Positions 1 through 64,000 of a DNA stretch of 64,000 nucleotides are shown here, one piece after another. The DNA lies in the NCBI GenBank assembly GCA_026874595.1, contig CM049311.1, positions 35,071,176 through 35,135,175 on the forward strand. The letters run 5' to 3'. Under the pieces are notes generated by a model that did not search any database, was not told the DNA's origin, and was given only the letters and a program-made list of their open reading frames with translations. How positions within the stretch are numbered: the first letter of the stretch is position 1; each line of letters begins with the position of its first letter. The position numbers were made by a program, and so were the translations under genes. This DNA is from Sipunculus nudus. Taxonomy: Eukaryota; Annelida; Sipuncula; Golfingiida; Sipunculidae.

Positions 1-104
1 AATGACTCTTGCGAAAGTATTTCAAATGAGGCCAGGTCCTCTTATGACAAACAAAAGTTTGTTTCTGCTGAAGAAAAAATTCCTCTGTTGACTCCCATGA
101 GGAG

Positions 105-673
105 TTGGATGATAAAAAGGATGTAGATTCCTTAAATGACTCTGAAAAAGAGTTTATGACTGCCACCTTCAATGTCAGTTCTTTGTTTGATGAGGTTGAG
201 GTAGTAGATTCCTCTCCTGACTCTGAAATGGAGTTATTTGAGCCATTCATACATGATGGTTTTGTATCACTTTCAAGTGATTTTTCAGATTCTACCCCTA
301 TTAGAATTTTGAGGGACACTGGTTAAGGCCAGACTCTCATGTTAGCAAACACTTTGCCTTTTTCTTATAGGCCTTTTACTGGTGCACATGCACTTATTAA
401 TGGTGTGTTTTCAGTAGGCACACTTCAGTTCCGCTTAACAGTATCCATTTAAAGTCAGATTTGATTTCTGGGAATATTACTGTGGGCATAAGAACTACTT
501 TACCCTTTAAGGGAATTCAGTTGCTACTAGGCAATGATGTTGCAGGTGATAAAGTACAGCCTGCACCAATAGTGACAGAAATGCCGTCACTTGATCAGGA
601 CACTGATGCGGAAAGTCAGGAATTTCCTAGTTTGTATCCTTCATGTGCTGTAACTAGATCTATGGCCAAGTAA
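105..673 (+). pseudogene. Retropepsin (aspartic protease) region of the Gypsy element
   Basis: In retrotransposons this protease matures the Gag-Pol polyprotein. An acidic stretch (105-300) leads into the short active-site context ILRDTG near 306-324, followed at once by a TAA stop where the family normally has Ala or Ser. Protease-like sequence resumes after the stop (TLMLANTLPFSY near 340-370), then a further stop and frame change, then the flap-like end ILLGNDVAG near 515-548 and a linker ending VTRSMAK just before a stop at 671. The linker VTR-type motif is typical of the boundary with integrase in Gmr1-like elements. Two separate open stretches (105-326 and 461-673) remain. Identity rests on the DTG motif, LLGND and position; the gene is dead. 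Confidence 0.7.
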
Positions 674-749
674 AACACACATGAGGATAATGGTCCAGAT
701 AATAACACTCTGGGAGTCACTAGTGACTCGTCTAACGACTCGCCCGTAC

Positions 750-2171
750 AGGATGCAGCATTCTCAAGGTCAGAACTTTTCGCGGAACAGTATAAGGACC
801 CTGATATTTCATGTTTGTTTACCAGGGCAGTTTCTAAAGATGAGCTGTCTCAAAAACCAGTTTGTTTCTATGTCAAAAATGGAATGCTTATGCGTAAATA
901 GCGACCACCTGATGTATGCGCTTATGATGAGTGGGCAATCAAACATCAAATATTAATGCCCAAAAGCTTTCGCAATGAAATTCTAAGCATGGCACATGAG
1001 GCTCCTTTGTCTGGCCATTTAGGTATAAATAAAACTTATCAGAAAGTTAGTACACACGTCTATTGGCCTAACCTCAGAAAAGATGTTGTACAATATTGTA
1101 AATCATGCCATACATGCCAGATGGTAGCAAGCCTTATCTGAACCCTCCTAAGGCCCCACTTAGGCCTATTCCTGCTTTCGAGGAACCATTCAGTGGGATT
1201 ATTGTTGATTGTGTTGGACCACTGCCAAAAACAGAATCTGGACATGAGTACCTGCTGACAGTTATGTGCGCATCTTCCAGGTTGCCTGGGGCAGTACCAT
1301 TGCGCAAGGTTAATGCAAAAGGTGTTGTCAGGGCTCTGACCAAGTTTTTTTTTACAACTTTTGGATTGCCAAAATCCGTCCAGTCTGACCAAGGGTCTAA
1401 TTTTATGTCTGGCTTATTCAAACAAGTTATGCTTGAGCTAGGTATAAAACAGTACAGCTCTTCGCCATACCATTCTGAAAGTCAGGGCGCCCTCGAGCAT
1501 TTTCACCAGACATTGAAGGATGTGATCAGGGCTTACTGCTGTGACACGCGGAGGGACTGGGATGAAGGAATCCACCTATTGCTGTTTGCTGTCAGAAAAT
1601 CCTTTCAGGAGTCCTTGGGTTTCGGTCCCTTTGAGCTAGTTTTTGGACACTCCGTTCGAGGTCCATTGAAACTGCTAAAAAACTCTTGTGTGAAAATCAT
1701 GATTCTCTTAGTTTACTGAAGTATGTTTCAGACTTTCGCACTCAACTACACAATGCTTGTGAGATTGCAAAGTCAAATCTAAAATCTGCACAAAGTAAAA
1801 TGAAAACAAAGTATGACAAGCACACTGTAAGGAGGACGTTTGAGCCTGGTGAATAGGTCCTTGCCTTACTTCTCATCCCTGGCAGACCTCTGCAAGCTAG
1901 GTATTTTGGTCCTTACATTGTTGACAAGAAAGTCAGTGATTTAAATTACATACTGTTGACACCAGACAGACGTAAGAAGAAACAACTGTGCCATGTTAAC
2001 ATGTTGAAACCATATTATGACAGAAATAGCACATCAGATGTTGGACAAAATGTTACTGCTGTTATTTGTGTAAAAACTGACCCTGACCCAGTTAAAGTAG
2101 ATACTAATTGTAAGTGTGATGTAAACATTCAGTGTGGTACAGTACCATTAAAAATACTCAGACGTGCTTAA
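750..2171 (+). pseudogene. Integrase (zinc-binding domain, catalytic core, GPY/F module), broken
   Basis: Integrase inserts the cDNA into host chromatin. The N-terminal HHCC zinc finger lies at about 985-1120 (H and H around SGHLG, then CKSCHTC). The frame is interrupted by TAG at 899-901. A one-base loss near 1125 shifts frame before the catalytic core (1150-1700). The three acidic residues of the DDE triad are all visible: IVDCVGPL (D), SDQGSNF (D) and SQGALEH (E). A second frameshift lies near 1680, a TAG stop at 1854-1856, then a GPY/F module with FGPYIVD near 1904-1924 and the conserved LCHVNMLKPY near 1987-2016. At least two stops and two frameshifts make it non-functional. Its place upstream of RT defines the lineage. 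Confidence 0.85.
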
Positions 2172-2179
2172 AAACCTGG

Positions 2180-3166
2180 ATGCCAAATTGCACACCTAAC
2201 CGCACAAGAACAACAAGACCTCAAGATCCTGCTGCGGAATTATGAACATTTGTTTAGTGACATTCCAACGCGAACTAACATGTTGTGCCATGACGTCGAT
2301 GTTGGCGAGGCAAGCGCAGTCAAGCAACATCCATATAGACTGAATCCAGAAAAGCAAAGGTATCTACAGGATGAGATTTAATATTTGCTGGACAATGATT
2401 TTATTGAACCTAGTAAAAGTAACTGGAGTTCACCATGTATTCTTGTGCCAAAACCTGATGGAAGTTACCGTATGTGCACAGATTATCGCAAACTGAACTC
2501 TGTCACCAAGACTGACACGTTCCCAATTCCGAGAATCGGTGATTGTATTGATAGAGTCGGTAGCTCCAGGTATGTCTCCAAGTTTGACTTGCTATAAGGA
2601 CTCTGGCAAGTTCCCCTGACAGAACGAGCGAAAGAAGTGTCCGCATTTGTGACGCCGCAAGGACTGTACCAGTATAAATTTATAGTTATGCCGTTTGGCA
2701 TGAAAAACTCGCCAGCCTCATCCTTATGGTTGTCAAGGACATTCAGGGCTGTGACGCATATATTGATTACCTCATCGTGTACAGAGACACCTGGAAGAAA
2801 CATCTGCAAATTCTTCGCGACCTCTTCGAAAGACTCAGTGAAGCATGTCTGACCGTCAACTTAGTAAAATCTGAGTTTTGTCATGCACAGGTGATATTTT
2901 TGGGTCATATTGTAGGGCAGGGTCAGGTAAAACCTGTTGATGCTAAAATAAGTGCTATTTCTGCATTTCCTAGACCAGAAAACAAAAAGCAAATAATGCG
3001 TTTTCTTGGTATAGTTGGATACTACAGGAAGTTTTGTCCAAATTTTGATGCTGTGGCTGAACCTTTGACTAATTTGTTAAAGAAGAAACAAAAGTTTGTA
3101 TGGAGTGTTCAGTGTGAAAATGCATTTCAGAATTTGAAAGCAGTTCTGCAAAGTTCACCAGTTTAA
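2180..3166 (+). pseudogene. Reverse transcriptase domain, broken, with altered YIDD box
   Basis: This encodes the Ty3/Gypsy polymerase that copies element RNA into cDNA. Pre-RT sequence (2200-2378) ends in a TAA at 2379-2381. Fingers and palm follow with SSPCILVPKPDGS and TDYRKLN, and the first catalytic Asp in SKFDLL, where a TAA falls at 2595-2597. VPLTER, MPFGMKNSPA and a frameshift near 2713-2726 come next. The catalytic YxDD box reads YIDY at 2759-2770, so the second aspartate codon GAT/GAC has become TAC (Tyr). The connection domain continues with FLGHIVG, RFLGIVGYYRKF and AFQNLK. Loss of the second Asp alone should abolish polymerase activity. The resemblance to Gmr1-type RT is strong across the whole length. 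Confidence 0.87.
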
Positions 3167-3584
3167 GCAGCTCCAGACTTTTCTGTACTTTTTAAGTTAG
3201 CTGTAGATGCTAGTGATACTGCTGCTGGTGCTGTGTTACAGGAAGGCATAGAATTTTACATGTTACAGAATGATGGCATACATCATCCAATTTGTTATTT
3301 CTCAAGAAAGTTTAATGCAAACCAGAAAAACTACTCCACTATTGAAAAAGAATGTTTTAGCTTTGATTTTGGCATTGCAACATTTTGAAGTTTATGTTAC
3401 TTCATCAGTCAGGCCTATCATTGTCTTCAGTGATCACAACCCCCTCACGTTCATGAACAAGTTGAAGTGTAAAAATCAAAGATTGTTGAGATGGAGTTTG
3501 TTCTTACAGGATTACAATCTTGATATCATACGCATTAAAGGGAAAGATAATGTACTTGCTGATTGCTTATCGAGATGTTTATGA
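3167..3584 (+). pseudogene. RNase H domain of the Gypsy element, frameshifted
   Basis: RNase H removes the RNA strand of the RNA/DNA hybrid during reverse transcription. After an in-frame TAA at 3164-3166 the sequence reads LAVDASDTAAGAVLQ (first catalytic Asp), then the YFSRKFN and YSTIEKEC block (catalytic Glu) up to about 3350. A one-base frame change near 3355 moves to the frame holding LALQHFE, VFSDHNPL (third acidic residue) and the C-terminal signature IRIKGKDNVLADCLSR, ending at a TGA at 3582-3584. The acidic catalytic residues look preserved although the frame is broken. It is followed by a short non-coding leader into the polypurine tract. Confidence 0.82.
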
Positions 3585-3670
3585 AATGTTATAAACAGGA
3601 TGTTTATTTAATGTGGTTAATAAGATGATTTTGAGATATTGTAAAAATTTAGTGATTGTGATCGCAAAAA

Positions 3671-3693
3671 GAAAGTTTTCCGTGAAAACTTTC
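3671..3693 (+). other. Perfect stem-loop just upstream of the polypurine tract
   Basis: Two 10-base arms, GAAAGTTTTC (3671-3680) and GAAAACTTTC (3684-3693), are perfect reverse complements separated by a 3-base loop CGT. The hairpin ends 11 bases before the polypurine tract. It is intact although the coding part has decayed, and may have served RNA packaging or second-strand priming; that role is inference. Confidence 0.8.
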
Positions 3694-3704
3694 TTTTTTC
3701 TTAC

Positions 3705-3715
3705 AGGAGGGGGAG
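3705..3715 (+). promoter_or_regulatory. Polypurine tract priming plus-strand DNA synthesis
   Basis: An uninterrupted purine run AGGAGGGGGAG lies directly against the TGTTA that opens the LTR. This is the standard position of the RNase H-resistant primer for plus-strand synthesis in LTR retrotransposons. Confidence 0.75.
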
Positions 3716-4506
3716 TGTTATAGGTGCTCCTTTTGTTGTGTGACGCGGGCGTGACTCGTGTTGTTGTTGCACTTTATGTTTGGTCGGTACTGGTTGAACT
3801 CTCGTTGTCAAGCTGGCTGGGGGTTTTCACGCCTGGTCGAGGTCACGTGACGACCCTGGTAGCGATACACATAGCGATGTCTTTCTAGAGAATTCCTGAA
3901 ACGCGTGTTTACTGTGTTGTGCAAGAACTTATAGACTGTTTGAGAAGTGGAAAATTCTCGGCTTGAGGTGTGAAGGTATATAAAGGGGCTGTGTTTTTAG
4001 AACCAGGGAGAGAGCAGCAGAGCAGATTCCAACGGACGCAGAAGCGTGTGTCAGTTTCTAGGACCTTATCCGACGAATGCGGCAATTATAGATGTTCTAA
4101 GACCTTCTCCTGGATTTTATGCATTTGGACTTAAGTTTTCATTCTGGATTGTTACAAGAGCTTTACATGGCTGTCATTCTCCAAGAATAAACATTTAAAG
4201 AATTTATCGTTGTAGCGGTGTTGGTATCCAGGTACTGTGCACATTATTTTTCTATGTGATTGTATTGCTTTGTTGTTATACCGCTGTTTTACTGTATAAT
4301 TATATTGATTTAGTGTGTTGTAATGTTAGGGTTGTTTTAAAAATAAATTATAGTTATTTGTTAACAAAAAAAACACTGACTTCTTTACTCATTCCCCTAG
4401 ACATTTCACGCTGCCTAGTGTTACAGAATCTGATTTTATTTTATCTCCGTTACAGAATTTGTGTTCATCACGCATACGTGATCTGTTTATATTAGGTTCC
4501 GTTACA
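3716..4506 (+). repeat. 3' LTR of the Gmr1-like element
   Basis: It starts TGTTATAGGTG immediately after the polypurine tract. A TATA box (TATATAAAG, 3977-3985) marks a U3 promoter, followed by a purine-rich start region. AATAAA at 4186-4191 is a plausible polyadenylation signal closing R. The best 3' edge is the GTTACA at 4501-4506, giving TG...CA ends and a 791-bp LTR. Similar GTTACA endings at 4421-4426 and 4449-4455 are alternatives. The 5' LTR is outside the window, so boundaries cannot be proved by comparison. Confidence 0.68.
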
Positions 4507-4581
4507 ATATATATATATATATAAATATATATGTGTGTGTGTGTGTGTATATATATATGTATGTATGTATATGTATGTGTG
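4505..4581. repeat. Compound (AT)n-(GT)n microsatellite
   Basis: Alternating AT, then GT, then AT and GTAT-type repeats directly abut the LTR edge. No gene signal is seen. Confidence 0.9.
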
Positions 4582-4701
4582 CTTTTCCTTTAGAAATTGG
4601 CTAGCTGTTTAGAAGGAAATTGCTCTGACTTAAAGAACTGTAACAGATAAAGTAACAAAGACACATATTCGTATTTGCTGTATATATATATGATAGGTAC
4701 C

Positions 4702-5607
4702 ATGTGCCTATCTGTTTTGTCCAAGCCTTCAGGTAACATCAAACTATTTGTACAACCCGAGCAACGAACATTAACGGCGATCGTAAAATTCCTTTGTAAC
4801 ACGGGTTATACTGTAACTGTTGTTCAGGAAATGTGATGCGGACATTCAGAGCATTATTTTAGAAGTTCCATTAAGAATTTTATATTATTCTGCTGGTATT
4901 CAACAGTTCAAACCATGGATCCCTGTCTTAGACAGAAAGCTTAGAGAGTTATTAGTAGTCTTAATGGCATGGGCTTCAGTGAACATTTATATAAACTTGA
5001 AAGAAATTACATTTCATCCTTTCGTAAAGTAGCTACTGAAGTCATTTTAATATATTCTATATGTGCACAAGTATGAGAATATGATTATGGGTATTATATT
5101 AATACATTGTAGTATATTATAAAGTATACTATTTTCTTCTATCTCTTCACCCGTGGAAATCAGGCCTTTAGCAAGTATACAACTTGACCTGTACACATTA
5201 TTTTATGTGCTTTTCTGTCTTGTATGACCTTTCAGGTAACATCAAAATATTTGCACAGCCAGAGCATTATTATAGAAGTTCCATAAAGCATTTTATATTA
5301 TTCTCATATTATTCTACAGTCCAAACCATGGGATCCCTGTCCTAGACAGGAAGCTTAGAGAGGTATTAGTGATCTTAATGGCTGGGGCTTTAGCAAACAT
5401 TTTAATTAACTTGACAGGAATTTTGTTTCATCCTTTCGTAAAGTAGCTACTGAAGTTATTGAGATATTGAGATATTATACTATAAGAAAATGATTATGGG
5501 TATTATATTAATAGATTGAAGTATATTATAACTATAGTATTTTCTACTATCTTCATATTTTCCCTCGTGGAAATCAATCGTTAAGCAAGTATACAACTTT
5601 TCGTATG
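4702..5607 (+). repeat. Degenerate tandem duplication with exon-like features
   Basis: Unit 1 (4702-5193) and unit 2 (5205-5607) align along their length. Shared blocks are TCAGGTAACATCAAA (about 4729 and 5233), AGAAGTTCCAT, CAAACCATG, TTTCATCCTTTCG, ATTATGGGTATTATATTAAT and AAGCAAGTATACAACTT. Unit 2 lacks about 85 bp between two GAGCA words in unit 1 (about 4762 and 4848), a typical short-repeat deletion. At the start both units keep a common reading frame of similar peptides (MC-SVL, then SGNIK-F-QPE), after which both contain stops. I do not recognise the protein. It may be remnants of duplicated exons of a host gene or an unclassified repeat. Confidence 0.6.
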
Positions 5608-5780
5608 TTGTTTTACTTTTAGGTCAAACGTTTCGAAAAAGGGCGAACTGGAATGTTTCATTACCCAGATCGTTTCCTATGTCATCCTTTTTACTTTTTT
5701 CATGCTTTAATACTGAGTTGGATGTATTCTCACGATGCGGCAACATTCGGTTTCTTATATATTACATTCTAATTCATTTC

Positions 5781-5923
5781 AGGATTCAAATCAAGAAACC
5801 ACTACGAAGGCTGAAGAAGTTAAAGTCAGCTTTACGAAAGCTGAAGAATTTAAAGGCAGCTATTCATCTGCTTTTACTGTAGAATATATGTTTTCTGACT
5901 TACACTTGGAATATATTGAATAA
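5781..5923 (+). other. Possible 3'-terminal coding exon of an unknown gene (weak)
   Basis: A pyrimidine-rich stretch ending TTTCATTTCAG fits a 3' splice site at 5780. It is followed by an open frame of about 47 codons with charged, coding-like composition, including a short internal duplication (TKAEEVKVSF then TKAEEFKGSY). The frame ends TAA at about 5921-5923. An AATAAA (about 5970) lies some 45 bases past the stop and could be a polyadenylation signal. The duplicated segment just upstream (4702-5607) could hold earlier exons. No family is recognised, no transcript evidence is available, and a chance frame is not excluded. Confidence 0.25.
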
Positions 5924-6959
5924 TGAACGGCAAAAGATTTCTGCTAAGAAAAAAAACTACAAGCTGTAAATAAACATGGGACATGCTGATAACTAGAAAA
6001 AAACCGAAGGCGGTTCGTTCTCATATATGTGTGTGAAAGTTGAGAAGTCACTAGTTGCAAAAAAACACTTTTAAAAATATGAGGTTCATCTGACTTGTCG
6101 TTTTGTAGCGTTTACCGGAATATTTTTTTATAAAAAGGTTCTTGGGATTTTCTTTAGTTAGTAGACGTCTGATATCGGAAAAGGTCCCTTTAATACGATT
6201 GCCCTGACTGTACATATCTGTAGAAAATCGAAAACTTAGGCTCGATCCTTGGAATGTGTATAGAACGCCCTCCACAGTAAATAAATTAGCAACCAAGAGG
6301 ATGCCTTCATGACGGTACCTGTTTAAGATTAATATATAACCAAACCATGAATTTCAGTTTTTTTACTTCTGTCAACCCAATTATTGTTACGATATTAATT
6401 CTGCAACGTTAAAAATCTATACCGTACCATTGTCAACAATAATTATTATATGCTAAACAAAGGCCATCCGGAAGTCACATGCTTCGATCAAGCAACGTGA
6501 CATAGATAAAATAAAGGAAATTAAAAACAAGGGATCTATGGGTCACGGCGCTCAGCTGATCATGATTGAACTATTAATGTATCACCACTGTGATACTATA
6601 TTTAGTCGACAAACCTTATGAATATCATGGACCTATTAGGCTATTATAAAGGAATATAATGTCATATGTGAGTAAATCATGTATGACATTACCTGACTGA
6701 TGGATTAATATGGAGTAAATATAGTGGTTTATTTTTTATTTATTTGGGAGCTGTTGAAAATAGCAATATATTTGAGCAAATATGAATGCAATGACAGAAC
6801 ACTAAGTAGTGGTAGAATGATGATAAGGCTATTTGTTGAAGGATCTATAGTGTATGGAAGTCCGCAAGATTTCAATTTTAAATATTTAATGTTATTATTA
6901 ACTATGCTGAAGAGTGGATTTATGAATTGTGACTGTATGACATGATATCTCTTAGGTCT
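5924..6959. other. No gene recognised; contains a short dispersed repeat fragment
   Basis: AT-rich sequence without recognisable coding content. About 6040-6200 (AGTTGCAAAAA, then AAGGTTCTTGGGATTTTC and a TAGACGTCTGATATCG block) resembles 44710-45010 and, more weakly, 18265-18340. It is therefore a stray piece of the repeat family that makes up the ends of U1 and U2. Confidence 0.45.
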
Positions 6960-9770
6960 TGACAAGGTACATTATATTGATGCCCACCACGTCTACATAT
7001 TACACAATATTGACATAATTTCTGGCACGTACATAGGTAACAAACAGTTATACAATATATAAAAATAGGAATATATCTGATTCAACTTGTTCTCGTTTAC
7101 TGAGGCTGACATTGGGATGGGGTTCGGAGAAGGAAACAGTGTGGGCAGCAAGGAGGGTTGGATGTAGAGAGAAAAGGAAATAGAGTGAGAGGGACGGAGC
7201 ATTCAACAGTACTTAAACACCTGGACGGTTAAAATCTAAAACATTATGAAATGTAAATAAAGTCTGAGAGAAAGAGGTAATCTAGGCTATGGTTGGTTGA
7301 TATGATTGAAGAAATTGTTGCAAATAATATTTTAAGATCTGACCTTGCGTTTTCATTGGATACCTTTTTGACAGGCTGTTGACAGTTCAACATTTTACAC
7401 ATTTGTCTAATGAGATCGAATTTTTTTAATTTAAACTTTAATTAAACTTTTTTTTCTATTTTATGATATGTATGCTGGAATGATGGGAGTTACAACATCT
7501 CTGTATTAACATAGTGTATATACATATAGGATTTCCACTTAATTCAACAATACTTACAGGATTAAATAGTTCATTCACAATTACATAATATTTAAAAAAG
7601 GACAGACAGACTGTTAGACAAACAAAGCTGATAATATATTTTAATATTTTAAAGTTTTTCATCTGCAATATTACACATCTGAATACATAAATTGCTTTCA
7701 AATTTCAGACTTTAATGGCTTAAATCCATACACATACAGCATATGAAAGTTATTTCAACAGTGCTTAAAGGAAAAATTTCATAATTAGTATATATATTTA
7801 ATGATAATTGAGAGATGATGGACAGACAAGAGCTGATCACTTTATGTTCCATTCTCCTGGGGCAAGAATATGTTTCAATATTAGATCTTAATGTTTTCTA
7901 ATCCAATTATCTTTCAAATTGAAAAAAGTGTACACATTTGCAATAATAACTAATGTCCCAGTGCACAGGTGACGGTGAGGTGCTTAGGATCAATGACAGC
8001 CGGGGGGGGGGGGGGGAGAGATGGGATTAACAACACTTTTGCATAAACATTCAGGGCAAACAAAGCCTGATCTCCAATTCTGCTGAGGCTCGAAAATAAT
8101 GAAAACATGTTTGTATTAGATCCTCATTTTTTTATTTTTAAGTTTAATTTGTGTACATTTCCAATATAACATATATTTCTGAATATAAACGTTGATTCAT
8201 AATTCTAAATTGCATCATCATAAATCTCAATCTTGTCATGTAACACCACATCATGCATACAAATGTATATTTATATATTCATGGGGGGGGGGGGAGGGGG
8301 TGTGATATGAGAACAATTGTACACCTGTCACAGCAGGGGATCTCCCCCAGTGACTGAAACAAATCAGGAACCCTGGCATAGCTGACTTCCAGTGACCTGG
8401 AGTGGCCTACCTGCATCTGGAACAAAGCAAGTGACTACAATAGAGCCTCAAGATAAAATTTAATAACTAGCCTAATTATCAACCTTTTAGTTTCAAATTT
8501 CAGATTTAAACACATTAAATACTTATGTTTACATTCTGAGAAAATTAAATCAACAGTACTCACAGGAAAAAAATTTGCCATGGTCAAAGTTGGGTAAAAT
8601 TTCAGGTATTGATTTTATGTTTATGCTAATACCTTATAAAATTTACAAAATACAGATCTAATTTTGGGTATACAATTGAATCTTAATTAAACAAAGTTAT
8701 ATACTTGAAAAAATTCTCTAGCTTCAATAATTTTCATGTAACCTGAGTAAATATCTTTCCTGATTTTTTACAAAGTCAATTTTGTTTGTGCACATAACTT
8801 AAAACAATTACGCAATACTGACATCATTTCTGGCATGTGCATAGCGAATGTATAGAAAAATATGTATATTATATATGATCCAAGTCAGATCAGTGGTTTT
8901 GATACTAGGCAGTCCTGAAGTGTAACAAAGGGTTTTTAATGAAAAAATGAAGTTTTTCATTAATATCTCGAAGGAATTAAGTTCTGGTGACCAAATTCTT
9001 GGCATGGTAGGGGATTTTGGAGACATCGTACTGTATGCCTAATTTAAGGAACTTAGAGCTGAAGCTGGGGAGCTGAGCTCTAGCAAACTGCATAACACTA
9101 GGTTGATGTAAACAATATGTGACATGGTGCTTGAAAACTTGAATAAAATCTACAGTTTTTGATCAACTGGTTTCAAATTTTAAATGTTAACAGTTGAAAT
9201 GCTAACAAAAACATGCTTTGAAAATTAAATCCACAGCAGTTACAGGAAGAAAACGTGCCATGGTCAAAGTTGGGCAAAGTTTAAGGTACCAATTTTTTAT
9301 TTTTGCTAATATTTTAAAAAATTTAAAAGATTTTGAACAAATTTTGGGTATACAATTTAATTTTGATAAATAAAAGTTATATTACTGGAAAAAAAAGTGC
9401 TTAGCTTTAACAAGTTTTGTGTTAAGTGATCAAATTTTTTTCCTGATTATTTACAAAATGCATTATGTTTGGGCCCATAACTTTTTTAAATTATAAAATA
9501 CAGACCTAATTTCTGGCATGTACATAGGAACTATATAGAGGATTATTTATGGTAAATATGAGGAAAAACAGATGAGTGGTTTTGATATTAGGCAGTCCTG
9601 AAGTGTGAAAATAGGATTTTAATAAAAAAATTGAGGTTTTTCCTTAATTTCTCAAAGGAATGAAGTCGCAAAGACCCAGTTTTCGGTTTGGTAGGAGATC
9701 TTGGGGATATCTAACATTATGCAGAATTTTGGATTCCTAGGTCTTACGGTTTCAAAACGTGCCACATCTA

Positions 9771-9810
9771 CGGACGGACGGACGGACGGACAGACGGACG
9801 GACGACGGAC
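9771..9810. repeat. (GACG)n tetranucleotide microsatellite
   Basis: Repeated CGGA/GACG units with a few variants (GACA, GACGAC). The same type of tract recurs next to hairpins at 50510-50540 (reverse orientation), 54893-54940, 56450-56480 and 60520-60540. Confidence 0.9.
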
Positions 9811-9825
9811 AATGGACCACGACTA

Positions 9826-9856
9826 TAGCTCAGATGACTTATAGTCAGCTGAGCTA
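9826..9856 (+). other. Terminal stem-loop of the 6.9-9.9 kb element
   Basis: Arms TAGCTCAGATGACT (9826-9839) and AGTCAGCTGAGCTA (9843-9856) pair at 13 of 14 positions around a TAT loop, and are followed by nine As. A reverse-oriented homologue sits at 50452-50482. Confidence 0.8.
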
Positions 9857-9865
9857 AAAAAAAAT

Positions 9866-10779
9866 ACTCCATCGCTATTATGGTAAGCTGTTCACATAAA
9901 ATTTAAGTTGAGTGATTAGGACAATTCTACACAGAATGCACTAACAGGTAAGTTATAAAGAGTTTTGTGCCCAAAAGGGTGCCAGGTCTGACGTGGTAGA
10001 GAAAGTGGTATTTTGTGAGGATCATCAGGTTCGGCAGAGATTCATCTGAATTCTTTGAGGTTATCTGTCACTCCTGATTTGCCTCTATTGTAAACAGCTC
10101 ACACAAGGGGTTTTATCGTTTACTTTCATAGCTTCCACCTACGATCCAGTAAATACATTCATCCAGTTGCTTGACCTTATCATACCCAGAACAGTATAGA
10201 CATTCAATTTTGATTGTCCTTAGGGGCAGGTAAGGTCTAACAAAAACGAACTTGTTATTGCACTGTGCAATTTAATTTTTGTCATAAATGAGGAAGCTAA
10301 ACTCCTAGACTAATGAAATTGTACAGACGTATTCAAATTATAGAATCTTTTTACACACCAATTACCAAAAACGATCATGCAGTATTCATGAAATTATAAA
10401 CCTCTATGAGGTATAAAATCGAATATATATATATATAAACTTATTCATATCGAAATGTAAATCATTGTTCAAGTATAATTGCATTATTTATGGCACCAAA
10501 ACAGTGGGGCTAAAATATATTAAATGAAAAGCACATTTTTTCTCAATTATGTGTTTTCTTGCTTGAAACCGATTTTTTAACCTTTGTTTGATTTAAAAAA
10601 ATAAAGAAATTACAGTAACATTACATTTTCTGACTTAATTAAGATAAAATCATTAGTTTCATAGAGCAAGATGATGTTACAGAGACGTAGATAATGTCAT
10701 GGCGCATTTATGTTTGCCTGGTATGGCAAAGTCAGAGAACATTCTACGACGCTGTAACTAGAAAAAAAAATCCAGCAAT

Positions 10780-10824
<45 letters not shown>

Positions 10825-11179
10825 TGTACAGAAAAACATTTGTTGATCGTCAAATAATAGAATTATGTGGCTAGATGGATGCTGTGTATAATCGTATCAT
10901 ATAAAGAGCATTAGTTGTGTGCAAAATACACTGAGGTGGATCATGCTGGAGTCGTTTTATTCTTATCGGTCCATTCCTGCCGTGATATTGACTCGTTGTG
11001 AGTGGTATATTTCCTGGTATCTAGTGAAACGATTACTTCCATCAGTCATAACAAATCTACGTATCAATGACTGTCAAATTGCCATCTTGCAATGGTTGAA
11101 CTTGAGATTTTTATTACGAATGGATCTAAATTATTTATACAGCCAAAAGCCCAGCGTGCATCGTCTGTTATAAATGATC
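9866..11179. other. No gene recognised; two (AT)n tracts
   Basis: Unique-looking AT-rich sequence with (AT)n at 10422-10437 and 10783-10822. An 84-codon open frame at 10919-11173 has no recognisable motif and is probably chance. Confidence 0.6.
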
Positions 11180-11682
11180 ACGACTGGTCCATAAAACCGG
11201 TTGTCATGGAAGAAGTGCTGATACAAAAAAGACCTTTTGACATTTATGACCGTTGATGATAAGATAAAGAGTGCAATTTAAAGGCCACGTGTCTTGCTGC
11301 AGTTCAAAAGTATCTTCTCGCCGGTTACCTTTATTCCTTGCCTCTTGCAAATTACATTTATGGGAAACCGACAAGCTGACTGCAGAGGTACTATGTGTCT
11401 CAAAGAACTATTACAGATCAAAATAGAAAATAATCGTGGGTCATTCATAGTTGCTGTGCGTCTGTTATCAGCAAAACGTTTGCACAGACTGAGTATCAGT
11501 TGCATGAAAGGGACCATATGCCTTATTTTCTCTTAAAGAAGTTAACTAATTTGAACATGAAGTTGATTATTTCTTACAAATACTCTATTGCAGTTTGATC
11601 GATACCATTGAATAGTGGAATTACTTTAAAACCGGAGATGATTGTTCTTGCCATTTGTCCTAATGACTAATCTGGCTTTTTT

Positions 11683-12062
11683 GGGATAGAGCAAAGGACT
11701 CAAAGCTAGGAGGTTGTGAGTTTGAAGCTTAGCCGAGACGGTTATGTTTTTAACGTTTGGCCCCACCCAGGGTGAGCGCTTCGCAGGATTACTGGGATGG
11801 CCGTGCCAGAAAGCCGTGTTTCATCTACAAACGAGTGCGCCTTTCGAGGATTCATCGGTGATATGACCCAGCAATATAGACGATTACTCACACGGGCCTC
11901 CAGGTGAAGAGGTTACCGGGTCTATATAACAGCGGAATATAAATTGAAAAGCGTTTGTCATTTCCCATTTACGTAGTCCGAAACCATAATTGATATCTGC
12001 AGGTGTACATATACCTAGTTAATCTACCATAACAAAATGTAGGCGATGACCTTCAACAAAAA
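11683..12062 (+). mobile_element. tRNA-like SINE copy A (within U1)
   Basis: The segment from GGGATAGAGC to the CCTTCAACAAAAA end matches copies B (19936-20317) and C (49350-49729). C lies outside the duplicated blocks and so fixes the approximate element boundaries. The start carries A-box-like (TAGAGCAAAGGA) and B-box-like (GAGTTTGAAGC) words of an RNA polymerase III promoter. The most conserved body is ACAAACGAGTGCGCCTTTCG and GGTGATATGACCCAGCAAT. No SINE family name is assigned. Confidence 0.55.
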
Positions 12063-14099
12063 TTATCGTGCTGCCATGATTTGTATTCTCTTAAAACTTA
12101 GAGAGGGGTTATGCTAAGCCAAGGAGTAATGAATTTGCGTCCCCAGGGCACCTTTTTCCAAAACACTCTAAATAAAGCTGAAACTTTCTTTATATAATTA
12201 CTTATGGGAGGGAGCAGAACCATAATTTTTCTTACCTATTAAATTTAAAAAAAAATACTCTTTGGTGGTTTTCTTGCCAGCCAAACATGTCTCGACTTGA
12301 AATACCACTTTTGTCGATAACGTCGTCAGGAACACGATTCCTGTAACATCTCAACTTTCTAACTAACTCGTTTCATGATTGTAAGGGGGGACCCCTAAGA
12401 ATCTGCGATGAAAATGCTTTTCCCAATCCCAAAATACTGCGAACGGAGACGGCCTGGTGAACGTAATATTATAGCCGCTTCACTACCTGGTTACAATGAT
12501 CAGCTTTGTTTATTCAAATACAGGGACTCGACTGTGCGGATGCTGGTGAGAAAATTTGGGCTCCCTTTTTTATCTGCCCACAATGAACAATGTGTCTTTG
12601 GTCCCATCCTAAATTTATGGTTTTGTTGATATGTTCTTTGTTTAATTAATTCATAATATGATGGATGGATATACTCTGTGAGGGTCATTATAAGATGAGA
12701 TCGCAAAAAATTAACCGTAGAGAAACAGCGAAAAGTCGAAAATGGCGAAACATTTACCTTGCGAATGTTAACCCAACTAGAATAACCGTCATAATTAGAG
12801 GTTCAGCGATCACAAGCGCGTCATTGGGAAATATATATAAATGCAATTTCAATTAATGCTTTCAGTCCGTTAACAATAAAGTATAATTTTAATTTAGCTT
12901 AGCAGGAGGAAAATCAGGCCCGGATACAATTACTATAGACGGTTTCAAATATGGTTGTATGTTAACATGACAGAAAGAAAAAAAAAAAACTATTCTATTT
13001 TTTTAAAAGATGATAATAGTCTCCATTTCTCTTTAATGATTAGGAAAGTTTTTGAACACTAATTTAATCAGCTCGGTATAACAGGGACTCATTTATAATA
13101 ACAATTAACGATAAGCCGGGTGTGGAAACGCACGAGGAAATTATGCTTCTCTTTCATGAAGTCATATGCATGCGTAAAATTAATGTCCATTCGGTTTAGG
13201 CTGCAGCCTGCCACCCAAACATCGATATTATTCTCTTGAAACATTGGGGCAGCAGTACAAGCAATAGGGTTCAAATCAATTGTAAGTTAAGCAAATGTTC
13301 TCTTCATTTCTTCATCCGCAGTGCGTTATGTTTTCCTGTCTGTCAAATTGTTATTCGCACAATTTTGATAAAAAAAAGTTACCACATCCTGAGTCAGAAA
13401 CTAAAAATTATTAAATTATCTGAACTAAACTTACAAATTAGTATGCCAAAATAATTGATAACAAAGCCTTTAAAATCACAACATTGAACAAATATCACTG
13501 ATTTGAAGTTATCCTGTTAGAAACGTCATGGGAGACTGCCATAGACTAAAAGAAAGAGGGCACATTTTTCTGCGTGAATATATGTAGTGACACATGCCAC
13601 TATTTATAAACAAAATATGAATGCTTTTATTTGATATAATCCCACTGAGCCAGTGTTATGAGTCTCCCCTTGGAACAGCTGTTTATCGTGGTTATATGTA
13701 CCGGCCCGTTTATTAAAAAAAGTCATGCGAGTCATGTGTTACGGCTAATTCGAATACAGTTCAGATAAAACCCTGAGGCATATTCAAATTCGTCATGAAT
13801 ATACTTTTAAAGAGAACATGTTAGATATAAAAAATTTCATATATGATTCTAATTGGATAAACTTTTAATCAACGAAATTCATATGTAAATTAAGTTGAAG
13901 ACATGATTTTTTAAAAAACATTATAGGTATTTGAATATATTTTTGAATATTCACTTATTGTATCATATCGTAAATTAGGAAATCGAAAAAAAAAAACAAA
14001 GTACTTTTTATGTCGGGCTTTGGATTTTACGAAAAAGACAGAGTCATATAGGTCAACTATCATTTTGTTCGTATGTCAATTGGCGTAACAATCAACAAT

Positions 14100-14102
<3 letters not shown>

Positions 14103-14183
<81 letters not shown>
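14103..14183. repeat. (TC)n-(TA)n compound microsatellite
   Basis: TC repeats to about 14145, then TA repeats. The same compound tract occurs at the matching position in U2 (33239-33315), so it predates the duplication. Confidence 0.95.
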
Positions 14184-14185
<2 letters not shown>

Positions 14186-14291
14186 TATCATGTCTTAAAA
14201 AACTTTTTATTCAAATAACTTTTTTTTCATATCTTTGACATTCTAAAAGTCACAATAAAAGACAGTGGGATATATTGCCTGCGTGATTGAG

Positions 14292-14293
<2 letters not shown>

Positions 14294-14348
<55 letters not shown>

Positions 14349-14354
14349 TATATA
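14294..14354. repeat. (TA)n microsatellite, U1 only
   Basis: An almost pure TA run. The homologous place in U2 (about 33430-33445) has only a T-run, so this tract expanded after the U1/U2 split. Confidence 0.9.
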
Positions 14355-17339
14355 AAACGCACTGCTTGTATAATTCATAAATACTGATAATTTATTTTTA
14401 TTATGAGTCAAGTATCATAGAATGCGCAGAATAGCCGCCATTGTTAAAGTGACACAGGTATAAAGAGGGAAAAACAAGAAGAAAAATTTCAATCAACGTT
14501 TTTGTTCTGGGGGGGGGGGCCTAAGAAGGCCACTACCCAAATGTGGATGTAGAAATATAAAGCCCGATCTTTACTATATAAGCTGGGAATTACGTTGCGG
14601 TCTACTTCACATTTTGTGTGTTATTGCTAATGTTTTTCTTAAAAGGAGACTAAATCAGTAAAGATACACTGTAGCTGAAAGGCTTTTTGATATGTGGGAT
14701 ACAACAGCAACCATTTTAATTATATTTTTGCAAGTATCACAGTTTATAAAATCTATAATTTTGGGGGGGATTATTTAAAAATTTCTTCAGATAAATAAAA
14801 CGTAACATTACAACCAATTCCTTACGTGAATCGACTGTTATAGCTGGTCATGCCTAATCGGTTATAATAGAAAAAAACTGTTGAAATAAGGAAGACATTT
14901 TATTATACAAAGAAGTCACTTTGACCTTTACAAATGCTACTGATCAAATACTGAATGAACGGGAACCATTAGAAGAGTACCATGTCCCTCGGACCCTAAT
15001 GTATGGTTGGCAGATGTGTTTTTGTTCATGGTCCAGTTTGTCTGGAAAAAGGATTACCAGATTACAAAGAAAACCGTTTAAACGTATTGTTCCGTGCTCT
15101 GTAAATATACATACGAACAGAAAGATAAATAATCAAAGGTATCCTAGATTTATTATTATGTGCCTGGTACTGGTATAGGTTGTCTGTGTACAACTAATTT
15201 CGGATCTTGGGTAACAGCATAAAAGACCGAGCTTCAGTAGCTCTGACAGATACTTTAAAAGTCTAGCCTGTTTCATCCTTTGTAATAACAAACCTAAATG
15301 TGAATGCAGTGCAGTTGTTGGTATGTGGAGCTTTAGATCACTGATCTAGTTGTTTCTTTGGGCAATTTCTGGGGTTTTATCAGTCTGAAACCTCGGACCT
15401 CGCTAGGCTTTTCTTTTCAATTGTCTTTTATTAAATGCGAAAATGTTAACACTTTTTATATGATCTCGCATATTTGTCTCGTCCCATGACTCTTTATTCC
15501 AATTCGCTCTGCTCCTCTCCATCAACGTCACGAGTACGGCACTACAGTTTAAATAGTGTATGGTTCCAAATAGGAGCTAGGAGCCTTTGGAATCGTATGA
15601 GTAACTTTTTATCCGATGTCAACGTAAAATAGTACCTGTTTGTTGCCTTATGGTATTATATAAAACTTTTGAAAGGTTTTATAGCTCCAATGTAATGCTC
15701 AATTGCCTTACACATCCATAATTTTACAGGAGACCTAATGTTTACATAGATAAGAAGTCGCCATTATTGTATGAAGTATCACACAGTCCTGTGCTACGGG
15801 ATTAAGACTTGGACCCCACTCCTAAATTATCACTGTTTGATATGGAAAATGGGGGCGTTAATAGGGGAATGTACGGGTGACAGTCGATAAACGTCCGCTC
15901 ACAACAAGTTCCTAAAGTTTGGTCTGTTAAAATCAAGGCGGGCTTACAAGGATCTTAGGGGATAATTGTTCATTAAAATATTAAGGCAAGAAAGTGGTAA
16001 TGTTGACAGAAAGACTCATTTGCTACCAACGACACGACAAGATGTATTTCTATGTGTATATTTTGCACTTTTAGAGTTTTTTTGTGCCGTCTACGATTTC
16101 ACCATTACACGGCCACAGTATACTGGTCAGGGCCACAACTGTGATCTTATCAAAGTTATGGATTCCGCAACAACTCGCATATCAAATACGACTGCAGTCA
16201 AAATTGACAGCCATTGAGGCAGGTTAACAGTTAAATAGCTTTCTTATCTTCTATAACAATCTTTATTCGTTTGTGTTAATTCATCACTCGTAACCTTATG
16301 TTAAGATAACCGACTGCATGTTAACCACAGTATTGATGCAATAGGCTGGATGGTCATTGTAGCGCATTCTCATCTATGACTTGAGTCACGATTCAGGTAC
16401 CCATTTACCATCTGAGCCTTGTATTCAACGCTATGGCTATGGTCGGTCATCTCCGCTATCTATGCATGCGGGAATTTAGTATTAAAGTGACAGCTTCAAA
16501 AACTGAGGCGAAAGGCCTCGAGTGACATCATATTGGGGAAATTAGGCACTTGCTGTTCGTCGACTGATTTCAATGTCCAGACTAGCCAGTCTTACAAATA
16601 CATAAAAATGGACACCTAGAGATGTTTTGAAGGGCACATTCCCCTCACGTTCTTGCCCATAATACCCAACAGAGGCGGTAGACTTTGCTGTTGAGATTTA
16701 GAGCTCACCTGTGAAAACACGTCGAGAAAACCTGCTGAACGATCTGAACTATCGGAAACTTATAAGAACCCACATGCGCCTCCAACAATTAGTAATGAGT
16801 TACACTCGAGAGTTGTAAACAACTGCGCAGCCGGTGGGGATGAATATAACACTTTATTATGCAACAACCCAAAAAAATGTGTAACCTGACCTGGATCAAA
16901 GCAAGTCAATATGAATTGGGATTTATAAAAGTCATTCCTAAAAAAGTGATATTAAGCCGAGTCTTGATTTGGTAATGACGTATAGATAATATGTTATATA
17001 TTATTATGGACATATCTTATCCACGAAAATTCTAAATTGTGTTGACATAACACCTTACAGATTAAAACGGGACTAGGGTGAAGGCAGATTATAGAGGATA
17101 ATAGTTACTGAAGATGCTATGAAAAGGTAACAAGTAAAACAGAAAAGAAACAACGTTATTTCATAGCTTTTATCAAAAGAGGATTACATCTTCCATTTTC
17201 CTTCATGGGTTTCAACATCTCTATAGACATCAGTTAGACGACTTAACTTATCAGAAGCTAATATCTAAAAAGCCGGATTGCTAGTGTCGTCATAATGATG
17301 AAACCTTGCTAAAATATGATCAAATTATTAAACAACAGG

Positions 17340-18985
17340 AGAATTTAGGGACAACCCCCCCCCCCCCAAAAAAAAAAACAACTGTCTCCAAGCTATAGAT
17401 TTCTCTAAGTAAGAGAAAAGTAACGATGTTTAGTAGACTTTCCGATAGGTAAGCTGTAAAAAGGAGTTAACCGTTACATAAGCATAAGCTCGTCTTTTAA
17501 TTGTGTAATTAGAGAAACTACCATGTTAATTATAAATTAATTGACGTCTTGTGTCTGTCATGTCTAGCAGAACTATATGAAACCTTATATTGATGGGGTT
17601 GATGAGAAATGTTGCAACTATAATCAAAATATAAAGCGGTCGGTATTTTCGATGAAAAAAACATAATTATACAACAATGTATGTATAACTGTTTTTATGT
17701 ATGCATGTATTTTAGTTTCAGTTCTTTCATATTTGCTTTTTTAACTGTGTACTTATCGATATCATCTTGACCAGGACCCTATTGAAAAACAGCTTTTGCT
17801 GAATAGGCTATCCTGGTTAAATATGTATTATAAATGAATAAATAAATAAATAAATAAAAACAATAGCGTCATTTTGACCCTCAGACATTAGAGAGTCTAT
17901 CAAGATATCAGAATGCCTTAATAAGGGTCAGGCGAGATCCGCATTGTAAGGCTCTATTAGGCTGCAAATATTTGCAATTAACAGCTTAAAGCACGATCAA
18001 ATTAACAGTTAACTGTCAGGTACGTTGCACGCAGATCATATCTACATAAAGCCAGGTATTCACCTATATTTTCAACAAAATTTATGTAGTTTCTTGCTTA
18101 TTCGGCGTAAATACTAAATAAACTCTAGGTAATTTCTGTGAAGATAACTTTTTATAATGCCTGTGAGACGAATGTAGTGATTTATCCACAAGCTGTTAGT
18201 AAACAACGCAATGTTAACAGACGAAAAATAAAATGCAACTTAAGGTCGTTGGTTACAACTGTGCGGAAGCTGAAGGTTAGAGGAATTGTCTTTAGTTAAA
18301 AGACACCAGATATCGTAACAGACCATTTTAAGGGTTCTTTTTTCTTCTTTTTCTTTAATACTCTTCTTCTACATTCTGAAAATGTTGCATTTGTTTTAAG
18401 ACATTGTTAGGTTTGCAATGGGGGCGCGTTTCTGAGCATATAAAACCTTCTTCATCAAATATCCTTTTTATTTCAGCTCATTTTACTTCATTACTCTCTC
18501 TATTATAGTGGGAGAATCCCAAAAGGTCAAACATAGTATTACAATGTTATTTCTAACTCGGCTTTGATATGCCTATTTTTAATCACTGCAGAGTATTCAG
18601 ATACAAGCCCCAAAACCAGCTGCTGCCAAGTAAAAGGTGAGTAAAGGTACAAGAAAATTAATGGTGTTGGGTAAACCTCCCGATGTGCTAGCTATAAAAC
18701 AAGGTAACAGTTACATAAGCAAGAGTTCCCATTTTAGATACCTGATAAGATACACTATCAGGAAAATTATAGAAACTTATTGACGTCATGTGTCTCTCAT
18801 GTCTAGCAGAAATATATGACACCTCATTTTTATGGAGTTAATGAGAAACGTTGCAACAATAATCCAAGATATATAGCCTGCCGGTATCCCATGAACAAAA
18901 GACATCATTATAACAAAAGCGACATTTCGACCCTCTGACTTTAGAGAGTCAATCAAGTTGTCAGAATGCCTTGATAAGGGTCTTG
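17340..18985. repeat. Internal tandem sub-repeats at the end of U1
   Basis: Two units, about 17340-18010 and 18595-18985, share GGACAACCCC/AAGCCCC, AACAGCTG-type, GCTGTAAAAA, GTTACATAAGCA, GACGTCATGTGTCTCTCATG, CTAGCAGAACTATATGA and GAGAGTCTATCAAG blocks. Related units occur at 43256-43700, 44010-44460 and 45265-45462 in U2. A pyrimidine-rich CTCTTCTTCT spacer followed by GGGGGCGCGTTTCTG separates units. No coding content is recognised. Confidence 0.65.
17679..17858 (+). mobile_element. LINE 3' end (180 bp), severely 5'-truncated, with 6-bp target duplication
   Basis: The insert is flanked by AACAAT on both sides (17673-17678 and 17859-17864). The homologous U2 site at about 43585 (ATACAACAATAGCGTC) is uninterrupted, so this is a clean insertion after the U duplication. 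The insert has a strong stem-loop, with outer arms ACCAGGA (17770-17776) and TCCTGGT (17811-17817) and inner arms CCTATT and AATAGG. A (TAAA)n tail follows. A conserved 3' hairpin plus short tandem tail is typical of CR1/L2-type LINEs whose RT recognises the RNA end. No coding sequence remains. Confidence 0.75.
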
Positions 18986-19935
18986 AATGGGTCATTATAT
19001 CGGTCAAGGAAGAAGTGCCGATACAAAGAAGACCTTTTAACATTTATGACCGTTGAAGATAATATAAAAAGACGGCCATTTAAAGGTACCATGTCCTGCT
19101 GCAGGTCAACAGTTTCTCCCCGAAGGTGACCATTATTCCTTGCCTGTTGTAAATTCAAGTTTATAATCTGCCTTGAAACCGACAAGCTGACTGTAGAGGT
19201 ACTATGTGTGTCTCCAAGAACTATAACAGATCAAGACTGAAAATAATCGTTGTATATTCATTGTTGCTGTGCGTCTGTGATCAGCAAAACGTTTGCACAG
19301 ACTGAGTATCAGTTGCATGAAAGGGGACCATATGCTTAATTTGTCGTATATTTTGTAAATACCTAGAATAATTTTGTCTCTGGTGCGTGTCGAAATTGTG
19401 ATGTGGAGTCTCAGGGCTCCAGTACATCTATTTCTATAACATTTTCACAGGAAAATTATTCTGTTAGATTAAGGAATCCAAACCGTCTGTCATGCGAAGA
19501 TTTAAAGATAAACTATAGAAGAGATAAGGAAATGTCACATAAAACCACCTGTCAAAACTTTTCAGAGAATATTTTACCGAATTATACGACGCTCATTCTC
19601 AGGGCTCCAATACATCTATTTCTATAACATATTCACAAGATAATTTTTCTGTTAGATTAAGGAATCCAAACCGTCTGTCGCGCGAAGATTTGCAGATAAA
19701 TTATAGAACAGAAAAGGAAGACACATGACACCATCTGTTGCGACTTGTTCGATTGTTGTCCTAACTGGGACAAGTTTATTTTTCTTTTAGAGTAGTTAAG
19801 TTATTGGAACAGAAAGTTGATTAATTATTACAAATACTCTATTGCAGTTTGATTGATACAATTGAATAGTGGAATTACACTGAAATCAGAGATGATTGTT
19901 CTTGCCATTTGTCCTTATGACTAATCTGCCTTTTA

Positions 19936-20317
19936 GGGATAGAACAAAGGACTCATAGCCGGGAGGTTGTGAGTTTGAAGCTTAGCCGAGGCGATGAGAT
20001 TTATCACGTTTGGCCCCACCTGGGGTGAGCGCTTCGCAGGCTTAATGTGATGGCCGTCCAAGAAAGCCGTGTTTCATCTACAAACGAGTGCGTCTTTCGG
20101 GGATTTATCGGTGATATGACCCAGCAATGTAGACGATTACATACCCAGGATCCGCAGTTCCAGTAGTCACCGGGCCTGGAGTAACACCGGTTTTTAAAAC
20201 GAAAAGCGTGTGTCACTGCTGTGTAACGTAGTCCGAAACCGTAATGGATATTTGCAGATGTATATACACCCAGTTAATTTACCATTACAAGATGTAGGCG
20301 ATAACCTCCAACAAAAA
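19936..20317 (+). mobile_element. tRNA-like SINE copy B (within U2)
   Basis: It is the counterpart of copy A, with the same A/B-box-like head (TAGAACAAAGGACTC and GAGTTTGAAGC) and body (ACAAACGAGTGCGTCTTTCG). It was inherited through the U duplication rather than inserted separately, because flanking sequence on both sides also matches. Confidence 0.55.
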
Positions 20318-20774
20318 TATCGGGCTGCAATGATTTGTTTTCTCTTTAACTTAGAGAGGGGTTGTGCTAAGCCAAAGAGTAATTAAATTGCGTCACCAGG
20401 GACACCTTTTTCCAAAGCGCTCTCAATAAACTGGAACATTTTTATTTAATAACTTACGGGAAGGTGCAGAACCATATATTTTCTTTTATTCTCGATTTAG
20501 AAAAATACTCTTGGGTGGCTTTCTAAATCCTAGGCGTGCCAGCCAAACATGTCTTGACTTGAATTACCACTTTTGTTGATAACGTCGACAGGAACACGCT
20601 TCCTTTTGCATCTCAGTGTTCTGCCTAACTCGTTTTTATGATTGAAAATGCTTTTTGGTTTCATATACTGCGAACGGAGACGGCCTGGTGAACGCAATAT
20701 GATAGCCGCTTCACCACATAGTTTCAATGATTAGCTTTGTTTATTGAAATACAGGGACTCGACCATGTGGGATC

Positions 20775-21923
20775 GGTTTGATTATTGGGGTTGCTTTTTT
20801 GTTCGCGTGGGTTTAAAATTCGTAATGTTAGCGAATGGGATAATTTCGCAAAAAATAAAACCTTCGTGAATATGAGGCAAGTAAAGTAATAATATAATAG
20901 TACATCAGCCAGAGAGTTCATCGGTACCAAACAGGTGACAATTGCTATTCATGTTTTTTTTTAAAGGTGTATGTTTGTAGGTAATTAAAATGTCTGATAC
21001 CAGTATGAAAATGGTAGTTTTCTGTAAAATGTCAGCCTGTTATGAAATGTACTTGCACTAAAATTCCAATTTTGCGGTACATATACTGTTATATATATTA
21101 TTTAGTAATAACATCTTATATAATGTCTGTTTTAAAACAAGTTGGATGTCAGTTGATACAAGACAATAATAGCTTACATCTGGTGTGTTATTCATGTATA
21201 TAGCTTTCCAAATTCCAAAGATATGAATACTTTTCCTCGCCCTGTATCATAAAAATCAGTATAAATTTCAGCAAACTTTAAAAAAAAGCACAAGGTGTAT
21301 TTTTGATTAGACCAATCGTGACCGGTTTGGTTTTTATGAAGTGATTAATGAAGTCTGTAGTCTTTTAGCTAAAAAAAACATGGCTGGCACCCAACTAAAA
21401 ATTGTTTATTTGGGCGTGGTCACAGAAAGGTGTTATTCCGTGCTTTAGTTAGCCGATACATGTCCCATAGCCACCAACTGTTTGCAGAAACAATTAGTGC
21501 CTGGTTGATGTTTTTGAGTACTTTTGTGTCGTAACACCTATCGAACCCTGATTGGTAAATCCTCCCAATTATTCCATGCGGCTGCTATCGGGGGCTGATA
21601 TATAGAATTAAACTCGGATTTCGCAAGCCAAATGTCACACATGACGAATGCAGGCGCATGAACTCGGCTGGTTGGTTAAATATACGTTTTTGCATGTCTC
21701 AGGGTGAAAAAAAAAAAGAAAAGGGCGGCAAGTCTTTTTTAGCCGTATATTTTTATTTGTAAGTTTTTGTTTTATTGGTGCATTAGTCACTTGTGATATC
21801 GTACAAACGAGACCGACATATCTGCACTTCTGGCCGAATTCCCCAAATTTATCAAATCAAGGCAAGAGCAGTAAATATACCAACACCATTTTGCTTGGGT
21901 TGCACCATAAATAAATGATATTA
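20775..21923. other. No gene recognised (start of a block absent from U1)
   Basis: U1/U2 homology is lost at about 20775 and returns at about 26698 (ATCTGCCCACAATG). This part is AT-rich and holds no motif I recognise. Confidence 0.55.
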
Positions 21924-22261
21924 GGCCAAAATAAAAAAAAGTATGGTTCTCAGGCACTTTTTTTCAGAAATCAATGCGGGCGGGCGTTTTTTTTTAATTT
22001 TAATTTTTTTGGTATGTTTCGATATAAATTTCAAATGATAAGGGTAAAGCATGAAAACAACAGTTTTATTTTGCTAAATAAGTAAAAGCACTACAAAACA
22101 AAGGAAATTGTATGGTTTTATCTTCTTGAAAGTAAAGTCGGAGCAGCAGCAGCTCAAAATTGAAAAGTTTTTATTGAAAATCAAAATAAAAAGTTTTGAT
22201 GCGGGGGTTTAAAATTGATGCGGGCTGTGCCTGAGAACCATACCTTTAATTTTTTTTGGCC
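21924..22261. mobile_element. Harbinger-like MITE (338 bp, TTA target duplication)
   Basis: Terminal inverted repeats of about 34 bp occur at 21924-21957 and 22227-22261. They begin GGCCAAAA and share the perfect block GTATGGTTCTCAGGCAC. TTA flanks both ends (21921-21923 and 22262-22264). A 3-bp TTA/TAA duplication with GGC-type ends fits PIF/Harbinger non-autonomous elements. There is no coding capacity. Internally both sides carry GATGCGGG-type G-rich words. Confidence 0.8.
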
Positions 22262-24143
22262 TTAGAGTTTGCCTTTTTGTCAGGACTAACTGTGAAGCAG
22301 AGCAGTAAGATATTCATTCTGAGTTGCCTCTTTTTATACTGTTGATATTTTTAATAGGATAGATTTCTAAATAAATACCACTTTCCGTAACGGAAACTAG
22401 ATGTTTGTTACCAGTTTGCTATATTGCAAGTAAGTGCATGACTTATCCTGTTCCGGTTTAATGTTAATACAAGGTCTCCGATGTTTATTTGAACCGTGGG
22501 GCAAACAGAGTTTTAACATGATTATATACCAGTCTGCTATATTGCCAGCACGTGCATGGCTCATCCTGTTCTGGTTTATGTAAATACAAAGTCTATTAAA
22601 TGCTAGTGATAAGCTAAATTAATAAAATCAGTAGTTGATCAAATCTGGTTTAATTCTATACCCTGCTTTGACTCAGGAGTTCAGGGATTATGTCTCAAAC
22701 AAACTCTAGCAGTCCAGTGTCAACTAACTTTACCGGATTCGAAGACATACATGGTTCGCCTTGGGCTATATACCTGGATCATAGAGTGCCATTAAGATCC
22801 TTTTGTTTTAATCTTTAAAATGCAGTTTTTCACTAAATGTTTTAAGCACTGTGTTGCCCTGTCATTCCCCAGGTATAAGGGAGATCATGTTAAGCACTGA
22901 CTGTTGTACTGGCCGAACAATTATAATATCAATAGGGTTTATGGTTTTGCCCTTAAGAGAATATCATCTCTCGCTTACTAGGATAGAATTGTAACTATTA
23001 GATCACAAAAATGGAGATACATATTGTCAATGTTTTTTTTTTTATATTTATTTTCTTTTATATAAACATTTTACTAGAAACACACATGATAATAAACATG
23101 AAAATAACTGATTTGTCATTATTCTGGTGATATCTATTTTAATTCCTTGCAATTGCTAACTTTCTCATGACTTCATTTGGCAAGGTAGCCAAGCTTGAAA
23201 TAATTATAAGATATAATAGACTTATAAAAGCACCGGTGATAATCAAAATTAAAAAAATGACGAAATGATTTTCATATTCAATCAATGTTATCTTTCCTAC
23301 CATGCAAAGTAGAACTCATAAGATCTGATGTTTTTCTGTCAGAAAGGGATTATATTTATATGATTATGAACTTATAGACTGATATTGCTTATTATCCCTT
23401 TAAACCTGACATTAAATATATTACTTAGATAGCTTTATTTTGGAATATGAAAGTTCAAAATACACAAGGGCCTAATTGTGAAATAATCAATCTATCAAGC
23501 AATTCTTAAAGGAGTCTTTATCACACAGCGAACATTCACACTGAACAGTGAAACTTAACATAAGAAAACAAATTTTATATCTTAAATGTATTATAATCTG
23601 TTACCTGTTCTGTTGATTTTAAATGTTTAATTTTACAAAGTGCCCCACTGGTCATAATACACAGCTGAATCTGTATTGGTCAGTGATCTAATTCTTATCA
23701 ACTAAGGAGAGTTTAAGAGAACCTGTATACACAACGTCTGAACATCCCAGGTCTAGCGATTACTAGTTGTGCCTTGATATATATCATACTGATATTTGCA
23801 GTCTGTCATTCACAAAAAGAAACTTAAACGTGTTACATCATCTTTTTGCATTGTTCATAATCGCGAATACTGATGGAACAGTAGAGTGTGAAGCTAAGAA
23901 ATAAAATTTCAGCTTTAGTTAATCATAATCGGTGAGCTCTATTTAGATAATTTTTCTTGCCATTCAGAAAAAAAAAACTACAAATGTACCGGTTTTGCTA
24001 GCAGAAGAAAGGTTAACCTAAATGGTGCCATCTGAAGTTTATATAATCGTAAATGTCACATGATCAATGTTTGGTAAAGCACATTACAAATTGTAGGAAA
24101 AATCAAATATAAAATACAACAATAAGCGAATTAAAGTTTAACT

Positions 24144-24443
24144 CTACGCTAAGGTAATGCTATCTCTCACATAAAAGCTATTTTTTTTATTTCCTGATTT
24201 TAGTAGGAAGAACTGAAAAAGATCATTTTGACTCAAATCAGCATAAGTGGCGATACTTGCAACTAACACTGACATAGTGGTCATGGGATCAATATGCTGG
24301 GTACTGGTTATAACATTATGAATACAAACACTTGTGATCAGAAATGGTAAAATAAGGTCAAGACGAAAGGTGTTATTTTTTTTGGCTTGCACCAGATAAG
24401 ACAACCTATGGGTTACAAACAAAACACCAGTGATTATTGCCAC
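24144..24443 (-). other. Hydrophobic open frame, possible gene fragment (weak)
   Basis: A 99-codon frame with two or three candidate membrane segments (IITGVLFVTHRLSYLV; LILPFLITSVCI; MSVLVASIATYA). The duplicate at 29637-29915 keeps most of it, but the duplication is too young for that to be evidence of selection. The first 45 residues faintly recall the N-terminal membrane region of TMEM26-like proteins; I would not rely on this. Chance is the default explanation. Confidence 0.12.
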
Positions 24444-26000
24444 GGAACTCGGAGCTGACAGTTGCGGCAGATCCTGCTGTGTTCGGTTACCATCATAACG
24501 TTATATTTGTTGACGTATTCTATAAATGGAGTATTTTCACAAGGGTATCGCTGAAACGGGATGGGGGGGGGGGGGGGGGGGGGGTCGAGGTCCGGAACAC
24601 CTTTTTCAGTCGCCACAACATTTTTAAGGGTTTCAGACTAAGTTTTGTGACCTGTAACCCTTCCCACTCTTTTCCAGTTCAGGGGACCTTTTTTTATAGG
24701 TTTTGCCCTTAGTCATGGCGTTGACCCCTCCTCTCTTAAATCCTTGATCTCCCCGTGTGAGGTCATAACTGTATGTGCAAACACCTATTGATAAAAAATG
24801 ATAATTCATTGAAAAGATTGCTTGATATAAGTATGGCATATAAAGTTGTATGATGTAAATTTATATAACCACTCCTTTGTCGTTTTTCCCCAAGGGTGGG
24901 TGTTACTATAAGAACGTATTACTTAAGCGGTATATACCCAGGGGTCATAAATGGCATGTCATACTGAAACGTATGGTTCAAGCTAACATTTCAGGCCAAA
25001 TTTGACTGGACATTTTCTGCAGTAGTTTGTAGAGTAAATAGTAGAAATAGTAGGAATCAATAAATAGTATAACCACTCTGAAGTCGATGTCCTTGAAATG
25101 AAAAAAAAAATATATACGTCATCCGACATAAAACATCCATTTATTCATTGAAAGCTACCACTTTCATACTGCTATCAGGCATTTTTATTACCTAAACATG
25201 TATACCTATCAAGCACACATGGTAAACATTTGTCACCAAAATGGTACCGATGATCCAAATTTTTAGGTCTTGCTGAAGTACTATAAAAAGGAATTCGCTT
25301 CACATTTGTCCGCGATGTTCTCTGCTGACATACCTGATTTTATGTTTTATTATTCTCGCGGTGACATGGCCGGTTTGACAACCATTAATTTTTTATGAAC
25401 ACAAAGTTTTAAGTGATTTTCCCTGTTTTCCACATTGCAAGGAGAGTTCCATGTAACGAAAGCCGCCAAACTTCCTTCAGCAAAGACTGGAATGCGACCT
25501 TTACGTTATTCACATAAATGCCTCGAGCACAGGATTAAGCAGCTTAAATTAAGGTCTGTGCATGTGAATTTTACTCTCTTGCAGTGAGGGATTTAAGAAT
25601 GCTTTGCTCTGACTCATGTGCGTGGTCAGTAAGTGTGTTAACCACATGACTCTCGTTTAATGAAAAGGAGGGGTTCAACGAAGGGGGATAAATGAAAAAA
25701 AAAAAAAAAAAAATAATAGGAGGTCCACATAGATTTAAAAACGGTTGCGACTTCATTTGGGTCCGCTTCTGCTACTAACGAGGTATGCATGTTTCCGTAT
25801 CTTTCTACAGGAATAGTTTCCCTGCCTAAAAACGTACATTTAATTAGTCTTTCATGTCTTCGACACTTCAGCTTATTTCTTTGTACCTGCAACAATCGTG
25901 ACCAGTCAAAGACAATCGAAAACAATGTTCCCGCGCCCCATTCACAAATGTATCATTACTCACCTAGTCTTCAGGCTAAACATACCGGTGTAAAGACTTC

Positions 26001-26122
26001 AGATTACCCCCCTTTTTCAGGTTACCCCCAGTAATCTGAAATCGATTTCAGATTACCCCCGGGGGTAGCCTTAACCTGATTTCAGGTTATCCCCCTACAG
26101 TTAAGATTACCCCGTCGATGAT
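26001..26122. repeat. Cluster of TTACCCC motifs with nested perfect palindromes
   Basis: Six or so copies of a CAG(A/G)TTACCCCC-type motif alternate in orientation. A perfect 26-bp palindrome lies at 26031-26056 (half site GTAATCTGAAATC), overlapped by a 14-bp palindrome TACCCCCGGGGGTA at 26054-26067. An identical arrangement occurs at 31101-31222 in unit B. It could be a small foldback element or a protein-binding cluster. Confidence 0.75.
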
Positions 26123-27980
26123 CAAGCTGATAAGATATCTTTTCGTATAAGTAGGACCACTTAATAAAAGGTATTATCTCAAAAACGTTACTCGGATCCT
26201 ATTTTTTATTAATTTTGCAGGAGTATCTTATGGAATCCTCATTTGATCAGCTTTGTGTCACACTAAATTGATTTTTTTTTTTACTTTTTAAGATTTTTTT
26301 AACGCCCGTCTTATAGACGGATCGTATTATTGTTTAATGGCATAAATGTCGTTCCGTCGATTTTCTGCAGTATCCACACATGATACTCAAGTCAATGTAT
26401 AAGATAAGTATCTAAATAATCATTAGAAAACATTTTTTGTGGGGGGGGGGAGGGGTTAATCTGAAGTAATATTTAAAATATATTTGTACATATTTTATTG
26501 AGACAGTATCCACGGAAAATCTATTTTTTTTTTACTTTTAAAATAAGAACGAGCCACCTTTCCTTATCTTCATTAAATCATCTCCCCTACCCGGTAAAAA
26601 TCCCGGTATACCGGGTGTATCTGCTAGTAAATAATAATTGATTATATATGTTACCGTATATCTAAGATAGCTATTATAAATAATCAGATTATTAAAATAA
26701 TCTGCCCACAATGCACTATGTGTTCTACTTGTTTGATATTCACTGTGGTCCTACAAAAAATTGTACGTTTTGTGAATATATTCTTTAAATAATTTATTCA
26801 TCAAGTAATGGATAAGCTGTGTGGGTCATTGTAAGGTGATATAATTGAACCCTCACGAAACAGGGAGAAGTCGAAAATCGCGAAATATTAACCTAGTGAA
26901 TACGAAGCCAGCTAGAATATCCGTCATAATGAAAAATTCAGTGGTCACGAGCGCTTTAATGGGAAGTTTAAATAAATGCAATTCAGTTAATGCTTTCAGT
27001 TCGTTAACAATAAAGCTGACTTTTAATTTAGCTTCGCTGGAAGTAAAATCAGGCCCGAATAAAATAACCAAAGACGATTCCAACAATTGTGATATCGGTA
27101 AAAGGACAAAAAAAAAAAATAAATAAATAAAACTGTTCATTGTTTTTTTTAATGATTGTAACCTCCATTTCCTTTAATTAATTTGGAAAGTTTTTGAACA
27201 CCAATTCAAATAGCTCAATTTAACAGGGGCTCTTTAAAAAGACAAATTAACGATAAGCGGGGTGTGGCAACGCGCGAGGAAATTATGCCTCTCTTTCATG
27301 AAGAAATATGCATGCGTTAAATTATAAATGTCACATTCGATTTAAGCGGCAGCTAACCACCCGAACGTCGACATTATTTTCTTAAGACGTTGGGGCGGCA
27401 TTACTAGCTATCAATAGTAAGTCCTCTTCATTTCTGGCCGAACCTGTCTGTCAAATTGATATTCTCACAATTTTGATTAAAAATGTTACCACATCCCGAG
27501 TCATAAACTAAAGATTATTTAATTATCTCCACTAAACTTCCATATTTTCATGCCAAAATAATTGATAACAAAGCCCTTTACATCACAAAATTGAACAAAT
27601 ATCACTCCATTAAACTAATCTTTAGGAAACGTTATCGGAGATTGCAGCGTAGACTTAAAGAAAGAGGGTACATTTTTCTGCATGTTTATATGTAGTGACT
27701 CATGTCACTGTTTAAAAACAAAACATGAATGTTGTTAATTGAAATGCTTCCATCCAGCAAATATTGTGTTCCGACCCTTGGAAAAGCTAATTAAATTGTA
27801 TCATACTTGCAAGTACCGGCCCTTTTATTAAAAAAGGCCTTTGAGTCATGTGTTATGGCTAATTCGATTACATTTTTATTTATACCCTGAGACATATTCA
27901 AATTCATACTCACATATGGTTCTCATTGAATAAACTTTTTTATAAACTAATCCATATTATAAGTTAGTTGAATACACATG

Positions 27981-30900
27981 ATTAACATGATTATATACCA
28001 GTTTGCTATATTGCCAGCAAGTGCATGGCTCATTCTGTTCTGGTTTATGTTAATACAAAGTCTATTAAATGCTAGTGATAAGCTAAATTAATAAAATCAG
28101 TAGTTGATCAAATCTGGTTTAATTCTATACCCTGCTTTGACTCAGGAGTTCAGGGATTATGTCTCAAACAAACCCTAGCAGTCCAGTGTCAACTAACTTT
28201 ACCGGATCCGAAGACATACATGGTTCGCCTTGGGCTATATACCTGGATCATAGAGTGCCATTAAGATCCCTTTGTTTTAATCTTTAAAATGCAGTTTTTC
28301 ACTAAACGCTTTAAGCACTGTGATGCCCTGTCATTCCCCAGGTTTAAGGGAGATCATGTTAAGCACTGACTGTTGTACTGGCCGAACAATTATAATATTA
28401 ATAGGGTTTATGGTTTTGCCCTTAAGAGAATATCATCCCCGCTTACTAGGATAGAATTGTAACTGTTAGATCACAAAAATGGAGATACATATTCTCAATG
28501 TTTTTTTTTGTTTAATATATATTTTCTTTTATATAAACGTTTCACTAGAAACACACATGATAATAAACATGAAAATAACTGATTTGTCATTATTCTGGTG
28601 ATATCTATTTTAATTCCTTGCAATTGCTAACAGTCTCATGACTTCATTTGGCAAGGTAGCCAGGCTTGAAATAATTATAAGATATAATAGACTTATAAAA
28701 GCACCGGTGATAATCAAAATAAAAAAAATGACGAAATGATTTTCATATTCAATCGATGTTATCTTTCCTACCATGCAAAGTAGAACTCATCAGATCTGAT
28801 GTTTTTCTGTCAGAAAGGGATTATATTTATATGATTATGAACTTATAGACTGATATCGCTTATTATCCCTTTAAACCTGACATTAAATATATTACTTAGA
28901 TAGCTTTATTTTGGAATATGAAAGTTAAAAAAAACAAGTGCCTAATTGTGAAATAATCAATGTATCATACAATTCTTAAAGGAGTCTTTATCACACAGCG
29001 AACATTCACACCGAACAGTGAAACTTTACATAAGAAAACAAATTTTATATCTTAAATACATTATAATCTGTTACCTGTTCTGTTGATTTTAAATGTTTAA
29101 TTTTACAAAGTGCCCCACTGGTCATAATACACAGCTGAATCTGTATTGGTCAGTGATCTAATTCTTATCTACTAAGGAGAGTTTAAGAGAACCTGTATAC
29201 ACAACGTCTGAACATCCCAGGTCTAGCGATTACTAGTAGTGCCATGATATATATCATACTGATATTTGCAGTCTGTCATTCACAAAAATAAACTTAAACG
29301 TGTTACATCATCTTTTTGCATTGTTCATAATCACGAATACTGATGGAACAGTAGAGTGTGAAGCTAAGAAAAAACATTTCAGCTTTAGTTAATCATAATC
29401 GGTGAGCTCTATTTAGATAATTTTTCTTGCCATTCAGAAAAAAAAAACTACAAATGTACCGGTTTTGCTAGCAGAAGAAAGGTTAACCTAAATGGTGCCA
29501 TCTGAAGTTTATATAATCGTAAATGTCACATGATCAATGTTTGGTAAAGCACATTACAAATTGTAGGAAAAATCAAATATAAAATACAACAATAAGCGAA
29601 TTAAAGTTTAACTATACGCTAAGGTAATGCTATCTCTCACATAAAAGCTATTTTTTTTTTATTTCCTGATTTTAGTAGGAAGAACTGAAAAAGATCATTT
29701 TGAATCAAATCAGCATAAGTGGCGATACTTGCAACTAACACTGACATAGTGGTCATGGGATCAATATGCTGGGTACTGGTTATAACATTATGAATACAAA
29801 CACTTGTGATCAGAAATGGTAAAATAAGGTCAAGACGAAAGGTGTTATTTTTTTTGGCTTGCACCAGATAAGACAACCTATGGGTTACAAACAAAACACC
29901 AGTGATTATTGCCACGGAACTCGGAGCTGACAGTTGCGGCAGATCCTGCTGTGTTCGGTTACCATCATAACGTAATATCTGTTGACGTTTTCTATAAATG
30001 AAGTATTTTCACAAGGGTATTGCTGAAACGGGATGGGGGGGGGGGGGGGGGGGGGGGGGGAGGTCGAGGAGGTCCGGAACACCTTTTTCAGTCGCCCCAA
30101 CTTTTTTTAAGGGTTTCAGACTGAGTTTTGTGACCTGTAACCCTTCCCACTCTTTTCCAGTTCAGGGGACCTTTTTTATAGGTTTTGCCCTTAGTCATGG
30201 CGTTGACCCCTCCTCTCGTAAATCCTTGATCTCCCCGTGTGAGGTCATAACTGTAGGTGCAAACACCTATTGATCAAGCACACATGGTGAAAATTTGTCA
30301 CCAAAATGGTACCGATGATCCAAATTTTTAGGTCTTGCTGAAGTACTATAAAAAGGAATTCGCTTCACATTTGTCCGCGATGTTCTCTGCTGACATACCT
30401 GATTTTATGTGTTTTTATTCTCGCCATGACATGGCCGCTTTGACAACCATTAATTTCTTATGAACACAAAGTTTTAAGTGATTTTCCCTGTTTTCCACAT
30501 TGCAAGGAGTTCCATGTAACCAAAGAAGCCAAACTTCTTCGGCAAAGACCGGAATGCGACCTTTACGTTATTTACATAAATCCCTCGAGCACGGGATTAA
30601 GCGGCTTAAATTAAGGTCTGTGCATGTGAATAACCCTACTCTCTTGAAAATGAGGGAATTTAAATATGCTTTGCTCTGACCTATGTGCGTGGTCAGTAAG
30701 TTTGTTAATCACATGACTCTCGCTTTATGAAAAGGAGGTGTTAACGAAAGGGCATAAATGAAAAAAAAAAACCAATGAGAGATCCATTTTTTCAAAACAG
30801 GGGTGAGGTTAGGTGATGCGGGGTTTCAAGGATTTAAAAACGGTTGCGATTTCATTTGGGTCCGCTCCTGCTACTAACGAGGTACGCATGTTTCCGTATC

Positions 30901-33045
30901 TTTCTACAGAAATAGTTTCCCTGCCTCAAAACGTACATTTAATTAGTCTTTCATGTCTTCGACACTTCAACTTATTTCTTTGTACCTGCAACAATCGTGA
31001 CCAGTCAAAGACAATCGAAAACAATGTTCCCGCGCCCCATTCACAAATGTATCATTACTCACCTAGTCTTCAGGCTAAACATACCGGTGTAAAGACTTCA
31101 GATTACCCCCCTTTTTCAGGTTACCCCCAGTAATCTGAAATCGATTTCAGATTACCCCCGGGGGTAGCCTTAACCTGATTTCAGGTTATCCCCCTACAGT
31201 TAAGATTACCCCGTCGATGATCAAGCTGATAAGATATCTTTTCGTATAAGTAGGACCACTTAATAAAAGGTATTATCTCAAAAACGTTACTCGGATCCTA
31301 TTTTTTATTAATTTTGCAGGAGTATCTTAAGGAATCCTCATTTGATCAGCTTTGTATCACACTAAATTGATTTTTTTTTTTTACTTTTTAAGATTTTTTT
31401 AACGCCCGTCTTATAGACGGATCGTATTATTGTTTAATGGCATAAATGTCGTTCCGTCGATTTTCTGCAGTATCCACACATGATACTCAAGTCAATGTAT
31501 AAGTATCTAAATAATCATAAGAAAACATTTTTTGTGGGGGGGGGGGGGGAGGGGTTAATCTGAAATAATATTTAAAATATATTTGTACATATTTTATTGA
31601 GACAGTATCCACGTAAAATCTATTTTTTTTTACTTTTAAAATAAGAAAGAGCCAACATTCCTTATCTTTATTAAATCATCTCCCCTACCCGGTAAAAATC
31701 CCGGTATACCGGGTGTATCTGATAGTAAATAATAATTGATTATATATGTTACCGTATATCTAAGATAGCTATCATAAATAATCAGATTTTTTAAAATAAT
31801 CTGCCCACAATGCACTATGTGTTCTACTTGTTTGATATTCACTGTGGTCCCTATAAAAAATTGTACGTTTTGTGAATATATTCTTTAAATAATTTATTCA
31901 TCAAATAATGAATAAACTGTGTGGGTCATTGTAAGGTGATATAATTGAACCCTCGCGAAACAGGGAGAAGTCGAAAATCGCGAAATATTAAACTAGTGAA
32001 CACGAAGCCAACTAGAATATCCGTCATAATGAAAAATTCAGTGGTCACGAGCGCTTTAATGGGAAGTATAAATAAATGCAATTCAGTTAATGCTTTCAGT
32101 TCGTTAACAATAAAGCTGACTTTTAATTTAGCTTCGCTGGAAGTAAAATCAGGCCCGAATAAAATAACCATAGACGATCCCAACAATTGTGATATCGGTA
32201 AAAGGATAAAAAAAAAATAAAACTATTCATTGCTTTTTTTTAAATGATTGTAACCTCCATTTCCTTTTAGTAATTTGGAAAGTTTTTGAACACTAATTCA
32301 AATAGCTCAATTTAACATGGGCTCTATAAAAAGACAAATTAACGATAAACCGGGTGTGGCAACGCACGAGGAAATTATGCCTCTCTTTCATGAAGAAATA
32401 TGCATGCGTTAAATTATAAATGTCACATTCGATTTAAGCGACAGCTAACCACCCGAGCGTCGACATTATTTACTTAAGACGTTGGGGCGGCATCACTAGC
32501 TATCAATTGTAAGTTAAGCAAATGTCCTCTTCATTTCTGGCCGAACCTGTTTGTCAAATCGATATTCTCACAATTTTGATTAAAAAAGTTACCACATCCC
32601 AAGTCATAAACTAAAGATTATTTAATTATCTCCACTAAACTTCCATATTTTCATGCCAAAATAAATTGATAACAAAGCCCTTTACATCACAAAATTTAAC
32701 AAATATCACTCCATTAAACTAATCTTTAGGAAACGTTATCGGAGATTGCAGCGTATACTTAAAGAAAGAGGGTGCATTTTTCTGCATGTTTATATGTAGT
32801 GACTCATGCCATGTTGTTAATTGAAATGCTTCCATCCAGCAAATATTGTGTTCCGACCCTTGGAAAAGCTGATTAAATTGTATCATGACTGCAAGTATCG
32901 GCCCTTTTATTAAAAAAGGCCTTTGAGTTATGTGTTATGGCTAATTCTAATAGTACCCTGAGACATATTCAAATTCATATTCACATATGGTTCTCATTGA
33001 ATAAACTTTTTTATAAACTAATCCATATGTAAAGTTTGTTGAATA
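27981..33045. repeat. Young tandem duplication, unit B
   Basis: It is the second copy of unit A. It ends where homology to U1 (13880 onward) continues into single-copy U2 sequence at TTGAATACATG (about 33040), which shows that the original single unit ran directly into 33045 onward. Unit B lacks the 420-bp segment of A, has about 50 bp extra near 30775-30830, and carries longer G-runs. Confidence 0.88.
31101..31222. repeat. Second copy of the TTACCCC palindrome cluster
   Basis: The 26-bp palindrome lies at 31130-31155, followed by TACCCCCGGGGGTA. No difference from unit A is seen in this stretch. Confidence 0.75.
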
Positions 33046-33236
33046 CATGGTTGTTTAGAAAATTGTAGGTATCTGGATATATTTTTGAATTTTCAGGAGT
33101 TTTTATCATATCGTAAATAAGGAATTCGAAGAAACAAAAAAAAAACTTATGTTACTCTGGATTTTACGAAAGAGACAGAAAGTTATATAGTTATACTACC
33201 ATTTTGTCCATAAGTCGATAAATGTCAAGATCAACA

Positions 33237-33238
<2 letters not shown>

Positions 33239-33315
<77 letters not shown>
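33239..33315. repeat. (TC)n-(TA)n compound microsatellite, U2 counterpart
   Basis: Same composition and context as 14103-14183, followed in both copies by CGTATCATGTC. Confidence 0.95.
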
Positions 33316-33319
<4 letters not shown>

Positions 33320-33780
33320 GTATCATGTCGTAAAAAAAACTTATTATTAAAGGATTACTATATTTTATATTTTTGACCTTCAAAGAGTGACAATAAGGAG
33401 AGATGAATATATTGTCTGCGTGACAATAGTTTTTTTTTAATAAAAATACGCACCGCTTGTAAAATGCCTGATTATTTTTATTAGGAGTCTCTCCTTTTTA
33501 CTGCAGCGCGCCATCGAAACCATTAGAGTATCAAGTTTGCACCGAATAGCCGCCATTGTTTTAGTGACACAGGTTATGTTTCTTCATCTAAATGCCACGG
33601 GAAAATAAAATTACCTTGACCGCGGTTCAGATGTAGGAGACATTCTAGCCCACAGGTATGTTAATATATAACTAGTACTCATTGGTTATCCATCATGAAA
33701 TCAATGTTCGGATAATTATTTTCATACGGTGATTTAGAATATGGGAATATACCCTAAAGAGCCAATGATGGGTTCATATT

Positions 33781-36067
33781 GGTCTCCCTGCAGAGTTCTA
33801 TAGACATTTTTGGACAGATATCAAGGAACCCCTTCTGTCAGCTATTAGATATGGACTAAATGTTGGACATTTAAGTATCACCCAGGGACAGGGAGTTATT
33901 ACTTTGTTACCAAAAAAAAAAAAAATCTCCTCTTGAAATAAAAAAATTGGAGGCCAATTACACTACTGAACACTGATTACAAACTCATTTCAAAATGCCT
34001 AGCAAGCAGAATCAAATCTGTTTTACCAAGATTAATTAATGAGGATCAGACAGGTTTCATTAAAGGTAGGTACATAGGGGAGAATATAAATAAGATCATT
34101 ACAGTTATAAATAATAATACAGTTGAACAAGATAAAGAAGGGTACCTCACAACAGTAGATTTTGAAAAAGCTTTCGATTGCTTAGAATGGCCGTTCATTT
34201 GGAAAGCGTTGGAATATTTTGGGTTTGGAAAAAATATAGTAAACTGGATAAAAGTATTTTACCATGATGGGAAAACATGTATTATAAATAATGGGTGGTG
34301 CTCAGAATTCTTCAAAATGTCAAGGGGATTGAGACAGGGGTGTCCCCTGTCTCCATACCTTTTTATAATATGTGCAGAATTGTTAGCAAAAAAAATTAGA
34401 GAAGATAATAAATTAAATGCAGTCTGCTTCAATGAATATAAATATAAAATACTGCAATATGCTGATGACACAGTTTTTTTTATTCTCAGACATTAACAGT
34501 GTTATTGATAATGTGAATATAATGAAAAGTTTTGAAAAAAATTCAGGTCTTAAAATTAATCTAGGGAAAACTGCGGTTATGCCTCTGGTACATAACCAAT
34601 AAGGTATAAGCCAATCTAAAGAACAATAGAGAGAAAAGGTATGAAATGGTCAGAGGGTCCAGTTAATATTCTGGGTATATTACTTAGACCATCCTTAAAT
34701 AAAATAATAGAAGACAATTACAATCCAAAATTGGAATCCATCAGAAAAACATTAAGTACATGGTCAAACAGATATATGACACCAGCTGGGAAAATCACTA
34801 ATAATAAAATGTTATGCTTTGTCACAATTAATTTACTTGTGGTCTGTCCTTCCTGCTCCTAAAGCCAATTATTTTAAAGAACTAGAACAATTTCTATATA
34901 AATTTGTTTGGTCATACAAACCAGACAAAGTGAAAAGATTGACATTAATAGCTCCTTATAGTAAAGGTGGATTGAATATGATCCACCCTGAAACTCAAAA
35001 TTGCGCATTAAAATAAAATGGATTGAAAGAATCTTAAAGAAAAAACCTGACAATCCTTGGAAAAATCATATATTAAGTACTTTACCTATGGGGGAGCTTA
35101 CATTTCAATGTAATCTCAACCCAGAAGATTTGGATGAGATCTATTTAAAGGACATCTTTTGGAAAGAAGTCATGCAAGCATGGTGTAAATTTAATTTCTG
35201 CATACCAACAGAAGTGAAAGATATTTTTGGCCAGGTTCTGTGGTATAATCCCCATATTCAGATTGATAATAAGGTATTATTTTTTAGAAAACTTTACAAC
35301 TCAGGCATAATATACATAAAAGATATTATAGTGAAAGATAGAGGATTCTTCAGATTTCTTACATATGAAGAAATTCAGGCACGTACCAATTTAAATATAA
35401 ACTTGTTTTGGTATAATGGTATGTTGGATGCAATACCAAATGATTGGAAAAAAAATTCTTAAAGTAAACATAGAAAAACACCAGATTCAAAACAATATAG
35501 AAACCCTTTTCAGCATGAAAAAGGTAACTAAGCAGGTTTACTGTAAAATGGTTGAAAAGAGCTATGTTGTCTCAACAAAAACCCACTAATTAAGTGGGCT
35601 ATAGACTTGAATATATCCAGCTGGGAAAGCATTTTGAGTGCTTTCCCTAAACTGAAAAAAGTTTCAAACTAAGTGCAACTTAGAATGTTCCAGTTCAGAT
35701 TACTAAAGCGTATTATGTATCTTAATAGTCATTTGTATAAATCAAATATAATTGACAACCCCAGGTGCTCATTTTGTAAGTCAGAAGATGAAACATACAT
35801 TCATCTATTTTGGTCATGCACATTTGTCAAGTTAGTATGGTCAGATATACTTTTATGGTTAAAAGAGAATAAAGTGGCTGAACAGGATTTTAAGTTTGAC
35901 TGTGCACCAATAATATTAGGTGATTATACAGACATTATAGGCAGTATTCTAAAAGCAACAAGCCTTCTTTGAAAGGAGCGATCTTGTTTATTAAACATGT
36001 GAAGGAAATAGAAAAATATATTGCTTATAAGAAAGGAAATACTATTGTACATGATAAAAAATGGTAG
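33781..36067 (+). pseudogene. LINE ORF2 remnant: reverse transcriptase and C-terminal domain
   Basis: The sequence enters at GLPAEFY and continues with NWRPITLLN, the EDQTGFIKGR block, motif A TTVDFEKAFD (catalytic Asp), RGLRQGCPLSPYLF and motif C QYADDT. Both catalytic aspartates of YADD are intact, unlike the Gypsy RT upstream. Frameshifts lie in the T-run near 34480 and near 34815 and 34990, with stops near 34603, 35462 and 35660. The thumb (LKINLGKT, NILGI) and a long C-terminal region follow, with a cysteine/histidine cluster CSFCKSEDETYIHLFWSC at about 35768-35821, typical of the Tx1/L1 group. The last frame ends TAG at 36065-36067. Confidence 0.87.
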
Positions 36068-37176
36068 AAACTGAACTTTCTTACAGAAAGCAATAACACA
36101 CCAATCTAAAATTTATAATTTAGGGTTCTAGGGTCTTTTCTTTATCATGAAATAGTTTACACGTAGACATAAAAGTGATTGATAAAAGTATGTTAATGAT
36201 ATGAGTAGATATATGTGATAACAACTGGTATAAATAATCAATATAAAGGAATGTTCATTTATATTTTCACATAAGGGTAAATTGTATTGCTAGCATACAT
36301 ATATAAATGGGCAATGAATTGTGATTAATTATAAAAACGTGGTTACTTAAGTTTTACTGAGTTAGGTCTGTATAGGGAAGTCTGTATCATATATTAACGG
36401 TAAGACAGGCATTGTAATGTACCATTACAACTTGTTTGTCTCATGAATGTAATTTTCATCAATTTAAAAGAAGGTGACAGCTATAGCATAAAGATATGTA
36501 TGTTTCACTTAATTATCACTAGGTGACAAGAGAGATTTAAAGCATGTAAAAATAATAATTAATAGGGTATAATGTAAATTGTCCCATGGGTGTGCTTGGT
36601 CTGCCATTCTGGTAATAGCTATTCATTGTAAAAATTGTTAACCTTCTCTTACAATAATAGGTAAATAAACATCCACTAGGTCAGGATTAATTGAATGATG
36701 TATTAATCATACAAAGATTGTTATATTAGAAAAACCAAAGTTAATTTTTTTTTAATAAGGTGATATGGGGATATCTGGTTTAATATGCAACAGGAAATCA
36801 ACATATTTTTTTTGTATTCACAGCTAGTAAGGTATAAATTATAATTAGGCAGTGCAGTCAGTTACTTGAGGATTAGAATGAATTAGATTTTTATAGTTTT
36901 TTATAGGGCCCTAGGGTCAGATGAAGTTAACTTATCCTTGATAATAAAAAAAATAGGTTTAGTACACAGGTAGCTAGGTACCAGGTGTGCATTAATATAA
37001 CAGGTTGCATGTGTATAATAGATCTGTTAAAATTAAAGGATTAGTAACAATTTTGTTCTATTGAAGTGTTTTGCTTGCAGAGATCATATCTCACCTGTGC
37101 CAGATTGTCTTCTGTTTTTCATCCATTTTTGAAAATGTTTCTGTGCCTGTACGTTTTTGATTCAATAAAAAAAAGA
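36068..37176 (+). other. 3' UTR and A-tail of the LINE
   Basis: AT-rich non-coding sequence between the last stop of ORF2 and the AATAAA-A tail. No motif is recognised. It belongs to the element because it lies inside the 11-bp target duplications. Confidence 0.7.
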
Positions 37177-37428
37177 GGGTTCATATTACGTTTAGGGCCA
37201 TTTTCAAGGTATTTGTGGTCCCCTTCAAAACTCCTGAATACGGACTAAGACACTGCTTGGGTATTTTTATCCAAACTAATAATATTAATCGATTTAAGTC
37301 ACCATATGTGTATTTCGTAACCTAACGTACTGTCCAGATGGAATCACAGAAGTGTCATTGTCAAATAAAAGAAAGTTACATAATATTTTGGCAACAAGCT
37401 TTAAAAATAATATCGCAACATGTAATAG

Positions 37429-37580
37429 ATGTGATGACTTAACGGTTAGAATCCCAGCCTTTCGCTCCGGTGGTGCTGGTTCGTCAAGGCGGGAAGTATT
37501 ATTGATGTGAATCTATGGTTCAGCGGTTAGATTACCGTCCTTTTGCTTTGGCGGTCCAGGTTCGATTCCTGGCGAGAGAA
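37429..37580 (+). pseudogene. Two tRNA-like sequences in tandem (tRNA-derived dimer)
   Basis: The right half (37512-37580) has a tRNA-like D-arm (GGTTCAGCGGTTAGA), an imperfect anticodon stem (CCGTC with GGCGG, loop of about 10 bases) and a perfect T-arm (CCAGG, TTCGATT loop, CCTGG). The acceptor stem does not pair well. The left half (about 37429-37495) shows the same block order, AACGGTTAGAA then GCTGGTTCG, more degraded. By eye the D-arm is closest to tRNA-Glu. Poor acceptor pairing, the oversized loop and tandem arrangement argue for a tRNA-derived SINE head or tRNA pseudogenes, not functional genes. Confidence 0.55.
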
Positions 37581-38171
37581 TTCAGACACTTATTAATTTT
37601 ATACTACAGACCTGTGTTCCCAAATATTTTCTTAAAATTGCAGATACTGCATTTTGCGTGTCCTAGTTGAGTAAATCCAGGTTTAATATAATTAATATAT
37701 TAATATTCATTTTTACTCAATATAAGAGGGGCGCGTCAGTTAGTTTCCTGGTATCAGAAAGGATTCCTGTTATTGCCTTATCATTACATCCTGGCAATTG
37801 GTGTCTTATTGGTCGACGTCAAGTATGGCTCATCTTTTGGTTTTTGAGTTGTGGATATATATTGTCACTTCTGGGTACTCACTGAACGGGTAGATTGAAT
37901 TTAGTGGTGTCAAATTATGAATGCAGCTCTTCCTAGTGTACGTTATAATGGAATATATGAGTAATATATACAAACTCATTTTTATATGTTATTTTTTTCC
38001 TAGAAGGAGACTAAATTAGTAAAAATACACTGTAGCTGAAAAGCTGTTTATTATCTTGTATAACAAAGCTACCATTTCGTTATGTTTTTGCAGATGTCAC
38101 AGTTTATCTAATCTAGAAAACTTTGGGATGACTTGAAATGTTTTCAAGATAAAAAAACAACGTAAAATTAC

Positions 38172-38740
38172 AACCAATTCCTTACGTGAATCGACTGGTA
38201 TAGCTTTTCATGCCTAATCGGTTATCAAAGAAAAACTGCTGATTTAAAGAAGACAATTTTAAACAAAGAAGTCACTTTGACATTTACGAATGCTACTATA
38301 TAATCACTTACTAAATGAACTGCTACCATTATAAGAGTACCATGTCCTTCGGACCCTAATATATAGCTGGCAGGTCTTTCTTTGTTCGTGGTTATTAATA
38401 CGAGATTGCGGTTTATCTGGAAACGGATGGCCAGATAACGAAGAAAAGAAAAAAGATTCTGGACAAATTCCTTACGTGAATCGACTGTTATAGCTGGTCA
38501 TGCCTAATCGGTTATCTAGAAAAACTGTTGATCTAAAGAAGACAAGTTTTAAGCAAAGAAGTCACTTTGACATTTACGAATAATACTGATCACTTAAAAA
38601 ATGAAGGAAACCATTATAAGAGTACCATGTCATTCGGACCCTAATATATGGCTGGAAGATGCGTCTTTGTTAATTCGAGATTGCTTGTTGTCTGGAAACA
38701 GATAACCAGATTACGACGAAAAGAAAAAGATTCTGGACCA
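38172..38740. repeat. Local tandem duplication of about 290 bp, U2 only
   Basis: Units 38172-38461 and 38462-38740 both begin near ATTCCTTACGTGAATCGACTG and end GATTCTGGAC. U1 has a single copy (about 14816-15090), so this duplication happened in U2 after the split. Confidence 0.85.
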
Positions 38741-39710
38741 TTTCAAAGGATTGTTCCGTGCTCAGTAAATATAACGAGGCAAAGAAAGATAAATAACCAA
38801 AGGTACCCTAGGTAAATATTGTATGCCTGGTATTGGTATAGGTTTTCTGTGTACAACTAGTTTCGGACCAGGGGTTACAGCATAAAAGACCGAGCTTCAG
38901 TAACAGTGACAGATATTATAAAAGTCTGGCCTGTTTCATCCATATTTTATACAATAATAAACCTAACTGTGAATGGAGTGCAGGTATTGGAATGAGGAGA
39001 TTTAAATCACTGGTCTAGTGGTTTGTTGGGGAAATTTCTAAGGTTTATCCGAGCTGAATCCTCGCTATGCTTTTCTTTTCAACAACGTTTTTTGTTTGCG
39101 AAAATGTTTTCATTTTTAAATCACCATGCATATCAAATACGTCCGTAGTCAAAATGGACAGTTTTTGTGGTAGGTTAACAATTGAATGTTAAAAGTTTAC
39201 TTTCTTATCTTCTTTAAGAAAAGATTTTGATATTTCCTCAATTTTCTTACGTGGATAACAAGAAGTATTTTTTTTTAAATATGTGAAGATTTAGGGTGCG
39301 TAAATGAGCAGTGGTTATTTAAATATAAAAAAACAGAGAGAAAGTTTTTTTCAGTGAGTTTCTTTTTTGTGAAAGACATTAACATGGGCCAGACAAATCA
39401 AAAGATTTCTAGTAGAATAACTCTAATATATGGAATAAGAGCAGTACCGCTATCATATAAATCCTTACTTTTAGCACTTGTTAGCTGAGCAGACATTGTA
39501 TCGAGTGAACTAATTATTTGAAAACGTCGGTGGGAGCACGAGACCTTTCACGCCTAAACTTTCCGTAAGGGAACGCTGACGAATTGACCTATATCACCAC
39601 GGCCCAAATGCTCCGCCATTTTAACTTATTATTATAATGAGCCCCAAAAACGCTCCTACACATATGGACTTCCATGCCCATGGTAGCGAGAGCTGATTAT
39701 AACGTAATAA

Positions 39711-39758
39711 TGACGTCACAAAGGGCGAGGGCGCATGACGTCGTATTTACTGACGTCA
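39711..39758. promoter_or_regulatory. Cluster of three CRE-like sites
   Basis: TGACGTCA at 39711-39718, TGACGTCG at 39736-39743 and TGACGTCA at 39751-39758. TGACGTCA is the full palindromic CREB/ATF site. Two perfect and one near-perfect copy in 48 bp of AT-rich DNA is unlikely by chance, but function is untested. Confidence 0.5.
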
Positions 39759-40928
39759 TCAACTGGTATCACCTGACCACTGTTTACTATATCTCAGTCA
39801 AATATGAACTTTGTTATATATTGGATTATTTGTCCCATACGAATTATGTGCCAGGTAAAACATAATTATTCACTCGGTAGTCGGAGGAATGGCTCCCGCA
39901 ACCTATAGCCTAGAAACTTTTTATACTGTCTCCTTCGTATAATAAAATATCCTGGAAAACATACCGACATGGATACTGGTAGTATTTACAGACTACACGT
40001 GTTCTGTTTGACAGAGCTCTGTCAAATTATGCAAAATGTTGTTTTTGTCAGATGATTGACGCTTTACAATGTTTAAGGTCACCTGATTTGCTGCTCCTTG
40101 GTCCGATGCTTATGTTTATTCATTGAATGAATATGCGATTAAGGTCGCATAGAGTTCATGGATAGGTCAATTCGCAATGAGAAGACGTTTTTGTAAACCG
40201 TTACTCAGCCAGGCAGAGAGAACATAATGTGATTGCCCTGACGCCATCTGGTTCCGATGGATATATATGATCATTTAGACACAGAAGGCGACTTAAGTCA
40301 TGCAAGTGACATCAGCCTAGTCGCAATTTTAAGTCACTATTGTAATCATTATAACTTCACAATTGTAACAATGGTAATTAGGCCCAATAGGCCCGAGGAC
40401 ATGAATACATCCCAGCGCGTCAATTAAAATGTTAAAATAAAATAAAAATTAAATTTAATGTTTTCAGTAACATTAAAGCTGACAGGAGGTCAGAACCCAA
40501 AACTAAAAGTAAACACTCTAAAATTAGCCGTGCCTCAACAAGATTATAGCAACAAGATGTCTTTTTCCAATCTCCAAGCATAGTTGGAGCTATTGTGGCA
40601 AAAAATCCATGGGAAAATTTGCATCCATTGGACCGACAAATACAGGCTTCTAAATTTTGAATTAACGGCAATCTAATGAATTATGGGATAGAATTGTTTT
40701 AAAATATGTAACAAAACATTCATTTAATGGCCCTGGATATAATTTATAAATGTTTTAAAGCTGGGCGATCATCTATAATAGCCATTTCTCAAGATCTGAA
40801 TAATTTTTGTTCCTTGCATATCAAGTGCCTCAAGATATTAAAACCCTGATTATTTCAAGAATTCATCTCTCTATATTGAGATCAACAGTAGGAATAAGTG
40901 ATAGTTTTTTTATGGTACCACCATTTCG

Positions 40929-41060
40929 GTCCCCTGGCAACAGATAGTCTCCGACTAGCGTCAGAGTGCCTTTCGATCTTGTATGGAGGACCGCACTAAA
41001 AGGCTATATAAGGATGAGAATATTTCCGTCAATGTGGACAACGCCTCATGACCAACAGGT
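40929..41060 (+). promoter_or_regulatory. Candidate RNA polymerase II promoter (X-box, TATA, donor-like site)
   Basis: GTCCCCTGGCAAC (40929-40941) fits the RFX X-box consensus. CTATATAAGG (41004-41013) is a good TATA box, and CAACAG followed by GTACGC at 41059 could be a 5' splice donor about 45 bp beyond. No downstream exon is identified. Confidence 0.3.
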
Positions 41061-42296
41061 ACGCTGACACTTCAAATAAACCAGACAAATCGCTATATAT
41101 GTTTGTTTAACAACACCTTACACGTTTTATCTCTACATGTTTGTTAATTTCTGACCGCATGGACACAAACGTGTTCCGAACGGGTTACCGTACGGTTAGC
41201 CAACTTGTACTCGACACATTATTTGACCTGTTGCCACTGAGATTGGTTTACACTTTGGTTTGTGAACTGACTTGTATTCTTTTGTAATAATTCATCACTC
41301 GTAACCTAATGTTAAGCTTACCGACAGCATGTTAACCACGATATTGATGTAATAAGCTGGATGGTCATTGTAGCGCATTCTCGCGTATGACTTGCGTCAC
41401 GAATCAGGTACACATTTACCGGTTATCTGAGTCCTGTATTCACCGCTATGGCTATGGTCGGGCATCTCCGCTATCTATACGGGAATTCAGGATTAAAGCG
41501 ACAGCTTCAAAAACTCAGGCGACTGGTCATGAGTGACATATTGGGAAATTAGGAACTTGCTGTTCGTGGAGTGATTTCAAAGTTCAGACTAGCCAGTCTT
41601 ACAAAAACATAAAAACGAACACCTTGAGAGGTTTTAAAGGGTACATTCCCCTCACGTTCTTGCCCATCATGACCCAACAAAGGCTGTAGTCTTTGCTATT
41701 GAGATTTAGAGTTCATCCGTGAAAACATGACAATAAAACCTGTTGAACGATCTAAACAACCGGAAACGTATAAGGGCCCACACGAACCTCCATCCATAAG
41801 GAATGACTTACAAACGGAGTTGTAAACAACTGCGAAGCCGGCGGGGATGAATATTACACTTAATTATGCAACAACCCAAATAAAAGGTGTGTTACTTGAT
41901 CAAATAGATTTGATCAAACAAGTCAACTGAATTAGATCTAAGATTTCAATTTAAAAGTCATTCCTGAAAATGTGATATTAAGCCGACATTTGGACATGTT
42001 ATCCAATCTACGAAATTCTAAATTGTGCTAACATGAAACATTACAGATTAAGTCGAAGTCAGATTATAAAGGATAAAATTTAATGTAAAATGCTATTAAA
42101 AGGTTAAAAATATAACAGAAAAGAAACAACGTTAAAATTCATTGCTTTTATCAAAAGAGGATTAAATTTTCCCGTTTCCTTCATGATTTTGAACATTTCT
42201 ATAGACATTAATTAGACGACTTAACTTATCAGGAGATAAGATCTTAAAAGCCGGATTGCTAATGTCGTCATAATGATGAATCCTTACTAAAATATG

Positions 42297-43240
42297 TACC
42301 GACATTATCGGTACTGTCCCCACATGTACCACCGGATTAAATTCGACGGGAATATCCTTTACATCCGTCACTGTATTTTCTTATATCGCCTCAGCAGCAT
42401 ACACCCGGACAGCTACGATCGGAATCTTTAGATGGAATACTGTCTTTATAGACCACATAATTGTTTGGGAAAATCATATCTAGTAGTCCTGTGCCAAATA
42501 CAGTATTTTTAGGTGACATGTTTGGACAGATTGCCTGTCAAATCTGCATGCGAATTCTTAGACCTACACATTCACTCCGCTTCGGCCTTTTGAAATTCGT
42601 TCGGATGAGGCCTACTTAGTAAGACACCTCAACAATATAAGTTTGAGTGATTGAGTTAAGAGCATGGCTTGATTGGTGGACCAAAAACAGATTGAATCCT
42701 GCATAAGACGAATTTGTTTTTCCTAGTTCTTATAAGAATGTTCAATTCTGGTTGTAATTAAATGCCAGCAACTAGCAAAAGCTAGTATTCTGCATGTTCT
42801 GCAGAGAACCAAAAACATGATTTGGCCACATAAAAAATCAAGAAGCACGGGAGGCAATAATCACTGATAGCTTCCAGGAAATGAGAATTTTCAAGACGTT
42901 ACAGCTTTTGCAATACACAATATACTTTTTAAATTTTTATCATAAACCATTATTGGGCTTTATGATGAAATAAAACATTTAGATTGGTTAAACATGATGG
43001 GTTTTGTCAGGTGTCCTGTCTAATAATCTCATCATAGCATCGTATGCATGCAACCATCTTCCCATTTCTCCCTTGTTCTTTTTTATTCAGATAAAGTTGT
43101 AGTTCTTTCGATACCTTGTTTCTCTGGTGCGTATGTGTCTGATTGACCAGATTCACATTAACCTTTTATTATTTTTGAAAAATATAAAACCATACATGCC
43201 ATTATATTGTTAGTCATAAATAAGCTGGGACGCTTATCAT
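42297..43240. other. About 0.94-kb segment present only in U2; no gene recognised
   Basis: U1 (17315-17340) passes directly from AAAATATG to the GGACAACC block, while U2 has this extra sequence. It begins with a small inverted repeat, TACCGA and TCGGTA separated by 5 bases. No transposon termini are identified. Confidence 0.45.
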
Positions 43241-43255
43241 CAAATGATAAAACAC

Positions 43256-44808
43256 CTGAGCAATTCAGAGACAACCCCCTCAAACAGCTGCCTCCAAGCT
43301 AAAGATTTCTCTAAGTAAGAGAAAAGTAACAGTAGTGAGTACTTCCGCTAAGTTAGCTGTAAAAAGGAGGTAACAGATACATAAGCATAAGCTCCTCTAT
43401 TAATTGCCTAAATTAGATAAAACTATCAGGCAAATTATATAAACTAATTTACTTCATGTGTCTGTCAGGTCTAGCAGAACTATATGACACCTTATATTTA
43501 TGGGGTTGATTAGAAAGTTTGCAACTATAATCCCAGATATAGCCTGTCTAAATTGTCCATGAATAAAAGACATCATCATACAACAATAGCGTCACTTCGA
43601 CCCTCCGACATTAGAAAGTCTATCAAATTGTCAAATGCCTTGATAAGGGTCAGACGAGATCCACACTTTAAGGCTCGATTAGGCTACAAATATTTAAGCT
43701 GCAAAAATAATCCCAGATATAGCGCCTAACCGTATATTCCATGAATAAGTGACATCATTATACAACAATAGCGCTATTTCTTTAATACTCTTCTTCTGCA
43801 TTCTTAAAGTGTTTCAAGACATTATTATGTTTGCCATATGGGCGCGTTTCTGAGTATATCACACCTTCTTCATCAAATATCCTTTTTTATTTCAGCAATT
43901 TATTTTATTACTACCTTTATTTTAATGGGATAAGCTAAAACTGTCAAACACAGTATTAAATTGTTATTACCAACTCGGCTGTGATATGCCTATTATTAAT
44001 CACTGCGGAATATTCAGGGACAAACCCCGCAAAACAGCTGCTGCCCAATTAAAGGTTTCTAAAGGTAAATTAAATGTGCTGGTGTTGAGTAAACCTCCCG
44101 ATAGGCTAGCTATAAAAACAAGGTAACCGTTACATAAGGAAGAGCTCCGATTTTAGATATCTGATTAGATAAACTATCAGGCAAATTATAGAAATTTATT
44201 GACGTCATGTGTCTCTCACGTCTTGCAGAACTATATGACACCTTATATTTACGGGGTTGATGGGAAAGGTTCCAACAATAATACCAGATATATAGCCTGC
44301 CAGTATTTTAAATGCATAAAAGATATAATAGCGTCATTTCGGCCCTCAGACATTAGAGAGTCTATCGAGATGTCAGAATGCCTTGACGTCAGAATGTCGG
44401 ATGAGATCTGCACTGTAAGGCTCGATTAGGCTGCAAATATTTGCAATTAACGGTTAAAAGTCCTGTACGTTTCACACAGATCATATCTACTTAAAGCCCG
44501 ATATTCACCTATCATTCATACAAAATTTATGTGATAACTACTTATTCGGCGTATACATACTATAAACTCTAGGTAATAACTGTAAAGAAAAGTTCTTATA
44601 AAGCCACTGTGGCGAATGTAGTGGTTTATCCACAAGCTGTTACTGAACAAAACAAAGGAAAACTAAATATGTTTCCTCATCTGGTTGGTTGCATATGTTG
44701 AAAGCTGAAAGGTAACGAGTTGCAAAAAGCCTTTGCAAAACTTTTTCACGTCAATCTTGCCACGAGATGTCCTTGTTGAATGGATTTGGGCAATTTAGAG
44801 GAACACCC

Positions 44809-44879
<71 letters not shown>

Positions 44880-45462
44880 ATTTACAAGTGGATATAAACA
44901 AAACGAACAGCCGGTATCAGGTGAGATCGGCGTTTTTTATGACAATTCTTATAAAAGGTTCAAGGGATTATCTGTAGATTAAAGACGTCAGATGTCGTAA
45001 AAGACCCCTTAAGGGTTCTCTTTCTTCTTCTTCTTTAATACTCTTCTTCTTCATTCTTAACATGTTGTGCTTGTTTTACGACATTGTAAATTTTGCCAGG
45101 GGGCGCGTTTCTGTGTATATCAAACCTTATACATCAAATATTTTTTTTTTCATTTCAACTCATTTTATTTCATTAATATCTTTATTATAGTAGTGGAAAA
45201 TCCCAAAGGTCAAACAGAGTATTAAATTGTTATTCCTAACTCGGCTGGGATATACCTTTTATTTATCACTAGAGACAATTCAGGGACAACCCCAGAAAAC
45301 AGCTGCTCCCAAGCTTAAGGTTTCTAAAGGTATAAGAAAGTAATGAAGTTGGGTTAACCTCCCTTTGGGATAGCTGTAAAAACAAGGTTACAGTTATATA
45401 AGCAAGACTTCCCGGTTTAGATACCCGATTAAATAAACTATCAGGCAAATTAGAGTAAAATT
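43256..45462. repeat. Tandem sub-repeats at the end of U2
   Basis: Three related units (about 43256-43700, 44010-44460, 45265-45462) match those at 17340-18985. Intervening sequence has the GGGCGCGTTTCTG block at about 43850 and 45105. A (TA)n tract at 44816-44871 interrupts the array. Confidence 0.65.
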
Positions 45463-45470
45463 GTCTTAAC

Positions 45471-46255
45471 TGTATAACAGTTATAGGGTTAACGTATCTT
45501 CCATGCCCGTCACAAATGTAAGGTAAAAACATACAAGATATAATTTACATATATTTTCAATGAACAAACGATATAATATCAAAATACTACAGTCGTTTTA
45601 TAATAAAGATGACCCTGTCGGTTGGTCATAGAGTACGCCTGTTGCTGGAGGCTATACTATTTAGAATGTATTTATCAATTGCGATTATATGTTATGTTAT
45701 TGAGTTTACGGGACTTTGCGTTGAAGTACCCTTGATTTTGTGTTAAGGTTTATCATGAAAACTGTTGATTTTTGCTCTACATTTGTGAGGTGTTTGTAAA
45801 CACATTTTATTGAGAACTTAAATATGGTTACATTTTGAACAATGACATTTATGACATAGGTTTTAAGGAGAATATAAAGAAAATACATGTATAACGTTTT
45901 CAAAACTTTGTCTTTTAAGATGAAATCATTTCAGCCGTGTTATATAATACAAGACATCTACAGACTTGTTTACAGGCCTTTTGCTATCAGGGCAATAAAA
46001 TGAAATTTAACAGTTCATATTTCATTTCTCGTGATTTTTTTCTCTACTCATGTTTTCCGAGATTTCCACAATCACACCTCACTAGGTGGCGACTGTCGGC
46101 GTTTACCTGGTAGCGTTTCAAAATCATGTTTTCAAGCATATTACGCCGGCTTTGTCGTAGGAGAAATATCTTGGGGTTTTGTCAGGCTGTTTTAATTTTT
46201 ACCATGTCGTGTACGACAGCATCAGTGTCGGACATTTTTTATATGAAAACGATTT
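45471..46255. other. No gene recognised
   Basis: AT-rich sequence following the end of U2. Nothing recognisable on either strand. Confidence 0.5.
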
Positions 46256-47180
46256 AAGCCGGCGGCCCACTTAAGCCTGCGTCAAATATCCAATTTCTGG
46301 ATCGCCAGAATGTCGCCGAATTCCAATCCCGCCAGGAAGTCGAGCGTATTTTACGCTTTAAATCTAACCTTTCACATATCGGACGGGGATCGGGATGTGT
46401 CCACTGGTGATCAAAAATCGCCCGGTGGTCGACAATAAACAAAAGGTAGTCGGGCGAAGGCCGCCTGGCATAATGACAGGCGCCGTCCGAGTTGGGTTCG
46501 ATGGTCATTTGCATGGTCTATCGATGCTCGCAAGACACCCGTACGACGCCAAGGCGATCTCCGCCCGACGTCCTGCCTGACGTCGTCCGACGTTTGCCTA
46601 ATGTCGTCCGACGTCCGCGCCTCGAGTATATATATGACATGTAGAAGTTTGTCACATCATATTTCTTAAGTCTGACAGAATTTAGAGCATTGCACAGCTA
46701 CTAAGAAATAGTGGCTAGCTAAGATGCAAATAGAGCAAAGAAACCCGTATTCCTTAGAAGAAGGTGGCACGGGGCATGAGTCCTCTACGGAGCATGAACC
46801 TGAAGGTGAGTTAACAGGAGCCCGTCCGGGGGCCGACGTAGCCGCCTAACGGCGGCCCGACACCAGCACGAAGCGCGCTCGCAGCACGTTCGACTATATA
46901 CAAGTCGGGCGGGATACGGGAGGCGGTCGTTCGAGTATCGTAGGGAGCCTATGCGGCGGCCGCGCAGCTCTGTCGACCTCCGTCCGAATTTTAAAGCAGA
47001 AATTCGTCCAAAATCGTCAGATTTCTGCCTGAATATCGATCGCATGTTGGCCGCTGCCCGAGCGATCTACGGGCGACCTTTTTACGAGCTCTGTGACCTC
47101 ATAAAATCGCCATTGAAAATCGCCATTGGAAAATCGTTTAATTAAGAACAGGTTTCGGTGCCCAGCGATCGTCGGCCGAC

Positions 47181-47186
<6 letters not shown>
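46256..47186 (+). promoter_or_regulatory. CpG-rich island with candidate promoter and first coding exon
   Basis: This stretch is markedly GC- and CpG-rich against AT-rich flanks. Upstream of the TATA box the word GTCGTCCGACGT(C/T) is repeated (about 46575-46615). TATATATAT lies at 46627-46635. An ATG at 46724-46726 opens 27 codons, and the frame ends at a strong splice-donor match, CTGAAG followed by GTGAGT (46806-46811, phase 1). I cannot place the encoded N-terminus in a family. It could be a host gene whose later exons are absent or unrecognised here, or the 5' end of a DNA transposon gene. Nothing downstream confirms either. Confidence 0.35.
46724..46805 (+). CDS. Candidate first coding exon, product unknown
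   Basis: Eighty-two bases from ATG to a consensus GTGAGT donor. The peptide is acidic, with NPYSLEE near residues 7-13 and a Glu/His/Ser-rich end. The start was chosen because it is the first ATG after the TATA box (about 90 bp downstream) and its frame stays open to the donor. No matching acceptor and second exon are identified downstream, so this may be an isolated remnant. Confidence 0.25.
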
Positions 47187-47225
<39 letters not shown>

Positions 47226-47230
<5 letters not shown>

Positions 47231-48259
47231 TCATCCCACTTCCACGGCATATCATAATAAAAATTACAACCTAATCACACATGCCCGAGAAGGGCGCACC
47301 GCGGGCTGGTGGCCTGAGGCCACCCGGTGTCCCAAGGCCACCATTCGCGATAGTAATCTGCCACCTGCGAAAATGTCGTCCGCGAAAAAATTTACCCATG
47401 TAAAATATCGTGAATGAATCAAATTGGGTGGGGCCAGACGGGTGTTTTACTACAAGTCTCTGATTGGCTCTGTCTTGGGCCGGGCGTCTTTCCACCATTC
47501 GCGGAAAATATACTGTGTCAACATTTATTATACAAAAATGAAACTGCCGGAGACTTGTCATGGGTCTGACTTCTAAAAATAGAAGCGGACACTCGTGTCA
47601 TGTACGACTAGGAAAAAAGGATTACTTTCGCAATGTGTTACTGAGCTACATGGGTGTTGGAATCATAATATCTCCTTACTGACCCATCTAATGCGTGGGA
47701 AAAATCCTTGTCCGTAATGAAAATCCGGCAAAGTGGTCGGAACGCGTAATAGCTCCACAGGTGAGCAAAATGATAAACAACATTTCAAACTTGTAGAAAA
47801 CTGCAAGATTAATCAAAGTAGGTAAATTTTATTTAATTGTTACACGAAAAGAAAATGCCATGTCTGGAAGGCTTTGTCGAGAAACTAGAAAAATGTACAT
47901 AATGCATGTATGGTATTTTTATTAAATGAAAATGTTGTTAAAATCTAAATGTCAAGTTCTGTATGGTGTTAATTGACAATTTGCCATAATTCGGGGTGGT
48001 GGGTGGCTATTAACTCCAGGTTTGGCTCCTTGTCATTTGCAAGGATCCGCTATATTTAAGAACCATACAGTCTGAATGCAGGAAACTGACGCATCTGCTC
48101 TCGCTTAGTCTGTGGTGATATATCTGGGTGATATATCTGACAGAAATAATAAGATTCAATTTGCTTTTTCTGTTTCTAATCTTTCTTAATTTTTCCTTTA
48201 CGCCTATGAATATCATCCAAAGATTTTTTATGCTGCCATTTTATATCATTTTTAACCAC

Positions 48260-48261
<2 letters not shown>
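47226..48261. other. No gene recognised; GC-rich patch near the start
   Basis: A (TA)n tract (47184-47224) precedes it. About 47280-47530 is GC-rich with repeated CCACCATTCGCG words, suggestive of an unclassified transposon end. The rest is AT-rich without recognisable features. Confidence 0.4.

Positions 48262-48343
<82 letters not shown>
48262..48343. repeat. (GA)n microsatellite
   Basis: Almost pure GA repeat with one AA interruption near 48307. Confidence 0.95.
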
Positions 48344-48345
<2 letters not shown>

Positions 48346-48805
48346 AAATAAGCTTTAAGTAGCTTGCCCTAGCTCGATCCGCATGTTAATGCGACATATA
48401 ATTTCACTTTTCGTTCATTTTCACACGATTTTGTAACATTTAATTTTTGTAATCAATTTTTAAAAGGTACGCTATTTAAGCACCAAGTAACCGTGAGCCA
48501 CTTTTAAGTGGAGTTAAATAAAACTGCATGACGATATCTCAAAACACGTTTTTTTCTCTACCGTGTGTCTTTCTTGTCAAAAAGAAAATTTTAATATTTT
48601 TAATTAAGAAAAATTTAAAGTTTCGGTTTTAGCATAGATAAATACATGATAGAAGAAAAAACAAACAAAATTAAGATAGAGGAATTACTTACTTTTAATC
48701 AAATAGATAATTAACGCAATTCTTTAAAGTCATTTAAAGCCCGTCATTTGTAAAGTCGGACAAACAAAGTTGGCCGATTACCAAACTCGGTCAAGCTTCG
48801 TCTCA

Positions 48806-49000
48806 GGGCGCCACCACTGTTAGCTCCGGGTGTAGGTCTTGTGGAGTGTTATCGGAGTCTAAGAGACCTACTGATAAAAATTACCCACACGTCTCACAGT
48901 CGTGTTCTTTGACTTTTTATTGATTTTCCTTGCAGCTGTTGTGCCGCAAGTCTTTTCCTGCACGGACGTTATATAACACCCATTGTCCCAGATATTCCTT
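48806..49000 (-). repeat. LTR 3' portion with primer-binding site, minus strand
   Basis: Read on the minus strand: GTTATATAAC, a TATA-like box (48968-48977), AATAAA (48916-48921), then the LTR end GGAGCTAACA at 48818. One spacer base later comes TGGTGGCGCCC (48806-48816), exactly complementary to a tRNA 3' end of the form GGGCGCCACCA. This order (TATA, polyA signal, LTR edge, primer-binding site) is that of a retroelement 5' LTR and leader. No gag is recognised in the expected direction (below 48800), and the LTR's outer edge (somewhere above 49000) is not identified. Confidence 0.45.
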
Positions 49001-49349
49001 AAGGATATGGAAATCAAAGCATATTTCTTGTGTCACATTCTCTGTGACAAAGATCCTTATGAAAAACATTCTTACTTTTGTGCTCCCGATAATAAGCTCA
49101 CAGCAAGCAAACCGGGGAATTCTTTGAATGGGCGCGTGGTCTATTTTTGCCAATCGGGTTCCCGTCTTAAGTGTCTTCGGATAGCCATTTGAAGAGCCAA
49201 GAGGAGTTATAAGCCCCAAAGCAGGCACGAAGCAAGTAATTTCAGGCTATGTCACGATATTTGACTGTAATTTGCGGTTGATGGTTGATGTCTAGAGAGA
49301 GGTTGATTTGGTTATTCTTATAGTAAAGGTCAAGTGGGGTCAACATTAT

Positions 49350-49729
49350 CGCTAAAAAAGGAGAAGGGACCGGATACAAAGCCGGGAAATCGTGATTTCG
49401 AATCTCAGCCGAGCCAGTGAGATTTATCACGGTCGACCCCTACCCAGGGTGGGTGCTCTGCAGGCCAAATGGGGAGACTGTATCCAACAGTCGGGTTTCA
49501 CTCACAAACGAGTGCGCCTTTCGGGGGTTCCTCGGTGTTATGACTCAGCAATGGGGATGAGACACAACCAGGACCCGCAGGAGTGAATCACCGAGCCTGG
49601 TTGACGCCAGAGCATTGTGTTCAAGCCCTTGTCACGGAGTCCGAAACCGGAATGGAAATTCTGCGGTTGTATATAGACTTAGTTAAGCAAGCATTTAAAA
49701 ATGGAGGCGGTTACCTCCACAAAAAAAAG
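49350..49729 (+). mobile_element. tRNA-like SINE copy C
   Basis: It matches copies A and B from the Pol III-like head (best B-box here, GATTTCGAATCTC) through ACAAACGAGTGCGCCTTTCG, GGTGTTATGACTCAGCAATG and GAGTCCGAAACCGGAATGG, to an A-rich end after GGCGGTTACCTCCAC. It is the only full-length copy outside the duplicated blocks, so it defines the element's extent (about 380 bp). Confidence 0.6.
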
Positions 49730-50448
49730 ATAAATGACGAAAATAGCCTCAGATGAGGAAGGTCACTCGGGGAGCAGCCATACTAGCAGGGGCTAACCTA
49801 GTTCATAAGACTCCTCAATTGCTTAAAATAATATTAAATATATAAGAATAAAATATAGTAGGGACCCATGTGTCACTGTCTGTCAGTGTTAAATAATTCT
49901 AGCATAGATAATTCTAGCACAGAGTATATAAAATACTCAAGGGACCCATGGGTAAGCTGAATTGTGTCGAATTTTAGCAAATACAAAATATACTTATTTC
50001 TGTTTTTTTTTTTTATGTACTAGCTTTTGAAAAGCTTAAGAATGTGCTCTGTTATTTAGTGATAATAAATGACTGCCAAACTAATACTATGCGTAATTGC
50101 CACTAAAATAAACTGTAAAGGGTTATGAGATAATGTGTTGCATATGAAATATTTTCAGATACACAGAAAGAACTGATCACTTTTATTTCACTTTCTACTG
50201 AAGCATGGGAATAATGAATTTAAATTTATATTAAACCCTATTTTTTCATCTGATTTCTTTTTTTTTTGCATTGGATCCTATTTTTTATATTCAATCTATA
50301 TATTCAAAACAGTTCTCACAGGAAAAAAATGTCTCCTCCCTGTCCGCATGATATCACAAAATGTTCTGAACTAATTTCAATAAAATGTTGAGGGAGAATG
50401 GTATATATATATATAAAATGAAGGAGAGGTTAAGGTTTATCGGTGTAT

Positions 50449-50930
50449 TTTTAGCTCAGATGACTATAAGTCATTTAAGCTATAGCGATCACTCTTTGAG
50501 TCTTTGTCCGTCGTCCGTCTGTCTGGCCGTCCGTCCTGGTGTCCATTAGCAGGTCACAAATCGTAACTTCCGGACCTAGAAATTTTTAACTTAACATCCA
50601 CGGAGGTTCATAAACAAGTTCATATGAAACCTGAAATTTGATCTCTGTTACCCATATCCTCAGAACTGTTAGGCTCGTTAGTACATCCCCCCCCCCAAAT
50701 AATTAAAAAAAATTATATAAAAGCTCCAGTATCTGAACAACTAATGCATTGTACGCAATGAATTCTTGCATGCAGATTGATCATGGTGTGTTCATCAGTT
50801 CCTGCAGACTAGTGGCGCCACCTGAATTTTTTTTCGAATTTTTATGCAATGTTTTCTCTATTTTTTAATGAAGCAGTACTACCATTTATAGGGATAAAAC
50901 ATTAACCATTAGATCTGGAATCTTCCTATT
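50449..50930 (-). mobile_element. Hairpin-ended minisatellite element fragment, reverse orientation
   Basis: Reading right to left it has one unit of the 330-bp repeat found at 56640-59400 (GGTGGCGCCAC box at 50812, GGTAACAGAGATC, CTAGGTCCGG), then a GGAC-type tract (about 50510-50540), then the stem-loop TAGCTCAGATGACT / AGTCATTTAAGCTA (50452-50482), then an A-run. The hairpin matches that at 9826-9856 apart from two changes compatible with G-U pairing. Confidence 0.55.
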
Positions 50931-52115
50931 GTACACGCAGGGAGGTCCAAGGCAAATCCTGGAAACCCGAAAACTACGAGCCAAACAGGATTTTGAGCAC
51001 TCAGAGAGTCACATGGGGCAAAAATTGTATCAGCTTGGTCTGGAAAATTTTAACATGACATCCAGGAAGGTGCTCGGTAAATCTCCGTGGAAACCTGAAT
51101 ATAGGCGACTGGCCAACAATATGATTAAGTGCACCCAAAAACCAATTGTATCGGCTAGCACTAGAATCTTTTCATGTAACATCAAAGAAATGCTTGGGCA
51201 AATCTCCATGGAAACCTAAAATTAGGCCACAGTAACCTTTATTCTGCGAGCTTCCGGCCAAAAACATGATTTTAAGCACTCAGGTAGTCAGTCATAGGAC
51301 AATACTGCACGGTTGGACCTCGATCATGGTAATATGACACCAGGGATTTCCTAGGCAAGTCTCCTTTGAATCACTTTGACCTATATTATGTGAGCTTTAG
51401 GAGAAAACATGGTTTAAGCATTGTGAGAGTCAGATGGGCACAAATCAATACGGATTGACATACAAACCTCTAACCCATATATTGTGAGCCTCGAGCGGAA
51501 AACCTAATTTTGATCACCCAAAGTCAGAGAGGGCACAGATCTTAACTGGTGCATATAAATGTCTTTCTTTATGTAAAGGGAGGCCATTGTAAAGTCTCCT
51601 TCGGCATCTGAAAGTCACTGTGACCTATATTCTGCAAGATGTGCGAAACAAGATGATTTCAGCAAGCTATAACAGATATTTGTACGATTTGTTACAGTTG
51701 GACCTAGAAAATATTAATTAGATTAAGATCCAGGGAGGTCCCTGTTAAAATTCCTAGGAAACCTGAAATAATGTCACTTTTACCTATATTCTGGGAGCCA
51801 TGTGAAAGAACATGATTTTAGCACCCAATTAGTTAGTCGGGCACAAATTGTAACATTTGGACGGAGGAACTTCTAACTCAGGAGTTCTTGAAAAATCTTC
51901 TTTAAAACCTAATACATGTTTAAGGTAACTGTAACATATTTTCTTAGCACTATTGGCAAAAAGCATGATTCTGAGTACTCAGAAAGTCATTCTGCCAATT
52001 GTTCAAGGTTCCTTTACAAATAATTTTCACTCGATCATAAGATCAATAATTAATACATGCGTCACCTCTATGTCAAAGTCAGCTGAGCGTCATGGCCAAT
52101 AGGCCACTTGTTTAA
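50931..52115 (+). mobile_element. Degenerate minisatellite array ending in a GGCC hairpin
   Basis: Irregular units (about 145-270 bp) share (G/A)AGCACTCAGAGAGTCA, GGGCA(C/A)AAAT, TTGGACCT, GGCAAATCTCC(A/G)TGGAAACC and TATATTCTG(C/G)GAGC. The array closes with CAGCTGAGCGTCATGGCC-AATA-GGCCACTTG (about 52080-52110), a GGCC/GGCC stem-loop. The same terminus in reverse lies at 56529-56565. Confidence 0.45.
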
Positions 52116-53429
52116 GATGTTGTAAGGGGGAAAAGGGGGAGAATTGGTCTAAAATTTATCACCATAAATGCTAAAAAAATGGCCATCCTTAAAAGTATCT
52201 CGGCAGTAACTAAAGAATTGTAAAGATTTATTGAAACAATGCACCTGCTGCTGGAACAGAGTATAGTCACCATAAACGATTTTTTTTTTGTAAAATAAAC
52301 GAAATGTAGTAACTGGTCGTAAACAATATATCAGTAAAATTTATATCAACTAACTTTAACACTTTTTAAATTTCAAAATCAAAATTTTCTCTTGTATTCG
52401 ACAGAGAAATTTGCAATCAACAATTCAAGAAAAAGTTCTGAATAACAATTTTAGGACACAACACATGGATATGCTTCAAATACCTGTTTACAGAAACTAT
52501 TTGAAAGAATACTATGCAGCAATTTATTAAGAGCATTAAACATTTAGTATTCGTGATTCATTTAATGAAACAACGCGCATAAAACAGTGAAAATCCCGTG
52601 CATAAAACTATAAAACAGAAAAAAAACCAGTAAAAATATTAAGCCCAGCTGGGACTTAATGTCGACCAGTTTAATCATTGCTCCAAAACTCGTGTAAATT
52701 TTATTTTTATGATATTTTTTTAATATTCTGTAGACACCTTTATATCTTTTTTTATCAAGGTAGGATCCCTATAGGTTTTGGGTCCTGGGTTCGTGCCTAT
52801 TTTGCAAATGACCGTGCCTCTGACAAGTTTCCGCCATTTATTCATGTATTTACATTAAGGCTAAAACATAGGGGCGCTAATATGCATGTATGGGTACTAT
52901 GAAAACAGTTATATATACGTGTATATGAAGTATAAATAGATATATATATATATATATATATATATTACTATTATTAATAATTTTATTATAACTATACGTT
53001 ATACATTTTAGTGTACGAAAATATGATTTTTTTTATTTTCAATTATGAAACATGGTTTCATTAAGGTTAATTACAGGTACATGCATGGGTAGGGAAAAGG
53101 AGGAGGGCATCCCCTCCCATATTAAAAAAAATTGAATTTGCAATGTAAAGAGGACAGTTTGAGGCAATTTCACAAAAAAAGGGGATTTCCTGTTTCTGAA
53201 AAACTGTTCCCTTATGTCTTTGCGTTATGTAGTCAAACTGTAGAGAGGTTCAATATTTATATTTCTTCAAAATTAGGATATAAAATTTCAATCGTTTTCA
53301 AACAAGTCAATGGCCCAAAGGCGCATTAACGGTTGTAACTAGCAAAATATTATCTTTTAAATGTGATGCTCGGAGTGAAATAACTGATATGTTGAAGTCT
53401 AGTGTTAAACATAGCATTTTACCGGGTTT
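52116..53429. other. No gene recognised; one (TA)n tract
   Basis: AT-rich sequence with (TA)n at 52938-52966. Open frames here (for example 52678-52902 and 53132-53329) have no recognisable motif. Confidence 0.5.
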
Positions 53430-53547
53430 CGTGGTCTTGACAGCACACAGGACTCATAAGAGCACAGATCGCTAGTTGGAGTACCGGTTTTACCTGAGCC
53501 GTGAGCTTGTTCATGGTCGACCTCAACCAGGACCCGGTGCCCTGCAG
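53430..53547 (+). mobile_element. Degenerate fragment of the tRNA-like SINE (copy D)
   Basis: GGACTCATAAG, GCCGTGAGCTTGTTCATGGTCGACC and CCCGGTGCCCTGCAG line up with the first third of copies B and C. The rest is missing. Confidence 0.4.
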
Positions 53548-53689
53548 TTGTCCTGCAGCTGTTCATAAATATTTTCTTATACTCAACTAATAAATTTGAA
53601 ATAAATGAACTGCGGATAACTTTAATAAAATCTAATTTATAAATAACTATAGATGTGTCGAAACAACACAAATGCCCCCGCCTAGAGCA

Positions 53690-56527
53690 AAGAGGAAATA
53701 TTTGTTAAATTTTGTAAGTTCAGGAGGTGTCATATGGTCAAAAGTAGGTCAACAAGGGCAAATTGCAAACTCGATCTGTAACGGGTCATTATCAAGCAAC
53801 ACACCAAAATCAGGCCAGTATCTGCAGGCATTGTGAGAAAAAAGTCCATACATGTGCATTTTTCATTCAAATTTCTGTCTTTCATGAAATTTTCTATGTT
53901 CAGGATCTGTCATATGGTCAAAAATAGGTAAACTGGGACGAAACGCGAACTCGATCTGTAAGTGGTCATTATGCGCCCACAGACCAGACATTAGGCCAGT
54001 ATCTGTAAGCATTGCATTGCGAAACTAGAATTTTTGTAAAAGCTGATCATCAGTTATAAATTTAAAATGGAGAGGTATGTACCATGTTTCATAACAATCC
54101 ACCAAATGCTTCCTCAGAAATAACCTCCTAAGTTTTTTTCTATACTAAGCTTTGTGACCGTGAAAATTAGGTCAAGATCTTTGAACTTGACCAAGATTTT
54201 GTAAATATCATGCATTAGCACTGAAGAAATAAAGATCCTGTGTTGAATACCTTTGGAGATATCCTGCACAAAAGGCCAAAATTGAAAAATCTGATAAAAA
54301 TTCATTAAAAAATCAGAAATTGTAGGTGGTGCCACCAAAATTGTGCAGCACATACAGATTATCATTCCAAATGACCATAGTAAGTTTTGCGAAAATCCAC
54401 ACAATGGTTCCTGAGATATAAGCTTCTGAGTGTTTTTGTATAATCAGCTCTAAAACAAAGAGAAATAGGTCAAGGTCACCAATCTTCGCACTTTACCAAG
54501 ATTTTGTTGATATACATCTTCACTGATGAAATAAAATTTCAACGGTGAATCCTTTCAGAGATTTCCCGCTCACAAGGCCAAAATTGATAAATCCGATAAA
54601 AATTGATTAAAAAAAAAACAGAAATTGCAGATGGCGCCACCAAAATTGTGCAGCACATACTGACCATCAGTCCAAATGATCATAGTAAGATTTGTGAAAA
54701 TCCACACAATGGTTCCTAAGATATAAGCTTCTGAGTGTTTTTCTATAATCAGCTCTAAAATGTAGAAAAATGGGTCAAGGTCACCCATCTTCGAACTTGA
54801 CCGAGATTTTATCGATATACATCTTCACTGATGAAATAAAGTTCCAACGGTGAATCCTTTTAGTGATATCCCGCTTACAAGGTAAAGGTTAACGGACGCT
54901 TGACGGACGGACGCCGGACGGACAGACGGACAGCTGGACAGCTTGGGTGATGACAATAGCCCATCAGCCTATGAGCTGAAGGCTAAAAAAGGCTGTACAT
55001 GTACATTTGTCATGAAAATTTCTATTTTTCATGAAATTTTCTATGTTTAGGAGCCGTAAAACGGTCAAAAGTAGGTCAATTGCGACGAAACGCGAACTCG
55101 ATCTGTAACTGGTCATTATCTGCCTATGCACACCAACAATCAGGCCAATATCTGCAGGCATTGCGAACAAAAGTCCGTACATGTGTATTGGTCATGAAAA
55201 TTTCTATTTTTCATGAAATTTTCTGCGTTAAGGCACCGTCAAACGGTCAAAAGAAGGTCAACGGAGACAAAACGCGAAATCGACCTGTAACTGGTCATAA
55301 TATGCCCACACACCAAAAATCAGGCCTGTATCTGCAGGCATTGTGAAAAAAAGTCCGTACACGTGCAGTTGTCATGAAAATTTATATTTTTCATAAAATG
55401 TTCTATGTTTAGGAGCCGAAAAGGGTCAAAAGAAGGTCAACTGGGACGAAACGCAAACTCGATCTGTAAATTGTCATTATATCTGCCCACACATGAAAAA
55501 TCAGGCCAATATCTGCAGGCATTGCGAAAAAAGTCCGTACATGTGTATTTGTCTTGAAAATTTCTATTTTTCATTAAATTTTCTAAGTTTAGGAGCCGTG
55601 AACGGTCAAAAATAATTCAACCGCGACGAAACGCGAACTCGATCTGTAACTGGTCATTATTTGCCATCACACCAATAATCAGGCCAATAACTGCAGGCAT
55701 TGAGAAAAAAAGTCCGTACACGTGCATTTGTCATCATAAATTTCTATTCTTTTAATGAAATTTTCTATGTTTAGGAGCCGTAAAACGGTCAAAAGTTGGT
55801 CAACCGCGACGAAACGCGAGCTCGATCTGTAAATAGTCATTATCTGCCCACACACCATAAATCAGGCCAATATCTGCAGGCATTGCGAAAAAAGTCCGTA
55901 CACATGCATTTGTCATGGAAATTTTGATTTTTCTTGAAATTTTCTATGTTTAGGAGCCGTTAAACGGTCAAAAGTAGGTCAACTGGGACGAAACGCAAAC
56001 TCGACCTGTAACTGATCATTATCTGCCCACACACTAAAAATCAGGCCCGTATCTGCAGGCTTTGCGAAAAAGTCCGTACATGTGCAGTTGTCATAAAAAT
56101 TTATATTTTTCATAAAATGTTCTATGTTTAGGAGCCGAAAAGGGTCAAAAGAAGGTCAACTGGGACGAAACGCAAACTCGATCTGTAAATAGTCATTATC
56201 TGCCCACACATAAAAAAACCAGGCCAATATCTGCAAGCATTGCGAAAAAAATTTCCGTACTTGTGTATTTGTCATGGAAATTTCTATTTTTAATGAAGTT
56301 TACTATGTTTAGGAGCCGTAAAACGGTCAAAAGTAGGTCAACTGGGACGAAACGCAAACTCAATCTGTAACTGGTCATTATGCGCCCTCAGACCAAAAAT
56401 CAGGCCCGTATCTGCAGGCATTGCGAAAAAAGTTCGTACAACTGATTACGGAATGACGGAAGGACGGGATGACGGACTTGGGTAAAACTATATGACCCGG
56501 CCACTTTGTGCCGGGGGGCATAATAAA
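53690..56527 (+). mobile_element. Element with about 180-bp tandem units, GGAC tract and terminal hairpin
   Basis: The marker GGTCAAAAGTAGGTCAAC recurs at about 53738, 53917, 55063, 55243, 55420, 55605, 55787, 55967, 56142 and 56326, a spacing of 175-185 bp. Other constant parts are ACGAAACGC(G/A)AACTCGATC, CTGGTCATTAT, ATCTGCAGGCATTGCGAAAAA and GTCCGTACATG. The array ends in a decayed GGAC tract (56450-56480), a hairpin (CCCGGCCAC-TTT-GTGCCGGG, about 56494-56515) and an A-rich end. It is interrupted between units 2 and 3 by the element at 54025-54990. There is no coding capacity. Confidence 0.65.
54025..54990 (+). mobile_element. Minisatellite element nested within the 180-bp array
   Basis: The surrounding 180-bp unit breaks after GCATTGCGAAA (about 54024) and resumes near 54991 (TGTACATGTACATTTGTCATG), so both ends of this element are visible. 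Inside are about 300-bp units (GGTTCCTGAGATATAAGCTTC at about 54408 and its match at about 54711; GGTGGTGCCACC and ATGGCGCCACC boxes). A GGAC tract (54893-54940), a stem-loop (about 54957-54984, TAGCCCATCAGC with GAGCTGAAGGCTA) and an A-run follow. No obvious target duplication is seen, which would fit rolling-circle insertion. Confidence 0.6.
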
Positions 56528-56528
56528 A

Positions 56529-56565
56529 ACTAGTGGCCCATGGGCCATGACGCTCAGCTGAATTC
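56529..56565 (-). other. Reverse-oriented GGCC-hairpin terminus
   Basis: TGGCCCATGGGCCA palindrome inside ACTAGTGGCCCATGGGCC followed by ATGACGCTCAGCTGA. It is the mirror image of 52080-52110. It abuts the 3' end of the 180-bp array element, placing two termini head to head. Confidence 0.5.
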
Positions 56566-56639
56566 AAGGAATGTTGAACAATGAGCAAAATGACAGAGTG
56601 CAAACATTTGCCAGAGTGCAAACAAATCATGGATTTTGT

Positions 56640-59425
56640 GAAGAGTCCTTAGAAATTGGTTTCAGTGGGCTTTTGGACGGATGACAACTTCATTGGAAGG
56701 TCTCATAAATAGAAAAAAATGCGTAAAAATTTGAAAAAAAAACACTGGTAGTGCAACCAGTCTGCAGGAACTGATGTAAAACTCCATGATCAATATATAT
56801 CAAAAGAATCATGGCTATCAAGGCATTTGTTATTCAGATACTGGAGCTTTTGTTTGTATAAATGTTTAATTATTCTTGGGGGTATTTACGAGCCCTATAG
56901 CTCGGAGAATATGGGTAACAGAGACCTAATTTCAGGTTCCCAAGGAGCTTTCAGTAGTCTCCCTTGATGTCAAGTATGACGATTCTAGGTTCAGCAGTTA
57001 CGGTTTGTGCCATGTTAACAGATGAAGGTCTCATAAATAGAGAAAAAATGCCTAAAAAATTGAAAAAAAATACAGGTGGCACCACCAGTGTACAGGAACT
57101 GATGAAACACTCCATGATCAATATGCATGCTAAGTATCATAGTCATTAGTGCATTAGTTATTCAGATACTGGAGTTTTTGTATCACATTTTTAACTAGAA
57201 AACATTTGCCAGGCGACTATGTGTATCCGCCGAAGTCAGAATGGTACAGGTGGAGTGAGGGATGGATTAAGTGGTATGTTACACCACTCCTGAATATAGT
57301 CCACTAAAACTCTGAGAAAAGGGCATTAATTTAATCAACAAAAACACCTGGCACTACCTGTTTGGTTTATGAAAAAACTCTCAAAGACGGATTGACATGC
57401 CAAATTTAAGACCAATACCTTGAGCCATTCCTAAGATATAAGCAATTTTCACCCAAAGCAAATGTACAGATGGACACCACAGGAAAACAAATGCAGATGG
57501 CGCCTACAGTCATAAGTACAACATGGAGGAGTCCAAGTTATATGGATATGCACAATTTCAGGCCAATATGGCACACCAATCCTAAGAAAAGATCAGTAAT
57601 TTATTCTACGGAAATGGGAACGTAAATCATTGCAGATGGCACCACCAGCCATGAGTACAAGATGGAGGAGTCCATGATCTATAAATATGGACAAATTCAG
57701 GCCAAAATGGCAAAGCACTCCTTAGAAAAGGGCATTAATTTATTCTACAAAACCGGGAAGGTAGGTGGCGCCACCTGTCTGGTTTAACAGAAAACTTTCC
57801 AAGATGGGTGGACACGCCAAATTTCAGACCAATACCTTGAACCACTCCTGAGGTATGAGCAATTATTACCAAAAGCAAATATACGGATTGACGCCATGTG
57901 AAAATTTTTGCAGATGGCGCCACCCGTCTTTTTTATGAGATGGAGGTGTCGAGGATCTATGAACATGCACAATTTCAACCCAATACATTGAAGAACCACT
58001 AAGAAGAACAGATGGCAAATGCACAGTTGGATGCTACGCAAAAAGTATTGTAGGTGGCCCCACCAGTCGTGATTACAAGATGGAGAGATCCAAGATCTAT
58101 AACCATGCAAACTTTCAGCTCAATACATTAAGCCACTCCTGAGGTACCGGCTGTTATCTAAAAGACACCCAGATTCAGACTGCACAGGAAGAATTGCAGG
58201 TGGTGCCACCAGTCTTTGTTATGTACAACTACATAGATGAGGGAACAACTATGCCCGGGTTACGGAAAGATTCGTCCAAGGGTCTCAGAGGAGTTCTCCA
58301 GAAACGAACACAGTTTTTGTATCACATTTTTATTTATTTCGGGGGTACTTACGAGCCCCATAGCTCATAGAATATGGGTAACAGAGATCTAATTTCAGAT
58401 TTTCATGAAGACTTTTCATGGACCTCTCTAGATGTCAAGTATGAAGATTCTAGGTCAAGTGGTTACGATTTGCGCCCTGTTACAAGATGAGGCTTTATTT
58501 GAAAGTCTCAAAAAGAGAAAAAAAATGCGTACATATTAAAAAAAAATATAGGTGGCGCCATCAGTCTGCAGGAACTGATGAAACACTATATGATCAATAA
58601 GCATGCAAAAATCATGGCCCTTAGTACATTCAGATACTGAAGCTTTTGTATCACATTTTTATTTATTCTTAGGGGTACTTTCGAGCCCCATAGCTCTGAG
58701 GTTATGGATAACAGAGACCTAATTTTACGTTTCCACACAGACTTTTCATGGACCTCCCTGGATATTAAGTTTAAAGATTCCAGGTCCAGTGGTTACGATT
58801 TGTGCCCTGTTAACAGATGACAGTTTCATTGCAGGTCTGTAAAAAAGAGAAAAAAAATCGTAAAAATTGGAAAAAATACAGATGGCGCCACCAGTCTGCA
58901 GGAAGTGATGGAACATCCCTTGATCAATATTCTTGCAAAGAATCATGGTGATCAATGCAGTTGTTATTCAGATACTTGAGCTTTTGTATTAAATTTTGCA
59001 TTATTTCAAGGGGGGTACTTCGGAGCCCCATAGTTCAAAGGATATGGGTAACAGAGACCTAATTTCAGTTTTCCAAGGAGATTTTTCATGGACCTCCCTG
59101 GATATTAAGTTTGAAGATTCCAGGTCCAGAGGTTACGATTTGTGCCCTGTTAACAGATGACAGTTTCATTGTAAGTCTGAAAAAAAGGAGAAAAAAATCG
59201 TAAAAATTGGAAAAAAAATTGAGCTTTTGTATCAAATTTTGCATTATGGGGGGGGGGGGGGGGTACTTCGGAGCCCCATAGCTCGAAGGATTTGGGAAAC
59301 AGAGACTTAATTTCAGGTTTCCAAAGAGATTTTTTATGGACCTCCATGGATGTTGAGAGAGAAGATTCCAGGTCCAGCGGTTACGATTTGTGCCCTATTA
59401 ACGGACTTTCAGTCAGCTGAGCTAA
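56640..59425 (+). mobile_element. Array of about 330-bp units interrupted by a 130-150-bp array
   Basis: The 330-bp units share GGTAACAGAGACCTAATTTCAGG, TTCATGGACCTCCCTGGAT, GATTCTAGGTCCAG(C/T)GGTTACG, CTGTTAACAGATGA, GGTGGCGCCACCAGTCTGCAGG and GAGCTTTTGTATCA. TTCATGGACC recurs at about 58415, 58745 and 59095. The array is interrupted at about 57200-58310 by units of 130-150 bp (GGCGCCACC boxes at about 57640, 57770, 57917, 58055, 58200). It closes at 59396-59425 with ACGGACTTTCAGTCAGCTGAGCTAA, half of the hairpin seen at 9826-9856. There is no coding capacity. Confidence 0.55.
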
Positions 59426-59497
59426 TGATATGAAAAACGAAAATTAATCACGAAAATTGGGAAATTAGATAAAATGAGAGTTATTTCAGCTCAACGG

Positions 59498-59540
59498 GGG
59501 GCCGCGCGCCGAAGGCCCCAGCTCTGGATCTGCCACTGAT
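59498..59540 (-). other. hAT-like transposon terminus, first
   Basis: On the minus strand it reads CAGTGGCAGATCCAGAGC then a GC-rich stretch, a common form of hAT-type inverted terminal repeats. The partner end is not found in this orientation nearby. Confidence 0.3.
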
Positions 59541-59577
59541 AGCAAAGGAAATTTATTACTTGTGTGTTTATGTATGA

Positions 59578-59627
<50 letters not shown>

Positions 59628-59685
59628 TTGTATTAGTATAAGATTAAATGAAATTCCGAAAGGACGGCGAGTACTGGATGCGACC

Positions 59686-59738
59686 GGGGGGGGGGGGGCA
59701 TGGCCCCCTGCGGCCCCCCCACCCCGGCTACGCCCCTG
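59686..59738 (-). other. hAT-like transposon terminus, second, with 13-G run
   Basis: On the minus strand it reads CAGGGGCGTAGCCGGGGTGG, followed by C-rich sequence. The CAGGGGCG start is characteristic of many hAT ends. No partner end is found. A (TA)n tract (59580-59628) lies between the two termini. Confidence 0.35.
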
Positions 59739-59740
59739 AA

Positions 59741-60235
59741 AAAGTTGGCTTCACATGTATCCTGAAGCTTGTTAAGGATGTAACTTCTATGCCCTTGACT
59801 TTGTGACCCCAAAACTAAATGGTGCTCTTCCCATATTACTATGAAACTATACGTGAAAGATGGAAGGTTTGCGATACTTTATTCAATATATATAGAAAGG
59901 TTATGAGGTTCATAATTATCCTTAATTACTGCAACCAGTTTCAAATAAGAGAACTCACTATGGTTGAACTTTCTAATTTTCATAACATAACAAGTCACTC
60001 CCATACTTGAAAAATGTTTTACCATTTTCTTCACTAAATATGGAATTATTCAAGATAAACGTCTTTCTTATATTGAAGGTCATGACCCCAATTTGAATAT
60101 ATTTCATACTATCATTCATATCAATGCATATGCACAAAATAAACGAATCTGATGATTATTTTTGTTGGTTATTAAATCTCATTCTATTCTCACACTGCAT
60201 GTGTTGGGGTATTAAACGGCACAGACCTAAAAACT
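59741..60235. other. No gene recognised
   Basis: AT-rich sequence without recognisable motifs. Confidence 0.5.
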
Positions 60236-60590
60236 CGTAGGTGGCGCCACTAGTCTTTCGTTCAAGAAAAAGCTATCAAAGACCTGCTGGCCACTTAATT
60301 TCAAGAACAGTTGGTCAATCCTAACTTTCGATGTCTGGCCATTTGAATGTATTTTATATTATTTCTGGGGTGCTCAAACACGCCCTGTACCTCGCAGAAT
60401 ATAAGTCACAGTGACCTTATTTCAGGTTTCCAAAGATATCTTTTTATAGAATCTCAGATAATACACAGTTTTATTATCATAGCCGCTACGTTTACAGTTT
60501 GTATGTGCCTTGCTAACAGACGGCCGGACGGACGATTGACGAAGCGGCATCACCAAACCTCAGTTGACTTAAACTGAGTTGCGTTAAAAA
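60236..60590 (+). mobile_element. Single-unit hairpin-ended minisatellite fragment
   Basis: It begins GTAGGTGGCGCCACTAGTC, has the GGTTTCCAAAGATATC block of the 330-bp units, a short GGAC tract (60520-60540), a weak hairpin (CTCAGTT / AACTGAG) and an A-run. Same arrangement as the larger arrays but with about one core unit. Confidence 0.4.
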
Positions 60591-61029
60591 TGAAGTTTCT
60601 TTTAGTTGATTAACGTTTAGATTTATAATGAAAGCAATTATGTATATTAAATGCTTGCATTTTGCAAATGTGGTACAGGATTTCATTTGTATGGGCAGAT
60701 CTAAGCATGAGGAGTTGAGAAGCGGCTGAACCTGGTTATATAAACCACCACCAATAAACTTTGTCTTCAACAGCTTTTTCTACACTCTAGAAAGACAAAC
60801 CTGAACTATAAAAAGTAAGAAATGTACATTCAAGCAAACAGAGGCGCATGAGCTGGTACCTGGAATACCTTTTTCAGATATACTAGGCAAGCGTTCAGGT
60901 AACCGGGAACACTTTCTAGTTGGAGAACAGAAATGAATACGATGTTAAATATTTGCAAAATGAAACTAGTTATAATTGTATATCAATTGAAATAGGTTTA
61001 TAATGCCACAGTAAAACAAGAAATCTGCA
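60591..61029. other. No gene recognised
   Basis: AT-rich sequence. A GAGTTGAGAAGC block and a possible AATAAA near 60755 have no gene context. Confidence 0.4.
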
Positions 61030-61352
61030 TTCTGAGTAATGCAAGCCTTCGCCTTTGTGGGGGGTCCGTATTGTAGGATGCTCCAAAAAAAACGAATTTG
61101 TATTTTCTTATTCGGCCCATATGCCCACATTCATTCGTGCGTAAGTGACCGTACGTTTGTGAATATTCTTAATGACGTCTCTGAATCCGGATCATGTTCC
61201 GGATCCACACCAAATACTAATCGATTTTTCATTGGTCAAATCCGGAATTGCCCTGAAAATTTCATGAGATTCCGTCATGATTGCAGGAGTTAGGTTGTGT
61301 ACAAACACACACGAACGGGGTGGAAGGCATACCCTCCTGGCGGAGGCAAAGA
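61030..61352. mobile_element. Dispersed repeat ending in a CTCCTGGCGGAGG palindrome
   Basis: Contains CCTGAAAATTTCATGAGATTCCGTC and ends GGCATACCCTCCTGGCGGAGGCAAAG. From memory this type of ending, with an ATCCGGATC-rich middle, recurs widely in aquatic animal genomes. The left end (GCCTTCGCC) is a partial inverted match to the right. I do not assign a family. Confidence 0.35.
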
Positions 61353-61402
61353 GAGGTCAGCTTTGACATTCAGGAGGAGTGTACTACTGCGCATTTGTAT
61401 AA

Positions 61403-61676
61403 GGCTGTGTGTAAAACTCGGAAGTCGGAAGCCAATGATTTTTCATAAATAAAGTGCTAAAACATGCACAAATTACCTCAAGATCAACACGATTTTAATT
61501 TCTTTTGATAGAATAAAGTCTGTTCTATCATTCCATGAAGAATCATAGTTATCCATTTTAAAATCTGAAAGTTATAGACGATTTTGTGCTCGGAAGCCAT
61601 CTCGGAAGCCACTCGGAAGTGCCGGGATGCGGTCCAAATGTGTAAAACTCGGAAGTCACGGAGACGCACTGGTCAA
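61403..61676 (+). repeat. Left terminal inverted repeat
   Basis: It pairs with 63660-63935. It contains a direct repeat of GTGTAAAACTCGGAAGTC at its outer (about 61408) and inner (about 61640) ends and a run of CTCGGAAGCC/CTCGGAAGTG words (61590-61620), possible transposase-binding sites. Confidence 0.88.
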
Positions 61677-63659
61677 CATGTGGTCAGTTTAGAGCCACAT
61701 GGCAAATGCAGTTTCATTGCATGCATATATTTAAAATGCTTATGATTGCGCTTGTAATGAGTATATAATACAATACATCATTGTACATACTACAATATGA
61801 TAAAAGAATCCGAGTACGACTTTAAAAACACATTTATAAATTACGATATCATTAAAATATTAAAACAGTTTTAATATATTTTCCTTACGTTGAGCAAATA
61901 TCCAATATATTTAATATTATCATAATATATTGGAAATTCAATATATTTGTTATGTGCGTAATAAGGGCATCTAAAAACAGAATGTGTTCCTAGCTTCAAT
62001 TAATGAACTGCACGCGGCGGAGTGACGATTACAACGATCTCGATAAAGAAATTCCTATTTTGTGTGAGGAGGAGATCGTTGAATGTCAAATCTTAGATAA
62101 ATAATCTCATAAATAGGATCTTATTGACACATAAGACATGGGGGGCTTCAAGTAAAAGTCTGTATGTCTGGAGGTTAAATGGTGTCTTAAAGAAGCTACG
62201 GATATAGGCATTTTTATCCAACCGGTTGCTTAGCTAAGATTCATACCTTGAAATTCCATGCAAAAAATATTGTGAACGTTATGCAATAATGAAACGACTC
62301 CTTTCCGATGATTTTTCGACAAATACCCATCAAATCAATCACTCTGGAAAATCTGGTTGGATATTTACCGCCAAGATAAAAATTTCAATGATAAATATCA
62401 TTTATTCCCATTCTTCTTTGATAAAATAGCAAGTAAACCTCTTTATAAAAAAATCCTTTTCATGCACATGAATCTTATCTATATACTCACAATCTTTATT
62501 TGATACTTATTTATTTACCCTATTCGTAATTAAATTTATATAAAAAAAAACAAGTTAACAGGAAGCTTATTCTTAGGCCTGCATGGTAATCATGCACTGA
62601 ATTATAGTCGGAATTCTATAAAGTAGTGCTGTGTTTTCGGACCTAACTCCCTTCGGACCTCATAGTTCCTTGTATCAGGTTCTTATTAGGTAATTATTTA
62701 ATATCTATAAGAGACTGCTTAACAAAGAAAGCCGTTTTACTCTGTTACAGTTTATTTTCAAACATTTACTGAATAATTTTTGCCAAGCTAAATGTTTTGT
62801 TGATGTTTTATTGATTTGTTGTTGAATTTTTTTTCTGTTGGCGCGATTTACAATATGTATATAAAAAGTATTAATGTTTGTGCCGTCTGGTTTTTTTTTT
62901 TATAAATTTCAGAACATTAATTTTTCGAACATTGTACATAACAGCATAAAAATACCGAGGAAATATCAAATCGTTCTGCAAAAACAGAAACAATTTTATT
63001 TTATATGAACGTTAAATGTTACAATCGGCTTCATATCTATTTACACATGTATTATGTATTTATTTCTGTGAAGGTTTTGTTTATGTTTGTTTTTCTTTTT
63101 AAAGTTGTCCAATACATTTGATGAATCATTATCAAACAAATTCAATGTGAAATATTATGCATATTATGCTGTCTATTTTGGCAACATTTTAAAACTTGAA
63201 TTTAAAAGGGTTTCATTTTACAGCATGAACATATCGGGGAAAAAAATCACATTTTAAATTTGTAAAATGTGCACTCTGATCATGAAATATAAAATATATT
63301 TTGGAATCAATTAAATATTACATAATAGATTTTTTAATCTAAGAGATACATAATCCTGATGAAATTTTTTATCTATGGAACATAAAAAGGTTGGTCAATT
63401 TATACATGAAACATAAAACATTTTATCTAAACAACCTTTAGAAACATTTCCAGGACGTTGTGTTTCTGTCAAATTTTAATTCTATTTATCATTTTAATTA
63501 ATCAATTATTACTATGTTGTTTTACAAAATGAAAAAAAAAATATGACCACAAAATATTATTTTAAGAAAAAAGCATCATGAATGTTACACAGCAGACTTA
63601 ATTATAAAAAATATGTCATCTGGAAGATATTGAAAATGCTAGACACGCATGCTGACGAT

Positions 63660-63935
63660 TTGATGACCAGTGCATGGCCGTGGCCACGAGTTTTACACAT
63701 TTGGATTACTACCCGGCACTTCCGAGTGACTTCCGAGATGGCTTCCGAGCACAGAATCTTCTATAACTTTCAGATTATTGAATTAATAACTATGATTCTT
63801 CACAGAATGATAGAACAGACCCTAGTGTATTGTTAAAAATCGAAATAGTATTGATGTAATGGAATTTTGTATATGCTTTATGGTTTTGTTTCTAAAAAAT
63901 CCTTGGCTTCCGACTTCCGAGTTTTACACACAGCC
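63660..63935 (-). repeat. Right terminal inverted repeat
   Basis: Reverse complement of the left repeat, with matching blocks TCTGTTCTATCATTC, GAAGAATCATAGTTAT, ATCTGAAAGTTATAGA and GTGCTCGGAAGCCATCTCGG. The inner end differs from the left by substitutions and small indels. Confidence 0.88.
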
Positions 63936-64000
63936 TTTGTATAAGGCGGTTTTGCAGTCGCCAAAATTAAAACACGAGGACGCTGATATAACCAAAATCA

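Follow-up and report, generated by a model that had tools for sequence, protein, structure and literature searches.

The loci analysed here are almost certainly all Helentron-associated interspersed elements (HINEs), which belong to the rolling-circle DNA transposons and are non-coding. HINEs as a kind are already known from oysters; the families described here are new. We delimited six elements, named E1–E6 (Table 1), in a window of 64,000 nucleotides from Sipunculus nudus (GCA_026874595.1, CM049311.1, 35,071,176–35,135,175, forward strand). Searches of the window for tRNAs found none, and an Rfam search of it gave no match.

Read in its own orientation, an element begins at a T-rich target with a 5′ subterminal repeat and its inverted copy (the left hairpin), followed by a GTCC microsatellite and a tandem core; beyond the core come the 3′ subterminal repeat, a palindrome, CTTG or CTAG, and TT. 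As a pattern, the left end is a T-run followed by a GCTCAGCTGA-type hairpin and then by a GTCC tract; three elements in the window have in common a right end of 32 bases, which comprises the subterminal repeat, the palindrome and CTTG or CTAG. A sequence-only reading of this DNA had taken the succession of GGAC tract, hairpin and A-run for a shared 3′ terminus and had overlooked the right end; what it described is the left end in reverse complement, with the A-run being the T-rich target seen on the other strand, and we assign the shared end to the left (5′) side because published HINEs are laid out in this way. The same order had been proposed for at least five loci, and the tract GGACGGAC (nine occurrences in the window vs. 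0.37 expected) is indeed present at four of the five named, but at the locus ending near 56527 the tract is degenerate. Nor are the five loci separate as drawn: E3 is nested in E4, E6 had been left joined to its neighbours, and the first locus starts not at 6960 but at 6528.

Table 1. HINE elements and their parts in the window. Positions are those of the window; strand is that of the element.
Feature	Position	Strand	Observation
E1, complete HINE, family A ends, 3,328 bp	6528..9855	-	10-bp subterminal repeat at both ends
E1 core units, ~684 bp	within 6528..9855	-	self-match 75% over 561 bp, offset 684
E1 left (5′) hairpin	9823..9855	-	subterminal repeat and inverted copy
E1 T-run target	9856..9864		adjoins left hairpin
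E1 GTCC microsatellite	9770..9810	-	
E1 right (3′) end	6528..6559	-	subterminal repeat, decayed palindrome, CTTG, then TT; 6 mismatches to 35-base consensus
E2, complete HINE, 1,658 bp	50453..52110	+	
E2 left hairpin	50453..50485	+	
E2 GTCC-like tract	50507..50537	+	
E2 right end	52079..52110	+	
E3, family-B HINE, 960 bp, 305-bp core	54025..54984	-	inside E4 array (array register, joined flanks)
E3 left hairpin	54954..54984	-	
E3 tract	54892..54934	-	
E3 right terminus		-	subterminal repeat lost; ATTCTAG, then TTT
E4, HINE, 180-bp core	53647..56524	-	interrupted by E3
E4 left hairpin	56488..56524	-	
E4 tract	56449..56478	-	degenerate
E4 right end, proposed	53647..53679	-	tentative; 8-base match only
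E5, left part of HINE	60240..60585	-	core related to E2/E6; lower limit set at palindromic box
E5 left hairpin	60552..60585	-	
E5 tract	60521..60544	-	
E6, HINE, core units 330 bp and ~139 bp	56530..59423	-	10-bp subterminal repeats at both ends; tract and left hairpin lost
E6 right end	56530..56561	-	abuts E4 T-run
Palindromic box GGTGGCGCCACC, 12 bp, in E2	50811..50822	+	1 mismatch
Ten further boxes GGTGGCGCCACC	54325, 54630, 57075, 57764, 57913, 58053, 58199, 58551, 58881, 60240		

The left hairpins of E1, E2, E3, E4 and E5 were equalled by 0, 3, 1, 8 and 8 of 300 shuffles, respectively, and at E6, where the hairpin is lost, 156 of 300 fold as well; for the right palindromes the numbers are 0 (E2), 10 (E6), 18 (E4), 57 (E3) and 300 (E1). 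The hairpin regions near 9826 and 50452 proved homologous, as had been suggested (78.6% over 84 bp). Subterminal inverted repeats, which in HINEs measure ~11–15 bp, agree at 10 of 10 bases in E1 and E6 and at 11 of 12 in E2; E4 has 8 bases only, and no match was found at the right end of E3. Three relatives of E3 (L032, L040, L047) resemble it at 80–83%, and two of three family-B loci (L032 and L040) have perfect 11-bp subterminal repeats (11/11). E1–E5 have an inverted copy next to their 5′ subterminal repeat as well as a left-flank microsatellite, and E6 has lost both. Several window copies are incomplete, in different ways: the right palindrome of E1 no longer folds, E3 lacks its right repeat, the right end of E4 is tentative, that of E5 was sought and not found, and E6 has neither tract nor left hairpin. 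When ORFs of at least 110 residues were scanned, the two largest inside E2 and E6 had no Pfam match, which marks the elements as non-coding; the reverse transcriptases of the window sit elsewhere.

Tract and hairpin are co-located throughout the 1.43-Gb host assembly, as the sequence-only reading anticipated: the pattern GGACGGAC-N20-50-GAGCTAAAA, which can match more than once per tract, occurs 15,335 times (8,004 + 7,331), vs. once (0 + 1) for the same pattern read backwards. Right-end and left-end patterns gave 1,598 and 1,116 matches in the same assembly, each vs. 0 in the backwards control. Outside the host genome no HINE ends were found: two left-end patterns had no match in viral or prokaryote contigs, and the right-end pattern matched two stretches in viral contigs, both GC-rich, coding-like and without HINE features. 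For closer inspection we used 40 tracts picked by exact tract sequence, a choice that favours the E1 type (35 of 40). The left module precedes all 40, complete by eye in 38 and partial in L014 and L042, and 31 of the 35 E1-type copies have a matching right end. These 31 complete copies all end in CTTG, and TT flanks 30 of them on the left and 30 on the right.

Insertion is into TT or T-rich DNA without target duplication, with a 2-base gain of T possible. No duplication longer than TT was seen at the empty sites or flanks examined, and no class with terminal inverted repeats of another kind, either of which would have spoken against the assignment. The empty site of E3 can be read from the E4 array, where the register (1,147 − 960 = 187 bp) is kept and the flanks join; L034 and L035, in a 45-bp array, also have empty sites. 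At E3 a TT gain and no gain cannot be told apart because the site has a run of 9 A (4–7 in other units) and an extra ATTGC in its left flank.

The proposed link to Helentrons is borne out by this anatomy and by copies encoding Rep, Pif1 and endonuclease domains that share a right end with one of the elements. The Helitron_like_N domain has 143 matches in the host and occurs in 0 of 14 control genomes; Rep-bearing frames in the assembly reach 2,426 residues. On C1 below 66.83 Mb, three of eight checkable Rep loci are followed on the same strand, at a distance of ~4.2 kb, by an E6-type right end (chance expectation ~0.02 by a hand estimate). Two of these three coding copies are products of one duplication (99.8% over 8.9 kb), and their frames are broken. 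One coding copy, L067, encodes a Rep, a PIF1 and an endonuclease domain, and its last 39 bases are identical to those of E6. For the copies at C1:63919400 and C1:65925600 the comparison with HINEs covered the right end, which is shared. One family of intact Rep frames on C8, C7 and C3 (L061–L066) was also considered as partner and set aside, as the stretches fetched around them contain no family-A or E6-type end. No coding partners were found for family A, family B or E4.

If these elements move as the known family does, a Rep/helicase from a Helentron, acting in trans, would nick the T-rich left junction; the nicked strand would be displaced and copied, and copying would stop at the right palindrome, with the copy joined to a new TT site. 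Any core lying between the ends would therefore be multiplied.

Other origins fit the observations less well. If the loci were retroposed, SINE- or LINE-like copies, the A-run would be a poly-A tail, with tract and hairpin forming the 3′ end of a product of target-primed reverse transcription. Such retroposons leave target-site duplications and have a free 5′ end. An A-run does follow the hairpin on the strand as first read, but the opposite end is defined and bears a matching inverted repeat, TT stands on both sides with no longer duplication, empty sites run from TT to TT, and the partner that shares an end with one element encodes a Rep/helicase and not a reverse transcriptase; we regard this origin as exceedingly improbable. 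Equally improbable is that the loci are satellite arrays multiplied by recombination, through extrachromosomal circles or by segmental duplication, the ends being passive. The cores are satellite-like, 16 of the 40 sampled left flanks lie in family-A-like DNA, and local duplications are present, yet the ends are sharp on both sides, flanks differ, and empty sites lie in unrelated repeats.

Canonical Helitrons, rather than elements of Helentron type, come somewhat closer but are still very unlikely. Helitrons end in CTRR, with which CTAG agrees, and some right ends here are CTAG with a palindrome just before. However, canonical Helitrons insert between A and T and lack subterminal inverted repeats, whereas the elements studied here have such repeats, TT flanks (30/31) and, in every complete E1-type copy, CTTG. 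The coding copy also has a C-terminal endonuclease domain, described as a distinctive feature of Helentrons in the material drawn on from PMC4067079. A HINE origin is what we retain.

Within that class the closest resemblance is to the oyster Cg_HINEs as outlined in the sections of PMC7492417 used here: these share the 5′ subterminal repeat with inverted copy, a GTCY/GTCC-type left microsatellite, central satellite-like repeats, the 3′ subterminal repeat with palindrome, and a TT target without duplication, and their “group 2” likewise combines related ends with differing cores. This likeness is one of layout. Core units here measure ~139–684 bp, in contrast to Cg_HINE averages of 140–180 bp. 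According to the same sections, Cg_HINEs could not be related to autonomous elements, whereas the coding copy here has E6’s right end; a coding element that shares its right end with one HINE is an addition to the known picture. The pearl family (CvA, CvE, CvG) and DTC84 are outlined as modular bivalve elements with short core-repeat arrays, those of DTC84 holding a conserved palindrome (passages in PMC7492417, PMC5139131, PMC11136912); pearl repeats are ~160 bp, and the likeness is again one of layout. DINE-1 and the mite and mosquito HINEs, as far as covered by the portions of PMC4067079 used, likewise have subterminal repeats with an inverted copy on the left, a microsatellite, repeats in the centre, a palindrome on the right, a T-rich target and partners encoding Rep/helicase/endonuclease. 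Their hosts are different, and their intact partners are nearly identical to non-autonomous copies, whereas the coding copies seen here are broken and were matched at the right end.

The core unit sizes given by the first inspection (about 680, 330, 300 and 180 bp) were recovered, at 305, 180 and 330 bp, and ~684 bp at the first locus. The idea that many unrelated minisatellites had been mobilised goes too far: some cores are kin, those of E2, E5 and E6 forming one cluster, and the 31 complete E1-type elements of the sample share another with E1. Core units of ~139, 305 and 330 bp all contain the box GGTGGCGCCACC, found 11 times in the window at ≤1 mismatch and 0 times in each of 10 resamples. 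Among 12-base blocks its conservation ranks second of 120 in the 139-bp units. In the 330-bp units, however, its rank is 71 of 305, and in the 305-bp units 145 of 290, so selection on the box lacks support. Literature matches to the box string concern other subjects, judging by title.

Neighbouring copies agree modestly in strand. In the first 4.5 Mb of C1, adjacent copies agree in 81 of 95 cases (p ~5e-5), with same-strand pairs making up 63 of 68 at distances under 20 kb and 204 of 222 at 20–100 kb. Over 0–95 Mb, pairs within 100 kb agree in 38 of 51 cases (binomial 0.0003), those between the two types in 16 of 23 (0.047), and those at 100–200 kb in 29 of 58. Very strong strand polarity was not upheld: E6-type ends show no adjacency effect (50/99, p = 0.49), and agreement among all 40 sampled copies (30/39, p = 0.02) weakens to 16/23 (p = 0.20) when the 16 with family-A-like flanks are left out. 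Of the HINE-like DNA in the flanks, 28,475 bases share the strand and 3,287 are opposite, so nesting and duplication may account for much of the agreement. As a separate observation on the flanks, G–C skew is positive in 6 of 31 unmasked and 11 of 33 masked, and T–A skew in 25 of 33 masked.

We consider two further readings unlikely: that the box GGTGGCGCCACC is a functional site, for a Helentron replicase or a host protein, kept in HINE cores and not a relic of common descent, and that the insertion target is single-stranded DNA, exposed where replication forks move or in transcription bubbles, which would lead copies within ~100 kb to tend to share a strand.

In oyster genomes, much of the DNA of satellite type resides in HINEs, as reported in the part of PMC11136912 consulted. 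With a HINE and a Rep/Pif1/endonuclease element that share a right end, the pairing of protein and element becomes testable. If true genome-wide, the box or the strand agreement would be new information on how the cores of rolling-circle transposons are retained or their targets selected.

The loci of the window are a set of HINEs (Helentron-associated interspersed elements), with polarity opposite to that of the sequence-only reading, which took the GGAC tract, hairpin and A-run that follow the core repeats as the common 3′ terminus of many unrelated minisatellites. The order itself is present at five window loci, as had been reported, but one of them carries a degenerate tract, and GGACGGAC (9 in the window vs. 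0.37 expected) is located at the other four. In oyster HINEs, as far as the cited passages go (PMC7492417; PMC4067079), the left flank consists of a 5′ subterminal repeat, its inverted copy and then a GTCY/GTCC microsatellite, with the 3′ subterminal repeat and palindrome both in the right flank. By this published layout, in the cited part of PMC7492417, the supposed 3′ terminus is an oyster-type left flank read on the opposite strand. For five of the six elements delimited (E1–E6), few shuffled sequences folded as well as the left hairpin (E1, 0/300; E2, 3/300; E3, 1/300; E4, 8/300; E5, 8/300); that of E6 folded no better than shuffled sequence (156/300 as good).

Right ends were located by scanning the window for the subterminal repeat. 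In E1, E2 and E6 they comprise TCAGCTGAGC and 22 more bases, terminating in CTTG or CTAG. The 35-base consensus was built from these three ends themselves; the next-closest window sites have 12 mismatches to it, and the best among 10 Markov resamples has 13. E6 is thus an element of its own, and its right end adjoins the T-run of E4; a similar arrangement occurs at host locus L024, with a right end of family A (E1-type ends) next to TTTTTATGCCCCC. The right palindrome of E1 has lost its folding (300/300 shuffles as good), and that of E3 folds poorly (57/300). The tentative right end of E4 is defined by an 8-base match (palindrome, 18/300), and none was found for E5 in the window.

Right ends of HINEs and palindromic boxes in the window
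Feature	Position	Strand	Basis
E1 right end	6559-6528	-	subterminal-repeat scan; 6 mismatches to 35-base consensus
E2 right end	52079-52110	+	subterminal-repeat scan; 1 mismatch to 35-base consensus
E6 right end	56561-56530	-	subterminal-repeat scan; 2 mismatches to 35-base consensus
GGTGGCGCCACC boxes	50811, 54325, 54630, 57075, 57764, 57913, 58053, 58199, 58551, 58881, 60240		<=1 mismatch

The 180-bp array of E4 is broken by E3. An anchor word recurs every 177–183 bp within the array and is 1,147 bp apart across E3, which leaves 187 bp when the 960 bp of E3 are subtracted. The breakpoint lies within the A-run of an E4 unit (a T-run on the element strand). Joined, the flanks have 9 A vs. 4–7 in the units, and one side carries an extra ATTGC, so a small gain of T is indistinguishable from no gain. 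The right subterminal repeat of E3 is absent, as it is in its relative L047; in two other relatives (L040, L032) the 11-base subterminal repeats are perfect and the element terminates in TCTAG followed by TT, which supports the end assigned to E3.

Searches of the host assembly (1,426,538,692 bases, 153 contigs) confirmed that tract and hairpin are co-located genome-wide, with 8,004 + 7,331 matches to GGACGGAC-N20-50-GAGCTAAAA vs. 0 + 1 for the backwards control. GGAC x4 gave 11,589 + 11,441 matches vs. 26 + 32; neither of these is a count of elements, because overlapping tract matches were counted repeatedly. TCAGCTGAGCGNCATGGCC gave 807 + 791 and CTTTTTAGCTCAGCTGACTATAAGTCATC 538 + 578 (both 0 + 0 in controls). 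Five tract-and-hairpin ends at C1:3705033-3746509, on one strand and ~10.4 kb apart, look like a HINE-bearing segment duplicated in tandem.

We fetched 40 of 44 GGAC x4 clusters, a sample that is not random because it was drawn from the first 100 matches listed, all on C1 below 3.25 Mb. The left module precedes the tract in all 40; by eye, 38 of these modules are complete and two (L014, L042) partial. A script assigned 35 to family A, 3 to family B (E3-type ends) and 2 to other types, and the 33-base family-A module matches exactly in 29/40. For 31 of the 35 family-A loci the right end lies within the fetched stretch. These complete copies are 1,842–3,656 bp long (21/31 at 2,503–2,644), with TT terminating the left flank in 30/31 (exception L014) and starting the right flank in 30/31 (exception L039). 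The highest pairwise identity among sampled copies is 95.6%. Two copies (L034, L035) are inserted in a 45-bp tandem array, whose remaining units serve as empty sites. On C1, 38/51 neighbouring pairs within 100 kb share a strand, vs. about half beyond, and the first 1.1 Mb holds long blocks of one-strand ends; nesting and duplication may be the source of much of this agreement.

The claim of many unrelated minisatellites was overstated. The cores of E2 and E6 match at 67–82%, and that of E5 matches them at 74–88% across 41–81 bp. Linking elements that match over >40% of their interior gave three clusters: E1 with all 31 complete family-A copies, E2 with E6, and E3. Since E1 and E2/E6 fall in separate clusters, one end lineage (GCTCAGCTGA) carries two core types, like the "group 2" oyster HINEs in the cited part of PMC7492417. 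All 11 window copies of the 12-bp palindrome GGTGGCGCCACC lie within E2, E3, E5 and E6, 10 of them independently of the chosen element limits, as the lower limit of E5 was set at its own box; the six elements occupy 17% of the window, and each of 10 window resamples had zero. The box is found in core units of three sizes and in 18 fetched loci (47 in 275,452 bases, selected for HINEs, vs. 1, 0, 0, 0, 0 in resamples). The 75 bases past it show kinship of 330- with 139-bp units and of E5 with 139-bp units (each 0/500 shuffles), and probably of 330- with 305-bp units (4/500); in the same comparison, kinship is not clear for 139- vs. 305-bp units (103/500) or E5 vs. 330-bp units (96/500). Common descent is a sufficient explanation for the recurrence of the box across core types.

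Other repeats were also observed in the window. Blocks of 300 bases at 22513-33000, 96–98% identical and recurring every ~5.1 and ~5.5 kb, are recent local duplications. A 251-base inverted repeat (61401-61651 / 63687-63937; 82% complementary, 2,035 bases between) is perhaps a DNA transposon. LTR-type retrotransposon pieces (integrase, reverse transcriptase, RNase H) lie at 1102-3584, a reverse transcriptase frame at 33942-34496 is probably from a LINE, and a short repeat that contains an AGCCGAG..ATCACG..GACC-like segment recurs near 11720, 19985, 49390 and 53470; this family is possibly a SINE.

Pfam Helitron_like_N, which marks the Helentron replication protein (Rep), matched 143 times in the host assembly, where 150/195 candidates were scored, and in none of the 14 control genomes; seven of the matches lie inside open frames of 2,229–2,426 residues. 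As listed, TCAGCTGAGCGNCATGGCC right ends extend to C1:66,832,160, and the comparison is limited to the eight Rep loci below that position, three of which are followed on the same strand, at a distance of ~4.2 kb, by an E6-type right end (chance expectation within 5 kb ~0.02, a hand estimate that takes ~800 ends on each strand of 1.43 Gb). Two of the three (L068, L069) show 99.8% identity across 8.9 kb and have a common right flank, which leaves two independent cases. Rep loci at C1 65.88-65.92 Mb and 66.83-66.86 Mb have similar scores on opposite strands; together with the L068/L069 identity, this is an inverted segmental duplication. In the third, L067, broken frames match Helitron_like_N, PIF1 and Exo_endo_phos; L068 shows an endonuclease match and one labelled Herpes_teg_N, which we guess to be an OTU-type protease (the cited part of PMC4067079 mentions such proteases in Helentrons). 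The final 39 bases of E6 are identical in L067 and the final 37 in L068 and L069, with 76% identity to L067 across 127 bp; the comparison covers the right ends of broken-frame copies, in stretches that stop short of the left ends. A further Helentron family occurs at L061–L066 (on C8, C7 and C3). It includes an open stretch of 1,449 residues (L066:3-4349) in which Helitron_like_N, PIF1 and Exo_endo_phos all match; repetitive, coding-like sequence lies upstream, and neither end of the family was detected in the fetched stretches.

HINEs are an already known kind of element. What is new here is the families of this host species, their empty sites, and a right end held in common with a Helentron gene set.
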